Of a DNA stretch of 64,000 nucleotides, positions 1 to 64,000 are shown piece by piece. The notes beneath the pieces were generated by a model. The model saw only the letters and a program-made list of their open reading frames with translations. It was not told where the DNA came from and made no database searches. Where the stretch lies: NCBI GenBank assembly GCA_027490995.1, contig JAIXWY010000008.1, forward strand, positions 1-64,000. The letters run 5' to 3'. The first letter of the stretch is position 1, and the number at the start of each line of letters is the position of its first letter. Made by a program: the position numbers and the translations under genes. This stretch comes from Opitutaceae bacterium (GTDB lineage Bacteria; Verrucomicrobiota; Verrucomicrobiia; Opitutales; Opitutaceae).

Positions 1-90
1 CCATGCCACGACGTAGGGCAAAGCGACCGTGGCTTGCCGCCGGCGCGGCCGGTCAAGCCATGCGTTTACGTCGATCTCAGGGGAAGTGTC

Positions 91-357
91 CTATGTCCTG
101 ACATGACCCCTTACGGCTTTTGCGTAGCCAAGCCGGTCAAGAACGAGGCCGTTCGGCAACACCACGAATACGTGGTCAGCCTTTGCTGGATCGAGCGCGG
201 AGACGGTGCAATGGAGAGTTCCGAGACCCTGTTTCCATGCCCGGTAGGCAAAATGAAAACATCCCCCTTGGGAAAAAAGTTCATCGTGCTGCTTGGCGAG
301 GATGAACGATCGCAGGTGAGCTGCTAGCCGTTCAGGATTATGTGTGGGCGGTGCCAT
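91..357 (-). CDS. Hypothetical 88-aa protein downstream of short pAgo
   Basis: Small ORF starting ATG only 15 bp after the Argonaute stop codon, on the same strand, so probably the last gene of the defence operon. No family is recognised with certainty. The sequence has a GGCFHFA motif (Cys33), a DHVFV motif (His62) and LVLD (Asp74). That Cys-His-Asp order and spacing recalls small papain-like or transglutaminase-like folds, but this is inference. There is no clear Shine-Dalgarno before the ATG. It ends in a TAG at 91, and the 90 bases to the window edge show nothing recognisable. It may be a real accessory gene or the truncated remnant of a longer one. Confidence 0.5.
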   Translation of the reverse strand: MAPPTHNPERLAAHLRSFILAKQHDELFSQGGCFHFAYRAWKQGLGTLHCTVSALDPAKADHVFVVLPNGLVLDRLGYAKAVRGHVRT

Positions 358-372
358 ACTTTGAATGCCGAC

Positions 373-1902
373 TTAGATGTAGTGCTTGAAGGGCAACGGC
401 ACTTCTCCGCCTACCGGACCGCTCGTGAGGATTTCGCCAACTGCGTCGGCAAATTTCAGCGTCACGGGCATACCGTCCGAGAACCGGCAACAGTTGTAGT
501 TCAACTTGGTGAGGCGAAGCACGTCGTTGAGAACGACCTCAATGTCGTGTTCTCCGCGGCACACATTGACGATGATCGGCTTCGGCACTTCCTTGCCGCC
601 GGGAAACGTCTGGAGGCGGGGCACAAATCCCTTCGTCCACAGCATCGCTGTGTAGCGGTCCGAAATGTGCGCCAATCCGCGAAGGATCGGCATCCGGCTT
701 CCCTGACGGTAAAGACGGATGTCGTTTGCTTCGACAATCCGGATGCCGACCACCTTGGTCGCTTGGCCGGCGGCTTCATTGAAACCGGTCCACTCCACAT
801 CATCAAATCGCGTGCGCCCGTGAATGAAGAGCTCCTTCGGCTTTTCTCCGTTGTTCTTCGCGGCGTAAGCGGCGATGGCGAGCGCGACGATCTCCTTCGC
901 GGCAGCGCGCGACAGGTGAAACTGGCGGGTCTCGGGAGTATACCACTTTCCAACCGAGCCCTTGAATACCACGCCATCGCCTGAGTCCAAAAACATCTGT
1001 GCCGCGCAACAGGCATTCCGAGGATCGTTGGCAGTGTTGTCCTGCTTGAAAACCAAGCCGAGATAACACACACCCGGTCGCACACCGTGCAGCTTCCATG
1101 GACGGGCACCAGACTTGTAATACGTTGCGGTGCTCAGATTCCACGCGATGTCGGCGCGGATGGTCGTGAGGTCGCGCAGCGGCTTACCGTTGGCCTTGAC
1201 GACTTCAAGCGGCATGAGCGTGCTGTCGCGCACGATTTGAGTGACTGCTTTGGATTTGAGCAGCCGTCCCTTGAGTTGGTTGCGGAAGTCGGGCTCGAAA
1301 TCATACGCGACCTCCTCCTCCGCGAGCGCATCCATGCCCGCGAGATAGTCGATGTTCTTGAATTTCTGCACCAACTTGGGGTTCAACTTTCCGGGAGCTT
1401 CCACCCGGTTCGCGCGGTTGACGTTTTGCGTCGGGCGACACACCCGGTAGAGTTCATCCGGGACGATCACGAACCAGATTGCCGGTTGGCGCTCCTCGTC
1501 CTTGGTCGCTGCAATTATGGGGTCAGCATAGAGCGACGCAGTCTCGTAGATACGTCGGTGCCGGTCATCGTAGTGCAGCAGCTTTGAGAGGCGGTCCTTG
1601 TCCAGGATTACAGACTGTATGGGCTTTGGCTCGCATTTGATCCCAAAGACGGCCTCGAATCCAGGGAACGGTGGCCTTTCGCGCTTCAGCTCCGGATTCC
1701 ACACTGGACCTTGAATCGTTCCCATCCAGCGGAGGAACCGGTCAATGCCCTCTTGAGTGCCGATCACGCCGACGGTGATGCCGTATATCGGATCCTTACG
1801 GTCGAAAGGTCCAAAAAGTGTCAGACCGTCGCGCGGGTCTTCCATGACTTGGTTGTAGCCGAAGACCAATTTGGGCTCAGGGAGATGAATCAGCTTATTC
1901 AT
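373..1902 (-). CDS. Short prokaryotic Argonaute (MID-PIWI), SPARTA type
   Basis: 510-aa protein of the usual short-pAgo length (MID plus PIWI, no PAZ). The C-terminal PIWI signature is clear: LTKLNYNCCRFSDGMPVTL followed by KFADAVGEIL, and further upstream NACCAAQMFLDSGDGVVFKG. The first PIWI catalytic Asp position reads YLGLVFKQ, so the slicer tetrad appears absent, as expected for short pAgos, which bind guide and target but do not cut. The start is the ATG at 1902, which has AGGAGG seven bases upstream and overlaps the APAZ stop by 8 bp. An upstream in-frame ATG at 1941 is less likely. In the SPARTA family such proteins pair with TIR-APAZ, and target recognition triggers TIR NADase activity and cell death or dormancy. 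The two upstream ORFs are exactly that partner. Confidence 0.92.
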   Translation of the reverse strand: MNKLIHLPEPKLVFGYNQVMEDPRDGLTLFGPFDRKDPIYGITVGVIGTQEGIDRFLRWMGTIQGPVWNPELKRERPPFPGFEAVFGIKCEPKPIQSVILDKDRLSKLLHYDDRHRRIYETASLYADPIIAATKDEERQPAIWFVIVPDELYRVCRPTQNVNRANRVEAPGKLNPKLVQKFKNIDYLAGMDALAEEEVAYDFEPDFRNQLKGRLLKSKAVTQIVRDSTLMPLEVVKANGKPLRDLTTIRADIAWNLSTATYYKSGARPWKLHGVRPGVCYLGLVFKQDNTANDPRNACCAAQMFLDSGDGVVFKGSVGKWYTPETRQFHLSRAAAKEIVALAIAAYAAKNNGEKPKELFIHGRTRFDDVEWTGFNEAAGQATKVVGIRIVEANDIRLYRQGSRMPILRGLAHISDRYTAMLWTKGFVPRLQTFPGGKEVPKPIIVNVCRGEHDIEVVLNDVLRLTKLNYNCCRFSDGMPVTLKFADAVGEILTSGPVGGEVPLPFKHYI

Positions 1903-2524
1903 CCAAGTCCTCCTCATCGTCATCGGCGTCGGCGTCATCATCGACGGCCTCGGCCGGCTGTTCTTCGTCAGGCTGGTAAGGCGGCAGCTCCTTGTCTTTT
2001 TCCCAAACGAACCGAACGGGGCTTAAAAAGCTTTCGGGCAATAGAGGAAGCGCGAACGACTCCTTTGCATTTACCGGCAAGAGTAGCTCGTTCGCGCCGT
2101 TAGCGAGCTGTGCGACCGCCGCCTGAATCATGTCGGCCCAGCGATCATTGAACCACGATTTGCATTCCCGGCGCCGCAACCGATGCTGCTTCGCGGCGTC
2201 GGAATATGGGATGCCGTTCAGCGTGAAGGCGACGTGGGACCGGAGATGAAAACCAAAGCAAGGCCAGAGGGACGGAAGCACCTCCATACCGAAGTGCCAG
2301 CCTTGCGTGCCGAGTTGAGCGCCAGTCCGGTCTTTTAGGATTTTCGAACCGACAAGCGCGCGACCGCCTTTGGTCTTGTTGGGTCGCACAAATGCAACCT
2401 GCTTTCGCGCGGCGACGACCTCCGGTGGGAACCAATAGTAGTTCTCCTTGCTCGCGAGTTCGTAGGGTTTAAGTCCGGCGGAGAGGAGCTTACCCTGAAA
2501 CGCGAGACGCATCAGGCGGGTCAC
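1895..2524 (-). CDS. APAZ C-terminal half of a split TIR-APAZ protein
   Basis: 209-aa ORF that begins at a GTG overlapping the TGA of the preceding TIR ORF (GTGA). It matches the C-terminal half of APAZ domains: GWHFGMEVLPSLWPCFGFHL, then AAKQHRLRRRECKSWFNDRW. The same frame stays open upstream of the GTG and encodes EKRDARNVVTRLM, the conserved APAZ DARN-V segment, so the native protein almost certainly continued from the TIR ORF through a -1 shift near the A-runs at 2544-2554. The joined product would be about 473 aa, a normal TIR-APAZ length. The C-terminus is a run of about 24 residues rich in Asp and Glu. SPARTA TIR-APAZ proteins have a similar acidic tail that blocks the pAgo nucleic-acid channel when inactive. 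Its stop overlaps the pAgo start. Confidence 0.82.
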   Translation of the reverse strand: MTRLMRLAFQGKLLSAGLKPYELASKENYYWFPPEVVAARKQVAFVRPNKTKGGRALVGSKILKDRTGAQLGTQGWHFGMEVLPSLWPCFGFHLRSHVAFTLNGIPYSDAAKQHRLRRRECKSWFNDRWADMIQAAVAQLANGANELLLPVNAKESFALPLLPESFLSPVRFVWEKDKELPPYQPDEEQPAEAVDDDADADDDEEDLDE

Positions 2525-3315
2525 GACATTCCGTGCGTCGCGCTTTTCGATTTTGGCTTGGCGTAGCCGTCTTGAAGGAAAGTTGTGAGCTTCGTCGTAA
2601 ACGTCATCCCGATTTTCGCCTCGGCATCTTCAAAGGCTTTGGCGAGGTCGTCAGCAGGGGCGAACGAAACGAAAAGTCCTCCCATCTGATGAACGGGAAA
2701 GGCAGGTTTGAACTTCGATTTTTCGAAGGGCTTTAAATTGTCCAGGCTGTGCAGGTAGATGTATTTCGGGGCGGCAGTGATTCGGAAGCGATTGGATGAA
2801 TACTCCTCCGGCTCCGCTGATACGCCCTCGGACGCGCTGTAACGTTTCTGCCACCAGTCGGCCGCCTCCGCTGCTCCGCCACCGGCTTTCGGCACTGCGT
2901 CCTCAACGAGAATCTGCATAAGCCGCCCCATGCCCACGCTCCAACTCTTGGAAAAGTCGGCCGCGTCCAGACGGTTGGCCTCGATGGGAAAATCATCGTA
3001 GGAAAGATCGTCCGCCCGGATGGGAAGAATGAAACGCTTCCCGCGCTGCTTGGCGACTTTCGAGGCCACGCCCAACTCATTCAGCACGCCTTGGCGATTG
3101 TAAGAATTCTTGGAGAGAATCAGGACGAATTTCGCCGCCTTGGTGCGAATCTCGCCTTCGATCTCGCGCCAGAAATCATCCCCCACCCGTAGACGCTCGA
3201 TGTCGCACCAAACCGAATAGCCTTCACGCATCAACCGCAGGGCCAGCCATCGTGCGATTTCGTTATCAGCGGGGGTCGCGTGACTGATGAAGATGGTCTG
3301 CAGCGTGTCGGCCAT
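2521..3315 (-). CDS. TIR-domain half of a split TIR-APAZ protein (NADase effector)
   Basis: 264 aa from the ATG at 3315, 20 bp after the DUF499 stop. Residues 1-140 are a TIR domain: IFISHATPADNEIARWLALR, VWCDIERL, DDFWREIE, KFVLILSKNSYNRQGVLNEL. Glu80 in VLNEL is the likely NADase catalytic glutamate. Residues ~150-255 are the N-terminal part of APAZ, ending IGMTFTTKLTTFLQDGYA before the reading frame runs out in THGMS-stop. The expected continuation lies in the -1 frame, so this looks like one gene broken by a frameshift. The break could be a natural inactivation, a programmed frameshift or a base-calling error in AAAATCGAAAA. An upstream ATG at 3381 exists but would overlap DUF499. Known role: degrade NAD(P)+ when pAgo meets invader DNA. 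Confidence 0.85.
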   Translation of the reverse strand: MADTLQTIFISHATPADNEIARWLALRLMREGYSVWCDIERLRVGDDFWREIEGEIRTKAAKFVLILSKNSYNRQGVLNELGVASKVAKQRGKRFILPIRADDLSYDDFPIEANRLDAADFSKSWSVGMGRLMQILVEDAVPKAGGGAAEAADWWQKRYSASEGVSAEPEEYSSNRFRITAAPKYIYLHSLDNLKPFEKSKFKPAFPVHQMGGLFVSFAPADDLAKAFEDAEAKIGMTFTTKLTTFLQDGYAKPKSKSATHGMS

Positions 3316-3335
3316 GGTCGGATGCGCACGACGGA

Positions 3336-6300
3336 TCAGTCCTTCGTGAAATCGTGCTGCGTGAACTTCAGCGTGCGGCAATTCTCGCTGATCGTGCGCA
3401 CCACATTGGGCGGGAAGCCTCCGGGGGCACTGGCCTGCACTTCGATGGTGATTTCTACGTTCGCCGAGAGGATGGCGACGAGGTGCTGCACAACCTCTTG
3501 AGAAATCTGCCCCGCATCCCGGTTCATCCGGGTCGCATCGATCTTCACTGTTCCATAGAAATGGTTCGGCGCGGTCGGCTGCGGTGGGTTGTTGGCGGGC
3601 GGATTGGTGCCTCCCGTAGTGGCCGCCCCCGGCTTAGCTCCTGGCGTCACGCCCGGTGGTGTTACGGGTGTCGCGCCGCCGGAGGTCGCGCTGGGTTTGG
3701 CCTCGGCAGCGATTTGAGCTTGGGCCGTGCCCGGCCTTACCAAAAGACCAAGCAAACCGTCAGCCGACACATTTACGCTCTGTCCGCCTTTCAGCCCGGA
3801 ATAGCGCTGGTTCTTTTCGTCGAAGCTTTCGGCGAACGCGAACGTCTCGGTTTCCCAGGTTGTGGATGCCAGACCGTCGCGGACCGCCTCGATCAAGACG
3901 CCGCTATCGCGCAGGCGCGGCAAATAGAGGTAGCGCGAAAAATCTTCCGCCAGTTGCTTGATCGCGACGTGCTCGCCTCGCCAGAGGGGCACATCGTCGA
4001 GGTGCTTGCGAAGGATGATTGCGCCCAACTGCGGCACAACCAATTCGACCGACTTCAGCTTTTTCCAGGCCCGCACCGCGAGCGCATCAGGCCCGGTTGC
4101 CCGGTGATTGGCCCACGCGAGCGGATCGGAGGCCCCGGTCTGAGTCGGGACGAGCACAATCTGATAGGTCTCCAGAATTCGGCTGTTCACCGTTTGGTCG
4201 GAGGCCTTTTTCTGGGCGGCAGCCTGACCACGCTGGAAGTTATCGAGATTGAGCGCGGGACGGTCGCCCTCCGCGTCGGCGAGGATCGACTTCCATGCCA
4301 GGAAGCGGCGGGTGGCGTCCTCCAGCTCCTCCAGCCGTTGGCGGTCTGCGGCAAGGAAGACGACGGTGTTTCGATTCAGTCGGGGGGAATTTCCTCGGCT
4401 ATCGAGCAACTTCTGAGCGACCGCGACGGCGGGGCTATCCGCTTCCTTCGACCAAGGGCTCTCGGGAGAGAGAACGATCAAGCAAAGTGAACTTTCGTCG
4501 GGCACATCCACGCTACCGCCCGGGAAAGCGTGCACGCGTGGGAAGTCGCCCCGTTTCCGCGCATCGCGAAGTTCCTCGCGGATACGGTTCATGATTTCCT
4601 CAAGCACCCGATCCCGATTGCGCTTCAATTCGTCGCTTCGGTCGGCCGCAAGTTTGGCTACGGTCGGTTGCGTGGCATACCAATAGCGGGCGTTGTCCTG
4701 ATAGAGATAGGTCGCGGCCTGGGCGAGGTAGCGGAGTGCATCGCCAAAGACAGCGGGAGCTTCTCCGGGCAACGTGCAGCCGAGTTTGATGCGCCGATCT
4801 TCCATGCCGCGATTGGATGCGTCGTTCATCGGCGCCGACCCCATGAAAAGGGTGCGCGCGACACGCCGGGTCGCCGAGATTCGGCCAAGATTCGGTTTCT
4901 CCGCGTCGAGCTTTCGGGGAGTTGCATCGGGACCGTCCACATCCTTCTCGATGACGGCCGGCCAGCCCGACGGCAGATAACGAGTCAGCTCACCCTCGAT
5001 CTTCTGGGCACCGACAGGCATGTGCGCCGGGAGGATCAACAAGCCCTGATCGCCCGATTCCCAAAGGTGATGGATCACGGACGCCATGAGCCGCAGCACG
5101 CCACGGGTGCGTTGGAAGCGAACCAGTCCCGACCAATCCTGGTAGAGGCGCTCGAAAACCTCCGGATGCACGGGATAGGCCTGCTGCATCTTGCGCAGGT
5201 AGTCGGCTTCGCGGCACTCCGCCGGGAAATCACCGGGATGTTTAGCGTAGTGGTCGGTGAAGGCACGCACCACCACGTCACGCTGCACAAAGGAATCCGC
5301 TCCTTCGATGGGCTCGAAGAGTCGGCGGCGCACGATTTCGTAGCTCTCCTCCGCGTTTGCCGGCCGCCACTGCGAAGCAATCCGTTGAAACACATTGCGG
5401 AGACGCGCCACGGCCTCACGGCCACGGCTGCCGCCGACTTCTTCATCGTTCACGCCTTCGGTGGGTGAGACACCGTCGAGGCGGTCCGAGGCCGGAATAC
5501 TCACCACCAGCAACGCGCCGGGGATCGCCTTCACCTGCTCGCTGAGCGTCTGCGCGAACGTGAATTGAGTCTCGAAGTCGCCGCCACTCAACGTGCGGTC
5601 ATCCATGAGCTGGCGCGCGTATGCGACCCACTCGTCAATCAGGATGAGACAGGGCGAAGCATCCCGAATCACGGTGCCGAGCGCATCGCCCGGATTCGTG
5701 GCGGTCTCGTCTGCCTGGCGAACCTTCTCATACGCGGCCTTGCCGCCGAGCTGCCACGCCAGCTCGCCCCACATCGTGCGCACTTCGGTGCCGTCGGGCT
5801 TCTTTTCACTCTGGCCGGGGGTGAGCTGGTTGCCGACCAAGACCGCACGTTTGATGGACGAAGGAAGGTCGCCGCCAACTTCGCCCAAGACCGAATCGAG
5901 CCCTGGCAAATCCTTCGCCGGGATGCCCGCGGTGAGATGGAAAAGTGCGAGCATCGAGTGCGTCTTGCCGCCGCCAAAGGTCGTTTGCAGTTCGACCACC
6001 GGATTGCCGCCCGGCTCTTTCCGCCAACGGTGGACGGAACTGACGAGAAGCTCCCGAAGGCCAACGGTCAGGAAGGTGCGCCGATAGAATTCGACCGGGT
6101 CGCGATATTCACGCGCCGCGTTACCCTTGAAGACCTGCCAGAGATCGGCGGCAAACTCGGCTTCCTGATAATTGCCGCTGGCAACATCGGGATGCGGCGT
6201 GACGACATCGCGCCACGGTTTCAGGCCGGTCGGGGTCGCACCCTCGATCGCTTGATGCGCTTCCTTGCGGCGTTCGTTGTAAACTTTGCGGTCAAAGGTC

Positions 6301-6716
6301 ACGCGGCGCAGCTCATGTTTGATTTCGTCAGCCGCGTCGGCTTCGCGGCCGGCACCTACGGCCCGCAGCAGGCGCGCCACGCTATCGAGCGCGCGGTCGG
6401 CGTCGTCGTTGGAAAAAGACTTCTGGTGCGCCCAATCGTTACGGACCGCGATGAGTTCGTTGACGATTGCGCGATGAGCACGGCCAAGTTTGGCGGAGAA
6501 GAGATCCTTCCATTCCCGATCCAAGATCACGAGCTGGGCGGCAGCATCAAACGTATCGTCGGTCGCGCTCAGGCGGGTGTCGCCAAGCAGGGTCTTGGCC
6601 TTGGTGCGCCATGTGTCGCCGTAGGCTTCCTGAAGTTCCCGGGCAATAAAGGGCTGGAGCCCCGCTTGCAGGAAGCTGAGACCTTTGCCGACGCGTTCGT
6701 GATTGGTGATGGCCAT
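3336..6716 (-). CDS. DUF499 anti-phage ATPase with N-terminal HEPN-like domain
   Basis: 1126-aa protein. Residues 1-120 resemble the Swt1/HEPN-type helical domain, with RNDWAH at 92-97 giving the R-x4-H signature of HEPN ribonucleases. A P-loop follows: TTFGGGKTHSMLALFH, with GGGKTH at 248-253, and an acidic Walker B-like segment LILIDEWVAYARQL. This is the DUF499 AAA-type ATPase architecture. There is a Pro/Gly/Thr-rich linker near residues 1030-1060 and a small C-terminal domain. DUF499 proteins are known partners of DUF1156 methylases in predicted phage-defence cassettes, and here the two genes are 12 bp apart. It probably powers recognition or remodelling of invading DNA. The C-terminal end is followed 20 bp later by the TIR-APAZ gene. 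Confidence 0.9.
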   Translation of the reverse strand: MAITNHERVGKGLSFLQAGLQPFIARELQEAYGDTWRTKAKTLLGDTRLSATDDTFDAAAQLVILDREWKDLFSAKLGRAHRAIVNELIAVRNDWAHQKSFSNDDADRALDSVARLLRAVGAGREADAADEIKHELRRVTFDRKVYNERRKEAHQAIEGATPTGLKPWRDVVTPHPDVASGNYQEAEFAADLWQVFKGNAAREYRDPVEFYRRTFLTVGLRELLVSSVHRWRKEPGGNPVVELQTTFGGGKTHSMLALFHLTAGIPAKDLPGLDSVLGEVGGDLPSSIKRAVLVGNQLTPGQSEKKPDGTEVRTMWGELAWQLGGKAAYEKVRQADETATNPGDALGTVIRDASPCLILIDEWVAYARQLMDDRTLSGGDFETQFTFAQTLSEQVKAIPGALLVVSIPASDRLDGVSPTEGVNDEEVGGSRGREAVARLRNVFQRIASQWRPANAEESYEIVRRRLFEPIEGADSFVQRDVVVRAFTDHYAKHPGDFPAECREADYLRKMQQAYPVHPEVFERLYQDWSGLVRFQRTRGVLRLMASVIHHLWESGDQGLLILPAHMPVGAQKIEGELTRYLPSGWPAVIEKDVDGPDATPRKLDAEKPNLGRISATRRVARTLFMGSAPMNDASNRGMEDRRIKLGCTLPGEAPAVFGDALRYLAQAATYLYQDNARYWYATQPTVAKLAADRSDELKRNRDRVLEEIMNRIREELRDARKRGDFPRVHAFPGGSVDVPDESSLCLIVLSPESPWSKEADSPAVAVAQKLLDSRGNSPRLNRNTVVFLAADRQRLEELEDATRRFLAWKSILADAEGDRPALNLDNFQRGQAAAQKKASDQTVNSRILETYQIVLVPTQTGASDPLAWANHRATGPDALAVRAWKKLKSVELVVPQLGAIILRKHLDDVPLWRGEHVAIKQLAEDFSRYLYLPRLRDSGVLIEAVRDGLASTTWETETFAFAESFDEKNQRYSGLKGGQSVNVSADGLLGLLVRPGTAQAQIAAEAKPSATSGGATPVTPPGVTPGAKPGAATTGGTNPPANNPPQPTAPNHFYGTVKIDATRMNRDAGQISQEVVQHLVAILSANVEITIEVQASAPGGFPPNVVRTISENCRTLKFTQHDFTKD

Positions 6717-6728
6717 GAGGGCTTGGGG

Positions 6729-9700
6729 TTAGAAGAGCTGGGATTGGGTGGGAGCCGCCGCATCGCCTTCCGCATGGGCCAAGCGCATGATTTCGGGCCA
6801 GCTTTGCACAAGGGCGTTATAATTGAGCGCCTCGGCTGCGCGTTTGCGACGTTCGCAAAGGGTGTAGAGGCGATAAGCCAGTTCGCGGGAAGTTTCGGCG
6901 CGGGGACCAAGCTGTTTCACAAGTTCGGCCGTCGCGCTTTCGCCTCCGGTCGTGAGCACACGGATGAGATGATGAACGGCTTCCCAATGGGTAAGACGCG
7001 CGTCGTTAGCGGGCAACCAATCGGCAGGCAGTTCCTCCGGTTTGAGCAGGCGCACCTTGCCTTTGCTCGACGCGAGGATGCCGGCTTCGGCAAGACCGTG
7101 AACGCTGGTGTTCTTGGCCTTGCTGAGCATTTCGGCGACCCCGTAGTCACCATCGGCAAAGCCGTGTTGATCGAACCACGCAAGCGCCCAGCGACTGTCG
7201 CCATCGAAATCGCCTTCCTGCTCCGCTAATGCAGCGTCAAGCGTCTCGTTGATAAGCGTCAGTGCTTCCCGCACAGACAAGGTTTTACCTTGGGCATCGA
7301 GCACTTTGGCATAACGGGTAAAGACAGCCATACCCGGACCAATGGATGCTTGGGCCAAGTCTACAGGGGCGATGTTGCCAGCTTGCATTTGACGAAGCGC
7401 CGCCGGCAGTTCTCGTTGAAGTGCGCCGACAAAATCTCGACGCGTTGCGGTTGGCGCACTTGATGCGCGCGGGCGACAAACAAGCAAAATGGATGTCGAT
7501 AACGCATTCGTCCCAATCTCGATGAGACGACCTTTCTTTTCAGTGCGCAAAGGCCAAGTCCCTGTTATGCAAAAACCCGCATTGACGAGAGACGAAAGCA
7601 TGGTCTCCCAGCCGGTAGAAAACGAGCCGTTTGCTTGGTCGTCCTCCTCTCCATCTCCGTCGGTCTCGGATTGTTTGAACGCGTAATATATTGAAAGAGG
7701 ATAGGCCTCATGTTGCGCAGCGCGAAACGATGTAAAGCAACGAGCCAACCCATGCTCGAAGAAATCTCGGGCGGCCTCGCGGTTTCCAGCGTGTCGATAC
7801 GGAGTGGAAATCAGTTCGGCGTCTTTGGGAGTGGTTATTGTCGACACCCATTTCGGGTTGATCGGCGTCAAGTTTTGACGCAGCCAGAAATAGAAGAAAT
7901 CCGAAAGATCAGCATAGCCAATATTGTCGTAGTAGGGAGGGTCGCAGCTAATGACTACATTGGTCCTTTCGATCTCTCTCGCATCGCTCTGCCGAGATAA
8001 CCCTTGTGGCATTGCCGGCGAATTCTCCAGGACCAGCGCAGCACCTTCGACAACTCCCGTAAAGTCACCACCTGCGCCGGCAAATGGATTCATTTCCGGA
8101 TAGTCCCATATCATAGGAATGGCATGACGACCAAAAGCGGGCGCGTTCTTGTTCTCCTGTGGTTTCCACCGCCCTAAAGTGCAGTGGAATGTGGCGAGCT
8201 TGCTCGCCACCAATCCAAGATAAATTGCCACCGACTCCGCATATGCTCTGGCTCCATTTCCACCTTCATCCAGGCCTTTATGGTCATTTGGTAGGCCGGC
8301 CGCGATTGAGTCATTCAGGGCGACTTGATAAGCCTCGTGCACCAAATTCGAAAACGTCTTGAGCAAGACTAACTGCCGCTTTCCGAATAGCTCTTTCCAG
8401 CGAGTCATCCCATATTCCTGAACTCGAAATCCAAGTGCTTTAGGTGGAAGGCTTGTGTCCGGAATATCGGAAGGATGGTTCACATCGGCGATGCCTTCGC
8501 TCAGCTTATCTGGGGAAAAGTAAACGCGTCCTAGGTCGCTATCTGCAACGATAGCCATCAGCCTGGCGCCCATCCTCCCGGCTTTAGCTTCACCTCTTAT
8601 GTATTCAAACGGCATGGGGGCGCCGGAGAGTAGACACTTGAAACTCTTGCCTTTCCCCCACGACTTGGTTCCTAGCCTCACCGAGGCAGGATCTCCGGGC
8701 TTTCCGAAACGGACCTTAAAATGATACTCTTTATTGGTGATTATTGGTTCAATCCATGCCTCTTTTCCTTCCTTAGTGGATAAAACGAAAGTCGATGCTA
8801 ACGGCACCTCGCTTTCTCGGAAGACCGGATCAGGGCTTTTTACCGTTCGCGCCCAAAGCCAAGAGATCACCGTGAGCTTTTGACCGACGAGAGGTTTTAG
8901 GTCGGGGCGCTCGTTCGCCATTTCGGGAGTAACCTCAATTTTCGGGTATAATTGTCCGATTCGCTTTTCCGCTTCGTCACGCATCCATTTTCCATAGAAG
9001 CGCACATCTTCGGCGATACCCTGAGCGCCCCGCCAAGGTTTCGAGCTGAGATCACCGGTTCGGGCCTCTGGATTGACTGGCGGGCGACCGGCGAACTTCG
9101 GCGGAATCTCGATCATCGCCTTGTTGATGAGCACCGGAACAGGATTCAGGTCGCTGGCATAGCTTTCGAGACCGAGGCGTTGACCTTCAAGTGGCAGCGC
9201 ACCTCCACCAGCAAATGGATCGTGGAAGGCGGGCAGCCTGTGGCGGTCAAACAGTTTGGCCGCGCGGGGATGCGTGGCGTTTTCCGCGCAAGTGCGTCGC
9301 CATGACTGCCAGATTTCCTCCCGTGCTTCGCTGAGCACCACTTCGTTGGTGGTGTTCTCCCACTGGACGAGCTGCTCAATGAGACGAAAGAGGCGGTCAC
9401 GCTCCAGCTCGGCGAGAATATCGTCGAGAGTGGGCTCTGGGCCGGGCGCTTTAGCCTCGTCCCCCATCTGGCGCGCATATTCCGATGTCTCGTCCCAAAC
9501 CTTCTTCCTCTCCTTCAAAATCCGCTCGGCCCGCCGACGTTTCGTGGAATCGCTGCGAAGCACGTCCACGTAGCAGGACGGATCATCCACCATTTGCGCG
9601 AAGATAACCGCCCGCGCCGCCGCCAGCGGCCGGCGCGCCCACCAGAGATGCAAGGTCGAAGGATGTCCGTGCCGGATCGACTTTTCGTTAGATGAGGCAG

Positions 9701-9761
9701 CGTTGATCGCCTCCAGAGGAAGGGCGACTTCAATGAGCTTTTTGCGGATGGGAACGGACAT
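6729..9761 (-). CDS. DUF1156 DNA methyltransferase (anti-phage)
   Basis: 1010-aa protein with the typical DUF1156 N-terminus ([20 protein letters not shown], then [20 protein letters not shown]). SAM-binding motif I is [15 protein letters not shown] near residue 170. The amino-methyltransferase motif IV [20 protein letters not shown] is near residue 605. The DPPY tetrapeptide and motif order fit an adenine-N6 or cytosine-N4 DNA methylase. In DUF1156/DUF499 systems it is thought to mark self DNA. It is 8 bp downstream of the DUF3644 gene and 12 bp upstream of DUF499, so translation is probably coupled. The central part (about 7.7-8.9 kb) looks AT-richer than the flanking chromosome, consistent with transfer. 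Confidence 0.92.
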   Translation of the reverse strand: [1010 protein letters not shown]

Positions 9762-9769
9762 GGGCGAAT

Positions 9770-10768
9770 TCAGGCGGTCTTCTTCAAAGTTTTGATGGGG
9801 TATTGCTTATCGAGGTAATTGAATACTTCGGGCGAATAAAACGTTTTTCCCGGCGGTTTGGGGGTTTTCGGGTCAAGATACCGGCGTTTCGCATACTTGT
9901 CGCCGTCGGCTTCCATCTGCTTCTTGAAGCCGAGGAACTTCATGTCCGTTTTGAACCCTTCGTAGCGCTCACGACACCGGGAAATCAGTTCGTCGTAGGT
10001 GAACGGCCACCGTTTCCGGACATCCTCTTCCTTGAGTTGAAGCTCAGGCGCTGCGGGATTGTTCGTGATGCGAATATCGATGGCATCGCTCGACTGGGAG
10101 CGGGAAAACTCAGTCTTCACACACAGGGTGACCTGGTGACCTCCAATATCCTCCGTCTGGTGGGCCTTCTCCTGTTCACTAATATAGAGCAAGAGCTGCC
10201 GCATCTGCTCGGAATAGGCCGATACGGATGTGGGCTGTAACGCCTCGAATCCGTGAAAAAATGAGATCGGCATGAGGTAGAAGTTGTAGCGCGAGAAATC
10301 GACCCCGAACCAAGCTGTCGCGAGGGTAATGAAATTGCGAAGCGCAGCGGTCCCCACATCCTGCACCCGTCGGCTAAAGTGAATATCCCGATTCACGAAG
10401 TGAACCGAGGTATCACGGATTTCGATGAGCAGTTCGAGGTTGGCAAGGCAGGCAGGCTCAAACCCGCTGCCCTTATCACTCGCGAGCTGCTTCGCCAGGT
10501 AGAGGAGTTCGTGGGTCAGCGGACTACCGCTGCGTGTGGACTTGGGGTTGCCGTCCTTTCCCACCACAACGAGGCAGGAAAAGTCGTCGCCGTGATCGTG
10601 CAGCGTCTTCGCCTTGAGAAGCAGCTCCCAGGCGTTGGTCATGAGAATCCCAAAAATCTCCTCCCGGTATTTGAAATCGGGTTTGTTATACAGCTCGATG
10701 GAGGAGATCGCTGCCGCCAGAGCTTTGTTGAGCATCTCGGCGCTGCTGATGTTTGAATCGGCGGACAT
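9770..10768 (-). CDS. DUF3644 (HEPN-like) defence-associated protein
   Basis: 332-aa protein beginning at ATG 10768, 13 bp after the preceding gene. The N-terminal segment AISSIELYNKPDFKYREEIF followed by ILMTNAWELLLKAK is the DUF3644 signature. RDTSVH at residues 118-123 fits the R-x4-H motif of HEPN-fold nucleases, of which DUF3644 is regarded as a divergent member. Likely role: RNA-cleaving toxin or accessory subunit of the methylase/ATPase system. This role is inferred from family and context. The Lys-rich C-terminus (PKTPKPPGKTFYSPEVFNYL) suggests a winged-helix-like or nucleic-acid-binding tail, but this is not certain. Confidence 0.8.
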   Translation of the reverse strand: MSADSNISSAEMLNKALAAAISSIELYNKPDFKYREEIFGILMTNAWELLLKAKTLHDHGDDFSCLVVVGKDGNPKSTRSGSPLTHELLYLAKQLASDKGSGFEPACLANLELLIEIRDTSVHFVNRDIHFSRRVQDVGTAALRNFITLATAWFGVDFSRYNFYLMPISFFHGFEALQPTSVSAYSEQMRQLLLYISEQEKAHQTEDIGGHQVTLCVKTEFSRSQSSDAIDIRITNNPAAPELQLKEEDVRKRWPFTYDELISRCRERYEGFKTDMKFLGFKKQMEADGDKYAKRRYLDPKTPKPPGKTFYSPEVFNYLDKQYPIKTLKKTA

Positions 10769-10781
10769 GGGGTGCGAGGGG

Positions 10782-12377
10782 TTAGTTAGTGTGGGCGTTG
10801 CGCTGGTGCTGGCCGATAAAGCCGATCACGACTTTCTGGATCTTGGGCTCCCAAGAGAACGCGATGCGGATCGTCTCCTCGGCGTCGCGCGAGCGACCGC
10901 ACTTGATGTGTTCGTGAATCTCCAACTTTCCAGTCGGGGACGCGGACCACGGACACTGATACCACTCCTTCGCTTTGTGCGACCGAGCTGTGCTGTCGTT
11001 CTGATGCGCGGAGTAGTGCCAGCCGGTGATGGTCTCGCGAAGATTTTTGTCCAAATCAGGACAGCTCTTCGTTCCCGTCTTCGAATCGCGATAGACAACG
11101 GCCAACCACTCGAACGCCGCCTGAACCTCGCTGGGCGATTCAAACGGGGAATGCTCGTCTGACTTGCCGTTCAACGAAAACACAAGCTGGTCGCCATATT
11201 GTTGCTTCGCTCTCTCGATGGCCTCGACCACCGACTCCGGCGGAAGCTGAGTCTCGGCATCATTCGCCCGCCCGGCCTTTCGGTCCTCGATTTTTGCTTT
11301 CAGGGCAACCGTGAGCTGCTGCTCACGGAAAAGCGACTCGCTGACCGACTTCAGCTCACGCTCAAGCGAGACGATAGCTGCATCTTTCGCCTCGCAATCG
11401 GCCGCGTAGGCTAGCGCCAGCTTCTCCCATTCCTGATTGTCTTTGGCGGCGGCGATAACTCGATGGCGATCCAGCGACTGCAAGCGGTCGAACGAGCAGT
11501 AGTGCGGCGAGATGCTGTTGACGGTGACCTCGGCAATGGAGGCGAGCACCAGGTCGGCGAACCGTCCCGAGTTGAACTGGATGTGGTCTGCCGAGAGGTC
11601 CCGAACGGTCCAAAGCCGGTGATCGATGGTCTGGGAGATACGACGGAACCCGGGCCAGTAAACCCGCACCGCCCCATCGAAACAGGTCAGCCACGGGGGC
11701 AGAATCCGCGACAGGTTGTTCGCCACCTCAGCACTTTCAGCGACAATGACATGGGCAATGCCGGACAGATGATCGGCCATTTCCCCCGGATTGATCAGCG
11801 GCTTGCCCGACTGGCGATGGATACTCACCAACACGATGGGATGCGTCCGTTCCGGGCGCTCCAAGAGGGCGATGAACTGTTTGAGGTCGGCTTCGGTGTG
11901 CCGCAGTGGAAGGGGCCGGCTATGCAACCGCAGTCCGCCGCTGCTGGCGATGAACTGCTTGACGAGCTTGGCGATGATGCGAGGGCGACCCGGAGTCCGC
12001 CGAATCGGCATGATACCACCGTCAGTGCGGCCCAATGACTGCGTGAAGGAAAAGTAGTGTTTTCCGTCTGGCTCCCGAATCAACGCGAGGTCGGACACCC
12101 ACAGCAAATCAGACGCGCGCGCATCCTTCTGGGAAACCATCAAGCCCCAGCCGCGGGTGTTGTTGGCCTCGACTTGAAGGGCCTCGGCGCGAAATCCACC
12201 GCCTACGTCGGTCGCGGGAATCGCCACGGCACCGCTCATCCCTGCGGGTTTGAGCGCGAGACCAAGTTCGCGTCGGTCGTAGAGCCAAGCCCACGCTGCG
12301 TCCGCAAACGAACCGAAGAAATCGTCGCATTGTGCTCCGGCGCGGAGCTCGAAAGTAGTGCGATAGATGGTGCGCAT
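10782..12377 (-). CDS. Uncharacterised 531-aa defence-operon protein
   Basis: I do not recognise a catalytic family. The protein sits between the helicase and DUF3644 genes on the same strand, 93 bp after the helicase stop. The N-terminal ~290 residues are a mixed alpha/beta domain with no visible P-loop, HKD or nuclease motif. Residues ~300-350 form a probable coiled coil (CEAKDAAIVSLERELKSVSE). The last ~60 residues (EIHEHIKCGRSRDAEETIRI followed by VVIGFIGQHQRN) look like a small RelE/ParE-like fold often seen at the C-terminus of defence proteins, which is only a visual impression. It may be a sensor or specificity subunit of the cassette. Confidence 0.72.
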   Translation of the reverse strand: MRTIYRTTFELRAGAQCDDFFGSFADAAWAWLYDRRELGLALKPAGMSGAVAIPATDVGGGFRAEALQVEANNTRGWGLMVSQKDARASDLLWVSDLALIREPDGKHYFSFTQSLGRTDGGIMPIRRTPGRPRIIAKLVKQFIASSGGLRLHSRPLPLRHTEADLKQFIALLERPERTHPIVLVSIHRQSGKPLINPGEMADHLSGIAHVIVAESAEVANNLSRILPPWLTCFDGAVRVYWPGFRRISQTIDHRLWTVRDLSADHIQFNSGRFADLVLASIAEVTVNSISPHYCSFDRLQSLDRHRVIAAAKDNQEWEKLALAYAADCEAKDAAIVSLERELKSVSESLFREQQLTVALKAKIEDRKAGRANDAETQLPPESVVEAIERAKQQYGDQLVFSLNGKSDEHSPFESPSEVQAAFEWLAVVYRDSKTGTKSCPDLDKNLRETITGWHYSAHQNDSTARSHKAKEWYQCPWSASPTGKLEIHEHIKCGRSRDAEETIRIAFSWEPKIQKVVIGFIGQHQRNAHTN

Positions 12378-12470
12378 GGGACGTGGGTGGAGGACGGGGC
12401 GGCTACGGGTTGGCTTGGTTGGTCATCTTTGGGTGACGTGAAATTGTGCGAAAGTTCAAGGGGTGCCGCG

Positions 12471-15400
12471 TTACCGATTGAGCAGGTCCTTGACCCGAAG
12501 CGTGCGGCTCGCCTCGGCGAACTCGGGCTCCTGAATAAACGGCTGGCGGATGTATTCCGGCTGCTGCGCCAGCCCGTCGTTGACGTAAACGATTGCGAGG
12601 AACCACCGATCCGGCTGGTTGAGAGCGGTCCGAATTTCGTTCGCGGTGACGGTGATGGTTTCGGCCGACCACACGCGGCCCTTCACTTCGATGAAGCGCA
12701 AATGCCCGGTCTGTGGATCGCGACTCTCAATGTCGTATCCGAGGTTGCCCGCCGATACGTCGCGCGGTTCATGTCCCATCGCACGCTCATGGGCCATGAC
12801 GGCCTCCATCGCGAGGCGCTCAACCTCGCGGTCACTGGTGCCGAAAGGAGCACCCGGCTCCTCGACCAAACCGTTGGTGCCGATTCCCGCAAGGAGACCG
12901 GCGGGGACGATCAACGCGCCACCCAGCACGGTGGGCGGACGGGTGACGATCTTCTTCTCAGCCTCGAGTTCGGAGACACGGCGCTTGAGGCGATCCGACA
13001 ACACGTCGGCTCGCTGCCGGGCCTGCGACGCACTGATGCCACCGCGGCGTTTGCCGGCGTCCTCCTGAGCTTGGAGCTTCACCGCATACGCATCCCAATA
13101 ATTAATTTCCTGGGTGAGGCGCTGGTGAACCTGCTGCATCGTCTTGCGCAAGTGTTCTTCCCGGCGCACCGACACGGATTTAAGGTGTTCGGGGACTATC
13201 TGCTGGATCGCAAACGAGACGGCGCGGGTTTCGAGGTCATCGAGCAACCACGGCTGATCGAGCTGAGCCTGGATGGCGGCGAGCTGATCCGGCGACACAG
13301 GCAAATAGTCGAGGTATGGAGCGTGGCCTGCGCGAGCCGCCTGCCCGTCTTCATTCAAGAAGACGAATTCCAGGCGGCGAGAAATGACGGTCGGGCCACG
13401 ACCGGCATCAGGTTTCGCGTCTGTGATGGCGTGCTCAAGATAGAGCAACACTCTCGGCGTGGTGCCTTGGTCGAGCGGATCGACAAGCACCGCGCCCTGG
13501 CGCAGGAAGTCCCGGTGCTTCTCAAGCACGAGATCAACGGTGGCGTCGAGGAGCGGATGCCCGGGGGCCAGCAGCGCAGCCGGAGGCTTGCCGTCAAGAC
13601 GAACAGACTGTTTGTGAAATGTGATTCGCTCGTAGGCCTTCAAGACCGGCGCGCGCAGTCCATTCGTTCGATCCCGCTGCCGGATTTCGGTGGGAACGTG
13701 GCGAATCTCAAAACGCTGCGGTTCCCGTTTGGCAAGTTGACCTCCAAACCGAGTGAAAGCCTCGGTGAAGAACGCGCCGATGTAGTGAGGTTGAAGCTTC
13801 CGGGCTTGCGCCCGCTCCATCTCATCCCGGATGGCTTGGACGCGACTGGCTGACAACGTGTCCTGAGAGAGTTGCCGCTCGGCGAGCAGTTCGCGAAGAC
13901 GCTCGGTATCGAGGTCGTGCTGAATCACACGGTCTAGGCGCGCGCGGACAGCGGGGTCTTCGTTGTTACGCACGGCGGCAATGAGCAGCTCCTTGAGCGA
14001 CTGGCCTTGCAGCACTTTGCCGAGAACGTCGAATACCGCATCGGTGCCGAGCGCCTCGCGCTGTTGTTCAAGCTTGTGGAGCAAGCGAAGGAAGACCTCA
14101 CCCTCGCGGGTGCCGTCAGCGACCAGATTCCAAAGGTGGCACTGGTCCCGCTGGCCGATACGGTGAATGCGACCGAAGCGTTGTTCGAGACGGTTGGGAT
14201 TCCACGGCAAATCGTAGTTCACCATGAGGTGAGCACGTTGCAGATTGATGCCCTCGCCCGCCGCGTCAGTGGCGACGAGAATCAAAACCTCGGGATCATT
14301 CGTGAATGCCTCCTGAATCTGCCGACGCTTTTCACGGGGCGTCTGGCCATGAATCGTCACCACCGCAGCCGGACTGCCTAGCAACGTGGAAAGGCGGTCG
14401 GTGAGGTAGTTCAGCGTGTCACGCTGCTCGGTGAACAGGACGAGCTTCCGGCGATTACCCGCTGGATCAAACATGGCGGGATTGTCGTGCAACGTTTCCG
14501 CGAGCTTCTGCCACTTCGAATCGTTACCGGATCGGCGTAGCGATTGGGCCGCTTTCTCCAAGTCGCGCAGCAGAATGATTTCGGCCTCCAACTCGGCGAT
14601 GGTTTGCGCGGCAGTCGCGGCATCGGTGACGGCCTCTTCGGCCTTTTCGATCTCCGCCTCGGTGGCGTCCTCCAAGTCTTCGATGTCCTCCGGGTCAAGG
14701 TCTGTGGGGTCTTCGAGAAGGCCGGAACGGCCACGGCGAAGTGTCTGTTCCTCACGGAGCCGTTCTTCGAGACGCTCGCGACGGCGTCGGAGCGATTGGT
14801 AGATGGCCTCGGGCGATGAAGCCAAACGACGTTGAAGTATGGTCAGGGCAAAGCCGACGGTCCCTTTGCGTTTCTCGCTTTGAAGCTGATCCGCGAGGTT
14901 GAACTGGTTTCGGACGTAATCCGTCACGCGAGTGTAAAGCGAAAGCTCTTCGGGCGAAAGCGGGCAAGGAAGCGTGTGTGCAAAGCGCTCCGGGAAGAGC
15001 GGCTTCCCCTCCATCGTAACGAGACCCTCCTTGACCATGCGGCGCATGAGATCGCCGGTGTCCTGGACATGAACGCCGTCGCGGAATTTCCCCTCGAAGC
15101 GATCGCCGTCGAGGAGCGAAAGGAAGAGCTGAAAGTCCTCTTCTTTGCCGTTGTGCGGTGTGGCCGTCAGCAACAGGAGCTGGCGGGTGTGCTGTGAGAG
15201 CGTCTGGCCGAGGCGATGGCGCTTCGTGTATTTAACCTCTGAGCCGAAGTAGGAGGCAGACATCTTGTGCGCCTCGTCCACGACCACGAGGTCCCAATCG
15301 ACCTGCGACAACTTTGCCTGCAAATCCTCGTTTCGGCTGAGCTTATCGAGGCGGCAGATGCAGAGGTTGTGCTCCTGAAACCAATTGCCCGTGCGCGACG

Positions 15401-15965
15401 CCTGCAGGGCATCGTTCGTCATGATGTCGAAAGGCAGATTGAACTTCTGGTCCAGTTCGTCCTGCCACTGCTCAACGAGAACGCCGGGAGAAACAATCAG
15501 GCAGCGCGCGACATCGCCGCGAATGATGAGTTCTTTGATCAACAGGCCCGTCATGATCGTCTTTCCCGCGCCGGGATCATCCGCGAGCAAGAACCGCAAG
15601 GGTTGGCGGGTGAGCATCGTTTCGTAAACCGCCGTAATCTGGTGGGGAAGCGGATCGACCGACGATGTGTTCACAGCGATCATTGGGTCGAAAAGGAAAC
15701 CGAGGCGCAGTCGCTGAGCTTCGGAAACGAGCTTAAAGAGAGCGCCATCCGCAGTGAACGAGAGGGGACGCGTGCGTTGGACGACCTCCAACTGATGCTC
15801 CTGAGCGCGGAAAAGAAGCTGGGTGCCGGGCCGTCCTTCTCCGTCCACGAAGGTGACTTCCAATGTGTCAGCCCCGTGCATTTTGACGTGCTTAACCGTC
15901 ACGAGGGATGACGGCAGAATCCCCCGGACGACGGCATTTACGGTAATTTCTTCGAGGCGAGCCAT
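12471..15965 (-). CDS. SNF2-family helicase with C-terminal DUF3883 (defence)
   Basis: 1164-aa protein and the first gene of the operon. Helicase motifs in order: Walker A LADDPGAGKTIMTGLL (GAGKT 132-136), VVVDEAHKM (DEAH 230-233), LLTATPHNGKEEDFQ, and in the second RecA lobe ILVATDAAGEGINLQRAHLM plus LEQRFGRIHRIGQ. Two acidic, coiled-coil-like insertions lie around residues 400-480. The C-terminal ~110 residues contain GYDIESRD and LRFIEVKGRVW, the DUF3883 core with a PD-(D/E)xK-like arrangement. Similar SNF2 helicases occur in DISARM and DUF1156/DUF499 systems, where they act on unmodified or invading DNA. The start ATG at 15965 faces the divergent LysR gene across 116 bp. Confidence 0.92.
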   Translation of the reverse strand: MARLEEITVNAVVRGILPSSLVTVKHVKMHGADTLEVTFVDGEGRPGTQLLFRAQEHQLEVVQRTRPLSFTADGALFKLVSEAQRLRLGFLFDPMIAVNTSSVDPLPHQITAVYETMLTRQPLRFLLADDPGAGKTIMTGLLIKELIIRGDVARCLIVSPGVLVEQWQDELDQKFNLPFDIMTNDALQASRTGNWFQEHNLCICRLDKLSRNEDLQAKLSQVDWDLVVVDEAHKMSASYFGSEVKYTKRHRLGQTLSQHTRQLLLLTATPHNGKEEDFQLFLSLLDGDRFEGKFRDGVHVQDTGDLMRRMVKEGLVTMEGKPLFPERFAHTLPCPLSPEELSLYTRVTDYVRNQFNLADQLQSEKRKGTVGFALTILQRRLASSPEAIYQSLRRRRERLEERLREEQTLRRGRSGLLEDPTDLDPEDIEDLEDATEAEIEKAEEAVTDAATAAQTIAELEAEIILLRDLEKAAQSLRRSGNDSKWQKLAETLHDNPAMFDPAGNRRKLVLFTEQRDTLNYLTDRLSTLLGSPAAVVTIHGQTPREKRRQIQEAFTNDPEVLILVATDAAGEGINLQRAHLMVNYDLPWNPNRLEQRFGRIHRIGQRDQCHLWNLVADGTREGEVFLRLLHKLEQQREALGTDAVFDVLGKVLQGQSLKELLIAAVRNNEDPAVRARLDRVIQHDLDTERLRELLAERQLSQDTLSASRVQAIRDEMERAQARKLQPHYIGAFFTEAFTRFGGQLAKREPQRFEIRHVPTEIRQRDRTNGLRAPVLKAYERITFHKQSVRLDGKPPAALLAPGHPLLDATVDLVLEKHRDFLRQGAVLVDPLDQGTTPRVLLYLEHAITDAKPDAGRGPTVISRRLEFVFLNEDGQAARAGHAPYLDYLPVSPDQLAAIQAQLDQPWLLDDLETRAVSFAIQQIVPEHLKSVSVRREEHLRKTMQQVHQRLTQEINYWDAYAVKLQAQEDAGKRRGGISASQARQRADVLSDRLKRRVSELEAEKKIVTRPPTVLGGALIVPAGLLAGIGTNGLVEEPGAPFGTSDREVERLAMEAVMAHERAMGHEPRDVSAGNLGYDIESRDPQTGHLRFIEVKGRVWSAETITVTANEIRTALNQPDRWFLAIVYVNDGLAQQPEYIRQPFIQEPEFAEASRTLRVKDLLNR

Positions 15966-16023
15966 AGGTGATTACCCGAAAGTAGCAGATTAACCGTTGC
16001 CTTTGAATGGCTAAAATAGCATT

Positions 16024-16047
16024 ACACTTAACTGCAAAATCAAGTGT
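16024..16047. promoter_or_regulatory. Candidate LysR-type operator (inverted repeat)
   Basis: Perfect 6-bp inverted repeat ACACTT and AAGTGT separated by 12 bp, extended to 7 of 8 matches (TTACACTT / AAGTGTGA). It lies in the intergenic region between the helicase gene (leftward) and the regulator gene (rightward). The half-site spacing and position suit a LysR-type dimer or tetramer site. If the regulator started at the upstream ATG 16007, this site would be inside its coding region, which is one reason for preferring the GTG start at 16082. Confidence 0.5.
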
Positions 16048-16081
16048 GACAGCTTACCTAAACAATTTGGCAGGGGTATCT

Positions 16082-16948
16082 GTGGAGCGGCTCCGGTCGT
16101 TTTGCGAGATCGTGGAAGCGGGGTCCGTCGTCGCGGCGGCTAACAAGAATGGGGTCGAGCAAAGCCAATACAGCCGACAGATGCGGGATTTGGAGAAAGC
16201 CCTAGGGACCAAACTCTTCGTGAAAGAAGGGAAATTTCTTCGCTTGAGCCGTGATGGTGGAAAATTAGCGGCGCTCACGCGGGCCTACTTCGAAGCCTTA
16301 AATGACCTCGCGGAACGTGTATCGGATGGTGGGCGAGCTGTGCGCCTTGGGACCGCCGAGAGTATCATGCGGTGGATCTTGATTCCCCGATATGCTGAAC
16401 TGGCGACGGCCGTGGGAGCCCGTATCGACGTGGAGAGTCACCGAACGGAGCGGATTGTCGAAAAGGTGCTTAATGGCGGACTGGACTTGGGGATCGTGCG
16501 CGCGGACGCGGTGACTCCGGACCTGGAAAGTTTTGAGTTTCCGGCGCTGACCTACTCTCTGTTGATTCCGCGCGACATTCTGCCGGATAAAAGTGCGGCC
16601 GGACTACGCGCGGTTAAGACGCTTCCGTTTGTGCTGATCGACGGCGATGGGCGTTTCGTCCGAGGCGTGAAGACGCTACTGGAAAAGAACGAAATACCGG
16701 CGCAAGTCGTGGCGAGGGTCGAGAGTTTTAGCCTCGCGACCGAGTTGGCCAAGACCCTATCGGCAGCGACGATTGTTCCCCAGCAAGCCTTGGTCGAATT
16801 CGCGGCTGACCGATTCGCGATAGCCGAAATCGACGGACTGGCGGCGTTGACTAGACCGCTGAGCGTTATCGTGAGCAAACTGACCGCAGAGCTAAGGACC
16901 CATGCTTGGCGAGCCGCATCAAGGTTATCACGGCTGTATTGCGGGTGA
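16082..16948 (+). CDS. LysR-type transcriptional regulator divergent to the defence operon
   Basis: 288 aa from GTG 16082. The N-terminal winged helix-turn-helix reads ERLRSFCEIVEAGSVVAAAN, then QSQYSRQMRDLEKALGTKLF, a divergent but recognisable LysR DNA-binding domain with linker helix. Residues ~90-288 form the periplasmic-binding-like effector domain (VRLGTAESIMRWILIP onward). The GTG is chosen because AGGGG sits six bases upstream and the HTH begins at once. An ATG at 16007 would add 25 residues from AT-rich, repeat-containing sequence. The gene is divergent from the helicase gene, the classic arrangement for a LysR protein that controls its neighbour. Its effector cannot be told from sequence. 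Confidence 0.85.
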   Translation: MERLRSFCEIVEAGSVVAAANKNGVEQSQYSRQMRDLEKALGTKLFVKEGKFLRLSRDGGKLAALTRAYFEALNDLAERVSDGGRAVRLGTAESIMRWILIPRYAELATAVGARIDVESHRTERIVEKVLNGGLDLGIVRADAVTPDLESFEFPALTYSLLIPRDILPDKSAAGLRAVKTLPFVLIDGDGRFVRGVKTLLEKNEIPAQVVARVESFSLATELAKTLSAATIVPQQALVEFAADRFAIAEIDGLAALTRPLSVIVSKLTAELRTHAWRAASRLSRLYCG

Positions 16949-17057
16949 GCGGGAGTGTCTAGTTAGGCACCCCAAAGCGGATGCGCGCTACGGATTGCGC
17001 AGGCGCTGAATTCGTCTGCTCTCTCATCTGCGAGGGAGTTGTTCCCCGCGCACAACA

Positions 17058-17087
17058 AACCGGCGCCCACGATTGTGGGCGCCGGTT
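17058..17087. terminator. Strong hairpin between convergent genes
   Basis: Perfect 13-bp stem (AACCGGCGCCCAC with loop GATT) between the convergent LysR and rng genes. No T-run follows on either strand, so it is not a textbook intrinsic terminator, but its position fits a bidirectional transcription stop. The rest of 16949-17151 shows nothing else. Confidence 0.5.
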
Positions 17088-17151
17088 AAAGGCTCGCTGA
17101 AGGGGATCGGTGCGCTAAGCGCATCACGGCCAACGACCGCACTGTTCCCGC

Positions 17152-18912
17152 CTACCGATACTCCTCCCCCGTCGTCGCGTTCACGATCTTGAAGTTCTCG
17201 ACGTGGTAGTTCGGGTCGGCGCGGAAGGCTAGCTTCACGCCGTAGAGCTTTTCCACGCGGACCAGAAGGTCGGCGTCTTCGCTGCGGAGGCGCTCGAGGA
17301 TGCTGGGGTGCACGAGGACGCGGAGGCTGTACTCCTTGCCGTCGTTGCGGAGCTGGATGCGGCGGGCGACCGAGCCGAGGCGGCGCTGGAGTTCGACCGA
17401 CATGGTGGTCGCGCTCTTTACGATGCCGCGGCCACGGCAGTACGGGCAGTCCGTGTACAGGTTGCTCGAGAGCGACTCCTGCTGGCGCTGGCGGGTCATC
17501 TGCAGGATGCCGAGCTGCGAAATCGGGAGGATGTGGTTCTTCGCCTTATCCTCCGCCATGCACTCGACCATCTTCTCGTACACGCCGTTGCGGTGGCGGC
17601 GCTCTTTCATGTCGATGAAATCGCAAATGATCAGGCCGCCGAGGTTCCGGAGGCGGATCTGGCGGGCGATTTCCACGGCGGCTTCGAGGTTAACCGCATA
17701 GATGGTGTTCTTCTCGTCGCCGGAACGGTTCTTGTGCGAACCGGTGTTCACGTCGATCGCGATCAGGGCCTCCGTCTCGTCGATGATGATTTCACCGCCG
17801 CTCGGCAGGGTCACCTTGCGGTGGAAGGTCTGCTCAATCTGGCGCTCAATGTTGAAGCGCTCGAAGATCGGGATGCTGTCCTTGTAGAAGGCGATCTTGG
17901 AGCTGGAACGCTTCGAAATCAGGCCCACCAGGTTCGCCGTGCGCTCGAAGTCGTCGCGGTTGTCGATCAGCACGCGGTCCACTTCCTCGGTGAGGAAGTC
18001 GCGGACGGTGCGCTCCACGAGGTCCGGCTCCTGGTACAGGTTGGCCGGGGAACGCTCGGACTGCATCTTGGCCGTGATCTCTTCCCACTTCTTGAGCAGG
18101 ATGTGGAGGTCGCGGACGAAATAACGGGCCTTCTTGCCCTCGCCGGCGGTGCGCACGATCACGCCCATGCCTTCGGGGATGGTCAGCTCGTTGATCAGCT
18201 GCTTCAGGCGCTTGCGCTCATGCACGTCCTCAATCTTCCGGGAAATACCGCAACCGTCGGAGTACGGCGTGAGGATGAGGTAACGGCCGGGGATGGAGAG
18301 GTTCGTGGTGGTCCGGGGGCCCTTGGTGCCGATGGGGCCCTTGGTGACCTGGATGACGATTTCGCTGCCGGGCGGGTAGAGGTTCGGGATGTCCTTCACC
18401 GTCGGCTCGGCCGGGCGCGGGGCGGCGTCCTTCTTCTTGTTCACGCGGACGACCTCGATGGACGAGTCGGCGGCGGCCGGGAGCATGTCCCAGTAATGGA
18501 GGAACGCATTCTTGGCGTAGCCGATGTCGACGAACGCGGCCTTGAGGCCCGGGTCGAGGTTCTTGATCCGGCCCTTGTAGATGCCGCCGACCATGCGGTC
18601 GTCGGAATGGCGCTCGATCTCGAACTTCTCCAGACGGCCGTCGACGAGGAGCGCGACGCGCTTCTCGAGCGGCTCGGAGTTGATGATCAGCTCGCGGTAG
18701 GACGTCTTCTGTTTTTGGAAGACGCTGAGGATTTTCTGCAGCAGGGGGCGCTGTTTGGAGCGCTCGACGGCGCCGTTCTTGAGTTCGGCGGAGTTGACCT
18801 GCGGGGGTTCGGTGACGGGCGGCGGATTCGTCAGTTCGGCGTCGAACTGGGCGGGATCAGTAGGATCGCCGTTGCCGGCGTTCGGGGCGGGGGAGTGCGA
18901 TGACTCGCTCAT
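17152..18912 (-). CDS. rng: Ribonuclease E/G family endoribonuclease
   Basis: 586 aa from ATG 18912 (an upstream in-frame ATG at 18981 is less likely). RNase E/G acts on rRNA precursors and mRNA. An S1 domain is embedded near the N-terminus ([32 protein letters not shown]). The 5'-sensor and DNase I-like regions are followed by catalytic-domain motifs [13 protein letters not shown], then [19 protein letters not shown], with the metal-binding aspartates. CPYCRGRG is the Zn-link cysteine motif. It ends soon after the catalytic core, without the long scaffold tail of RNase E, so it is RNase G-like in length apart from a ~75-residue low-complexity N-terminal extension. It follows rodA on the same strand with a 99-bp gap. 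Confidence 0.94.
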
Positions 18913-19011
18913 GGTGGTCGTTGTCCTGGTTACGGACGGGGCCCCGCCGCTCGGCAGTCGCAGTGCAGGAGATTCCGGCAAAGCGGTCGTTATCGATGCA
19001 GGAGATCACGC

Positions 19012-20247
19012 TCATGTGAAATCCTTGCGGAATCGATAGACGCTTTGGACCAGTCCTTGCAGCAAGCAGCAACTGAGAACGAAGGAGCCACCGTAGCTAA
19101 TGAAGGGAAGTGGTATGCCCGTGATGGGCACCAGCCCGATGGTCATGGCGATGTTCACGAACACGTGCACCGCGAACAGCACGGTCACCCCGAGAGCGAG
19201 GAGTGTGCCGAAACGGTCTCGCGAGAGACCAGCGATGCGGAGTCCATTGAACATCATTATCCCAAACAGGCCGAGAACCGTGAGGCTTCCCAAAAATCCT
19301 GATTCCTCGGCGATGACCGAGAAGATGAAATCGTTGTGCGCCACGGCCGGAGGCAGGTACCCCAACTGGGCCTGCGTGCCGCGCGTCCAACCCTTGCCCG
19401 ACAGCCCGCCACTCCCCACGGAGATCAGCGACTGATTCAGATTCCATGCGTCCTTCGTCCCGGAGGGATCGATGGTTTCCGGAGCGGCGAACGTGAGGAT
19501 GCGATTACGTTGGTAATCCTTGAGCGGGAACCACGTACGATCCTCGTAAGCTCCTTTGTCGCGATGGAAATCCAGCTGGTTCGCCTGCATGTACCGGACG
19601 TACGAGAGGCTATCCCAAGCCACCATGCCCACCACGAGCAGGAAGACTCCCAGCGCACCCGCGAAAAAGCGGGTGGAGAGCCTCGAGACGTAGAGCATGG
19701 AGAAAACCATCGGCGGGAGCACGATCACCGACTTCAGATCGGGTTGAAGCATGATAAGCAACACAGGCAAACCTACCGCAAGGGCCAATTTGCCGAGAAC
19801 CCCCAGAGACTGACGCACGGATCCGACCTGAGAACGGACCAGAATGCTGGCCCCGAAGAGCAAAACGCCGACTTTGGCGATTTCCGAGGGCTGGACCGCA
19901 AAAAACCCGAAATCCAGCCACCGCTGCGCCCCAAATCGCTCCGATCCGATGCCGGGGATCAGGACGAGGAGGAGGGGCACCAGGCAGCCAAAGTAGAAGA
20001 GGTGGGCGATGTTCAGCCAAAAGCGGTAGTCAATGAGTGACACCACGATGTACAACGCCGCCCCGGCCCCGAGCCAGACCAGTTGGGAGACCCAGTTGTT
20101 CTGGGGCGTGGAGAACTGGGCGCTGTAGATGAAGACGACGCCGATCGCGCTCAGGAGGGTGATCGCGATGGGCGAAATCCAGTCCCACCGACCGCGCGTC
20201 GTGGTCCGAAACAGGCGCGTAAGGGCAAGCGGGGTGGAGGTGATCAC
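19012..20247 (-). CDS. rodA: Rod-shape-determining peptidoglycan glycosyltransferase RodA
   Basis: About 411 aa with 9-10 predicted membrane segments. SEDS-family features: WDWISPIAITLLSAIGVVFI at the first helix, ERFGAQRWLDFGFFAVQPSE in the large loop region, and TGIPLPFISYGGSF near the C-terminus, the conserved SEDS motif. RodA polymerises glycan strands during cell elongation with a class B PBP. No mrdA or mreB is adjacent, and instead rng lies downstream on the same strand. The start is set at GTG 20247, close to the first helix. The frame is open further upstream but that stretch is arginine-rich antisense-like sequence, so the exact start is uncertain. Confidence 0.92.
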   Translation of the reverse strand: MITSTPLALTRLFRTTTRGRWDWISPIAITLLSAIGVVFIYSAQFSTPQNNWVSQLVWLGAGAALYIVVSLIDYRFWLNIAHLFYFGCLVPLLLVLIPGIGSERFGAQRWLDFGFFAVQPSEIAKVGVLLFGASILVRSQVGSVRQSLGVLGKLALAVGLPVLLIMLQPDLKSVIVLPPMVFSMLYVSRLSTRFFAGALGVFLLVVGMVAWDSLSYVRYMQANQLDFHRDKGAYEDRTWFPLKDYQRNRILTFAAPETIDPSGTKDAWNLNQSLISVGSGGLSGKGWTRGTQAQLGYLPPAVAHNDFIFSVIAEESGFLGSLTVLGLFGIMMFNGLRIAGLSRDRFGTLLALGVTVLFAVHVFVNIAMTIGLVPITGIPLPFISYGGSFVLSCCLLQGLVQSVYRFRKDFT

Positions 20248-20405
20248 GGCCGGGGGGAAGGCAAACGGTCCTCCGCCGTTCCCGCAACCTCCATCCCGCG
20301 TCCCGAGGCGAAGTCGAGTTCCCGGTTCCCGCGCGCACCCGGGTCGCGTGAGCGGGGCATGCGGCGGCGCGTTCCCGCACCGTCCCGGTTCAGGGGTAAA
20401 TACTT

Positions 20406-22022
20406 GTGATTTTTCATCGGCGCCACACGGTTGATCGTTCCGTGAGTGTCCGAGCCTCCGAGTTCGCAGTCCTGCTGGCCGCCCAAGACGAGGGCTGGAC
20501 CGTGCACTTCGGGGTGGCCGCCGTCGCTGGGCTGGCGATCGGACTCGTGGTGTCGTGGGTGCTGACCCGCGGTGCGCGCCGACTCGCCGCAACCAAGGCC
20601 GACCAGCTGGTTGACGTGGCGCGCCGCGAGGCCGCCGTGGCGGCCGAGGAGGCGAAGCAGCGGGCCGAGGCCGAGATCCAGGTGCGCCGCGCCGAGTCCA
20701 ACCGGGAATTTGACCGGCGCGAAATCGAGGTCGACCTGAAGCTCCGCGAACTGCGCTCCCACGAGGAATCGCTGGTCATCCTCGACCGCCAGATGGAGCA
20801 GCGCGAGGAACGGCTTTCCCGCGAGACCGCCGCGGTCCGTCAGGCCCGCGATGCGATGCGGACGCTCTCGAAGTCGCTCCGGCGTCGGCTGGAGGGGTTG
20901 GCCTGCATGGACGGCGAAGAAATCCGCCGCCAGCTGCGCGCCGAGGTGCTTTCGGAATGCGAGGATGAGCTGCGCGCGCTCCGCCGCGAGGTGCTGGAGC
21001 GCTCCGATCAGGAGGTCGCCAGCGAGGCGAAGCGCATCCTCATCGCCGCGATGCAGCGGCTGGCGTCCCGGCCCAACAACGATCTCACCGCCACCATCGT
21101 CCAGCTGCCCAGCGAGGAAATGAAGGGCCGCATCATCGGCCGTGAGGGACGGAATATTAAGGTGTTCGAAGCGGCGACGGGCGTGACGCTCCTGATCGAC
21201 GAGTCGCCGCAGATGGTGCTGATTTCGTCGTTTGACCCGGTGCGCCGCGAAATTGCGCGCATCGCGCTGGAAGGACTCGTCCTCGATGGCCGCATCCATC
21301 CGGCGAGCATCGAGGAATTCGTGAAGCGCGCGCAGGAAGACGTCGGCCTGCAGGCGCAGCGCTCCGGCGACGAGGCGGTGCAGCGACTCGGGATCAATGG
21401 CCTGCACCCCGAGGTGGTGAAGCTGCTGGGTCGGCTCAAGTTCCGCTTCAGCTACACCCAGAACGTCCTCGATCACTCGGTTGAGGTCGGCTTCCTCTGC
21501 TCGATCATTGCCAGCGAGGTTGGGCTCGACCCGAACATCGCGAAGCGCGCCGGCCTCCTGCACGACGTCGGCAAGGCGGTGGACGGGGAGTACGAAGGCA
21601 GCCACGCGCACATCGGCGCGGAATTCATCAAGCGGCACGGCGAGAACGCGATCGTGGTCAATGCGGTGGCGGCCCATCACGAAGAAGTGGCGCCGGAGTC
21701 GGTCTATGCTGGGCTTGTGATCTTGGCTGACACCGTGTCGGCGGCGCGGCCGGGGGCGCGGGCGGAGTCGATGACCAATTACCTCCAGCGGCTGGAGCGG
21801 CTGGAGCGCCTCGCGCTTTCGCTGGAAGGCGTGCAGCAGGCCTTCGCGATCCAGGCCGGACGCGAAATCCGCGTGGTGGTGGCCCCGCAAGTCGTGTCCG
21901 ACGAGCGCGCCCGTGAGCTCGCGAAGACGCTGCGCAACCGCATCGAGGACGAGCTGCAGTACCCGAGCACGATTAAGATCACGGTGATCCGCGAATCGCG
22001 CTTCACCGAGACGGCGACCTGA
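20406..22022 (+). CDS. rny: Ribonuclease Y
   Basis: 538 aa from GTG 20406 with AGGGG about nine bases upstream. Order of parts: an N-terminal membrane anchor ([17 protein letters not shown]), a long charged coiled coil (residues ~60-200), a KH domain ([20 protein letters not shown]) and an HD domain ([20 protein letters not shown], then AVAAHHEEV). This is the standard RNase Y layout. RNase Y is a membrane-attached endoribonuclease that starts mRNA decay. The gene is divergent from rodA across ~158 bp. Its presence 1.5 kb from an RNase E/G gene is notable, since many bacteria rely on only one of the two. Confidence 0.95.
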
Positions 22023-22114
22023 GGGTGCGCCGGCGGGCGCGCGGGCGCGGAGCCGGGTGGCCCCGCTGGTTCGCGCTTCCCGTCCGCGCGGGGTTGCCTC
22101 ACTTTCTTCTCACC

Positions 22115-22528
22115 ATGCCCGATCCGAAGATCCTCGAATTCTTCCCCAATCCCGCTCCGGCGCGGGACTTCGTCATCGAACACACGCACCACGAGTTTAC
22201 CTCGGTGTGCCCGATGACGGGGCATCCTGATTTTGCGACGATCACGCTGCGCTACGTCGCGGATCGGCGGTGCGTCGAGTTGAAGTCGCTGAAGCTGTAC
22301 TTCCATGCGTTCCGCAACGAAGGCATTTTCTTCGAGGCGGTGACCAATCGCATTTGCGATGATCTCGGGCGCGCGCTGGAGCCGCGGCAGCTGACGGTCA
22401 TCTCGCACTGGAAAGCCCGCGGCGGCTTCACCTCCGTGGTGACGGCGGAATGGTCGCCCGCTCGCGGCAAGAAAGCCCGCAGCAACGCCCGCAAGGGTGG
22501 CAAAGCGGCGCGCCGGAAGACGAAGTAA
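22115..22528 (+). CDS. queF: NADPH-dependent 7-cyano-7-deazaguanine reductase
   Basis: 137-aa unimodular QueF that converts preQ0 to preQ1 in queuosine synthesis. The catalytic Cys32 and Asp39 lie in FTSVCPMTGHPDFATI. The substrate and dimer motif is YFHAFRNEGIFFEAV. It starts at ATG 22115, which matches the usual N-terminus. The C-terminal ~20 residues are a Lys/Arg-rich tail (GKKARSNARKGGKAARRKTK) that standard QueF proteins lack. It lies 92 bp after rny and may be cotranscribed. Confidence 0.95.
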   Translation: MPDPKILEFFPNPAPARDFVIEHTHHEFTSVCPMTGHPDFATITLRYVADRRCVELKSLKLYFHAFRNEGIFFEAVTNRICDDLGRALEPRQLTVISHWKARGGFTSVVTAEWSPARGKKARSNARKGGKAARRKTK

Positions 22529-22561
22529 CGCCGGAGAGCCCGCGCGGGGTTCGGTGTCGGG

Positions 22562-22609
22562 CTGGCGCCTCAGCCCGAGGACGCCCTTACGAGGCGCCTC
22601 CGGATTGAG
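22562..22609. repeat. Repeated ~50-bp palindromic element, copy A
   Basis: Begins CTGGCGCCTCAGCCCGA and ends CGGATTGAG. It is nearly identical to 23485-23534, with a few substitutions and two 1-base indels. Internally GGCGCCTC (22564-22571) pairs with GAGGCGCC (22591-22598), so the RNA could fold into a hairpin after queF. It may be a REP-like dispersed element or a copy of the 3' end of the phosphatase gene at 23.5 kb. The rest of 22529-22771 shows nothing recognisable. Confidence 0.65.
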
Positions 22610-22771
22610 GCTCGGTCCGAGGACGGGTCTGGAGTCCGATGCTGACCGCGCTCGTTGATCGGCGTTGAGACCAGTACCGAACATGGTGCCGGTCGCGGGG
22701 CTTGTCGTCGTGCGGTCCGTCGTGTCGGAGGGTGTGGCCGGAGCGCTGAGACGGGCGCTGGGTGCGACGCC

Positions 22772-23059
22772 TCAGGACTTCAGGCGCTTCACGAATTCGG
22801 CTTCGAAGACCTCGTAGACGAGGCCGCGCTCCTCGATGACGATCACCTCGATGGCTCCGTCGCTCGCGTAGGCGAAGATCAGTCGGAATCGCCCCACCCG
22901 GAGCCGGTAATAGCCCGCGAGCGTGCCCTCGAGCGCTCGCAGATCGCCCCGCTCGCGGCGGAGTTCCTGAAGGGCCGCTTTGACCGCGCGCCGCTGGTCA
23001 GGGGCGAGGCGACGGGTGAAGTCGATCACCTGAAGCGCCGTGCGCAGGGTGCGGGTCAT
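22772..23059 (-). CDS. RelE/ParE-family toxin
   Basis: 95-aa protein with the fold signature of type II toxins of the RelE/ParE group: LRALEGTLAGYYRLRVGRFRLIF spans the central strands (split in two here: LRALEGTLAGYYRLRVG and RFRLIFAY), followed by IEVIVIEERG. Such toxins cleave mRNA at the ribosome or poison gyrase. The ATG overlaps the antitoxin stop (ATGA), typical of a translationally coupled toxin-antitoxin operon. RelE and ParE specificity cannot be separated by eye. Confidence 0.85.
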   Translation of the reverse strand: MTRTLRTALQVIDFTRRLAPDQRRAVKAALQELRRERGDLRALEGTLAGYYRLRVGRFRLIFAYASDGAIEVIVIEERGLVYEVFEAEFVKRLKS

Positions 23060-23304
23060 TCGGGAATGTCGTCGAGCCGCCCGAACTTGGATTTCCCGGC
23101 CCGATGCTCGGCGATCGCCCGAGCGGCGGCTGGGTTGCTCATGATCTCGAGCGTCTCAGCCACAGCCGCCATGCGCTCGTAGCTCATGACGCAGGCGACC
23201 GGCGTATCATGGCGGGTCACTGTCACCACCGTGCCCTTCTCGGCCGCCTTGATGAGGGCGGGGAATGCGTTTTGGCCCTCGGAGATGCTCACGGTAGATT
23301 TCAC
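23056..23304 (-). CDS. Phd/YefM-family antitoxin
   Basis: 82-aa protein with the Phd/YefM N-terminal DNA-binding fold (STVSISEGQNAFPALIKAAE, then GTVVTVTRHDTPVACVMSYE) and a flexible C-terminus expected to wrap the toxin. The start is the GTG at 23304, with no clear Shine-Dalgarno. It is first in the pair and overlaps the toxin by 4 bp. It would neutralise the toxin and repress the operon. Direct ACGGTAG repeats just upstream may be its operator. Confidence 0.87.
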   Translation of the reverse strand: MKSTVSISEGQNAFPALIKAAEKGTVVTVTRHDTPVACVMSYERMAAVAETLEIMSNPAAARAIAEHRAGKSKFGRLDDIPE

Positions 23305-23318
23305 AAAATAAACGGTAG
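23291..23318. promoter_or_regulatory. Candidate antitoxin operator (direct repeats)
   Basis: Two copies of ACGGTAG at 23291-23297 and 23312-23318, 21 bp apart, straddle the antitoxin GTG start. On the coding strand a TTGACT lies just upstream (near 23338). The spacing of two helical turns suits autorepression by a Phd-type dimer, but this is inference. Confidence 0.35.
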
Positions 23319-23484
23319 TTCTTTCCAGGAGTGAGTCAAGGGACGCGGCCGTGGGGGCAGTCGATCGATCATCGGATCGCGCGACGAAAGGTGACGCGCT
23401 GCGCCCGCTCGACCGTACATTGATCCCATTTCAGGGGAGGCGGACCGGAGGCCGACGACGTGTCGGTGCTCGACCCGAGCGAGA

Positions 23485-23534
23485 CTGGCGCCTCAGCCCG
23501 AAGAGGCCCTTACGAGGCGACCTGCGGATTGAGA
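23485..23534. repeat. Repeated ~50-bp element, copy B (overlaps phosphatase 3' end)
   Basis: Matches copy A at 22562-22609. The last codons and TAA stop of the phosphatase gene (ending at 23510) lie inside this copy, so either the gene's C-terminus is built from the element or copy A is a duplicate of the gene end. The two copies bracket the toxin-antitoxin module. Confidence 0.62.
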
Positions 23535-24286
23535 GCCGCGATGACGGCGGCGTGCAGCTCGGGACCGGCGGCGATTGTGGAGGCGGCCGGGTAGGCGGGG
23601 CCGCCCTGCCAATCGGAAATCACGCCGCCCGCGCCGCGGATCACTGGGACCAACGCGGCGATGTCCCAGGGATTCATGATCGGATCGAGCATCACGTCGG
23701 CCCAGCCCGAGGCGACGAGCAGGTAGCCGTAGCAGTCGCCCCACGTGCGGCTGAGGCGCACGCGTTGCTGCAACGCCGCGAACGCGGCACCGTCCTGGTA
23801 GCGTGAGGGATTGAGCGGATCGCTAGTGAGGAGCGTGGCCTCTTCGAGGCGTGCGCAGGGGCGCATCCGCACTGGCCGGCCATTGAGCTCGGTGCACTGA
23901 CCATCGCCGATCATGAGCTGACGCAGGATCGGCTGGTGAATCACCCCGAGGACGGGTTGGCCTTGGTGGAGCAGTGCGATGAGCGTGCCGAAGAGCGGGC
24001 ACGCGGTCATGAACGACTTGGTGCCGTCGATCGGATCGAGCACCCAGACCCACTCGGCGTCTGGACGCTCGCTGCCGAATTCCTCGCCGATGATCCCGTG
24101 CGACGGGAAGGCCTTCTGGATCCGCGCGCGCATCTGCTCCTCGGCGCCGCGATCGGCGGCGGTGACGGGAGATTGGTCGGACTTCAGCTCGACGGCGAGA
24201 TCGCTCGCGCCGAAGTACGGGCGAATGAACTCGCCGCTGGACTCCGCCAGCTCGAGCGCCAGTCGTCGGTAGGCGTCGGGGATCAT
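23510..24286 (-). CDS. Inositol-monophosphatase-family phosphatase (histidinol-phosphatase-like)
   Basis: 258 aa from ATG 24286. Metal-dependent sugar/inositol phosphatase motifs: IIGEEFGSE (metal-binding Glu), WVLDPIDGTKSFMTACPLFG (motif A, D-P-x-D-G-T), and NPWDIAALVPVIRGAGG (motif B, W-D). The extra phenylalanine in TKSF and overall length resemble the HisN-type histidinol-phosphatases and CysQ/SuhB group. The exact substrate is not clear from sequence, and no histidine gene is nearby. Divergent from the exonuclease gene with 66 bp between starts. Confidence 0.9.
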   Translation of the reverse strand: MIPDAYRRLALELAESSGEFIRPYFGASDLAVELKSDQSPVTAADRGAEEQMRARIQKAFPSHGIIGEEFGSERPDAEWVWVLDPIDGTKSFMTACPLFGTLIALLHQGQPVLGVIHQPILRQLMIGDGQCTELNGRPVRMRPCARLEEATLLTSDPLNPSRYQDGAAFAALQQRVRLSRTWGDCYGYLLVASGWADVMLDPIMNPWDIAALVPVIRGAGGVISDWQGGPAYPAASTIAAGPELHAAVIAALNPQVAS

Positions 24287-24352
24287 GCAGGGAGGAAGGC
24301 ATTGCTTTCGCCGGGAATCGACTCTCATTTTTGGCGTCTTCCCTCAGCGCCC

Positions 24353-25018
24353 ATGTCGTGGACCGAGCACCCCCTTCACTTCCTCGACTTCGAGGGCAGC
24401 CGCGCCAGCGGCGTCCTGGAGTACGGCGTGGCGGTGCTGCACCGCGGGCGAGTGGTCGGCACCCACACGCGGCTCTGCCGGGCGACGGGTCGGGTGAGCG
24501 AAGAAGACGCGGCCGTGCACGGACTCCGCGAGGCGGAGATCGCGACCGCGGCGCCCTTTGCGGAAGACTGGGACCTCTTCGCGGACCTGCGGGAACGAGG
24601 ACCCTTTGCGGCGCATTATGCGGGCGTGGAGAACGCGCTCCTTAAAACCGTGTGGCCGTACCCCAGGGCCTCAGCGGACTTTGCGCGTCCGGGTGAGACG
24701 GTGATTGAGTGGGGACCTTGGATCGATACCGCGGCGCTGTATCGCCAGCTTTATCCGACGGTTGGAACCGGGCGACTCGAGGCCCTCGTCGCGGCGGCCG
24801 GGGTGCAGGAAGAACTCGATGCGTTGGCCGCGCAGCACTGTCCGCCCGCGCGCCGGCGCTACCATGCTGCCCTCTACGATGCGCTCGCGGGCGCGTTGCT
24901 CTTGACCGTGCTTGGCCGTGATCCGGCGGTGGCGGCGCTCTCGCTGCCCCAGTTGCTGGCGCTCAGTGCGCTGGACCCGGAGCGCCGCGATGACCTCCTG
25001 CAGCGGGAATTATTCTGA
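24353..25018 (+). CDS. DEDDh 3'-5' exonuclease, DnaQ-like
   Basis: 221-aa single-domain protein. ExoI motif FLDFEGS carries D-x-E, ExoII includes FAAHYAGVENALL, and ExoIII is YHAALYDALAGALL with the H-x4-D spacing of the DEDDh group. It resembles stand-alone DNA polymerase III epsilon-like or oligoribonuclease-like exonucleases. Role in repair or RNA trimming is open. No polymerase-binding motif is obvious at the C-terminus. Confidence 0.85.
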   Translation: MSWTEHPLHFLDFEGSRASGVLEYGVAVLHRGRVVGTHTRLCRATGRVSEEDAAVHGLREAEIATAAPFAEDWDLFADLRERGPFAAHYAGVENALLKTVWPYPRASADFARPGETVIEWGPWIDTAALYRQLYPTVGTGRLEALVAAAGVQEELDALAAQHCPPARRRYHAALYDALAGALLLTVLGRDPAVAALSLPQLLALSALDPERRDDLLQRELF

Positions 25019-25182
25019 GGCGGGCGGCGGGCGGTGGTCGGCCGTGGCGGTTGACCGTGGCGCACGCGCCCGCTGAAGCGTCGCGGGTGGGTGGACTCTC
25101 GCGGGGTGTGTGACTGCGGGCATTGGGGGCCCGGGTCACGCGGAAATCGCGGCCTGGCGACGCCGCGGGTGTCCGTCTGACC

Positions 25183-25875
25183 CTAACCCTGCTTCGGCAA
25201 CGACGAAGCGGCGGCGCGGACCGCGGCGTGCGGGGCGAACCGGTGGAGAAGCGTGGGCAGCGAAACCTCGGCGAGCGACCCCACGCGCCAGTCGACGTGA
25301 TCGAAGACATGGTGCGCGGTCGAAGGATTGGGTGCGACGACGCACCACAGCCCGGCGCGCTTGGCGGCGAGCGAGCCCGTGTGGGAATCCTCGAACGCGA
25401 CTGCCTCGTGGGCGCGGAGTCCGAGATGCCGGAGGGCGAGGCGGTAGAGATCGGGTTCCGGCTTGGGTGCCTTCACGTCATCGCGGCAGGCGAGCGCCTT
25501 GAAGCGCGGCAGCAGACCCAAGCGCCCGAGATGTTTTTCGCAGTGCTCGTGATCGGAATTGGATGCGAGCGCGATCGGCCACCCCTCGGCGGCGGCGGCG
25601 TCCATCAAGGCGATGACGCCCGGCAGGATTGGCTGGGCGAGCGTGCGGCGGCGGCGGTGGTGGGTGAGCTGTTCCTCCAGCGCGAGACGATCGGCTTTGG
25701 CACCGAAGGCCCGCCACGGATCGAACGCGTAGTTGGCGTGCCCCACGCTCCGGATGAACAAATCGCGCTCGAACGCCAGCCCATGTTCCGCGTGGACATC
25801 GGCGAAGGCATCGATCAACGGCGTTTCCGTGTCGAGGATCAGACCATCGAAGTCGAAGACGAGGGCGCGCGGCAT
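25183..25875 (-). CDS. HAD-superfamily hydrolase (beta-phosphoglucomutase-like)
   Basis: 230 aa from ATG 25875. HAD motif I is LVFDFDGLILDTE (nucleophile and acid Asp), motif II LASNSDHEH, motif III lysine in KAPKPEPDLY, motif IV VAFEDSHTGSLAAKRAG. The helical cap between motifs I and II fits the subfamily of phosphoglycolate phosphatase and beta-phosphoglucomutase. Substrate unknown. Convergent with the exonuclease and divergent from the ABC transporter genes. The 164 bp between 25018 and 25183 show nothing recognisable. Confidence 0.9.
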   Translation of the reverse strand: MPRALVFDFDGLILDTETPLIDAFADVHAEHGLAFERDLFIRSVGHANYAFDPWRAFGAKADRLALEEQLTHHRRRRTLAQPILPGVIALMDAAAAEGWPIALASNSDHEHCEKHLGRLGLLPRFKALACRDDVKAPKPEPDLYRLALRHLGLRAHEAVAFEDSHTGSLAAKRAGLWCVVAPNPSTAHHVFDHVDWRVGSLAEVSLPTLLHRFAPHAAVRAAASSLPKQG

Positions 25876-25977
25876 GGTGGGGACGGTGAACGAATCAGAA
25901 CTGCGGCGGGACGCAACGGTGCCCGCGCGCGAATTTTCTGGCGACAACGGCGGGGTGCCGCTGCAGCGTGGACGGTG

Positions 25978-26997
25978 GTGCACGTGCTTCTTCCTCTCGT
26001 ACTCTGGCGACCCGTTCGCCGTTCCGCCGCGACCCGGAGCGCGTGGCGGCGGGGGGTGGCCCTGCTCGCGCTGGCCCTCGGCGTTGGCGTGCAGGTGACC
26101 TTGGCGGCCTCAACGGATTCGGCGGCGTGGCCGCGGCGCGTGGACGATGCGCTGGGGCGGCGCGTGGAGATACCCGCGCGGCCGGTGCGGATTGTTTCAC
26201 TCACGCCGGGGAACACGGAAATCCTCTTTGCGATTGGGGCTGGCGAACGGATCGTCGGCGTGACCGCGTGGTGCAACACCCCGGAGGCGGCGCGGGCGCT
26301 GCCGAAGGTCGGTGGATTTGCGGCGACGACGGTGAACCTTGAGGCGATCGTTGCGCTCCGACCCGACCTTGTGGTGGCGGGTGATGAGGCGCACCGCCTC
26401 GTGGTGGAGACCCTGGGCGGACTCGGAGTTCCGGCCCTGGTGGTGAAAGTGCGCGATTTTGCGGGCCTGTTTGCGCTGATGCGGCAACTCGGCGTGGTGA
26501 CCGGTGAGGAGGCTGGCGCGGAGCGCGTGGTGCAGGCGCTGGAGACCCGCGTGGCGGCGGTGGCGGCGCGGACCGCGGCGATTCCCCCGGACCGGCGTTT
26601 GCGCGTCTACTGGGAAGTGTTTGATGCGCCCCTCATGACCGCGGGGCGGGGGAGCATGCTCGGGCAGTTGATCGAGCTGGCAGGCGGTCGGAACCTCTTT
26701 GCGGACCTTCGCGAAGAGTATCCACAAATTGGAACCGAAGCGGTGGTGACGCGTGATCCCGAAGTGATCTTCGGGGCGGACATGGCGTCGACGGGGGCCG
26801 GTGCGCTGACGGCGGAGCGCCTCCGCGCGCGGCCCGGTTGGGCGGGCCTCACGGCGGTGCGGACGGGGCGCGTCGTGGCCTTGCCGGCGGACCCGGTCTC
26901 GCGGCCGGGCCCACGGCTGGTCGATGCGCTGGAGCAGGTGGAGACGCTCCTGAGCGGCGTTGCGCCGGTGGGTCAACGCGGGGAGGCTGGGCGATGA
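25978..26997 (+). CDS. ABC transporter substrate-binding protein, BtuF-like
   Basis: About 339 aa. A signal peptide is visible (RRGVALLALALGVGVQVTLAAS) after an Arg-rich start, followed by a cobalamin/siderophore-type binding protein: VRIVSLTPGNTEILFAIGAG, then VVGVTAWCNTP-like IVGVTAWCNTPEAARALPKV, and RPDLVVAG. This pattern is most like cobalamin-binding BtuF, though iron-siderophore or haem binding is possible. The start codon is uncertain; a GTG at 25978 is used because it precedes the signal sequence. The gene overlaps the permease start by ATGA. No cobalamin riboswitch was visible in the ~100 bp upstream. Confidence 0.85.
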   Translation: MHVLLPLVLWRPVRRSAATRSAWRRGVALLALALGVGVQVTLAASTDSAAWPRRVDDALGRRVEIPARPVRIVSLTPGNTEILFAIGAGERIVGVTAWCNTPEAARALPKVGGFAATTVNLEAIVALRPDLVVAGDEAHRLVVETLGGLGVPALVVKVRDFAGLFALMRQLGVVTGEEAGAERVVQALETRVAAVAARTAAIPPDRRLRVYWEVFDAPLMTAGRGSMLGQLIELAGGRNLFADLREEYPQIGTEAVVTRDPEVIFGADMASTGAGALTAERLRARPGWAGLTAVRTGRVVALPADPVSRPGPRLVDALEQVETLLSGVAPVGQRGEAGR

Positions 26998-28172
26998 CGC
27001 CGTCGGACCAGTCGCACCGGGAGTCGGAGCGTGGCCCGGATGCCGAGCGCACGGCGGGCGTGACGGCGAAGCCCGGGCAGGCGGCGGGGTCGGGTGTGGA
27101 GCGACGCGACGCTGAACGAGGAGTCCGGCCCGGGGGAGTGACTCGTCCGGGAGGCGGCCGATCGCGACCGGCGTGGCGGAGTTTGGTTTTTCTGGCGGTG
27201 GCCTTGCTCCTGAGCGTGTGGGCGAGCCTGAGCTTGGGCTCGAGCCTGCTGAGTCCGCTGGAAGTTTGGCGCGCGCTGGTGGATAACGCGGGCGGCGACC
27301 CCCTCGTGCGGGTGATTGTGTGGGAGCTGCGGCTCCCCCGGACCCTGTTGGCGGCGATGGTGGGAGCGGCGCTCGCGATGGCGGGAGCCTCGTTTCAAGC
27401 GCTCTTTCGCAACGCGCTCGCGGACCCCTACGTCATCGGAGCGTCGAGTGGCGCGGCCTTGGGCGCGACCCTGGCAATGACGCTGGGTTGGTCGGTGGGG
27501 ATGGCGGGGTTTGGGCCCCTCCCGCTGGCGGCGTTTTTGGGGGCGCTGGGGGCGGTGTTGATCACGCTCCTTTTGGCGGAAGGAGCGGGCGGGGAGGCGG
27601 GATCGGTGGCCTCGCTGCTCTTGGCGGGCACGGCGCTGGGGGCGATGCTCTCGGCGGCGGTCTCGTTTCTCCTCGTGTGGCGGGATCAGCCCTGGTTCCA
27701 AGTCTTCAACTGGCTGCTCGGCAGCTTTTCGGGCCGCACCTGGGTGCACGTGGCGGTCGGCTGGCCTTACCTCGCGGTGAGTGCGTTGGCGCTGTGGCTG
27801 GCCTCGCGACCGCTGGATGCGCTGGCGGGCGGGGATGCGGTGGCCAAAAGCCTCGGCCTCGCGGTGCGACCGGCGCGGCTGGCGGTGATTGCGGCGGCGA
27901 CCCTCGCGGTGGCGGTCGCGGTGGCGGTGAGTGGGATCATTGGCTTTGTCGGACTGATTGCGCCCCATGCGGCGCGGAGACTATTTGGGGCGGGGCATCG
28001 ACGCCTTCTGCCGGCGAGCGGACTCCTTGGTGCGATTCTCCTCGTGTGGGCGGATGTTGGGGCGAGGACCGTGCTCGTGCCGGTGGAGATCCCGGTGGGC
28101 ATTGTCACGGCGCTGATTGGCGGTCCCTTCTTTCTCGTGTTGCTGCGGCAGAGAGGAGGACGCATCGCATGA
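26994..28172 (+). CDS. ABC transporter permease, BtuC/FecCD family
   Basis: 392 aa. A ~65-residue hydrophilic, Arg/Gly-rich N-terminus precedes about 8-10 membrane helices. FecCD/BtuC signatures include LRLPRTLLAAMVGAALAMAG, SFQALFRNALADPYVIGASS and GIIGFVGLIAPHAARRLFGA, the last being the coupling-helix region that contacts the ATPase. Starts at ATG 26994 inside the BtuF stop and ends overlapping the ATPase start, so all three are translationally coupled. Confidence 0.93.
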   Translation: MTPSDQSHRESERGPDAERTAGVTAKPGQAAGSGVERRDAERGVRPGGVTRPGGGRSRPAWRSLVFLAVALLLSVWASLSLGSSLLSPLEVWRALVDNAGGDPLVRVIVWELRLPRTLLAAMVGAALAMAGASFQALFRNALADPYVIGASSGAALGATLAMTLGWSVGMAGFGPLPLAAFLGALGAVLITLLLAEGAGGEAGSVASLLLAGTALGAMLSAAVSFLLVWRDQPWFQVFNWLLGSFSGRTWVHVAVGWPYLAVSALALWLASRPLDALAGGDAVAKSLGLAVRPARLAVIAAATLAVAVAVAVSGIIGFVGLIAPHAARRLFGAGHRRLLPASGLLGAILLVWADVGARTVLVPVEIPVGIVTALIGGPFFLVLLRQRGGRIA

Positions 28173-28963
28173 GAGACCGACTGACCGTGCGAGGCCTAGC
28201 GTGTGGCTATGGGGACCGTCGCATCCTGACGGACCTCTCGCTTGACGTCGGTGCGGGCGAAGTCCTCGCGCTGATTGGGCCGAACGGCTCGGGCAAGACG
28301 ACCCTCCTGCACACGCTGGCCGGCCTCCTCGTGCCGCAGGCGGGTGAGGTGGAGTGGGCGGGCCGGTCGCTCCTCGCCTTGGCGCGGCGGGAACGCGCGC
28401 GCGCGGTGGCGCTATCGCCGCAGCGCGCGGAAGAAGCGGCGTGGCCCCTGACGGTGGCGGAGGCGGTGGCCTTGGGGCGCGCGCCGCATCGCGGATGGTT
28501 TCGGCCGCTGACGCTGGAGGATGACGCGGTGGTGGAGCGCGCGATGGAACGCTTGGGCGTGGCGGCGCTGGCGGACCGCCTCTTACCGAGCCTCTCCGGA
28601 GGGGAACTCCGGCGTGTCCTCTTGGCCCGCGCGTTGGCGCAGAGCCCGCGGGTGATCCTGTTGGATGAACCGGCGAGCTTTTTGGATCTGCATTATCAAG
28701 CGGAGCTGCTCGGGATCGTGCGGCGCTTGGCGGCGGAGGAAGGCGTGGCGGTGGTGTTGACCCTGCATGACCTCACGCTCGTGTCGGCCGTGGCGGATCG
28801 CGTCGCGCTGCTGGCGGACGGCCGCTTACGTGCGGTGGGCGAGCCCGGTCGGATCCTGAGTGCCGAGCACCTTGTGCCCGTGTTTGGACCCCACCTGGAA
28901 GTCCTCGCGCATCCCCGCAGCGGAGGACCCTTGGTGTTGCCGCGTCTGCCCGGCGTTGCCTGA
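28169..28963 (+). CDS. ABC transporter ATP-binding protein, BtuD/FepC family
   Basis: 264-aa nucleotide-binding subunit. Walker A GPNGSGKTTLL, Q-loop in ALSPQRAEEA, signature LSGGELRRVLLARALAQ, Walker B VILLDEPASFLD, switch His in VVLTLHDLTLV. AGAGGAGG precedes the ATG. With the two upstream genes it forms a complete importer for cobalamin or an iron chelate. Ends 7 bp from the convergent corA stop. Confidence 0.95.
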   Translation: MRDRLTVRGLACGYGDRRILTDLSLDVGAGEVLALIGPNGSGKTTLLHTLAGLLVPQAGEVEWAGRSLLALARRERARAVALSPQRAEEAAWPLTVAEAVALGRAPHRGWFRPLTLEDDAVVERAMERLGVAALADRLLPSLSGGELRRVLLARALAQSPRVILLDEPASFLDLHYQAELLGIVRRLAAEEGVAVVLTLHDLTLVSAVADRVALLADGRLRAVGEPGRILSAEHLVPVFGPHLEVLAHPRSGGPLVLPRLPGVA

Positions 28964-28970
28964 GGACGGG

Positions 28971-29942
28971 CTAGATCCAGTTTCTCCGGCGCAAGTAGAA
29001 CAGGATCGCGACGGTGCCGCTGAGCGTGAGGGCCCACGCGCCCAAGTAGCCGAAGCGGGACGGCAGCTCGGGCATCCGCTCGAAGTTCATACCCCACCAA
29101 CTGCTCACCAGCGTGACCGGGATGGTGAGTGCGGTGATGGCGGTGATGACCCGGATGCCGATGCTGGCCTCGTGATTGGACTTATTGAGGTAGACCCGGA
29201 ACGAAAGAATCAGCTGGTCCGCCCATGCGCTGGCCTGCGTCTCGATGCGGCTCAGATCCTCGGTGAGATCGCGCAAGTACGGCACGATGACCGGTCGGAT
29301 CAACTTGATGGTTCCGCTCGACAGAGCCGCGGCGATTTCGCGTTGCGGCCGGACGATTTGGCGGAGGGCCGAGAACCGCTTGCGCAGATTGGCGACCCGC
29401 GGAAACAACTTGGAGGCTGGCATATCGCGCAGCACGCCCTCCTCGATGGCCTCGAGTTCGCGACGCAGCTCGGTGAGCACGGGCTGGTAGGCCTCGACCA
29501 TCAAGTCCAGCAGCGTGTGGGCGAACCGATCCGGACCGCGGACGGGGGTGGACGGAGTGCGCAGGCAACGATCGAGGGTGCTCTGGACCGGCCGGAGAGG
29601 CTGGCGGTGGAAACTGACGAGGAAGTTGCGCCCCACGAACAAGTCGATCTCGGTGGTGCTGAAGCGCTGCGACTGCGTGTCGTCGACCGCGTGCATCACC
29701 AGATAAAGGTAGTCGTCGTATTCCTCGAGCTTGGGGAACGGCGAGTCGGAGACGCAGTCCTCGATGGCGAGCGGGTGGAAGCCGAACGTCGTTTCGAGGA
29801 CCAGTTTGATTTCCTCTTCGGTGGGCGCGCACAGATCGACCCAGAGCATGACGCCTGGCTCGTGGCGCAAGGTGGCCAGTGTCTCGGGCGACGGATTGTG
29901 CGCGGCGAGGCGCGTGTCGCGGTAGACGAGCGTGGTGATCAT
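28971..29942 (-). CDS. corA: CorA-family divalent cation transporter (copy 1)
   Basis: 323 aa. The large cytoplasmic N-terminal funnel domain is followed by two C-terminal membrane helices. The pore signature appears as WWGMNFERMPELPSRFG, with the invariant GMN. The protein ends in a basic RRRNWI tail at the cytoplasmic face. Mg2+ (or Co2+/Ni2+) influx channel by family. It is downstream of a paralogue on the same strand, 43 bp apart, probably one operon. Confidence 0.93.
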   Translation of the reverse strand: MITTLVYRDTRLAAHNPSPETLATLRHEPGVMLWVDLCAPTEEEIKLVLETTFGFHPLAIEDCVSDSPFPKLEEYDDYLYLVMHAVDDTQSQRFSTTEIDLFVGRNFLVSFHRQPLRPVQSTLDRCLRTPSTPVRGPDRFAHTLLDLMVEAYQPVLTELRRELEAIEEGVLRDMPASKLFPRVANLRKRFSALRQIVRPQREIAAALSSGTIKLIRPVIVPYLRDLTEDLSRIETQASAWADQLILSFRVYLNKSNHEASIGIRVITAITALTIPVTLVSSWWGMNFERMPELPSRFGYLGAWALTLSGTVAILFYLRRRNWI

Positions 29943-29985
29943 GGCCGGTGGTGGCGCGGTGGGAGCGGGAAACGCGCGTGCAGGT

Positions 29986-30954
29986 TTAGATCCAGCGACG
30001 TCGCTTGCACCAGCGCCACATCACGAACGTGAGGCAGACGGTGACGGCGGCGACGATCGGGTAGGCGTAGGGGGAGCGCAGCTCCGGGATGCTGGTGAAG
30101 TTCATGCCGTACCACGACGAGATGATGCTCGCGGGCAGGCTGATGGCGGTGAGCGCGGTGAGGGCCTTGATGCCCTCGTTGGCTTGGAAGCCGGATTTAT
30201 TGAGGAAAAGCTCGAACGAGATGAGCAGCCGATCGGCGAAGGAAGCGGCGGTCTCGTCGATCCGGATGAGATTATCGCGCAGATCGCGGAAGTACGGCAG
30301 CATCACCGTGCGGATCATCTTGGATTCCCCGCGGGCCAGCCGGGAGATCATCTCGCGTTGCGGGCGAATGATCTCGCGCAAGTGGGCGATCTCGCCGCGG
30401 ACCTCGATCAACTGGTTCGTGAGTTTGGTGTTGCGAGGTGAGAGCACCTGCTCCTCGAGCTCCTCGAGTTCCCCGCGCAGTTCGTCGGTGACCGGGATGA
30501 ACAAATCGACCACGGCGTCCATCACCATATGGGCGAGCCGGTCGGGTCCGCGGGCGATCACCCCCGTGGCCTTGATGCAACGCTCCTTGGTGGCGGCGAT
30601 GGATTTGAGTGGGGCGGCGTGGTAGGTGACGAGGAAGTCCTTGCCCAGGAACAGATCGAGCTCGGTGGTGTTGAACTTTTCCGTCCGGGTGAAATCGACC
30701 GCGTGGGTCACGAGGAACAGGTAGTCGTCGTAATCCTCGGACTTGGGCAGCGAGTTGGGCGTGCGGCAGTCTTCGATCGCGAGTGGGTGGAACTGGAACA
30801 CCCCCTCGAGGATGAGCTTTTCCTCCTCGGCGGTGGGATTTTCGAGGTCGACCCACAGCGTCAGCCCCTTGTCGGCCCGGACGAGACGCAACGCCTCCAG
30901 CTCGAGGTCGCGGCCGACGAGCTTACCGTCGCTGAAGACGAACGAGTGGATCAT
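29986..30954 (-). CDS. corA: CorA-family divalent cation transporter (copy 2)
   Basis: 322 aa from ATG 30954; the frame is open to 31095 but upstream sequence is Arg/Pro-rich and unlike CorA. Same layout as its neighbour: N-terminal domain with FHPLAIEDCRTPNSLPKSED, then YGMNFTSIPELRSPYAYP and a basic CKRRRWI tail. Clearly paralogous to copy 1 along its whole length, so a tandem duplication that has diverged. The two may differ in ion choice or form mixed pentamers, which cannot be told here. Confidence 0.93.
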   Translation of the reverse strand: MIHSFVFSDGKLVGRDLELEALRLVRADKGLTLWVDLENPTAEEEKLILEGVFQFHPLAIEDCRTPNSLPKSEDYDDYLFLVTHAVDFTRTEKFNTTELDLFLGKDFLVTYHAAPLKSIAATKERCIKATGVIARGPDRLAHMVMDAVVDLFIPVTDELRGELEELEEQVLSPRNTKLTNQLIEVRGEIAHLREIIRPQREMISRLARGESKMIRTVMLPYFRDLRDNLIRIDETAASFADRLLISFELFLNKSGFQANEGIKALTALTAISLPASIISSWYGMNFTSIPELRSPYAYPIVAAVTVCLTFVMWRWCKRRRWI

Positions 30955-31194
30955 GCGCGCGTTGAGCGTGGAGTTCGGCAGAGCTGAGGCAAGCGCGGGG
31001 CGGCGGGTCCGGCGGGCTGGGCCTCGATTCCCAGCGCGTCTCGGCCCCGCGCCCCGGGTGGTCCCCTCCAGCCGCTCGCTCCCGCAAAAAGTCACCGATT
31101 TGCGCGCTTATTGGCTCGCTTTCGGCGGGAGTGTGGAACCCGGAGGCCCAGCGAGTTGGAAAATTCGGGAAACCGTTTGACCCCTCTCGACTTC

Positions 31195-31210
31195 GCACTA
31201 CCCGTAGTGG
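31195..31210. promoter_or_regulatory. NrdR box 1 upstream of nrdB
   Basis: 16-bp palindrome GCACTACCCGTAGTGG, close to the known NrdR-box pattern (acaCwAtATaTwGtgt). It starts exactly 32 bp before box 2, the three-turn spacing typical of paired NrdR boxes. NrdR is a Zn/ATP-cone repressor of ribonucleotide reductase genes. Its gene is not in this window. Confidence 0.75.
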
Positions 31211-31226
31211 CCTTGTTTTTTGAGTC

Positions 31227-31242
31227 ACACTACAGGTTGTGG
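31227..31242. promoter_or_regulatory. NrdR box 2 upstream of nrdB
   Basis: 16-bp imperfect palindrome ACACTACAGGTTGTGG, 32 bp start-to-start from box 1. It abuts the likely nrdB promoter (GATAAC-like -10 near 31256). Confidence 0.75.
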
Positions 31243-31376
31243 TTGGCAAGGTGTGGATAACTTCCAACATCTTTTCATGGCCGGACGCCCTTCGGCCGCT
31301 GAAATGACCCTTTTCGGGTCCTCTTTTGGATCGCAGCTCCCTTTCCCTCGTTCTCACACCTCCCCCGGTTCTCTCG

Positions 31377-32462
31377 ATGCAAAAGTCATTCTCCGTCGGA
31401 TCGAAGACATTCCTCCTGGATCAAGCGAAGGCTGAAGAAGCCTTTGCCGCGAAGCGCGTGATTAACGGTCGTGAGACCATGACCTTCAACCTCCTGCCGC
31501 TGAAGTATCAGTGGGCCTATGACCTGTATCGGAAGATGAAGGCGAACCACTGGGAGCCGGAGGACATCCCGATGGGCAAGGACATTGAGCAATGGCGTGA
31601 CCAGAAGCACGTCAGTGACATGGAGCGCTGGATCATTCGGATGGGCATTGGGTATTTCTCGGCGGCGGAAGGCATCGTTGGGGATAACATCCAGCACGTC
31701 GTGCGGGAACTGGTCACGGCGCCGGAGCTGAAGCTCGTGCTGGGTCGTCATGCGCACGAGGAGAACATCCACGCGGATTCGCTCCTCTACATGATTTCGT
31801 CGCTCGGCATCAACCCGCACGAATGTGAGGCGATGTTCGAGGACGTGCAGACGATTGTGCGCAAGAACGAGTTTGTGACGCGCATCTCGCGGGACCTGCG
31901 TCGTGATCTTGATCTGACGAAGTCGGAGAACAAGCGCCTGCTGGCGAAGAACATTTTTGTGTTTGGTCAGTGCATGGAAGGCACGCAGTTCTACGGCCTC
32001 TTTGGCATGGTGCTCTCGCTGTATCGGCAGAACAAATTCCCCGGTATCGGCCAGATGTTCCGCTATACGCTCCGCGACGAGAGCAACCACATCGAAGTGT
32101 TCCGCAACCTCTTCATGGATCTCGTGGAGGAGAATCGCGAAATCTGGACCGTTGAATTCAAAGAAGAACTACGCGCCACGATGGCGGAGGCGGTGCAGTT
32201 GGAGAAGGAGTTCATCCGCGATTGCCTCCCTGTGAACGCCGTCGGTCTCGCGGTCGACGAGTTTCTCCTCTACATCGATTACATCGCGGATCGTCGCCTG
32301 GAAGGCGTCGGCCTCGCGCCGCTGAGCCCTGGCGTAAAGAACCCCCTGCCGTGGCTGGCGGAGATGATGGACATCAAGAAGGAGCAGAACTTCTTCGAAG
32401 GTCGCGTCACCGAGTATCAAAAAGCGTCGGCTCTGGAGGTTGCTCACGACGACGAACTCTGA
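31377..32462 (+). CDS. nrdB: Class I ribonucleotide reductase beta subunit, class Ic-like
   Basis: 361 aa from ATG 31377. Houses the metal cofactor that starts ribonucleotide reduction. Metal ligands are all visible: Glu98 (FSAAEGIVG), Glu129 and His132 (HEENIH), a Glu in CMEGTQFYG, and Glu plus His in RDESNHIEVF. The position four residues after His132, which is the radical Tyr in class Ia and Phe in Chlamydia, is Leu136 (IHADSLLYM). With Glu rather than Asp as first ligand and strong similarity to the chlamydial protein (PEDIPMGKDIEQW), this points to class Ic, where a Mn/Fe centre replaces the tyrosyl radical. nrdA follows after 447 bp. Confidence 0.95.
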   Translation: MQKSFSVGSKTFLLDQAKAEEAFAAKRVINGRETMTFNLLPLKYQWAYDLYRKMKANHWEPEDIPMGKDIEQWRDQKHVSDMERWIIRMGIGYFSAAEGIVGDNIQHVVRELVTAPELKLVLGRHAHEENIHADSLLYMISSLGINPHECEAMFEDVQTIVRKNEFVTRISRDLRRDLDLTKSENKRLLAKNIFVFGQCMEGTQFYGLFGMVLSLYRQNKFPGIGQMFRYTLRDESNHIEVFRNLFMDLVEENREIWTVEFKEELRATMAEAVQLEKEFIRDCLPVNAVGLAVDEFLLYIDYIADRRLEGVGLAPLSPGVKNPLPWLAEMMDIKKEQNFFEGRVTEYQKASALEVAHDDEL

Positions 32463-32909
32463 CCGCCATTTACTGGCATCAGGCACCTCAGTGGGTGCGA
32501 GGTGACAGGAAAGGCGAGGTTACTGAGAACGGGACTCACCACAACGGGTTGTGGTTCCGCGGTGTGCGGAACCCCACCGCTTGGGAAATTTTGTGATTCT
32601 TCTAGCCTTCCGCTTGACGCCTGTTTCGTTGAGCGACTGAGTTTTGTGAGTTCTTCGAAAGATCGACGGATGGTTCCCTGACGACGTTTTTTTCCTCTTC
32701 CCGCCTACGCCATCTGTGCTTTTTCACCTCTGGTTTTGCTGTCGGTTCTGCTTCCCGCTGTTACCCCGTCCTATCTGACCTGTCCTCTCGGCTGACTCTC
32801 CTGATACCCCGCAGGAAACCGTCTTGCCGCCGCTCCTGCTTCGTCGTCTCCCAATCCGTCCCTTTTCCTCCCGCCCTTTTCGTTTCCTGTTGGTTCTGAA
32901 TCCCTCCGG
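32463..32909. other. Intergenic region nrdB-nrdA
   Basis: 447 bp. A hairpin (CACCTC...GAGGTG, 32485-32505) follows the nrdB stop. A NrdR-like palindrome lies at 32539-32554, and a pyrimidine-rich stretch (about 32680-32900) leads to nrdA. The spacing and own box suggest nrdA has a separate promoter. No gene seen. Confidence 0.5.
32539..32554. promoter_or_regulatory. NrdR-like box upstream of nrdA
   Basis: Near-perfect palindrome CCACAACGGGTTGTGG (extends to ACCACAAC-GG-GTTGTGGT). It shares the TTGTGG half with box 2 of nrdB. A second partner 32 bp away is only weakly recognisable (near 32571). It probably lets the same repressor control both subunit genes. Confidence 0.62.
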
Positions 32910-35900
32910 ATGAATCCCTCCCTTTCGCACGACCTCGCGCTCAAGCGCACTGTTCACACCCCCGTTGAGAAGAAGCCGCATTTTGCGTGGCGCGACCTGC
33001 TGGCTGGCGAGTCGCTGGCGGTGCCGGCGATCACGCTTCTCTGCCCGCATGGCGAGGAACGCTTTGATGCGACTGAAGTCGCGGACACGTTGGGCAAAGC
33101 GTTGACGAACGTGCTGTTGGCGAAGGGGGAGCGGGACATCTTCACGGCGGAGAACCGTGCGTGGGTGGTGAAGATCGTCCGCGAGCTCGTCGGCACCCTT
33201 TCAGATCAGGCCCGTCGCCAGTCGCCGCTGCGGCTGTCGCTCAATGGCCTGTACGAGCTGATTGAGAAGACGCTGGTCGACAACAACGCCTACGATGTCG
33301 CGAAGAGCCTGTTGCTGAACCGCAGTCACAAGCTGGCGATTGAGCGCCCGTCGTCGGCGACGAGCCACATTCGCGTGATCCGCCGCAACCACCAGGTGGT
33401 GCCGTTCGTCGAGCAGAAGATCGAGATTGCGGTGCGCAAGTCGTTCCTGTCGCTGCGGCGCGATTCGGCGCCGGCCGTGGCCATTACGCAGGCCGTCGCG
33501 GCGCGCGTGCATGCCTCGAAGCAGACCTTTGTCCACATTGAGGAGATTCAGGACATGGTGCAGGAGGAGCTGATGAAGGCGGGCCACTTCAAGGTGGCGG
33601 AAGCCTACATTCTTTATCGGGCGGAGCGGGCGGTGACCCGTGACGCGGGCGCGGGGACGGGTGCTGCGGCCGAGGCCGGCGAGGCTCCGGCGGCGCCGGC
33701 AGCTGGCCAGGAGACCATGGTGGTGGTCAAGCGTGCCAATGGGGAGACCTACTTCTGGGATGCGATCGACCTGCGCAAGCGCATCGAATTTGCCCGCATC
33801 GGTCTGGACCTCTGCCTGACCAACGAGCAGATCGAGGCTGAGCTGCGCCGTTCGGTGTTCGACCAGATTTCCCAGCGTGATCTCGACGCGACGATCATCC
33901 TCAATTCCAAGACGCTGATCGAGCGCGACGCGGATTTTGCGAAGTTCGCTGGCCGCATCCAGCTGACCTACATCTACGAAGAAGTGCTGGGCTGGGACAT
34001 CGTGCGTGACGGCATCGGTGCGCTCCGCGCGTCCCATCAGCGGGCGTTCCGCAAGTACCTTGAGCACGGGGTTGCGATCAAGCGCCTCAACCCGCGGCTC
34101 CTTGACCTCGACCTCGACAAGCTGGCTGCGGCGCTCGATCCCTCGGCTGACCTCGAGTTCGACTTCCTCGGCATCCAGACGTTGTACGACCGCTACCTGA
34201 TCATCGACAAGACGCGCAAGCCGTCGCGTCGCATCGAGACGCCCCAGTTCTTCTGGATGCGCGTGAGCATGGGCCTGTTCATCGACGAGGCGGCTGGCGC
34301 TCGTGAGGAACGCATCTGCGGACTGTACGACCTCTACAAGAACCGCCGCTTCTGCAGCTCGACCCCGACGCTCTTCAATTCCGGAACGCTGCATTCCCAG
34401 CTGTCCTCGTGCTACCTGTACTACGTCGACGACTCGCTCGAAGGCATCATGTACCGCGGCATCGCGGAGAACGCCCAACTCTCGAAGTGGGCGGGCGGCC
34501 TCGGTGGCTCGTGGACCGCGGTGCGTGGCACGGGTGCCTACATCGGAGGCACCAACGGTGAGTCGCAGGGTGTGATCCCGTTCCTCAAGCTGCACAACGA
34601 CCAGCTCGTCGCGGTCAACCAAGGCGGCAAGCGCAAGGGCTCTGGCTGCGCCTACCTCGAGACGTGGCACAACGACATCTTTGAGTTCCTCGAGCTGCGC
34701 AAGAACACGGGCGATGACCGCCGGCGCACGCACGACATGAACACGGCGAACTGGATTCCCGACCTGTTCATGAAGCGCATGGAAGCGCGTGGTTCCTGGA
34801 CCCTGTTCCGCTCGAACGAGGTCAAGGACCTGCACGACCTCTACGGCCGTCGCTTCGAGGAGGCTTACCTCCGTTACGAGGCGCTCGCCGAGGAAGGAAA
34901 GATCTTCGGCCAGAAGATCGAGGCCCTCGAACTGTGGAAGCGGATGCTCTCGATGCTCTTCGAGACCGGCCACCCCTGGATTACCTTCAAGGACGCCTGC
35001 AACATCCGCTCGCCGCAGGACCACGCGGGCGTGATCCACTCGTCGAATCTCTGCACCGAGATCACGCTGAACACCTCGAATGACGAAACCGCCGTGTGCA
35101 ATCTCGGCTCCGTCATCCTGGAGACGCACCTGTTGCCCGATGGCTCGCTCGACCACGAGAAGCTGCGCGAGACGATCCGCCTCGCGGTGCGTGCGCTCGA
35201 CAACGTCATCGACATCAACTTCTACCCGACGAAGGCCGCCGAGACCTCCAACCGCCGCCACCGGCCCATCGGCCTCGGCGTCATGGGTCTGGCCCACGCG
35301 CTGTACCTGCGCGGCCACGCCTTCGCGTCCGACGAGGCCGTCGCGTTCAACGACGAGGCGATGGAGGCGATCGCCTATTATGCCTACGAGGCCTCGTCCG
35401 ATCTCGCCGCCGAGCGTGGCACGTATTCCTCGTACAAGGGTTCGAAGTGGGACCGTGGTCTGCTGCCGCAGGACACCATCGACCTCCTCGAGCAGGAGCG
35501 CGGCGTCGCCGTCGACGTACCGCGTGGTGGCCGGCTCGACTGGACCCCGTTGCGCGCCAAGATCGCGACCCACGGAATGCGCAACAGCAACGTCCTCGCG
35601 ATCGCTCCGACCGCGACGATCTCGAACATCACCGCGACGTCGCCGTGCATTGAGCCGACGTACAAGAACCTGTTCGTGAAATCGAACCTCTCGGGCGAGT
35701 TCATCGTGCTGAATCCGTTCCTCGTGAAGGACCTCAAGTCCCGCGGGCTCTGGAATCAGGAGATGATCGATAACCTGAAGTACTTCGACGGTGAGCTGAA
35801 GGACATCGAGGCCGTTCCGGCGGACCTGAAGGCAAAGTACCTGACCGCCTTTGACATCGACCCGAAGTGGGTCGTGGACGCGGCGGCCCGCCGCCAGAAG

Positions 35901-36251
35901 TGGATCGATCAGGCGCAGAGCGTGAACCTGTGGCTGCGGACTCCGGACCTGAAGAGCCTGAGTCACATGTACCGCCACGCGTGGCACGCCGGCCTCAAGA
36001 CGACCTACTACCTCCGGACGCTCGGTGCCTCGAACATCGAGAAGGCCACCGTCGCGGCGAAGAAGGAAGTCCGCATCGGCGCGGGCACCTCCGCCTCCGA
36101 GCCGGTCGCTGCTTCCGTGGCTCCGGCAGTTGCCGCTCCGGCCGCTGCGGCCGAGGCTGCGGGCGCCAAGCGTACCTATACCGCTGAGCAAAAGCTGGCC
36201 TGCAGCATCGAAGCGATGCGCAACGGCGGCGAATGCGAGGCCTGCCAGTAG
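32910..36251 (+). CDS. nrdA: Class I ribonucleotide reductase alpha subunit
   Basis: 1113 aa, longer than E. coli NrdA because the first ~340 residues hold three ATP-cone-like regions (for example IRVIRRNHQVVPFVEQKIEI and VVVKRANGETYFWDAIDLRK), as in Chlamydia NrdA. The catalytic barrel follows: SQLSSCYLYYVDDS (redox Cys), SSNLCTEITLNTSNDETAVC (radical Cys and second redox Cys) and PTATISNITATSPCIEPTYK (radical-transfer region). An Ala-rich linker leads to a C-terminal GGECEACQ whose Cys pair reloads the active site from thioredoxin. It forms the holoenzyme with NrdB and makes dNDPs. Confidence 0.96.
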   Translation: MNPSLSHDLALKRTVHTPVEKKPHFAWRDLLAGESLAVPAITLLCPHGEERFDATEVADTLGKALTNVLLAKGERDIFTAENRAWVVKIVRELVGTLSDQARRQSPLRLSLNGLYELIEKTLVDNNAYDVAKSLLLNRSHKLAIERPSSATSHIRVIRRNHQVVPFVEQKIEIAVRKSFLSLRRDSAPAVAITQAVAARVHASKQTFVHIEEIQDMVQEELMKAGHFKVAEAYILYRAERAVTRDAGAGTGAAAEAGEAPAAPAAGQETMVVVKRANGETYFWDAIDLRKRIEFARIGLDLCLTNEQIEAELRRSVFDQISQRDLDATIILNSKTLIERDADFAKFAGRIQLTYIYEEVLGWDIVRDGIGALRASHQRAFRKYLEHGVAIKRLNPRLLDLDLDKLAAALDPSADLEFDFLGIQTLYDRYLIIDKTRKPSRRIETPQFFWMRVSMGLFIDEAAGAREERICGLYDLYKNRRFCSSTPTLFNSGTLHSQLSSCYLYYVDDSLEGIMYRGIAENAQLSKWAGGLGGSWTAVRGTGAYIGGTNGESQGVIPFLKLHNDQLVAVNQGGKRKGSGCAYLETWHNDIFEFLELRKNTGDDRRRTHDMNTANWIPDLFMKRMEARGSWTLFRSNEVKDLHDLYGRRFEEAYLRYEALAEEGKIFGQKIEALELWKRMLSMLFETGHPWITFKDACNIRSPQDHAGVIHSSNLCTEITLNTSNDETAVCNLGSVILETHLLPDGSLDHEKLRETIRLAVRALDNVIDINFYPTKAAETSNRRHRPIGLGVMGLAHALYLRGHAFASDEAVAFNDEAMEAIAYYAYEASSDLAAERGTYSSYKGSKWDRGLLPQDTIDLLEQERGVAVDVPRGGRLDWTPLRAKIATHGMRNSNVLAIAPTATISNITATSPCIEPTYKNLFVKSNLSGEFIVLNPFLVKDLKSRGLWNQEMIDNLKYFDGELKDIEAVPADLKAKYLTAFDIDPKWVVDAAARRQKWIDQAQSVNLWLRTPDLKSLSHMYRHAWHAGLKTTYYLRTLGASNIEKATVAAKKEVRIGAGTSASEPVAASVAPAVAAPAAAAEAAGAKRTYTAEQKLACSIEAMRNGGECEACQ

Positions 36252-36305
36252 GCCGGCCGACCTGAGACGCCAGCGTTCCTTCTCCCGCCCGAGGCGGGAC
36301 CCGTG

Positions 36306-36336
36306 CGGCGCCCGATTCCGGGCGCCGTTGCGTTTT
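36306..36336 (+). terminator. Intrinsic-type terminator after nrdA
   Basis: Perfect 9-bp stem CGGCGCCCG-ATTC-CGGGCGCCG followed by TTGCGTTTT. It lies 55 bp after the nrdA stop. Confidence 0.7.
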
Positions 36337-36379
36337 GGGCGGGGATTGACCGGATTGGTTTTTTCGCCAGTCTGTCACC

Positions 36380-36868
36380 ATGGACTGGAGACCGGCGGTT
36401 TCCCTTGGCCTATTTCTGATCGGCAGCGGCGTCGCGCTGGCGGCGGCGGGTTGGACCGCGACCGAGTCCCGGCCCAATGCCTTGGGTGAACGCAAGACGG
36501 TCGTCCGAGATGCCTCCGGCCGCACGGTGGGCACGATCGTGGCCCGCCCGGCCAACGCCCTCGGTGAGGTGCGTGCTGAAGTCCGGGACGTCTCTGGCCG
36601 TCGGGTCGGCGAGTGGGTCACCCGGCAACCCAACGCTCTCGGCGAGACCCGGACGGACGTGCGCGACCTGCGGGGTCGCCGGGTTGGCGAGGTCGTATCC
36701 CGCTCACCGAACGCACTGGGTGAGACGCGGACGGTCTTCCGCGATCGCAACGGCCGTGAGACCGGGCGGGCGACGACGCAGGCCCCGAACGCGCTGGGCG
36801 ACCGGAAAACGCGGATCGAAGGTCAGCTGCCGCTGCTGTCCGATCCCTCGGGCAAGGCTCGTCCCTGA
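36380..36868 (+). CDS. Secreted or anchored protein of 26-residue repeats
   Basis: 162 aa. An N-terminal signal or anchor (AVSLGLFLIGSGVALAAAGW) is followed by four tandem 26-residue repeats with the pattern PNALGExRxxVRDxxGRxVGxxVxR and a partial fifth. NALGE or NALGD recurs at residues 33, 59, 85, 111 and 137. The family is not recognised. The G-R and alternating Val spacing suggests beta-hairpins stacked into a solenoid or fibre. The last 46 bp overlap the 3' end of the convergent MFS gene. Its role cannot be assigned. Confidence 0.7.
   Translation: MDWRPAVSLGLFLIGSGVALAAAGWTATESRPNALGERKTVVRDASGRTVGTIVARPANALGEVRAEVRDVSGRRVGEWVTRQPNALGETRTDVRDLRGRRVGEVVSRSPNALGETRTVFRDRNGRETGRATTQAPNALGDRKTRIEGQLPLLSDPSGKARP
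36470..36781 (+). repeat. Four tandem 78-bp coding repeats
   Basis: DNA basis of the 26-residue protein repeats: four units of 78 bp. Unit-to-unit identity is moderate and stronger at NALGE, RD and GR codons, so the array is old or under protein-level selection, not a fresh slippage product. Confidence 0.7.
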
Positions 36869-38244
36869 GCCGGGGCGACGCCTGGTGTGTTCGCGCCGAA
36901 GGTGGGGGAGCGCGGCTCCCGGACGACGAACAGGAACCCCGCCGTCGCCACGATGGCGAGGACGAGGTTGGCCGTGAAGATTGCGGGATAGCTGCCGGTG
37001 GCGTCGATGACGGCGCCGCAGAGTGCGGAGCCGGCGACGACGAAGCCGATGACCATCACGTTGCCCACGGCGATCAGGCGGCTGGCCGGAACGCCCGGGC
37101 AGAGCTCGGCGCTGAGATTTGCGAGCACGGCGGCGGCCGCGAACGGGCAGGCGGCGTAGAGCGTGAACGCCGCATACCAGACCCACAGGTGATCGCTGAT
37201 GAGGCAAAGCAGGAATGCGCTGGTCAGGAGAAGCCCGCAGACCACGCCGACGAGACGGAACCCGCAACGATCTGCCAATCGACCCAGCAGCGGCCCCGAG
37301 ACGGTCAACGCCACCAAGTACAGCGGAACAAACAGTCCCAGCTCTCGTGCCGAGGCGCCCAGTTCGGAACGTGCGCCGGCGACCATGAACGGCGCATTGG
37401 TCGAGGCGACCACGAGCAGCGTATAAAAGAACATGAAACCCCGGTAGCGGGCATCGCGCCAGCGCTCGTGCACGAGCGCGACGACGTGGGCCAAGAGTGA
37501 ACCCTGGGGACGGTGCTCGGTGCGCAGGTGTACCGGATGCACGTGGTCGCGCGTCCGGAGCAGAATCAGGCAAGACAGGAAGTAGAGGATCGATCCAATC
37601 GTGAAGCTGATGCGGTAATTGAGCGGCGTGTCCCAGCGCTGCAGCAGCCAGGCGGCGATCCCGCTCACGGCGAGCCCGGAGATCCCGGCCCCCACGGCGC
37701 GCCAACCGAACAGCTCACCGCGTCGATCCTCCGGCGTGTTGTCGGTGATGATTTCCCACATCAGGGAGTTCAGCGCGCAGGGCAACCCGAGGAACACCAG
37801 CATCGCCGCGGTGTAGAGCGTCGCATGGACCCCCGACGTCCACGTCTCGCCCCAGACCGCCGCTGCGGCGGAATACGCGAGCAGCGGCAGCATGCACCCC
37901 ATGATTGGCAGCACGACGGTGCGGAGCCGATCGGCGGGGCGGACGAAGTAGCCCACGAGCAGCTGCGTCGCGGAGAACAGCGGCGGAACTGCGAGGATCA
38001 ATCCCACCAGCAACTGCGGGGCGTTGAGCGTGGCGAGGTAGGCTGGGGCGAACGTGGAGTAGAGCGCGAACGGTGCGCCGAGACCCCAGAGGAATTCCCA
38101 GCCGGCGAAGACCGTGCGGTTCCGGCGGTAATCGGTCGCGACGGCGGCCCGATGCTCCTCGGGACTGGCGGGGACCCGGCTGGCCAGGCCCGGGAACAGC
38201 CTCGTTGGGCCCGTCGGTGCCGACTCAACGACCGAGCGCGGCAC
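36823..38244 (-). CDS. Major facilitator superfamily transporter
   Basis: 473 aa with about 12 membrane helices (for example LPCALNSLMWEIITDNTPED, then RGELFGWRAVGAGISGLAVS). The D-x-x-x-x-x-R-G-x-x-x-R pattern after helix 4-5 (TPEDRRGELFGWRAVG) fits the MFS loop signature. Substrate unknown; MFS members with this N-terminal loop often export drugs or carry sugars. Its start overlaps the end of the upstream MFS gene by 20 bp, so the pair is one operon. The 3' end overlaps the convergent repeat-protein gene by 46 bp. Confidence 0.88.
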   Translation of the reverse strand: MPRSVVESAPTGPTRLFPGLASRVPASPEEHRAAVATDYRRNRTVFAGWEFLWGLGAPFALYSTFAPAYLATLNAPQLLVGLILAVPPLFSATQLLVGYFVRPADRLRTVVLPIMGCMLPLLAYSAAAAVWGETWTSGVHATLYTAAMLVFLGLPCALNSLMWEIITDNTPEDRRGELFGWRAVGAGISGLAVSGIAAWLLQRWDTPLNYRISFTIGSILYFLSCLILLRTRDHVHPVHLRTEHRPQGSLLAHVVALVHERWRDARYRGFMFFYTLLVVASTNAPFMVAGARSELGASARELGLFVPLYLVALTVSGPLLGRLADRCGFRLVGVVCGLLLTSAFLLCLISDHLWVWYAAFTLYAACPFAAAAVLANLSAELCPGVPASRLIAVGNVMVIGFVVAGSALCGAVIDATGSYPAIFTANLVLAIVATAGFLFVVREPRSPTFGANTPGVAPAQGRALPEGSDSSGS

Positions 38245-39577
38245 GATCGGCCTCCGTCATGTCCTGAGGCCGTGGCTGAGGGCGCCACGGAAGCTTCAGG
38301 AAGACCATCGCGGTGGTCGCAATCAGGAGTGCCAGGGCCGCGACAAAACTGGCGCGCAGGCCCCAGTTGTCGGAGATGAAGCCATACCCCACGGGGGCGA
38401 GGCCGACTAAGGCGGAGATCAGCATTAGGAAGGAAATATTGCGCCGGACCTGTGAGCGGGGCGAGCACTGGGCGGGGTAATTGAGGTAGTAGACCCCGAA
38501 GAGTTCGCCGGCGCCATTGATCCCGAAGGCGAGCAGGAACCAGTAGCCGGGGGCGAACAGCACCCACAGCACCCCGAGCATGAGCAGCCCTGCGGTGACC
38601 AGAAGCGGCACCTTCGGGTTGGTGCGGACCAGCAACCAACCCAGGAAAAACCCCGCGAGGATCTTGAAGGAGAAACGAAGGGCGAGCTGGTAGCCGGCGA
38701 GGTTCTCGGCTGGCTGCCCGATGGCCTCCTGAGTGAAGATGCTCATGTTGACCTGCACCATGTTGCCGGAGTACATCAGCAGGTAGGCGAGGCAGGCGAT
38801 GAGCAGGATCGGATAGCCGAGGATCGCGCGGAAACCGCCTACGATCCCCTCCTGAAACGACTGGCGCGGCGGCTCGTGCGCCGGCACCGGGATGCGGTAG
38901 CGCGTGACCAGCCACGCGGAAATCATGGTGCACCCGGCGCTGATCGCGAAGAGCAGCGCGTAGCTGTACGGATAAACCGGTGCCCACCCCTCGGGCAGCT
39001 GGAGATCGAAAGTCTTTCCATTCATCAGCAACTGGGCGCTGAGCGAGCCGACGACCGCGAATCCGGGCCCCACCCCGTAGGCGAGACCCAGAGCGCGCCC
39101 GCGCAGCTTCTTCGACACGCCGCGGTCCAGCACCTCCCAGCCCAGCGCGCCGATCAGCGGCACGGAAATGCCGACCATTGCGCCGTGCAGGACCAGAGCT
39201 GCCACGATCGCGGTTGTGCCCGGTTGGATGACTATGACGGTTGCCACCATCAATCCCGCGCTCGCCATCAGCAGATAGGCTCCGGACAGCAATCGCTTCA
39301 GCAGGCGGGCCTGAGGAAACAGCCACGCGATCACCACGGTGGTCCACGCCATGGAGAGAAAGACCGTGCTCGGGAGGTTCGCGATGGTATCGGACGTCTC
39401 GAGCCGCTTGCAGAGACTTGCCTGCATGAACCCCACATAGAGTGCGGGTGCCGCGAAGTATGTGATCGAGATCTGGGCCGCGTAGATCAACGCGTTGCGA
39501 CGCTGGTCGCGCTCGGAAAGCAGCGCCGGATCGTCTGCGGCGGCCGGCGTGGGGGTATCCGGACTCGAGCTCGACAT
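38225..39577 (-). CDS. Major facilitator superfamily transporter, first of pair
   Basis: 450 aa from ATG 39577. About 12 membrane helices, with MFS-like features WEVLDRGVSKKLRGRALGLA between helices 4 and 5 and an N-terminal Ser/Thr/Pro-rich cytosolic leader. It is only distantly like its downstream neighbour, so the pair is not a simple duplication. Substrate unknown. The frame stays open upstream of 39577 but reads as low-complexity Pro/Arg sequence. The 251 bp to the next gene (divergent) show no clear promoter. Confidence 0.88.
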   Translation of the reverse strand: MSSSSPDTPTPAAADDPALLSERDQRRNALIYAAQISITYFAAPALYVGFMQASLCKRLETSDTIANLPSTVFLSMAWTTVVIAWLFPQARLLKRLLSGAYLLMASAGLMVATVIVIQPGTTAIVAALVLHGAMVGISVPLIGALGWEVLDRGVSKKLRGRALGLAYGVGPGFAVVGSLSAQLLMNGKTFDLQLPEGWAPVYPYSYALLFAISAGCTMISAWLVTRYRIPVPAHEPPRQSFQEGIVGGFRAILGYPILLIACLAYLLMYSGNMVQVNMSIFTQEAIGQPAENLAGYQLALRFSFKILAGFFLGWLLVRTNPKVPLLVTAGLLMLGVLWVLFAPGYWFLLAFGINGAGELFGVYYLNYPAQCSPRSQVRRNISFLMLISALVGLAPVGYGFISDNWGLRASFVAALALLIATTAMVFLKLPWRPQPRPQDMTEADRAALGR

Positions 39578-39828
39578 GGAGGGAGGGGGTGGGGCCGGTG
39601 AGCCGGGAAAGGGGCGCCCCGGGAGAACTCTGCCGTTGTATACACCCTGCGACTTCAGAATACGGTTCGTCAACCGGGAACCGAACCGATCATCGGCGGG
39701 TGCGCGATGAACGTTGCGGCGGGCGGACGAGCCCCCGGGGAAGGCGTTGTGGGCGTGGCGTCCCGCGGGATAAGGGGAGCCCGCGCCGCGCGATTGCGTC
39801 GGCGGGGAGCGTGGCTCAGTCTGACTGG

Positions 39829-40728
39829 ATGCGAGCGGCCGACGAGGCATCACGCAGCTGGGGAGGCACGGCGCTCATGTTGGCGTCGGTGGCCTGCTTT
39901 GCTGCGTCCGTCCTCACGATCCGGGCGCTGGGGACCCAGGCGGACGGACGGGTGTGGTGGACGTGCAGCGTGCGGTTCGTCGTGGGTCTCGCGGTGGTGA
40001 TGGTGCTATTTCGGGCTCAGTGGGATCCCATGGCGTTGTGGCGGAATCGGAAGCTGATGGAGCGCGGCGTGATCGGTGGCCTGTCGGTGTGCGGCTTCTA
40101 CCTCACGCTGCCGCTTTTGGGCGCGGGCCGAGCGACCTTCATCAACAACACGTACGTCGTCTTTGGTCCGCTGATGGCGGCGGTGTGGTTGCGCGAACCC
40201 CTGCGCCGTCCCCTGGTGTTCGGAGCGGTGGTGTCGGTCGTGGGTTTGGCTCTGCTGACGAATGCGATCGGACGGGGTGCGGCGGTGGGCCTTGAAGACG
40301 CCTTTGCGGTGGGAGTCGCCCTCGCTTCCGCGTGGGTGGTGATCACGATCCGGCAGTTGCATGCGACCGGGGTGCATACGGCGACCATCTTTTCGGCGCA
40401 GTGTGGTTACGGACTCGTCCTCTGTCTCCCGCTGGCGCTGGGGTACGGTGCCATGCCGAGCACGCACGAGTGGATGCTGATGGTCGTGGCGGCGCTCGCG
40501 GCGACCGGAGGACAGCTTTTCATGACGTATGGATTTGCGCGGCTGTCGGTTGCAGCGGGTTCTTTGATCCAGATGCTCGTGCCGGTGATCGTCGCGGCGG
40601 GAGGGATGGTGTGGTTTGGTGAAGCCTTGCGGCCCGGTGAGTGGCTGGGCGCGGGCCTCGTGCTGGCGGGGACGGCGTTGCCCTTCCTTGGAGCGAGAGT
40701 GCGGCGCGGGGATTCCGGCGTTGCTTGA
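39829..40728 (+). CDS. EamA/DMT-superfamily transporter
   Basis: 299 aa with ten predicted membrane helices in two EamA halves (residues ~10-140 and ~155-290). Signature segments: SVACFAASVLTIRALG at helix 1, RATFINNTYVVFGPLMAAVW at helices 3-4 and a matching SLIQMLVPVIVAAGGMVWFG in the second half. Drug/metabolite exporter family; substrate unknown. Start at ATG 39829, because the upstream open frame is not membrane-like. Confidence 0.88.
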   Translation: MRAADEASRSWGGTALMLASVACFAASVLTIRALGTQADGRVWWTCSVRFVVGLAVVMVLFRAQWDPMALWRNRKLMERGVIGGLSVCGFYLTLPLLGAGRATFINNTYVVFGPLMAAVWLREPLRRPLVFGAVVSVVGLALLTNAIGRGAAVGLEDAFAVGVALASAWVVITIRQLHATGVHTATIFSAQCGYGLVLCLPLALGYGAMPSTHEWMLMVVAALAATGGQLFMTYGFARLSVAAGSLIQMLVPVIVAAGGMVWFGEALRPGEWLGAGLVLAGTALPFLGARVRRGDSGVA

Positions 40729-40781
40729 GCCCGCTCCGTCCTTTTGCTCAGACCAGCGTGCATCAAGCCGCCCTGACCCCC

Positions 40782-41990
40782 ATGCGCCTCTCCCTGATGT
40801 CTGTGCTCGCCGCGGTGACCCTCGCCGCCGCCTCCGCGGCTGCTCCAGCGGCCGCCCCTGCCCCGACGCCCCTCGCGTTTTCCAAGCAGAAGCTCGACGG
40901 CTTCTTCTACGCCGAAGGCGGCACGATTGCTGACTTTGACGGTGACGGGCGGGCCGACCTCGTGGCGGGTCCGCGGATCTTTTTGGGGCCCGAGTTCAAG
41001 ACGAGCCGCGTGTATCGTTCGCCCCATGCGTTCGACCGCCTCAGTTACTCGAATAACTTCCTCACCTATCACGACGACTTCAACGGCGATGGCCGGCCGG
41101 ATATCCTCGTGATCGGCTGGCCGGGCAAGGAGGCATTCTGGTACGAGAATCCCGGGGCCGGTATCGGCGGAGATTGGCCGCAGCACTTAGCGTATTTTAA
41201 TGTGGATACCGAGTCGCCCGTGTTTGGCGATGTGGATGGCGACGGCAAGGCGGAGCTCATTGCGGGCAGCCTCGCGCGTCTGGGCTACATGAAGCGGGAT
41301 CCCCGTGATCCGAAGGCGCCGTGGAGCTTTCACCCGGTGACGCCACCGGGGAAGTGGCAGCGGTACACGCATGGCATTGGGCTCGGCGATGTGAACGGCG
41401 ACGGCCGCCCGGATATCCTCGAGGCGAACGGCTGGTGGGAGCAGCCGGCGAGCTTGGCGGGCGATCCGGTGTGGCGCTTTCACGCGCAGTCGTTTGGGCC
41501 AGGAGGCGCTCAGATGTACACCTACGACGTGAACGGTGACGGCCTGGCGGACGTGCTCACGAGCATTGCGGCTCACGGCTACGGGGTGAGTTGGTTTGAG
41601 CAGCGGCGCGAGCCGGACGGCCGCGCCGCGTGGGTGGAGCACCCGATCACCAGCCGCTCCGGCACGGAGCAGATCGCGGGCGTCCAGTTTTCGCAACCAC
41701 ATGCGGTGATGTTGGAAGACATGGATGGCGACGGGTTGAAAGACCTGATCACCGGCAAGCGGCACTGGGCGCACGGGGACAAAGGTGACCCCGAGCCGAA
41801 CGCCCCGGCGGTGCTGTACGTCTTTCGCCTTGGACGCGGCGCCTCGGGAGTGACCTTCACGCCCCTGCGCGTGGATGATGACTCTGGAGTCGGGTGTCAG
41901 TTCCCGGTGGGCGATCTCAACGGCGATGGCCGTCCCGATCTGGCGATCGTCAACAAGAAGGGCGTCTTCGTCTTTCGTCAGGTGCCTTGA
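40782..41990 (+). CDS. Secreted FG-GAP/VCBS repeat beta-propeller protein
   Basis: 402 aa. A signal peptide (LSLMSVLAAVTLAAASAAA) is followed by seven D-x-D/N-G-D-G calcium loops: DFDGDGRADL, DFNGDGRPDI, DVDGDGKAEL, DVNGDGRPDI, DVNGDGLADV, DMDGDGLKDL and DLNGDGRPDL, the mark of a seven-bladed integrin-like propeller. Such proteins are common in Verrucomicrobiota and Planctomycetota and are thought to bind glycans or other surface ligands. No catalytic domain is fused. Confidence 0.9.
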   Translation: MRLSLMSVLAAVTLAAASAAAPAAAPAPTPLAFSKQKLDGFFYAEGGTIADFDGDGRADLVAGPRIFLGPEFKTSRVYRSPHAFDRLSYSNNFLTYHDDFNGDGRPDILVIGWPGKEAFWYENPGAGIGGDWPQHLAYFNVDTESPVFGDVDGDGKAELIAGSLARLGYMKRDPRDPKAPWSFHPVTPPGKWQRYTHGIGLGDVNGDGRPDILEANGWWEQPASLAGDPVWRFHAQSFGPGGAQMYTYDVNGDGLADVLTSIAAHGYGVSWFEQRREPDGRAAWVEHPITSRSGTEQIAGVQFSQPHAVMLEDMDGDGLKDLITGKRHWAHGDKGDPEPNAPAVLYVFRLGRGASGVTFTPLRVDDDSGVGCQFPVGDLNGDGRPDLAIVNKKGVFVFRQVP

Positions 41991-42106
41991 GCGCGTGCCG
42001 ACTGCGCTCGAATGCCCTTCGCCCGAGGTGTGACATTGCTGTAAAAGCAGGTTAGGGGTTTTTCTCCACTCTTGTCATCGAAGCGTTAGGAAAGCTCCGT
42101 TTTACC

Positions 42107-42568
42107 GTGCACTCCGGAACCCGTCGCGTCGCCGGCTTCACGCTCCTCGAAATCCTTGTCGCCATCACCATCATTGGCTTTCTCGCCGCGATGGCGATTC
42201 CGGCCTTCCGGGTGATGCGGGAGCGCGCGCAGGCGGCGCGGATTGCCGGAGACCTGCGGGCGTTTCGGACGGCCTTTGTGACCTTCGCGTTGGAGAATGG
42301 ATCGTGGCCACCCTCGGCGGGCGCTGGAGAAATCCCGGAAGGACTGCGCACGGCGCTGCCGGCTAACTGGACCCAAGAATCTCCTCTGGGCGGAAGCTGG
42401 CAGTGGGAGTCCGATGATGCGGGAGGCACGGCGGCAATCGTGCTATCCGGTGCCTTGGGCACCCGCTCGGTCTACCTGAAGATCGACGAGCTTTTCGACG
42501 ACGGCGATATCAGCGCGGGTCCCCTGCAGTTCGACGGCACGAGCCTGCGTCTCTCGCTGGAGCGTTGA
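42107..42568 (+). CDS. Type II secretion/type IV pilin-like pseudopilin
   Basis: 153 aa from GTG 42107. Short basic leader, then the prepilin peptidase site GFTLLEILVAITIIGFLAAM, with Glu at +5 and the hydrophobic stalk helix. The C-terminal globular part is short (about 100 residues), with GSWQWESDDAGGTAAIVLSG, as in GspG/PulG-like minor pseudopilins of Verrucomicrobiota. No secretion ATPase or secretin is adjacent, so this is an orphan. The last 59 bp overlap the convergent methyltransferase gene. Confidence 0.87.
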   Translation: MHSGTRRVAGFTLLEILVAITIIGFLAAMAIPAFRVMRERAQAARIAGDLRAFRTAFVTFALENGSWPPSAGAGEIPEGLRTALPANWTQESPLGGSWQWESDDAGGTAAIVLSGALGTRSVYLKIDELFDDGDISAGPLQFDGTSLRLSLER

Positions 42569-43292
42569 ACGCCGCGGAGTCGTCGAGTTCGCCGGGCTCG
42601 ATCGAAAGGGCCCGCGCGCGGGTGCAGCACCGCGCGGAGAGATCGACGCCCTCGGCGTGGAGTCCGAGGGCATTGGCGACGGCGAGGACGGTCCCGGCAC
42701 CGCAGAACGGATCGATGATCGTGTGGACCCCGGCTTCGTCGCGGGCAAAGCGGACCGCCTGAGCGGCCGCCTTGATCCCCATCGCGCGCGGCCAGACCGC
42801 GCGCCCCGGTTCGGTGATGACATCGGGCATTCCATCGCCTGCGCGGGAGCGGAGCGCGCGCGACAGTGCGATGAGGTGCGTGTAAGTCGGACGGCCCCGG
42901 ACGGCGCGTCCGGGCTCGAAGCGGCAGACGATCCGATGGAAGACTACGTGCGCGTCGACCTCGGCACCGGCGGCCACCACGAGCGCGCCCTTGTCGATCC
43001 AGCGGTCCTCGTGTCGCACATCGGACTGGAAGAACATCGCGACGCTTGTGGGCGGCGTGGCGCGCACGACGCACGCCACCGCCTCCGTGAACCAGGCCCG
43101 CCAGTCGCTTTCCGACCGCCCCAGCTCGGAGATATCCGGCAGGGAAGTGACCATGGCGGCGCCCGTCCGAACCCCGCCGGCGCGTAACCAAGGCAGTGCA
43201 TCGCCGCAGTGCACCGTGCGCAGCGGGACCATCTGGCCGAGGCTCGTGCTCACGGTTGACGTCGAGGACGATGCGCGTCGCGGAGAAACCAC
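42510..43292 (-). CDS. SAM-dependent methyltransferase with atypical motif IV
   Basis: 260 aa. SAM-binding motif I is HTIIDPFCGAGTVLAVANAL near the C-terminus, and a motif IV-like segment near the N-terminus reads MVTSLPDISEL, where DNA amino-methylases usually have (D/N/S)PP(Y/F/W). The permuted order (IV before I) is as in beta-class methylases. Target (DNA, RNA or other) is unknown. The first codon GTG at 43292 shares a base with the upstream stop (TAGTG), suggesting coupling. An ATG at 43232 is an alternative and starts nearer the conserved VHCGDALPWL. Confidence 0.72.
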   Translation of the reverse strand: MVSPRRASSSTSTVSTSLGQMVPLRTVHCGDALPWLRAGGVRTGAAMVTSLPDISELGRSESDWRAWFTEAVACVVRATPPTSVAMFFQSDVRHEDRWIDKGALVVAAGAEVDAHVVFHRIVCRFEPGRAVRGRPTYTHLIALSRALRSRAGDGMPDVITEPGRAVWPRAMGIKAAAQAVRFARDEAGVHTIIDPFCGAGTVLAVANALGLHAEGVDLSARCCTRARALSIEPGELDDSAAFNAPARDAGSCRRTAGDPR

Positions 43293-44356
43293 TACACGCG
43301 CTCGAACTTCAGGGGGTAGGTCCGCCCGGAGTCGAACTGGGCCACGTACAGACTGCCCTCGGCGTCGACGATCGCATCGTGCGGATGAATGAATGTCTCG
43401 CCGACCTGCCGCATTGGCCGCAGTTGCCCGGCGTCATCGTACTCCGGGGCGGTGCCGCCGACGTTGGCGACGACCCGGAGCGTGGCGTCGAGGATGGAGA
43501 CGAAGCCGCGGCTCTGGCGGTCGCGCGGCCAGTTATCCGCGAGATGAGCCACCACGGCGTGGGATCCGAAGCGACGGATCTGGCGTGGATTTCCGCCCGG
43601 CAGGGCAGTGCGACCGAGCGGCTGGCCGGCGAGGTCGAGACGCAGCAGGTATTGTTGGTCGCTCATCGCGATGAGCAGGGACTCCTGGCCTGCGGCGTCG
43701 GTATCGATCATCCCACCGTGGGGCCCCCAGTGCGTGATGCCGCCCTCGGCTCCGCCAAACATCCCGATGCGACGCCCCGTGGCGTCGTAATGCAGGATGT
43801 AATCGCGCCCGTAGCCATCGAGGACATAGAATTCGCCGTTGGCGCGGTGCAACGTCCACGACGGCCGGTATTGATCCTCCCGCTCGTAGCGCCCGGTGTC
43901 CTCGGGCCAGCGCCATTCCGCCAGGACGGTACCGTCCAGCGTGGTTTTCACGACACGATGGGTGCGCAGATCCGTGAGGAACAGCACCTCGTGCTCGCCC
44001 TCGCGAACGAGAGACAACCCGTGGGCGCCTGGGTAAGCCGTGCCCCACTTGTGCACCAGACGACCCCGGCGGTCGTAAATGATCACATTGTTACGCACCT
44101 CGTCGGTGAGCAGAATGACGTGTCCCTTACGATCGATGACCAGCCCGTGGCCATGGTTGACGGGAGTCAGGGCATCGAGCACGCCCCAGCCGGGGACCTG
44201 CCGATAGCGGAAGTCGCCGTGGCCGAGGACGGGCGCGGACGGCAGGATCGCGGGTGCACCGATGAGTGGCGCCCCCTTCAACGTGCGGGCTGAGGCGAGG
44301 GCCGTGGCCGCACCGCTGAGCTGGAGAAAACGGCGGCGAGAAAAAGACGGAGACAT
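43292..44356 (-). CDS. Tat-exported NHL-repeat beta-propeller protein
   Basis: 354 aa from ATG 44356. The N-terminus SFSRRRFLQLSGAATALASA is a twin-arginine signal. The mature part has repeated propeller strands, for example GHGLVIDRKGHVILLTDEVR, YRPSWTLHRANGEFYVLDGY and FIHPHDAIVDAEGSLYVAQF, typical of NHL/SMP-30-like six-bladed propellers. Similar proteins are peptidyl-alpha-hydroxyglycine lyase-like or of unknown function. It probably acts in the periplasm and may bind a metal at the His sites at blade tips, as in this group. Divergent from the PQQ dehydrogenase across 285 bp. Confidence 0.87.
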   Translation of the reverse strand: MSPSFSRRRFLQLSGAATALASARTLKGAPLIGAPAILPSAPVLGHGDFRYRQVPGWGVLDALTPVNHGHGLVIDRKGHVILLTDEVRNNVIIYDRRGRLVHKWGTAYPGAHGLSLVREGEHEVLFLTDLRTHRVVKTTLDGTVLAEWRWPEDTGRYEREDQYRPSWTLHRANGEFYVLDGYGRDYILHYDATGRRIGMFGGAEGGITHWGPHGGMIDTDAAGQESLLIAMSDQQYLLRLDLAGQPLGRTALPGGNPRQIRRFGSHAVVAHLADNWPRDRQSRGFVSILDATLRVVANVGGTAPEYDDAGQLRPMRQVGETFIHPHDAIVDAEGSLYVAQFDSGRTYPLKFERV

Positions 44357-44553
44357 AGAGACAGCGACGTTGGTGGAACGTACGACCGCGCGGCCGGATA
44401 GCGAGACCGTGCCGCGCGCGGAGGCACGAGCGGCTCCCTCCCATCCGAAGACCCACGCTCCGCCCGATGCGCGCGGTCCAGACATGTGCCGGCAAGACGC
44501 GAGTCGGACCCCTCGAGCGGCAGACGGACCGCGATGAGCCGCCAGAACATTTA

Positions 44554-44576
44554 GATAAGGATTAATTATCATTATC
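44554..44576. promoter_or_regulatory. Fur-box-like element
   Basis: On the minus strand the first 12 bases are GATAATGATAAT, identical to the start of the classic Fur consensus, and it ends CTTATC. It sits in an AT-rich island in otherwise GC-rich sequence, between the divergent NHL and PQQ-dehydrogenase genes. Its location suits control of the leftward gene; it lies 25 bp above the rightward promoter. Confidence 0.45.
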
Positions 44577-44601
44577 AGCTAATGTGCTAATGATGTAGCC
44601 G

Positions 44602-44630
44602 TTGACGTCGCGGCGAAGCATGAGTATTCT
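44602..44630 (+). promoter_or_regulatory. Sigma-70-type promoter for the PQQ dehydrogenase
   Basis: TTGACG, exactly 17 bp, TATTCT. The expected start of transcription (~44637) is only about five bases before the ATG at 44642, so the mRNA would be nearly leaderless. Confidence 0.62.
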
Positions 44631-44641
44631 AACCGTTTCCT

Positions 44642-46783
44642 ATGACTCCCTTACGTTACGGTTTGCGCGCTGCTCTCACCGTTTCTATCTCGGCGCTTCT
44701 TCTCGCCCGCGCGGGGCTACACGCCCGGGATGGTGCGGAATGGCCCGCGTATTTGGGCGATGCCGGAGCGACTCATTATTCGACGCTGAGTGAACTGACG
44801 CCGGAGAACGTGGCCCGGCTGCAGCCGGTGTGGACGTGGCGATCGGGCGACATGCGCGGGAACAAGACTCAGAATCAGTGCAATCCGCTGATGGTGGAAG
44901 GAGTCATTTACGTGACCACCCCTGGCTTGGCGGTGGCGGCGTTGGATGCGGCGACGGGACAGCAGCGGTGGCGCTTCGAGTCTGGGCAGACGGCGGGATT
45001 GAGTCGCGGCCTGGCGACCTGGACGGATGGGACGCAGCGCCGAATCTACTTTGGGGCAGGTCGCTACCTGCATGCCTTGGATGCAGCGACCGGACAGTTG
45101 ACGACGGACTTCGGTGAAGGTGGTCGCATCGACCTATCGGAAAACCTCGGGCGGGATGCGCGTGGGTTGAACCTCTTCGTGAACACCCCAGGCGTGATCT
45201 ACCGTGATCTCATCATCATGGGCATGCGGGTGGGGGAAGGTCCGGCTCCGGCTGCTCCGGGCCATATCCGGGCGTATGACGTCCGCTCGGGCCGCTTGGT
45301 CTGGACCTTTCGCACCATTCCGCAGCCGGGTGAGCCGGGGTATGAGACGTGGCCCCCGGATGCGTGGCAGCGGGCCGGCGGAGCGAACGTCTGGGCGGGT
45401 ATGACGGTCGACGAGGAGCGCGGGATGGTTTTTTGTCCGACCGGCTCGGCCTCGTTTGATTTCTGGGGTGGGGACCGCGTGGGGAACAACCTGTATGCGA
45501 ACTGCCTCTTGGCGCTGGATGCCGCGACTGGTCGGCGGATCTGGCACTATCAGTTTGTGCGGCATGATTTATGGGACCGGGATCTACCGGCGCCGCCGAC
45601 GCTGGTCACGGTCCGACGAGAGGGCCGCGAGATTCCAGCGGTTGCGCAGCCCACGAAATCGGGCCACGTCTTTGTGTTTCATCGGGAAACGGGTGAGCCG
45701 CTCTTCCCGATCGTGGAGGACATTGCGCCGAGTTCGGATCTGGTGGGGGAAGTGACGGCGCCGACGCAGCCGCGGCCGTTGAAGCCGGAGCCCTTCGCGC
45801 GGCAGATCTTCTCGGCGGAAGAAATCACGCGGCGCACGCCGGAGGCGCACCGTGCGGTTCTCGAGCGCTTTGTCCGCCTCCGTCCCCATGCGCCGTGGGT
45901 GCCGCCGAGCAAGGAAGGCACGGTGATCTTTCCCGGATTTGACGGGGCGGCCGAGTGGGGTGGCGCGGCGGCGGACCCGGAAGGCATCCTCTACGTGAAC
46001 TCGAATGAGATGCCGTGGATCCTGACCATGATCGACATGCGGGACGGGAGCGGCAGCCTCGGGCGACACGTGTACCTGCAGAACTGCACGGGCTGTCACG
46101 GTGCGGACCTGCGCGGCAATGCCGCGGCGAACATTCCATCGCTGGTGGATCTCAGATCCCGTCTCACCCGTGACCAGATGATGGACGTGATCCTGCGCGG
46201 ACGAGGAGTCATGCCAGCCTGGGGCTTTCTTTCGGCCAAGGAGCGCGGTGCCCTGGTGGATTTCCTGAGCGGTGAGGTGGAGAAGGACGGCACGCTCGTT
46301 TCGATGTCGCTGCCTGGCGCGCCCACCGCGGAGCGGCCGGCGGGGAGTCCGCCGTATACACATACCGGATACAATCGCTTTCTTGATCCGGACGGCTATC
46401 CGGCGGTGAAGCCGCCTTGGGGAACGCTGAATGCGATCGATCTGAACACCGGTGAGTACCTTTGGCGGGTGCCACTCGGGGAGTATCCCGAGCTGATCGC
46501 CCAAGGGATCCCACCGACCGGCACGGAAAACTACGGTGGCCCGGTCGTAACAGCTGGTGGGCTCGTCTTCATTGCGGCGAGCCGCGATGAGCACATTCGA
46601 GCCTTTGACCGTCGTAATGGTCGTGAGCTCTGGCGGGCGCGCCTGCCAGCGGCCGGCTATGCCACCCCGGCCGTTTACTCGGTCGGTGGCCGCCCCTTTG
46701 TGGTGATCACGTGCGGCGGCGGAAAGAGCGGCACCCCGAGCGGCGACGCCTTTGTCGCCTTCTCCCTGCCGGACGGTTCCTGA
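44642..46783 (+). CDS. PQQ-dependent dehydrogenase with cytochrome c domain
   Basis: 713 aa. A signal peptide is followed by an eight-bladed quinoprotein propeller typical of membrane-bound glucose/alcohol dehydrogenases: EWPAYLGDAGATHYSTL at blade 1, RIWHYQFVRHDLWDRDLPAP near the active site, and later ENYGGPVVTAGGLVFIAASR. A c-type haem domain is inserted at about residues 475-560 (NCTGCHGADLRG, with a likely axial Met in GVMPAWGF). It oxidises a sugar or alcohol in the periplasm and passes electrons to its haem. Substrate unknown. No PQQ synthesis gene is nearby. Confidence 0.92.
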   Translation: MTPLRYGLRAALTVSISALLLARAGLHARDGAEWPAYLGDAGATHYSTLSELTPENVARLQPVWTWRSGDMRGNKTQNQCNPLMVEGVIYVTTPGLAVAALDAATGQQRWRFESGQTAGLSRGLATWTDGTQRRIYFGAGRYLHALDAATGQLTTDFGEGGRIDLSENLGRDARGLNLFVNTPGVIYRDLIIMGMRVGEGPAPAAPGHIRAYDVRSGRLVWTFRTIPQPGEPGYETWPPDAWQRAGGANVWAGMTVDEERGMVFCPTGSASFDFWGGDRVGNNLYANCLLALDAATGRRIWHYQFVRHDLWDRDLPAPPTLVTVRREGREIPAVAQPTKSGHVFVFHRETGEPLFPIVEDIAPSSDLVGEVTAPTQPRPLKPEPFARQIFSAEEITRRTPEAHRAVLERFVRLRPHAPWVPPSKEGTVIFPGFDGAAEWGGAAADPEGILYVNSNEMPWILTMIDMRDGSGSLGRHVYLQNCTGCHGADLRGNAAANIPSLVDLRSRLTRDQMMDVILRGRGVMPAWGFLSAKERGALVDFLSGEVEKDGTLVSMSLPGAPTAERPAGSPPYTHTGYNRFLDPDGYPAVKPPWGTLNAIDLNTGEYLWRVPLGEYPELIAQGIPPTGTENYGGPVVTAGGLVFIAASRDEHIRAFDRRNGRELWRARLPAAGYATPAVYSVGGRPFVVITCGGGKSGTPSGDAFVAFSLPDGS

Positions 46784-47172
46784 TTCGTTTGGTGAGTCGG
46801 TCGGTCCGTCGAGTGAGACGGCTCATGGTCGGTCCGTCCGACCGTTGGGGCCTCTCAATTTCCGAAATAGACCCTGTGTTCGCTGATGAGATCACCCGTT
46901 GGCTTGCGTGAGTGCCCCCTAGTTCGCGTGGGGTTGCTTCCTCCGTGACGTGAAGACGCTGGATCGGAACCCAGCCGCCGGATGAGTTTTTTTCATTGTA
47001 AGATTGAAAACGATACGGGTATCTACTTATTTTATAACTATTAACATTTAAACGGTCTTTTTGCCGCTTCCTCTGATTTCCGGAAGTCACGGCTCGTTTG
47101 GTCCGCGTCTCCGTGAGCGCGACGCCGCCACAGACCCGCCTTCGTTCCCTTACTGTCTCCTGTGCTGATCCC
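46784..47172. other. AT-rich intergenic region before the recombinase
   Basis: About 390 bp. A distinctly AT-rich block (~46985-47060) contrasts with GC-rich neighbours and contains a good promoter (see 47004-47032) with a palindrome in its spacer. Repeated GTCGGTCGGTCCG-like runs occur at 46797-46842. No tRNA, second recombinase or clear attachment site was seen. Confidence 0.5.
47004..47032 (+). promoter_or_regulatory. Promoter with palindromic spacer upstream of recombinase
   Basis: TTGAAA, 17 bp, TTATTT. The spacer contains the perfect inverted repeat GATAC-GG-GTATC (47012-47023), which could be an operator for a repressor blocking the promoter. Leader length to the GTG start would be about 130 nt. 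Confidence 0.45.
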
Positions 47173-48423
47173 GTGAGCTCAGTCCATCGTCATGCTCGCA
47201 GTCCGTTCTGGCAGGGCTCCTTCAAGGGCCCGGACGGGCGGTGGCGTATGCGTTCGACGGGGGAAAAGGACCGTGCGGCGGCCCTCGCGGTGGTGGAGCG
47301 TTGGCAGCGGGAGGCACAGGCGCTGGTACCGACGGCCGACGGGCCTTTGCAGGTGGCGAATGCGCCGGAGCTCCACGAGCGCTTCATCACGCTCACCAAG
47401 CGGATGGCTTCGGGCAGCTTGCAGCGTTCGGATGTCGAGAGCCTCCTCTCGGATTTATTGGCCGCGAGTGGGCAGGAACCGCTGCGGACAACGAGCGCAC
47501 GGCAGTTTCTTGAAACCTACCTTGAGGAGAAGGCGAAGTCCCGCGCGGTGGCGACCACGTTGCGCTATCGGTCCATCCTTCAAGGGTTCCTCGATTTTCT
47601 GGGGGTGCGGGCCGACCTGCCGTTGGCCCATCTCTCGTCGCGGGACATTCAGTCCTTCCGCGACGCGGAGCTTGCCCGCGGCGTGTCGAGCCAGTCAGCG
47701 AACATGATTCTCAAGGTGCTTCGCGGCCCCTTCAATCGGGCCCGGCGTCAGGGCTTGATTTCGGTGAACCCGGCCGAGGGGGTCGACTTCGTCGGCGGCG
47801 AGAAGCTGAACCGCCGCGCGTTCACCCTGGAGGAGATGCGCGCGGTGTTGGAGGTGGCCGACTGGGAGTGGAAGGGAATGATTCTGCTGGGCTACTACTG
47901 TGGCTTCCGGATTCAGGATGCGGCGAATCTGACCTATGCGGAGATCGATTTCGATCGGCAGGTCATCCGCTTGCGGCCGAAGAAGGAACGTCGAGACCGG
48001 ATGGCTTCGAAGACCGAGACGGTGATCCTGCCGGAGCTACGGGAGTGGTTGGAGGCGAACCGGCGGGATCTCGCCCAACCGCTCTTTCCGAGCTTTTACG
48101 GACGCTACACCGGTGGGCAGAACGGCCTTTCTCTGGCGTTCCGCGGGCTCCTGCGGAAGGCCGGGGTGAAATTCGTCAACCTGGCCGAGACGGGCTCGCT
48201 GCGACGGTTCTACGACCTCGGGTTCCATGCCCTGCGCCACTCCTGCGTGACGCACGCGGCGAATGCCGGGGTGCCGGAAGAGATCCGGCGGGAGCACGTC
48301 GGACATGCGTCCGACGTGCACCGCACGTACACTCACCGCGAAGTCGCGGTGAAGCAGCGTGCCTTTGCGGATATGCCGCGCTTGCAGGTCGACCCGGAGC
48401 TTGAGCTCTGGACGGCCAAGTGA
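47173..48423 (+). CDS. Tyrosine-type site-specific recombinase (integrase family)
   Basis: About 416 aa from GTG 47173; the frame is open to a TTG at 47098. N-terminal Arm-like SPFWQGSFKGPDGRWRMRST, then a SAM-like core-binding domain (residues ~110-210) and a catalytic domain with the full set: Arg in GYYCGFRIQDAANL, Lys in RPKKERRD, HALRHSCVTH (H-x-x-R), HVGHAS and the nucleophile Tyr in VHRTYTHR. It is intact. It stands alone, convergent with the TonB receptor gene (16 bp apart), and is not beside phage genes, so it may serve a small integrated element or act as a host recombinase. Confidence 0.92.
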   Translation: MSSVHRHARSPFWQGSFKGPDGRWRMRSTGEKDRAAALAVVERWQREAQALVPTADGPLQVANAPELHERFITLTKRMASGSLQRSDVESLLSDLLAASGQEPLRTTSARQFLETYLEEKAKSRAVATTLRYRSILQGFLDFLGVRADLPLAHLSSRDIQSFRDAELARGVSSQSANMILKVLRGPFNRARRQGLISVNPAEGVDFVGGEKLNRRAFTLEEMRAVLEVADWEWKGMILLGYYCGFRIQDAANLTYAEIDFDRQVIRLRPKKERRDRMASKTETVILPELREWLEANRRDLAQPLFPSFYGRYTGGQNGLSLAFRGLLRKAGVKFVNLAETGSLRRFYDLGFHALRHSCVTHAANAGVPEEIRREHVGHASDVHRTYTHREVAVKQRAFADMPRLQVDPELELWTAK

Positions 48424-48439
48424 GCGCGCGCGGCGGTCA

Positions 48440-51400
48440 TCAGAACGAGAACGTGTTCGTAAGGGACCAGAGCGCTGGCTGCGGGATGCGGGCCGAAGCG
48501 ATCGTGCCGTTCGGCTGTGCGGTGACGGCGATCAAATCGTCGTTCCCGAACAGATCGCGCACGTTGAGCTGGGCCGTCCAGCGCACCTTGTCGCGGTGCA
48601 GCTTCTTCGTGTAGCGGAACCACATGTCGACATCGAGTTCGTCGCTGCCGAAGAAAGGCTGGTTCACGTCGGAGACCCAGATCCCGAGCTCGTTCTTCTT
48701 CACGCCGTAGCCGACGGCTACGCGGTCCTGCCACCGGGCGGCGCCGCCGATGCTGAAGCCCTTCAGGCGCGGGTGCTGGAAGTCATAGTTCGTGACCGCA
48801 TTGAAGCGCCACTTGCGGAGTTCCTGCACCGACGCGTTGTTGGCGGCGAGCGCGTTCAGGTACGGGATGTACATGTTGTTGATCGCGAGCACGCCGAAAC
48901 GCGAGCCGGTGACGCTGTTGAAGTACGGGATATCCTCGAGGCCATTCTGGGCCCGGATGCTCGACGCGATTACGCCGTCGCCGTCGGTCCACAGGGGCAG
49001 GTTGCGGGTGATGAACTCCTCGAAGTCCTTGCCGTAGTTGGCGCGGAACGCCTCCTGGCGGGCGGCGTTGAAGGTCATGCGCCAGTGCGGCAACGGATTG
49101 TAGGTGGCCTCGAACTCCCAGCCGCGCGACAGGGTATCGGCGATGTTACCGACATTCGGCGGGCGGGTGGCGCTCCAGCTGCCGCTGCTGTTCTGGGTGA
49201 GGTTCCAGCTTGAGATGAGGAGCGGATCGACGCGCTTGAGCCATTCGTCGCGCGTGCGTGCGGCGAACCACGCCGTGCGGGCAGCCGACTCTGCGCTGGT
49301 CAGCGGAGGGTTGGCCACGTTGGCCTGCGCCGGGTTGGTCAGGCTCGCGCGCAGCGGAAGGTAGCGCGAATCGCCGGGGGTGAACCCGAACCAGCGATTG
49401 ATCAGCACCTCGGACGTCTGGGAGCCGCGGAGGCCGTTCATTGCGCGGACGATATCGTTGCCGGGCCAGAACGTGTTGTAGAACGTGCTCGCGTCGTTGG
49501 TCTGCGTGGTCTCGTAGCGGATCACGCGCAGGACGAACTTATTGTCCGCGAGCGAGAGCGTGATGCCCGCATCCTCGGTCGAACCGGAGGGCGGCGCGAA
49601 CGGACGGCCGTAGACATCGGCCACGGTGGACGAAGGGCGGAAGTTTTCCGAGCGGTTGTACGACAGGCTGACATCGGTGCCGCGGGGCAGGCGGCGCTTG
49701 ATGAAGTCGGGCGTGTGGCCGACGATACTCCAGCTGACCGTCTCGTCCTTGGCGTCGATGTTGGGCGAGGCCGGGTAGGTCCAGGTGGGGTCGAACGGAT
49801 TGACCTGATCGGTCACCGGCACGCGCTTCGGGACTCCAGCGTCGAAGAGCGAGAACTCATCGCGGCGCCAGCCGACGAGGCCGACGAGTTTGCGGTTGAG
49901 CAGGAAGCTCTGCCAGATGAGCGACTGGCTCTTGGTCTGGTTGAGTGAGCGGGAAGCGGTGGTGTAAAGCTTGTCGAGATTGCCTTCTGCATCGAGGACG
50001 GTGACGGGTGCGTAGGTCCAGACATCCGTGCGATTGTCGAAGAGCAGGGCGGTGCCGGTGGTGGCGGGAGAGTGCAGGGCGGTCAGGCCCTGGACGTTGG
50101 CGCCGGCGGGCGAGGAGAGATTCGCGATGGAGGGCCCGAGGTAGTGGATCGCGGCGTAGCCCGGGTAGGACTGGGCGCTCGGGTTATCGGCGTAGACGTT
50201 TTGGTCGAGGGTGTACACGTAACCCTGATGCGTGCGCGAAAGACGCGTGCTTTCCTGGTCGCTGTAGACGCCGGTGAAGACGTGACGACCGAGGAAACGG
50301 GAGAACCCGTTGCGGCGGGTGAAGTCGAGGGTCGCATACGCGGTGGCGCGGAACGCCTCGCGGTCCGTATCAATCGAGTAGTTGCCGATCGAGTCGGAGG
50401 CGAAGTAGGGGCGACCGAAATTCGGGTTCGGCTTTCCGTCGACCAGCTTGGTCTGCATATCGACGTGGATGGTGGCGGCGTCGAAGCCGATCAGGCTGCG
50501 GTTGCGGCGGGCGTGGTCCTGCTTGTCGTAGGCGACCTCGAAGCCGATGGCGTCATTGAGGAACGTCTGGCGCAGGACGGCGTTGAGGGCGTTGAAGTCG
50601 GACCCTTCGCTCTTGTTGGGACCATCGAGGAGGGTGTCGTAGAAGTTGAACACCGAAGGATCGCGGATCTCTTGGTACCGCCAGAGTCCGGCGTAGGCTT
50701 GGCCTGCCGGGGCAAACTGCTGGTTGAGGAAGAACGCGGGATTGTTGCCCAGTGAGGTATAGTTACCGACGCCGAACCACTGGGTGAAGGGTGTGCCGCC
50801 GCGGCTCATCATGTACGGAGGAACGCCGTTGCCGCCCTGGGCGTTGGAGGCGGGATCCGTGAACACGGCACCGACCTGGCCAAACCAACGACCGGCCGAG
50901 CCGAGGTGCGCGGCGAGGAAGGGATTGTTGGTCACGGAGCTCGGATCCGTCGGATCGAGTCGGACCTTGTTCAGCACGTTGTACCACACCGACAGACCGT
51001 CGGCTGGCGGGGTGACGCGCGGACGGTTGGCGCGGATCGAGCCGTCCTCGTAGCTCACCTGCAGCTGAGTCAGGCCGTTGCGGAAAAGCTTCGGTTCCCA
51101 ACGCATCGCGGCGTAAAGACGGCGGTCGTTCTCGAACGCCGGCTTCTGGCGGAATTCCTCTTCGTCGTTCAGGCCGATGACCCGGACCGCGAGCTGGTTC
51201 TTCAGGACCACCTGGTTGACGTCGAGGATTTCGCGGTGCGAGCCGTAGCGGCTGACGTTCTGGCTGAAGGTCACGCCGTTCTTGCGGAGGTTCGCCATCT
51301 TCAACTGGTTGTTGATGATGCCGGCCGGGCTGCCGAGGCCGAAGAGGATGGCGTTGGCACCGCGCGAGATGTCGACGCGCTCGGTGTTGTACGAGTCCAT

Positions 51401-51946
51401 GCCGATATCGGTGGCGAAGAAGTCGCGCGTAAGGTCGGCGCCGCTTAGGCCGCGGACACGGGTCTGCTGGTTGGGGCTGAGGAGGCCTTCTTCCGGATTG
51501 GAGAAGCCGTTGCCCGTGGAGACGCCGGAGATATTGCCGCCCATGCCGGCCGCTTCGGTACCCGTGGTGTAGACGAGGATGTCCTTGGCGTTCGTCGAGG
51601 CGGTGTCCGTCATGAACTGCGCATTCACCACGGAGATGGCGGCGCCGACGTCACGTAACTCGGTGCGCAGGCGGGTACCGGCGAGCGTCGAGGTCGATTG
51701 ATAGCCGCGATCCGCATCGGCTGCCACCACGAAGGGCGTCAACTCGACGATGTCCTCCTCGGAGGTGTTCGCGTCGCTCGCGCTGGTGCTGACGACGGGC
51801 ACGGTCGACCGCGCGGGAGCGGGTGCGGCGGGCGCGGGCGCCGGGACCGATTGAGCCTGGGCGGCGGCGGTGGCCATTAGCGCGAGAAGGCCAAGGGCGA
51901 GCGTGCGCCTGGTTTTCGGAAGGACAGGGAGCTTTCGGGAGGGCAT
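48440..51946 (-). CDS. TonB-dependent outer-membrane receptor, Opitutaceae type
   Basis: 1168 aa. Signal peptide, Ala/Pro-rich leader, then VELTPFVVAADADRGYQSTS, the plug-start motif common in Opitutales receptors, followed by LRTELRDVGAAISVVNAQFM. A plug domain (residues ~85-250) and a 22-strand barrel end in LWSLTNTFSF with a C-terminal Phe for BAM recognition. Such receptors import oligosaccharides or iron chelates. Context with an SSS symporter, DUF1080 and a glycoside hydrolase favours a sugar. It is 207 bp from the DUF1080 gene; a TTGACA on the minus strand (52068-52073) may mark its own promoter. Confidence 0.93.
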   Translation of the reverse strand: MPSRKLPVLPKTRRTLALGLLALMATAAAQAQSVPAPAPAAPAPARSTVPVVSTSASDANTSEEDIVELTPFVVAADADRGYQSTSTLAGTRLRTELRDVGAAISVVNAQFMTDTASTNAKDILVYTTGTEAAGMGGNISGVSTGNGFSNPEEGLLSPNQQTRVRGLSGADLTRDFFATDIGMDSYNTERVDISRGANAILFGLGSPAGIINNQLKMANLRKNGVTFSQNVSRYGSHREILDVNQVVLKNQLAVRVIGLNDEEEFRQKPAFENDRRLYAAMRWEPKLFRNGLTQLQVSYEDGSIRANRPRVTPPADGLSVWYNVLNKVRLDPTDPSSVTNNPFLAAHLGSAGRWFGQVGAVFTDPASNAQGGNGVPPYMMSRGGTPFTQWFGVGNYTSLGNNPAFFLNQQFAPAGQAYAGLWRYQEIRDPSVFNFYDTLLDGPNKSEGSDFNALNAVLRQTFLNDAIGFEVAYDKQDHARRNRSLIGFDAATIHVDMQTKLVDGKPNPNFGRPYFASDSIGNYSIDTDREAFRATAYATLDFTRRNGFSRFLGRHVFTGVYSDQESTRLSRTHQGYVYTLDQNVYADNPSAQSYPGYAAIHYLGPSIANLSSPAGANVQGLTALHSPATTGTALLFDNRTDVWTYAPVTVLDAEGNLDKLYTTASRSLNQTKSQSLIWQSFLLNRKLVGLVGWRRDEFSLFDAGVPKRVPVTDQVNPFDPTWTYPASPNIDAKDETVSWSIVGHTPDFIKRRLPRGTDVSLSYNRSENFRPSSTVADVYGRPFAPPSGSTEDAGITLSLADNKFVLRVIRYETTQTNDASTFYNTFWPGNDIVRAMNGLRGSQTSEVLINRWFGFTPGDSRYLPLRASLTNPAQANVANPPLTSAESAARTAWFAARTRDEWLKRVDPLLISSWNLTQNSSGSWSATRPPNVGNIADTLSRGWEFEATYNPLPHWRMTFNAARQEAFRANYGKDFEEFITRNLPLWTDGDGVIASSIRAQNGLEDIPYFNSVTGSRFGVLAINNMYIPYLNALAANNASVQELRKWRFNAVTNYDFQHPRLKGFSIGGAARWQDRVAVGYGVKKNELGIWVSDVNQPFFGSDELDVDMWFRYTKKLHRDKVRWTAQLNVRDLFGNDDLIAVTAQPNGTIASARIPQPALWSLTNTFSF

Positions 51947-52153
51947 GAGGTGCTGGGTGGTTGGACAGACGAGACGAAGAAAAGCTCACCTGGTCCGGCG
52001 ACCGCGGACACCGGGCCAGCGCGAGCTTTGAGGGTAGTTTCCCCTAGCGTTTAGCTCGGGAGAGACGTGTCAACGCCGCTTCGCTATGCGGCGAAGGATC
52101 GGACCGCATGGCAGGGGAGAGTCAGCCCGACCTCACGCGGCGCGGATACGGGA

Positions 52154-52816
52154 TCACGGGCGGGCGGGCTTTGCGGCGGAGTCGAGTTCGGTGAGGATGA
52201 CCTCGCGGACTTCGATGGCGGCGACGCCACCGCTGTGGATCTGGATACCGATCAGGCCGTTGAGCGGGATGCTGGGATCGGTTTCGGTGAAGTCGATCGC
52301 GGGTACGCCGTTGATCCATGTGCGGATGCGCGGTCCCTCGGCGAGGATGCGGTAGTCGTTCCAATCGTCGGGACGGACGGCGGCGTTGACGGCGGCGAGG
52401 TCGGCGGCGGTGGCGATGACCTTGTTGCGGCGTGATTCGTCGTAGAGCTTACCCCACCAGCCGTCGCCGGCGTCCACTTGGTAGCCGCGCATTTCCGTGG
52501 AGTCGGGCACGCGTTGGCTGCGGATCTGGATGCCGCTGTTGATCATCCCCGTATTGGGCGTGCCCCGCAGCCGCAGGGAGAGGCGGAGATCGAAATCGCG
52601 GTACTCACGCGTGGTTGCGAGGAATACGTTCTTTGGGATTTTCTCGGAGCGGGATCCGCCAAAAATCGCGCCCTGCTCGACGCGCCACCAGCGAGGATCG
52701 CCCTCCCAGCCGGAGAGCGACTGTCCATTGAAGAGGCGGGTCGGCTCGCCGGCGGAAACGGACAGCGGAGCGAGGAGCGTGAAGGTGAGCAGGAGCAGGG
52801 AGGAAGACAGGCGCAT
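52154..52816 (-). CDS. DUF1080 (3-keto-disaccharide hydrolase) domain protein
   Basis: 220 aa from ATG 52816. Signal peptide (SLLLLTFTLLAPLSVSA), then a concanavalin-like jelly roll with the DUF1080 signature: TRLFNGQSLSGWEGDPRWWR, then DFDLRLSLRLRGTPNTGMIN, SGIQIRSQ and GYQVDAGDGWWGKLYDESRR. Members hydrolyse 3-keto-glycosides or bind glycans at the surface or periplasm. Fits the sugar-uptake cluster. Confidence 0.9.
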   Translation of the reverse strand: MRLSSSLLLLTFTLLAPLSVSAGEPTRLFNGQSLSGWEGDPRWWRVEQGAIFGGSRSEKIPKNVFLATTREYRDFDLRLSLRLRGTPNTGMINSGIQIRSQRVPDSTEMRGYQVDAGDGWWGKLYDESRRNKVIATAADLAAVNAAVRPDDWNDYRILAEGPRIRTWINGVPAIDFTETDPSIPLNGLIGIQIHSGGVAAIEVREVILTELDSAAKPARP

Positions 52817-52997
52817 GGGGTAGACGGGACGACGAGCAAGGGAGAGCAAAGTCGTGACGCCGCAAGCTCACGACGGACCCGTGGCTCCGGCAAGGCGATT
52901 TCGGAGGGATGAAGTCCTCAATCCGGCGCCTCCGCCGCGGGGTCGGTGGATGGAGTATGAGACTCGAATTGAACGCGGCGGCGCGGCGACGGGCGCG

Positions 52998-54542
52998 TCA
53001 GCCGGTTTTCTTTCCCCGGCTCCGGGTCGCCCACGCCACACCGAGGGTGATCAACGTGCCGATCAGCGTGAACCACGGCCAGAAGATCTCGCCGCCAAAC
53101 GTCGCGAACCACCATGTCCGCAGGCCCGGCCACGCGGTCAGGTTGGGTGGCCAGTAGAGGAGATTCATGACCAGCACGGACACGCTCATACCGAGCATCG
53201 CGGCACGGGCGCCGACGCCCCGCGCGAAGAGCGCGAGGATGATTCCGCCGAGCAGTGCTCCGCTGGTCAGGCCGCGCAGCGAGAAGGCGGCGTTGAGGAC
53301 GAACTGCACCTCCCGGGTCAGCCATGCGACGCCCACCAGCGCCGCGGCCCAGCCGATCGTCGAGAGCTTGCTGAAGGTCAGGAACGAGCGCTCGGAGCGG
53401 TTGGGCAGCAGGGGCTTCACGAAGTCCATCGTGGATACCGAGGCCAGCGACGTGAGTGCGGAGCTGATGGAGGACATCGCGGCCGAAAGGATCGCGACGA
53501 TCAGGAATCCCTTCAGAATATGCGGCGTCTCGGTGAGGATGAAGATCGGGAAGACAAAATCCACCGACTTGATGCCCGGCCTGCCTTCTGGGAGTGGAAT
53601 CTGGAACGGGTGCCCTTGGTAGAAGACCCAGAGGAGTGCCCCCACGAGCAGGAAGACGAGGAAGAGGGGGAAGATCAGGACTGCGCTGAAGACGAGCGCT
53701 TTGCGCCCGTCGGAGACGCTGCCGCAGGCGAGCACGCGCTGGACGATCAGTTGTTCGGCGCCGTGTGTGGACAGCACCATCACGGTGCCGCCGATCAAAC
53801 CCATCCAGAGGTTGAACGGAGCCGAGAGCCCGAATTCCAGGTTCAGCCAGGCGAGCTTTCCGGCCGCGGTGGCCTGCTGGATCGCGGCCGTCCAACCCCC
53901 GTCGATCAGCGTGGGCACGTACAACACCGTAAAGATGCCACCGGCGAGGAAGAGACCAAACTGCACGGCATCGGTCCAGACCACGGCTTTCACGCCACCG
54001 ATGTAGGTGTAGATCAGCGATACGCCGACGAAGAGGATGATCGCACCGAGGATCGGATCCACCAGGCCGCCGAGGCTGCAGATGGACTCCCCAAGCATGA
54101 GGCGGATCGGGATGCAGGCCACGAAAACCCGCACGCCCGCCGCCATGGTCTCAAGAAACAGGAAGAACGCCGCGGCCAAGCGCCGCGCGCCGGGGCCGAG
54201 GTGCTGCTCGAGCAACTGGTACGGCGAATAGATCTCTCCGCGCAGGTAATGAGGCACCATCACGATCGCGAGAATCACCCGGGCGATTACGTAACCCAGG
54301 ATCATCTGCAGGAAGAAGAGGTTGCCGCCGTACGCGATCGCCGGGACGCCGATGATCGTCAGCGCGCTCGTCTCCGCTGCGATGATCGACATCCCGATGC
54401 CCCACCACGGAATATTCCGGCTGCCGAGGAAGTAGTCGCGCGTCGTGTGCTGGTCGCGGCCGAACCACACGCCGAGCGCGACGATGCCGCCGAGGTAGCC
54501 GATGATCACGATCCAGTCGGCGAGATTGAAGGCGTCGGGCAT
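52998..54542 (-). CDS. SSS-family sodium:solute symporter
   Basis: 514 aa with about 13-14 membrane segments (LeuT-like fold). SSS features: DYFLGSRNIPWWGIGMSIIA near the N-terminus and IAAETSALTIIGVPAIAYGG, and SAAMSSISSALTSLASVSTM in helix 8, the sodium-binding Ser/Thr region. Close to SGLT-type sugar or sialic-acid carriers of Verrucomicrobiota. It lies 33 bp after the GH42-like gene stop and is probably cotranscribed, importing the released sugar. Confidence 0.93.
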   Translation of the reverse strand: MPDAFNLADWIVIIGYLGGIVALGVWFGRDQHTTRDYFLGSRNIPWWGIGMSIIAAETSALTIIGVPAIAYGGNLFFLQMILGYVIARVILAIVMVPHYLRGEIYSPYQLLEQHLGPGARRLAAAFFLFLETMAAGVRVFVACIPIRLMLGESICSLGGLVDPILGAIILFVGVSLIYTYIGGVKAVVWTDAVQFGLFLAGGIFTVLYVPTLIDGGWTAAIQQATAAGKLAWLNLEFGLSAPFNLWMGLIGGTVMVLSTHGAEQLIVQRVLACGSVSDGRKALVFSAVLIFPLFLVFLLVGALLWVFYQGHPFQIPLPEGRPGIKSVDFVFPIFILTETPHILKGFLIVAILSAAMSSISSALTSLASVSTMDFVKPLLPNRSERSFLTFSKLSTIGWAAALVGVAWLTREVQFVLNAAFSLRGLTSGALLGGIILALFARGVGARAAMLGMSVSVLVMNLLYWPPNLTAWPGLRTWWFATFGGEIFWPWFTLIGTLITLGVAWATRSRGKKTG

Positions 54543-54575
54543 GGGGCAGGGGGGTAGGGGGGTGGGATCGCGGAA

Positions 54576-56783
54576 TTACTCGGCCGCGAGCAGAGTCTTG
54601 CCGGAGCGCGCATCGAAGACGGTCGTGCTGCGAGCCGGCAGGAGCGCATTAACCGTGCCTCCGCCCGGCAGGCGGAGTTGTCGTGGGCCGCCGGCGAGGG
54701 TGTGTACAACGAGCAGACCGTTGCCCATGAGCGTGGTCTCGTCGGCGTCGTTGACCACGAGACAGCCCGCGCGGCGACCGATGGCCCGCCAGGTGGCGGG
54801 GCGATTCGGGGGCAGGGCGAACGTCCACCACGTCGCTTCAGACTCCTTCCGCCATGCAGCGCTCGGGGTGCCGTCGGCCCAGCGGCCGACCACCTGGGCG
54901 TCCGGCGCTTCGATGGCCGGAAGATCGAAACCACGTCCGAGCGCGAGGGTTTCGCGCGACTCGTCGATCGCGAGCGCTTGGACCGCATCCTCCTGACGCA
55001 CCAACCGGGTCGGAAAGTCCGTCACTTCGGCGGCGCGGTCCGCCCCGATGCGCTGGCCGTCGCTCCAGCCGGCGTAGCCCAGGAAAACCACGTGCCGTCC
55101 CTGCCGTGCCACACGTCCGCGGATCTCGCGGCGCTGCGCGGCGTCGAGCACCGTGCACGTTGCGAGGATGACGAGGCGGAACGGAGTGAGGTCGAGTGTC
55201 GGCAGCTCCGACAGCAGTGCTTCGGTGTGGACGAGGCCCGACTGGTAAAGCGCTTCGACCACGCCATCGGTGAGCAATCGCGAGACCGGATCGACGGTCG
55301 AGATCGGCATGACGCCGAAGACGAGCCGCGTGGGATCGTGGCGAGCGGAAGCGAGATGGGCGAATGACCACGGATCGTGCAGCAGCAGGACATCGCTCGC
55401 GCGTTCGTATGGTGCGGCGAGGCGCGACTGTGCGAGGGTGCGGATGGACTGCCATTCCCGCTGCAACACGGGATGGTCCCACCAGCCGATGTTGCCCAGC
55501 CGTGCGAACGCGGGTGTGCCGGAGACCAGCCCGAAGTCGAAGCCCCAGAGTCCCCCGCCGCGGGTGATGGGCTGCAGGAGATTGCGACGCAGCACCGCGA
55601 TGTCGTCGGAGAGCGTGCTGGCGAAGGCCTTGTCCCATGGACACGGTGCGACTGACGTGGCGCGGTCCATCTCGTCGAGCCAGAGCTTGCCGGCGCGACG
55701 GACGGCATCGACGAGCCCGCGGGAATTGCCGCTGCCGCCCAGCGGCAGGGCGGTGGGCGTATAGGCGGGGGTGGCGCAGACGCAGTCGAGGTCAGGCGAA
55801 GCGAGCAGGCGGTCGAGGCTCAGGTGTCCGCCGGCCGCCTCGCGGCCGAAGGCGCAGTAGAAGTAACCGAAGAAGGTGGCGGTGAGTACCGGCCGAGGCC
55901 ACGTGGCCTTGACCGTCCGCGCCATCCGCAGCACGGCATCGGCAAGGTCCTCGTGCTGGAACAGAAAGTAATCGATGACCTCCCGTTGGGTGGCCGGATC
56001 GCGCAGGATGGCGAGGGCTGCTTGTTCACGGGCGGGAGAATCCGGTGGGCGGACGGTGCTCCACGTGATTCCCGGACGATTCCACGCCGCGGCCAAGGCC
56101 GCCTCGGTGCCATAGCGCTGCTGGGCCCAGCGGCGGAAGCCGGCGGTGGCGGCGGGGCTGACATCGGGATCGTGGGCGAAGAAACCGAATTGGTGCCATT
56201 CGCCGTACACGCCATACGCGACCTGCAGGGCGAAGACGGCGCCCCCTTCCGGAGTGGCGCCGAAAGTCTGGCAGAAACGCGTGAGCTGACGTTGAGCCCA
56301 CTCCTGCCAGAGTGTGGAAGAGAAACTGGCGCGGACGGGCGCGTCGTTGTCGCGACCGATCCACCGTTCCAGTCCCCACCGTTCCTCGGGCTCGGCCGGT
56401 CCATCAGCGTACTGGACGCACTCATCGGGATGCGCGGCGCACCAGGCGGGCGGTGGATTCAGGTGGACGCGCAGCATGACGGCGCCGTCGGGGCAGGCAT
56501 CGAGGATGCCGCGGACCTGACGCTGGGCCAGGGTAACGTCGAGCGTATCCTCCGGTCCGAGGAGCCATTCGAGCCACAAATCCGCTTGGAAAAGACGGCA
56601 GCCGTGGTCCGCGAAGAGCCGGAGATTGCGTTGCGGGACCTCCTCCCACGTGAACCGCCCGCCCGGGCAGTCGGTGAGTGCGTAGATCACCGGGGCGGTG
56701 GGTTGACCGTCGAGCAGGAGGACGGTGCGCCCTTGGCGGGTCTCGACCGTGGTATGAAGGGGAGCGCGGGCGGGAGGAGGCAT
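54576..56783 (-). CDS. Putative GH42-like glycoside hydrolase (beta-galactosidase-like)
   Basis: 735 aa from ATG 56783. The N-terminal ~430 residues look like a TIM barrel of the GH42/GH-A type: FALQVAYGVYGEWHQFGFFA with a possible acid/base Glu in GEWH, YGTEAALAAAWNRPGITWST, and GKLWLDEMDRAT with a possible nucleophile Glu. A Rossmann-like trimerisation domain (VLLLHDPWSFAHLAS, then RLVILATCTVLDAAQR) and a C-terminal beta domain follow. No signal peptide, so cytoplasmic. It is first in the sugar cluster. Family placement is by fold pattern and could instead be an unclassified relative. Confidence 0.75.
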   Translation of the reverse strand: MPPPARAPLHTTVETRQGRTVLLLDGQPTAPVIYALTDCPGGRFTWEEVPQRNLRLFADHGCRLFQADLWLEWLLGPEDTLDVTLAQRQVRGILDACPDGAVMLRVHLNPPPAWCAAHPDECVQYADGPAEPEERWGLERWIGRDNDAPVRASFSSTLWQEWAQRQLTRFCQTFGATPEGGAVFALQVAYGVYGEWHQFGFFAHDPDVSPAATAGFRRWAQQRYGTEAALAAAWNRPGITWSTVRPPDSPAREQAALAILRDPATQREVIDYFLFQHEDLADAVLRMARTVKATWPRPVLTATFFGYFYCAFGREAAGGHLSLDRLLASPDLDCVCATPAYTPTALPLGGSGNSRGLVDAVRRAGKLWLDEMDRATSVAPCPWDKAFASTLSDDIAVLRRNLLQPITRGGGLWGFDFGLVSGTPAFARLGNIGWWDHPVLQREWQSIRTLAQSRLAAPYERASDVLLLHDPWSFAHLASARHDPTRLVFGVMPISTVDPVSRLLTDGVVEALYQSGLVHTEALLSELPTLDLTPFRLVILATCTVLDAAQRREIRGRVARQGRHVVFLGYAGWSDGQRIGADRAAEVTDFPTRLVRQEDAVQALAIDESRETLALGRGFDLPAIEAPDAQVVGRWADGTPSAAWRKESEATWWTFALPPNRPATWRAIGRRAGCLVVNDADETTLMGNGLLVVHTLAGGPRQLRLPGGGTVNALLPARSTTVFDARSGKTLLAAE

Positions 56784-56976
56784 GACGGAGATGTGTCGAC
56801 GCGAAGCGTCGAACTCGGGGCACCATTTGGAGGTCCCACCGAGGGCGTGGCGAGGTGTTTTCCATCGGGGCCACGGCATGCGTTGGCGGCGCGTCGGATT
56901 CGGGTGCTTGATGCTCGGTGTGCTCGGTTCGCCGGGGCGAGGTTGCCACCGCGGGAGCGTTGCCTATTGTTCACTC

Positions 56977-58134
56977 ATGGAAAATTTCACGTTTCACAAC
57001 CCCACCCGTCTGCACTTCGGTCGCGGCCAGATCGCCAAGCTGGCGCAGGAAATCCCTGCAACGGCGCGCGTGCTGTTGCTCGCGGGCGGCGGAAGCATCA
57101 AGCGCAACGGCGTGTATGAGCAGACCCGGGCGGCCCTCGCGGGACGCACGGTGTTTGAGCATTTCGGTGTCGAGGCGAACCCGGACTACCGCACCCTAAT
57201 GGGCGCGGTGGAACTCTGCCGGCGCGAGCGCGTTGAGTGGGTGCTGCCGGTCGGGGGTGGGTCCGTGTTGGATGGCGCGAAGTTCGTCGCTGCGGCCGTG
57301 CACTTTTCCGGCGAGCCCTGGGAAATCCTCGCGAAGCGCCTCAGCACGCTGCCGCACGCGCTGCCGATCGGCGCGGTGCTGACGCTGCCCGCGACGGGTT
57401 CGGAGGCCAACGGCGCGGCGGTGATTTCCCGCCGTGAGACGAAGGAGAAACTGGCCTTCATCAGCCCCGACGTTTACCCGCGGTTTTCCATCCTTGATCC
57501 CGAGACGACGTACTCGCTGCCGGCGCGGCAGATTGCGAACGGCATTGGAGATGCCTTCGCGCACGTGATTGAGCAGTACCTGACCTTCCCGGCGGACGCC
57601 GCGGTGCAGGATCGATTTGCCGAGGGGGTGCTGCAGACCTTGATCGAAGTGGGGCCGCGGACCTTGGCTCATCCCACCGACGCCGCGGCGCGCGGAAATC
57701 TGGTCTGGGCCGCCACCTGCGCCCTGAACGGCTGGATCGGCGTCGGCGTGCCGCAGGACTGGTCCACGCACATGATCGGGCACGAGCTGACGGCGCTGCA
57801 CGACATCGACCACGCCCGAACCCTTGCGATCGTGCTGCCCAGTTTGCTCCACGTGCAGCGCGAGACGAAGCGCGGCAAGCTGCTGCAGTACGCGGCGCGC
57901 GTCTGGGGCATCACGGAGGGATCCGACGATGCCCGCATCGACGCTGCGATCGCGCGCACGCGGGCGTTCTACGAGTCGATCGGCATTAAGACCCGCCTCT
58001 CCGATTACGGTGTCTCGATCGAGACGGCGGCCGAGGTCGCTCGTCGCCTCGCGGCTCGTGGCGTGGTTCGCCTCGGCGAGCGGGGTGACATCACGCCGGC
58101 GAAGGTCGAACAAATCCTCCGGCTCGCGGCGTAG
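56977..58134 (+). CDS. Iron-containing alcohol dehydrogenase (YqhD-like)
   Basis: 385 aa from ATG 56977. N-terminal Rossmann half with VLPVGGGSVLDGAKFVAAA (NADP-binding GGGS) and a helical metal half with IANGIGDAFAHVIEQYLTFP and HMIGHELTALHDIDHARTLA, the His and Asp ligands of the group III alcohol dehydrogenase site. Closest by pattern to the NADPH-dependent butanol/aldehyde reductase YqhD/BdhA. Likely reduces aldehydes. Divergent from the GH42-like gene, 193 bp apart. Confidence 0.93.
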   Translation: MENFTFHNPTRLHFGRGQIAKLAQEIPATARVLLLAGGGSIKRNGVYEQTRAALAGRTVFEHFGVEANPDYRTLMGAVELCRRERVEWVLPVGGGSVLDGAKFVAAAVHFSGEPWEILAKRLSTLPHALPIGAVLTLPATGSEANGAAVISRRETKEKLAFISPDVYPRFSILDPETTYSLPARQIANGIGDAFAHVIEQYLTFPADAAVQDRFAEGVLQTLIEVGPRTLAHPTDAAARGNLVWAATCALNGWIGVGVPQDWSTHMIGHELTALHDIDHARTLAIVLPSLLHVQRETKRGKLLQYAARVWGITEGSDDARIDAAIARTRAFYESIGIKTRLSDYGVSIETAAEVARRLAARGVVRLGERGDITPAKVEQILRLAA

Positions 58135-58327
58135 GTTTGTCCGGCGTCCGCTTTCCCGAGTCGGGCAGAGGCGAGGCGGCGTTCTGCCCCTTGGGGGCGG
58201 AGCGCGGACCGACCTTGGGGACGGAGATCGGCCTGCCCGCCGGGCGGGGCGACTGGGGTTTGAGGAGGCCGCGAATTACAGTTCTGTCATTTTCCGGAAA
58301 GCCGCCCGTCAGGTCGATGTGCGAAAG

Positions 58328-58347
58328 TGGAGTCCAACAAGACTCCA
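58328..58347 (+). promoter_or_regulatory. Hairpin abutting the htrA start codon
   Basis: Perfect inverted repeat TGGAGTC-CAACAA-GACTCCA whose right arm ends on the A of the ATG. The left arm holds the only GGAG-like ribosome site. The fold would shield the start of this stress protease, as an RNA thermometer or attenuator could. Confidence 0.4.
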
Positions 58348-59885
58348 TGAACTCTGTCTCTCACCTCTCTCGTTCCTCTTCGGCCGCGCGGCGGATCTGC
58401 CTCACCGCGCTGGCCTTCCTCATCGGCGGTGCGGGGTCCGCCTTTGCGGCGGCTCCTGCGACATCTGCCAAGATTGAAATCAAGCGCGACGCGGCGGTGA
58501 TGGATCGGACGAAGTCCGAGCCGTCGAGCTACTCGCCGGTGGTGAAGCGAGTGGCCCCGAGCGTGGTCAAGATCACGACCGAGACGCGCACGCGTCGGGT
58601 GGCGCGGATGGGCCCGGGCCAGGAATTCCCTGGCTTCGACAATCCGATGTTCCGCCAGTTCTTCGGTGGCCGGATCCCGGAGATGCCCGCGCCGCCGCAG
58701 GGCGGTCTTGGCTCCGGCGTCATTATCAGCGCCGATGGCTACATCGCCACGAACAATCACGTGATTCAGGGGGCGGACCGCGTGACGGTCACCCTGGATG
58801 ATGGCCGCGAGCTCTCCGCGAAGGTCGTGGGCCGCGATCCGCAGACCGACATCGCCGTCATCAAGGTTGAGTCGACCGGACTTCCGGCGATCACGTTCGC
58901 CGACAGCGGCAAGACCGAGGTGGGTGACCGGGCCATTGCGATTGGCAATCCGTTCGGCATTGGGGAGACGGTCACGACGGGGATTATCAGTGCCAAAGGT
59001 CGTCGCCCGGGACTTGGCCTCGCCTACGAGGACTTCATCCAGACCGACGCCGCGATCAATCCCGGCAACTCCGGCGGCCCGCTGGTCGATCTCGACGGAA
59101 GGCTGATCGGCATCAACACCGCGATCCTGAGCCGCAGTGGCGGCTTCCAAGGCGTGGGCCTCGCGGTGCCCTCGAATCTCGTCGCCCACGTGGCCGACAG
59201 TCTGGTGAAGCGGGGTAAGGTCGTCCGCGGATTCCTCGGGGTCACCGCGCAGGACATCACGCCGAGCCTTGCGGAAGGTCTGGGCGTTGCCCCGCGGGCC
59301 GGAGCCCTTGTGGCTGACGTGCAGCCGGGGAGCCCGGCCGAGAAGGCCGGCTTGGCGAGTGGCGACATTATTACCGCGGTGGATGGTCAGAAGGTGGAGG
59401 ACGCGAATCGCCTCACCTTCGCGGTCGGCGCGATTCCCCCCGATACCGCGGTCGACCTTGAGATCTTGCGCGACGGCAAGGCGAGGACGCTGAAGGCGAC
59501 CACCGCTGAGCGGCCGCGGAACAGCCGTCCGAGCCGGTTCGAGAACGATTCTCCCGACGGCATGATCCATGAAGGCGACGAAGGAGTGCTGACCGGGGTG
59601 GCGGTGGGCGACATTGATCGCGACGGACGCCGCGCGATGAATCTGCCTTCGCGGATCACCGGGGCGGTGGTCACGGACGTCGATCCAGAGTCGGCGGCGG
59701 CCCGGGCTGGGCTTCGGGCCGGGGATGTCATCCTGGAGATCAACCGCCGTCCCGTCGCCGACGCGGAGGAAGCGGTGCGACTCAGCAAGGAAGCGGAGAG
59801 TCGCAAGACGCTCCTGAAGCTCTGGTCGCGTGGCAGCACGGTCTTCGTGGTCGTCGACGAGACCGAGGAAGCCCCGGCCAACTGA
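58347..59885 (+). CDS. degP: HtrA/DegP-type periplasmic serine protease
   Basis: 512 aa from ATG 58347. Signal peptide (CLTALAFLIGGAGSAFA), trypsin-like domain with His138 (TNNHVI), Asp168 (QTDIAVIKV) and Ser242 (NPGNSGGPL), then two PDZ domains (residues ~285-375 and ~420-500). This is the usual DegP/DegQ layout for folding quality control in the periplasm. A 59-residue Asp/Arg-rich linker separates the PDZ domains. Preceded by a start-codon hairpin and followed by a strong terminator. Confidence 0.95.
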   Translation: MNSVSHLSRSSSAARRICLTALAFLIGGAGSAFAAAPATSAKIEIKRDAAVMDRTKSEPSSYSPVVKRVAPSVVKITTETRTRRVARMGPGQEFPGFDNPMFRQFFGGRIPEMPAPPQGGLGSGVIISADGYIATNNHVIQGADRVTVTLDDGRELSAKVVGRDPQTDIAVIKVESTGLPAITFADSGKTEVGDRAIAIGNPFGIGETVTTGIISAKGRRPGLGLAYEDFIQTDAAINPGNSGGPLVDLDGRLIGINTAILSRSGGFQGVGLAVPSNLVAHVADSLVKRGKVVRGFLGVTAQDITPSLAEGLGVAPRAGALVADVQPGSPAEKAGLASGDIITAVDGQKVEDANRLTFAVGAIPPDTAVDLEILRDGKARTLKATTAERPRNSRPSRFENDSPDGMIHEGDEGVLTGVAVGDIDRDGRRAMNLPSRITGAVVTDVDPESAAARAGLRAGDVILEINRRPVADAEEAVRLSKEAESRKTLLKLWSRGSTVFVVVDETEEAPAN

Positions 59886-59949
59886 TTTCCCGCAACTTTG
59901 TCAGTGTTAGGGTGTGTTGAACAACGGGGTAGGTGTGCCCCGGTGTGAC

Positions 59950-59989
59950 CCGGCACCGGCTCCTTCGGGGGCTGGTGCCGGTTTTCTTT
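59950..59989 (+). terminator. Rho-independent terminator after htrA
   Basis: 14-bp stem (CCGGCACCGGCTCC, loop TTCG, two G-U pairs) followed by TTTTCTTT. Textbook intrinsic terminator, placed between htrA and the two-component genes. Confidence 0.9.
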
Positions 59990-60031
59990 CTGCCCTTTTC
60001 AACGTCAATCGGTCAGGTCATCTCTTTGCTT

Positions 60032-60706
60032 ATGCGCGTGTTGGTTGTTGAGGACGACGCCAAGATCGCCTCCTTCGTGGTGCGGGGCCTGAAGCAGGCA
60101 GGTTATGCCGTGGATCATGCCGACGACGGGGAGACGGCCCTCGTGCTGGCCCAGTCGACGACGTACGACGCGGCGATTGTGGACGTGATGCTCCCGCGCC
60201 TGGATGGCCTGAGCTTCGTCCGCCGCCTGCGGGCGGCGCGCAGCGCGTTGCCGGTGGTTTTTCTGAGTGCGAAAAGTGCGGTGGATGACCGCGTGCGGGG
60301 ATTGCAGGCGGGTGGGGATGATTACCTGACGAAGCCCTTCTCGTTCTCGGAGCTCTTGGCGCGGGTGCAGGCCCTGATTCGTCGCGCGACGCAGGCGCCG
60401 GAGGCCACGCGGCTCGTGGCGGGGGATGTGAGTCTCGATCTGGTCTCGCGCGAGGTTGTCTGTGCTGGAAAGCCGGTCGACCTGCAGCCGCGCGAGTTCG
60501 CGTTGCTTGCGTTCCTGCTGCGCCACGTGGGGCGGCCGGTGAGTAAGACGATGATCCTCGAGAACGTCTGGGACTACAGCTTTGATCCGCAGACCAACGT
60601 CGTCGACGTGGTGATGCACCGCCTGCGCGCGAAGATTGATCCCGAGCACCGCCGGATCGAGACCGTGCGCAACGTCGGCTACATTTTCCGTCCCCATGCT
60701 GTCTGA
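60032..60706 (+). CDS. OmpR-family response regulator
   Basis: 224 aa. Receiver domain with phosphoacceptor Asp51 (AAIVDVMLPRLDG), acidic DD at 8-9 and Lys in DDYLTKPFSF. C-terminal winged helix with LQPREFALLAFLLRHVGRPV and VVDVVMHRLRAKID, and NVGYIF. Similar to heavy-metal or copper-type regulators (CusR/CopR) by sequence style. The partner kinase overlaps its 3' end by 11 bp. Signal unknown. Confidence 0.95.
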   Translation: MRVLVVEDDAKIASFVVRGLKQAGYAVDHADDGETALVLAQSTTYDAAIVDVMLPRLDGLSFVRRLRAARSALPVVFLSAKSAVDDRVRGLQAGGDDYLTKPFSFSELLARVQALIRRATQAPEATRLVAGDVSLDLVSREVVCAGKPVDLQPREFALLAFLLRHVGRPVSKTMILENVWDYSFDPQTNVVDVVMHRLRAKIDPEHRRIETVRNVGYIFRPHAV

Positions 60707-62105
60707 GCGGATCCGCCAGTCCCTCGCGCTGCGGCTGGCGGCGCAGTATGCGCTGGTGTTTGCGTGCGGGGCGGGGCTGCTCTTTGGCGTACTTTACTGG
60801 CTCCTTGCGGAGGCGCTGGAGCAGCGCGAGCAAGGGGCGGTCGAGGCGCGGGCGGAGGTGCTCGGCCGCGCCTATGAGTCGGGCGGTGTGGCGGCGTTGC
60901 GGGCCGAGTTGGCGCGGGAAGCGGCGCCGGAGGTGCTCTCGGTGTTCGTGCGGATTCTGGGCGCGGGGGGAGAGACCTTGTTTGCCTCGGTGCCGGCGGA
61001 TTGGATCGAGACGCAGGTCCAGCGCCTGCCGCTGCCGGAACGGTGGGGGAAGGGCGAAGTGGTCCGGGAGATCCGCACCGTGCGCGTGCCGCAGAGTGCG
61101 GCGCGTGATTACGCGATCGCCTCGCGCATCCTCGTCAATGGCGGTCTACTGCAGGTCGGGCGGAGCACGGATAGCCGGGCGGTGCTCCTCGCGCCGGTGC
61201 GTCTGGCGTTTGCGGGCATCGGTACCGTCGCGCTGGTCTTATCGCTGGTCGCCGGCACGCTGCTGGCGTGGCGGGCGACGCGCCCGCTGCGCGCGGTGTC
61301 GGAGACGGCGCGGCGCATTTTGGAGACCGGCGACCTCGCCGCCCGCGTCCCCGGGGCGGGGCGGAGCGGGGAACTGGCGGTGCTCGTGCAGCAGCTCAAC
61401 ACCCTTTTGGAAAAGAACGCCACGCATGTCCGCGTGTTGCGTGAGACCCTCGACAACCTCGCGCACGACCTGCGCACCCCGCTCACCCGGCTCCGCGGAA
61501 CGGCGGAGCTCGCGCTCCAGGATTCCGGCGATCCGGCGCAGGCGCGGGATGCGCTGCTCGAGTGCATCGATGAGTCGGATCGCGTCCGCCATCTCCTCGA
61601 AACCCTGCTCGACGTCTCCGCAGCGGAGGCGGGGGCGCTGGCGTTGAACCGCGACGCCGTGGACGTGCGCGCACTCGTCGAACGAGCCGAGGATCTTTAT
61701 CGCGAAGTTGCGGAGGAACGGGGCATCGCGGTGAGCCTCGCGTTGCCGCCTGAACCGGTCATGGCCGTCGTCGATGCGGTGCGACTTGGGCAGGTGGTGA
61801 ACAACCTGCTCGACAACGCCCTCAAGTACACGCCATCGGGCGGACGCGCCGCGCTGGCTCTGCGTCGGGAGGCGGAGGAGATCGTGTTGACGGTGTCTGA
61901 CACGGGCCCGGGGATCCCGCTGGCGGAGCGCGAGGCGGTGTTTCGTCGGCTGTATCGCCGCGACGCGAGCCGTTCGCAGCGCGGTCTGGGTCTGGGCCTC
62001 AGTTTGGTGAAGGCGATTGTGGAGGCCCACGCGGGCTCGATGCGTTTGGATGACGCGCCCGGAGGTGGGGCGCGGTTCGAGGTGCGACTTCCCGTGGGGT
62101 CGTGA
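60696..62105 (+). CDS. Sensor histidine kinase
   Basis: 469 aa from ATG 60696. Two membrane helices (residues ~15-38 and ~170-195) bracket a ~130-residue periplasmic sensor domain. HAMP follows (RATRPLRAVSETARRIL), then the dimerisation box with phosphorylated His257 (LDNLAHDLRTPLTRLRG), and ATP-binding N, G1 and G2 boxes (VNNLLDNALKYTPSGG, VSDTGPGI, RGLGLGLSLVKAIVEAHAG). Partner of the adjacent regulator, forming a two-component system of the heavy-metal-sensor class. Stimulus not clear. Confidence 0.94.
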   Translation: MLSERIRQSLALRLAAQYALVFACGAGLLFGVLYWLLAEALEQREQGAVEARAEVLGRAYESGGVAALRAELAREAAPEVLSVFVRILGAGGETLFASVPADWIETQVQRLPLPERWGKGEVVREIRTVRVPQSAARDYAIASRILVNGGLLQVGRSTDSRAVLLAPVRLAFAGIGTVALVLSLVAGTLLAWRATRPLRAVSETARRILETGDLAARVPGAGRSGELAVLVQQLNTLLEKNATHVRVLRETLDNLAHDLRTPLTRLRGTAELALQDSGDPAQARDALLECIDESDRVRHLLETLLDVSAAEAGALALNRDAVDVRALVERAEDLYREVAEERGIAVSLALPPEPVMAVVDAVRLGQVVNNLLDNALKYTPSGGRAALALRREAEEIVLTVSDTGPGIPLAEREAVFRRLYRRDASRSQRGLGLGLSLVKAIVEAHAGSMRLDDAPGGGARFEVRLPVGS

Positions 62106-62141
62106 GCTCGCGCGTCAGGGCGCGGGCTGCCGTGGCGCGTG

Positions 62142-63002
62142 CTAAATGCGACGCAGCAGTTCCTCGATCCGGTCGGACACGGAGCGCGTGCGTGAGACGC
62201 CGCGTACTGCATCCTCGAGCGTGAGCCCGGCCTGGGCCAAGACGGATGCCGAGGGAGCCCACGCATGCCGTTCGATGGAAAGACCGTGACCGAGTTCGGC
62301 GGTGATCCAGCAGGCGAGGTGAAGCAGCGCGGTCGTGCGGTGATGAGAGGGATCGCCGCTCGGTGCGAAATGGTGACGTACCGGTTCGCTGAGTGATGCC
62401 GGAAAGCCCCAGAACTGAAAGACGCGATCCACGGCTTCGGTGCTCGTGGTGCCGAAGGTGTTGAACTCCCATGCGGCCACCAAGGCTGCGGTGGGCTGGC
62501 GGGCGCCGCATTCGCGGATCTCCTCCTCGTCAGCAAGCCCCTGAAGAAGTAGGCGGCCCACCGGCCGCAGCAGGCCGAGCGTGTAGCCGGCACTCGCGTC
62601 TTCGCCGGCGCGCCGGCAGAGACTCTCCAAGGCGGCGGCGGTGGTCACCGAGTTGCGCCAGATATCTTCCCCGGTCAGCCCATAAATCGGCAACGCCTTC
62701 CGTTCGTAGAGATCCGACGCCATCGCCGCACCGACCAACCGGTAGACTTCGTAGAGACCAATTCGCTCGATTGCCTCGGCCAGGCTTTGCGGCGGGTCGG
62801 GGATGCCCACTCCGGCGGAACAGGCGAGTCTGAGAATCCGCGCCGCCAGCGCTGCGTCGATCTGGACGCAGGCCCCGATCTCATCCAGCCGCACCTGCGG
62901 CTCGCGCATAAGCGTAGTCAGGCGCCGAAACACCCGCGGTGCCGGTGAGAGACGGCTGGCGATGTTGGACAGCTGCGAGTCCAGGGAGAGGCCGGCGGAC
63001 AT
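62142..63002 (-). CDS. HDOD-domain protein
   Basis: 286 aa from ATG 63002. Helical HDOD fold: RVFRRLTTLMREPQVRLDEI, LAARILRLACSAGVG, LAEAIERIGLYEVYRLVGAA and later ALLHLACWITAELGHGLS. The metal-binding HD pair of true HD hydrolases is not evident, so it is probably a signal-coupling protein without catalysis, as for most HDODs. It is convergent with the kinase gene, 36 bp apart. Confidence 0.85.
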   Translation of the reverse strand: MSAGLSLDSQLSNIASRLSPAPRVFRRLTTLMREPQVRLDEIGACVQIDAALAARILRLACSAGVGIPDPPQSLAEAIERIGLYEVYRLVGAAMASDLYERKALPIYGLTGEDIWRNSVTTAAALESLCRRAGEDASAGYTLGLLRPVGRLLLQGLADEEEIRECGARQPTAALVAAWEFNTFGTTSTEAVDRVFQFWGFPASLSEPVRHHFAPSGDPSHHRTTALLHLACWITAELGHGLSIERHAWAPSASVLAQAGLTLEDAVRGVSRTRSVSDRIEELLRRI

Positions 63003-63086
63003 GGGTTTAAGAGAACGACGCGGTGCCCCATCGTCACATCCTCCCCTCGATTCCAACGGCTTTTACCGGGCTTTCACGGCTACCTG

Positions 63087-64000
63087 TCAACCGGCGCTCT
63101 GGGGGACGCGGTTTTCTGGGCCTCGGACGGTCTGCTCCTTCACGAGCTCCCGCCGGAGCCAGTCGAGGGCGGCGTTGACGGCGCGGATCTTTACGGTCGG
63201 ACGCGGGCCGGGATAGGAGAGGCGGCGCGACCAGACCCCGCGGTGCGAGTAGAGGGCGAGGTAGATCGTGCCGACCGGGTTCGCCTCGGTGCCGCCCGTC
63301 GGACCGGCGAACCCGGTCAGGGCGATGGCGTAGTCGGCCCCCAGACGCTCCGCGGCCCCGGTTGCCATGGCCACGGCGGCCTCGGCCGACACGGCGCCGT
63401 GCTGGGCGAGCAAGTCCTCGGGGACCTCCAGCAGCTGCATCTTGGATTCGTTGGAGTAGCAGACGCACCCACCGGCGAAGAACTTCGAGGCACCGCAGAT
63501 GTTGGTGAACGCGTTTGCCAGCAGTCCCCCGGTGGCGGTTTCGGCGACCGCGAGGGTGTGTTCGCCGGCGCGCAGCAGGTCGGCGCAGACATCGGCGAGG
63601 GAATCGTGGCCGAAGCACAGGAAATCCTCGCCGAGCGAGCGCGCGCACTCCGCGGCGAGCGCGTGGAGGGCGTCGTCGTTCAATTCACCGCTCGGAGAAC
63701 TCAACCGACAGTCGACCTGTCCCTGGTGGGCGCAGAAAGCGACGCTGAGCGCGGAGCCGCAGCGATCGAGCAGCGGCTGGAGTTTTGTTTCCAGCGCACT
63801 TTCTCCTATCCCGGCGGTGCGCAGCTGCACGTAGGCCTCGCGGGGCCGGATGAGCCCGAGCGCGGCCAGACGCGGCAGCACCTGCTCCCGGAACATCGGC
63901 TGCAGCTCGTTCGGTGGTCCCGGCAGCATGCACAGGACGCGGCCATCCTGCTCCACCCAGAGGCCGGGTGCCGTGCCGTTCGCGTTTGCCAAGACCTCTC
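63087..64000 (-). CDS. cinA: CinA-family protein (5'-truncated by window edge)
   Basis: Only the C-terminal ~304 residues are in the window; the start lies beyond 64000. The visible part begins in the end of the MoCF domain (NANGTAPGLWVEQDGRVLCM, then LPGPPNEL) and contains the C-terminal CinA amidase domain: LAVAETATGGLLANAFTN, then AIALTGFAGPTGGTEANPVG. This domain deamidates nicotinamide mononucleotide in NAD recycling (PncC activity). The MoCF part has ADP-ribose pyrophosphatase activity in characterised CinA proteins. Full-length CinA is about 410-420 aa, so roughly a quarter is missing. Confidence 0.93.
   Translation of the reverse strand, partial: EVLANANGTAPGLWVEQDGRVLCMLPGPPNELQPMFREQVLPRLAALGLIRPREAYVQLRTAGIGESALETKLQPLLDRCGSALSVAFCAHQGQVDCRLSSPSGELNDDALHALAAECARSLGEDFLCFGHDSLADVCADLLRAGEHTLAVAETATGGLLANAFTNICGASKFFAGGCVCYSNESKMQLLEVPEDLLAQHGAVSAEAAVAMATGAAERLGADYAIALTGFAGPTGGTEANPVGTIYLALYSHRGVWSRRLSYPGPRPTVKIRAVNAALDWLRRELVKEQTVRGPENRVPQSAG

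Follow-up and report, generated by a model that had tools for sequence, protein, structure and literature searches.

The window, a 64,000-nucleotide stretch of an Opitutaceae bacterium (GenBank contig JAIXWY010000008.1), begins at contig base 1 and opens with a minus-strand run of defence genes, preceded by a divergent gene for a LysR-family regulator (Table 1). The contig end lies 90 bp past the 88-aa ORF. In order of transcription, the intergenic gaps measure 93 bp (HmaA to HEC-07), 13 bp (HEC-07 to PDC-S19), 8 bp (PDC-S19 to HmaB), 12 bp (HmaB to HmaC), 20 bp (HmaC to TIR-APAZ) and 15 bp (pAgo to the 88-aa ORF). A preliminary description of this DNA counted eight minus-strand genes; the named genes are present where it placed them, but TIR-APAZ consists of two ORFs and the 88-aa ORF is unsupported.

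Table 1. Genes and open reading frames at the start of the window.
Feature	Coordinates	Strand	Remarks
HmaA, SNF2-type helicase with C-terminal NOV_C/DUF3883 nuclease-like domain	12471..15965	-	PADLOC, Pfam, motifs
HEC-07, PADLOC Hma-embedded candidate	10782..12377	-	PADLOC HEC-07, 170.7 bits
PDC-S19/DUF3644 protein, HEPN-type candidate	9770..10768	-	PADLOC, Pfam, motif
HmaB, DUF1156 amino-methyltransferase	6729..9761	-	PADLOC, Pfam, motifs
HmaC, Swt1-like HEPN fused to DUF499 AAA+ ATPase	3336..6716	-	PADLOC, Pfam, motifs
TIR-APAZ first part, TIR and N-terminal APAZ region	2521..3315	-	frame stops at 2521
TIR-APAZ second part, C-terminal APAZ region	1895..2524	-	other frame, GTG start
Short pAgo, SPARTA type	373..1899	-	one open frame; PADLOC pAgo_I, solved-structure match
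88-aa ORF	91..357	-	unsupported; outside system count
LysR-family regulator, divergent from HmaA	16007..16948	+	Pfam; homologues at same place

HmaA (1620.6 bits to PADLOC HmaA; Pfam NOV_C, SNF2-rel_dom and Helicase_C) contains the motifs GAGKT, DEAH and IEVK, found by pattern, as were those of the other core proteins. HmaB (1357 bits to PADLOC HmaB; Pfam DUF1156) carries FAGGG and DPPY, and is predicted to be a methyltransferase probably of the N6-adenine type. HmaC (1024.9 bits to PADLOC HmaC; Pfam HEPN_Swt1 and DUF499) carries RNDWAH, GGGKT and LILIDE. Comparison of HmaC and HmaB with solved structures gave no sequence match. All three genes lie on the same strand in one co-directional locus, with methyltransferase, ATPase and helicase motifs all present, and by its sequence the locus is an Hma system (PADLOC; PMC8565338), that is, a Type-1 DUF499-centred BREX-related system (PMC12839542). 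As in that system, a helicase with a nuclease-like C-terminus, a DUF1156 methyltransferase and a HEPN-DUF499 ATPase share one operon; unlike the system as described, the operon in the window adds a SPARTA module and a LysR regulator, and the main text of PMC12839542 has no match for pAgo, Argonaute, TIR, SIR2, LysR, Thoeris or AbiE.

Two known candidate defence genes sit between HmaA and HmaB. HEC-07 belongs to no Pfam family in the Pfam search. The PDC-S19/DUF3644 protein (PADLOC PDC-S19, 347.9 bits; Pfam DUF3644, 152.9 bits) has the R-x4-H motif RDTSVH, and DUF3644 is classed as HEPN in the available text of PMC3710099. Embedding of defence genes in Hma is already published, according to the available portions of PMC12988326, PMC12111858 and PMC12255303, which trace HEC and 'guilt by embedding' to the preprint of Payne et al. 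2024; treating the two halves of the run as separate systems is therefore too narrow. The present locus resembles HEC in holding extra defence genes inside Hma, and differs in that the cargo is a two-gene Argonaute system, placed behind HmaC in the window and between HmaB and HmaC in three related loci (L045, L046 and L048). SPARTA as Hma cargo did not turn up in the papers searched. The 88-aa ORF, considered as a third SPARTA gene, was rejected: it belongs to no PADLOC or Pfam family, and has no match in plasmids or in the related loci compared, other than copies of the window itself.

The short pAgo (PADLOC pAgo_I, 635 bits) matches the solved SPARTA pAgo 8ifk_B over residues 2-508 (E 5.9e-144). 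TIR-APAZ lies directly upstream on the same strand, and its stop overlaps the pAgo ATG at 1899; this is most likely the true start, replacing the 1941 given earlier, since a seven-row alignment begins near there. TIR-APAZ, as assembled, is not one continuous protein in the window: its two ORFs lie in different frames with a 4 nt overlap and a break near 2520, and match successive stretches (3-249, then 260-441 of 443) of the profile PDLC02403. The first part scores 242.6 bits (PADLOC), contains Pfam TIR_2 and matches the solved SPARTA 8qlo_A (E 7e-43), and the second scores 140.5 bits (PADLOC) and matches the solved SPARTA 8ifk_A (E 1.7e-13). Trp46, Glu77 and Tyr105 (CrtSPARTA numbering), the catalytic NADase residues of solved SPARTA TIRs as named in the available text of PMC11156904, all have identical residues aligned in the window (against 8qlo_A, whose numbering is offset by 2 from that paper by our own count). 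In 67 of 68 aligned rows the Glu position is occupied by E, and a regular expression for the Glu motif, matching 27 of 67 ORFs, was dropped as too strict. The module is thus like SPARTA in that its pAgo matches solved SPARTA pAgos over the full length and its TIR residues are kept, and unlike it in lying within an Hma operon and having TIR-APAZ in two frames.

TIR-APAZ is a single open frame in 75 of the 79 assessable relatives' loci (of 86), and is broken in 2 of 7 assessable Hma-linked copies (window and L048) versus 3 of 73 others. The breaks fall at different places in the window (~260), L048 (~207) and L080 (~285; residues in L045 numbering), and a conserved programmed frameshift was therefore rejected. 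As assembled, the window holds a SPARTA locus whose effector gene is broken, and because of the break SPARTA may be inactive, and its backup role dead, in this genome; the module is probably disabled, unless the break is an assembly error. It is possible, though we hold it unlikely, that SPARTA is here no more than the remnant of a pseudogene where the contig ends, leaving Hma with HEC-07 and PDC-S19 as the whole of the working operon. The frame break and the position of the window at contig base 1 are in keeping with such decay, but the pAgo frame is uninterrupted from end to end, both TIR-APAZ parts retain strong family scores, and the Hma-paired copies in L045, L046, L047, L050 and L084 have an open TIR-APAZ. 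This reading does not exclude the others, which concern intact relatives.

The regulator gene (Pfam HTH_1 and LysR_substrate) may start at about 16046, by eye against its homologues, and not at 16007 as listed. A homologue is divergent upstream of HmaA in L157/L045, L158/L046, L159/L048 and L205, and such a gene heads the operon in all four members with a readable end (window, L045, L046 and L048) of an HmaC clade described below. A LysR binding site common to the window, L157, L158 and L159, sought by eye, was not convincing for the window. A signal scan detected no promoter-like or terminator-like site at the HmaC/TIR and DUF3644/HmaB junctions, a weak null because its totals do not exceed those of shuffled sequence (3 vs 4.6; 17 vs 19.9) and no minus-strand promoter was detected upstream of HmaA either. 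The co-directional run, its small gaps and this weak scan are consistent with the proposed single transcription unit, and would allow co-transcription of Hma and SPARTA.

A scan of genome contigs confirmed 463 pAgo relatives, the best 80 of which were kept as loci. Co-directional Hma genes occur in 7 of these best 80 (L045, L046, L047, L048, L050, L059 and L084), against a chance expectation of ~0.01-0.04 under random gene placement, a crude figure that ignores defence-island clustering. The association of Hma with SPARTA exceeds chance, and the pairing is not unique to the window. The preliminary description had proposed recurrence of the gene order in relatives as a test; the order HmaC, TIR-APAZ, pAgo recurs in L050, and with 7 of 80 loci having SPARTA within Hma or adjoining it, the order is not absent from all relatives. 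None of the loci examined has the exact eight-gene order of the window. SPARTA occupies three slots: between HmaB and HmaC (L045, L046 and L048), after HmaC (window and L050; in the window it is thus not placed between Hma core genes), and before HmaA (L047 and L084). In L157 the operon is intact from HmaA to HmaC and encloses SPARTA. In L059, pAgo is followed by AbiE-type genes and HmaC, and the contig starts within pAgo. Several loci are short MAG contigs (6.1 kb for L059), so binning, and hence the host phylum, may be wrong.

In the HmaC tree, the window, L045, L046, L048 and L059 form one clade (100/100) with SPARTA in 5 of 5 and records assigned to three phyla. L047 and L050 fall outside, and across the starred branches the SPARTA label must have changed at least 3 times; L144 and L148 were left out of the Hma trees as too distant. 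The pAgo tree needs at least 4 changes of Hma context over the 54 assessable rows of 91, the other 37 having too little flank or lying outside the test. L047, L050 and L084 look like separate Hma-SPARTA associations. An AU test rejects placement of the window HmaB with the HmaC clade (p 8e-5, the group being taken from the HmaC tree). It is conceivable, if improbable, that SPARTA and the HmaC subclade form one two-stage immune machine, co-inherited across phyla, with an exchangeable methyltransferase as self mark. If so, the Hma helicase-nuclease would expose invader ssDNA or license SPARTA, and failure of restriction would trigger NAD+ depletion.

In most of the loci examined, Hma and SPARTA occur separately. 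SPARTA was found in 0 of 18 further Hma loci. Among SPARTA-scoring Acidobacteriota genomes, the centre set aside, Hma adjoins SPARTA in 0 of 9; this sample overlaps the 80 loci (L191, L192 and L193 are apparently the L062, L081 and L069 genomes), and for two of its loci the flanking sequence is limited (L193, 3.9 kb; L195, without its upstream side). A general preference of SPARTA for Hma was rejected on this sample, one locus of which (L187) has Type III R-M genes upstream of SPARTA on the same strand. Viral contigs yielded one SPARTA relative, L204, with no Hma within the 14.9 kb examined. The pAgo neighbours L051 and L055 are without HmaB and HmaC. Relatives of this SPARTA also lie within restriction operons of Types I and III. 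R-M or Hma-type genes are near SPARTA in 22 of 86 loci, 19 co-directional and 3 opposite (p 0.0009; the count includes the weak matches L062 and L102, and the reference set comes partly from the same loci).

These data bear on plain defence-island stacking, in which SPARTA was dropped beside Hma because such operons tolerate insertions, uses an upstream promoter without a functional tie to Hma, and is decaying here. Hma slots do carry very different cargo between lineages (AbiE, Thoeris ThsA, XisH/XisI, Uma2, TIR with kinase, STY4851 with helicase), the SPARTA slot itself varies between relatives, SPARTA occurs without Hma in all 6 plasmid regions viewed, and the frame is broken in both the window and L048. 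The presence of SPARTA throughout one HmaC clade with records of three phyla, the 19:3 bias in strand, and 4 nt pAgo/HsdS overlaps in L052 and L074 argue against it, and we consider stacking a tentative and rather unlikely account.

Toxic effectors embedded as a second line in Type I R-M operons (PrrC and DarTG2; available text of PMC3710099 and PMC12255303) offer an analogy for the arrangement, and the DarTG2 operon likewise has a regulator at its head (PMC12255303, same portion). The present effector differs in that it is a guide-directed NADase able to sense invaders itself, and no gating of it by a restriction enzyme is known. PrrC is kept inactive by the R-M system that embeds it (PMC3710099, in the part available), and by analogy Hma might bind and silence SPARTA, then free or feed it when inhibited or when exposing invader ssDNA. 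HmaC and SPARTA do stay together in one clade in which the window HmaB has been exchanged, but SPARTA exists without Hma elsewhere, its slot varies within the HmaC clade, and no fused or shared domain is seen; direct gating is accordingly very improbable.

The reading we favour, with a probability of roughly 0.6, is that of an Hma restriction operon that has gathered further defence genes, with SPARTA as the last cargo, giving a layered, LysR-headed defence. Its parts recognizable by sequence are the Hma core, two candidates between HmaA and HmaB, a SPARTA pair whose NADase residues are conserved, and the divergent LysR gene. One regulator would set expression of the whole run. HmaB would methylate self DNA, and HmaC and HmaA would recognize and cut unmethylated incoming DNA. 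Should an invader escape, for example by modified DNA or inhibition of Hma, SPARTA would act as a last resort: in its predicted role as an NAD(P)ase, the guide RNA-loaded complex would sense complementary single-stranded invader DNA, assemble and destroy NAD(P)+. The HEPN domains of HmaC and the DUF3644 protein may cleave RNA, also as last-resort effectors. We infer that methylation is functionally tied to NAD+ depletion; the tie would consist in shared expression and complementary failure modes, not in a demonstrated protein-to-protein gate.

The occurrence of the pairing in several unrelated bacteria suggests a layered defence built of known parts. These loci are tangible natural examples of operons that package self/non-self restriction together with Argonaute-triggered suicide, apparently several times over, and they bring the long-standing question of defence-system clustering within reach of direct tests, in terms of shared expression, shared transfer and functional gating. 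The presence of SPARTA within restriction operons of Types I and III hints at a more general pattern. In the available text of PMC6299218 and PMC2743648, pAgo neighbourhoods are statistically tied to R-M and other defence classes, and HsdS, type III restriction enzyme and methyltransferase orthogroups are already placed in pAgo operons; DUF499 has no match in PMC6299218, nor COG1743 (the DUF1156 methyltransferase group) in PMC2743648. Among immediate co-directional neighbours in our loci (n=59), the Pfam tally includes Methylase_S (3), DUF1156 (2) and DUF499 (2), whereas these are absent from the 25 most frequent of 78 families among the other nearest neighbours (n=95).

The operon at the start of the window carries the genes of the known Type-1 BREX-related Hma system (HmaA helicase, HmaB methyltransferase and HmaC HEPN-DUF499 ATPase), with a SPARTA pair (TIR-APAZ and short pAgo) directly after HmaC. 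The window covers the opening 64 kb of contig C10 (149,362 bp), one of 15 contigs in a 3.47-Mb assembly. Active-site patterns were found by pattern search in HmaA, HmaB, HmaC and the DUF3644 protein. HmaB is labelled an adenine methylase in the PADLOC description and an HmaB-type protein is given as an N6-methyltransferase in PMC12839542, unlike the m5C stated in the passages cited from the paper naming Hma (PMC8565338). Comparison with solved SPARTA structures aligns the whole length of the pAgo with their pAgo subunits (E 5.9e-144) and the TIR part with their TIR-APAZ (E 7e-43). The three CrtSPARTA residues that PMC11156904 names (Trp46, Glu77 and Tyr105) have identical counterparts in the TIR part. 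The operon region has a G+C content of 52-63%, vs 66-68% at 20-24 kb of the window, and is neighboured by genes for RNase E/G and a FtsW/RodA-type protein.

Genes of the window operon in transcription order, with the LysR-family gene divergent to HmaA
Feature	Position	Strand	Annotation
HmaA	15965-12471	minus	PADLOC 1620.6 bits; Pfam NOV_C
HEC-07	12377-10782	minus	PADLOC 170.7 bits
PDC-S19/DUF3644	10768-9770	minus	PADLOC 347.9 bits; Pfam DUF3644
HmaB	9761-6729	minus	PADLOC 1357 bits; Pfam DUF1156
HmaC	6716-3336	minus	PADLOC 1024.9 bits; Pfam HEPN_Swt1 + DUF499
TIR-APAZ, two parts	3315-2521 and 2524-1895	minus	PADLOC 242.6 and 140.5 bits
Short pAgo	1899-373	minus	PADLOC 635 bits
88-aa ORF	357-91	minus	
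LysR-family gene	16007-16948	plus	

Hma, SPARTA, HEC-07, PDC-S19 and the embedding of defences in Hma are already known; a literature search limited to open-licence papers found no description of SPARTA inside Hma. With a seven-pAgo alignment as query, a scan of a collection that represents each of a stated 84,980 species by one genome gave 463 pAgo relatives. Among the best 80 of these, seven have Hma genes co-directional with pAgo, all seven from MAGs, and in L106 the Hma genes run opposite to pAgo. By a crude random-placement estimate, HmaC would be expected within 12 kb of pAgo in 0.01-0.04 loci of 80. The eight minus-strand genes, read in the preliminary description as one transcription unit joining a methylation cassette to SPARTA, keep part of their order elsewhere: HmaC, TIR-APAZ and pAgo recur in L050, and the six other Hma-linked loci have other orders.

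Loci with co-directional Hma and pAgo genes (second handle, longer stretch of the same locus; hosts as titled; cargo names from profile annotation or shared protein families)
Locus	Host	Gene order
L045/L157	Latescibacterota	HmaA, 886 aa, 388 aa, HmaB, TIR-APAZ, pAgo, AbiEi, AbiEii, HmaC
L046/L158	Verrucomicrobia	HmaA, 756, 166 and 209 aa, ThsA, HmaB, TIR-APAZ, pAgo, HmaC
L048/L159	Verrucomicrobia	HmaA, 224 and 210 aa, ThsA, 180, 325 and 271 aa, HmaB, TIR-APAZ (broken), pAgo, AbiEi-type 154 aa, AbiEii-type 340 aa, HmaC
L047/L156	Prosthecobacter	TIR-APAZ, pAgo, 373 aa, HmaA, 809 aa, HmaB, HmaC
L084	Rhodoferax	TIR-APAZ, pAgo, HmaA, 260 aa, HmaB, contig end
L050	Pyrinomonadaceae	HmaB, 119 and 115 aa, HmaC, TIR-APAZ, pAgo
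L059	Pseudomonadota	pAgo, AbiEi-type, AbiEii-type, HmaC

The 388-aa protein of the Latescibacterota operon (L045:4372-5538; L157:7778-8944) partially matches long pAgo and SIR2-APAZ profiles (PDLC02394 positions 65-357), and the adjacent 886-aa protein has Ppl- and AriA-like matches.

Each system also commonly occurs without the other. SPARTA was found in none of 18 further Hma loci, nine from the window's phylum (L140-L148) and nine plasmid regions (L149-L154, L209-L211), and Hma in none of six plasmid SPARTA regions viewed. A survey of 288 genomes from the window's phylum gave HmaC-type matches in 26 and pAgo_I matches in 10; four have both, the two lying side by side only in the window's own genome. 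In Acidobacteriota, the phylum of L050, pAgo_I matches occur in 21 of 396 genomes; Hma adjoins pAgo in none of the nine scoring >500 bits (centre excluded), one of which (L187) has Type III R-M genes upstream of pAgo. Of eight lower-scoring loci examined, L201 has Type III R-M genes in the same orientation as pAgo, and L203 has an HsdM match in the opposite orientation. The pairing is therefore a recurrent minority arrangement. Among the plasmid Hma regions, that of Chlorohelix (L151, 17441-20898) carries TIR-domain and Ser/Thr kinase genes after HmaC, in the slot held by SPARTA in L050 and the window. That of Thermus oshimai (L150, 9938-13981) has its HmaB match in two parts, an IS4-family transposase gene lying between them, and that of Meiothermus taiwanensis (L149) has a downstream same-strand run including BrxL, tubulin-like and vWA proteins.

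In the HmaC tree (21 rows), the window, L045, L046, L048 and L059 form one clade (100/100), with SPARTA in 5/5; its slot is after HmaC in the window vs before HmaC in the rest of the clade. As to how often INDEPENDENTLY, the SPARTA label changes at least three times over the starred branches of this tree, L047 and L050 falling outside the window clade, and L084 stands apart on the HmaA and HmaB trees. The Hma label changes at least four times on the pAgo tree (54 assessable rows of 91). These changes may be gains or losses, and the independence of L047 is less sure because its pAgo falls in the window's nine-row group. The window HmaA groups with the same clade as HmaC (100/100 with L143 added; the four without L143 are unsupported). 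The AU test rejects a tree that unites the window HmaB with those of L045, L046 and L048 (p 8e-5); the protein groups instead with the HmaBs of L141 and L149, both without SPARTA. The history of HmaB thus differs from that of HmaA and HmaC in the same operon and points to methyltransferase exchange: this gene was apparently replaced in an operon whose ATPase, helicase and SPARTA genes seem to have moved as a group.

The LysR-family gene, overlooked in the preliminary description, has homologues at the equivalent position in L045, L046 and L048. A further one, in L205, lies upstream of the HmaA of L143, a related gene in a locus without SPARTA. By tblastn, no such gene was found in the Hma loci L106, L141, L145, L146, L148-L156, L206 and L207, some with little sequence upstream of HmaA. 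LysR therefore tracks the window's HmaA clade, not SPARTA as such. In the LysR-HmaA gap of L157, L158 and L159, a dyad TGACT...AGTCA or near it lies just upstream of the LysR start; by eye it is not evident in the window.

SPARTA also lies inside or against other restriction operons. Across 86 loci (the best 80 of the 463 pAgo relatives plus six plasmids), the top neighbour families after SPARTA's own two genes are helicase (7 loci) and HmaB, HmaC and HsdM-type (6 each). Type I R-M operons include L052 (HsdR, HsdM, 311 aa, TIR-APAZ, pAgo, HsdS) and L074 (HsdR, 291 aa, TIR-APAZ, pAgo, HsdS, HsdM), both with a 4-nt overlap between HsdS and the pAgo stop, as well as L085 and L093; Type III genes occur in L061 and L118 and a IIG enzyme in L049. 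An R-M or Hma-type gene lies near SPARTA in 22/86 loci, co-directional in 19 and not in 3 (two-sided p 0.0009), a figure that is a lead, because the 19 include two weak matches and the reference proteins come partly from the same loci. R-M subunits in pAgo operons were listed earlier (PMC6299218), and pAgo neighbourhoods were linked to R-M and other defence classes in 2009 (PMC2743648).

From family descriptions, HmaB would mark self DNA, and unmarked DNA would be restricted by HmaC and HmaA, a role proposed for proteins of this type (PMC12839542). HEPN domains with an R-x4-6-H motif are predicted RNases (PMC3710099). SPARTA would form a later layer, in which guide RNA and target single-stranded DNA switch on NAD(P)+ hydrolysis (PMC11156904), and a single LysR-headed run would co-express first- and second-line defences. 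Precedents for a toxic effector in a restriction operon are PrrC (PMC3710099) and DarTG2 (PMC12255303), the latter with a regulator at the head. This scheme is the most likely one.

The TIR-APAZ gene, counted as a single gene in the preliminary description, is, as assembled, split into a pair of ORFs that lie in different frames and overlap by 4 nt. It is a single open frame in 75 of 79 judgeable loci (of 86), the exceptions being L048, L072, L080 and L117, and break positions vary between the broken copies. Breaks occur in 2/7 Hma-linked copies (window and L048) vs 3/73 others, an excess that is suggestive at best (Fisher p 0.058). The break in the window may be an assembly error; a general sequence-error problem is not obvious, because the remaining long genes of the operon are each open in one frame. 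Unless it is an error, the last defence layer is probably off in this genome. Contig C12 of the same genome (505125-510413) carries three more TIR_2 matches on one strand within ~5 kb, in frames of 1106, 845 and 858 aa.
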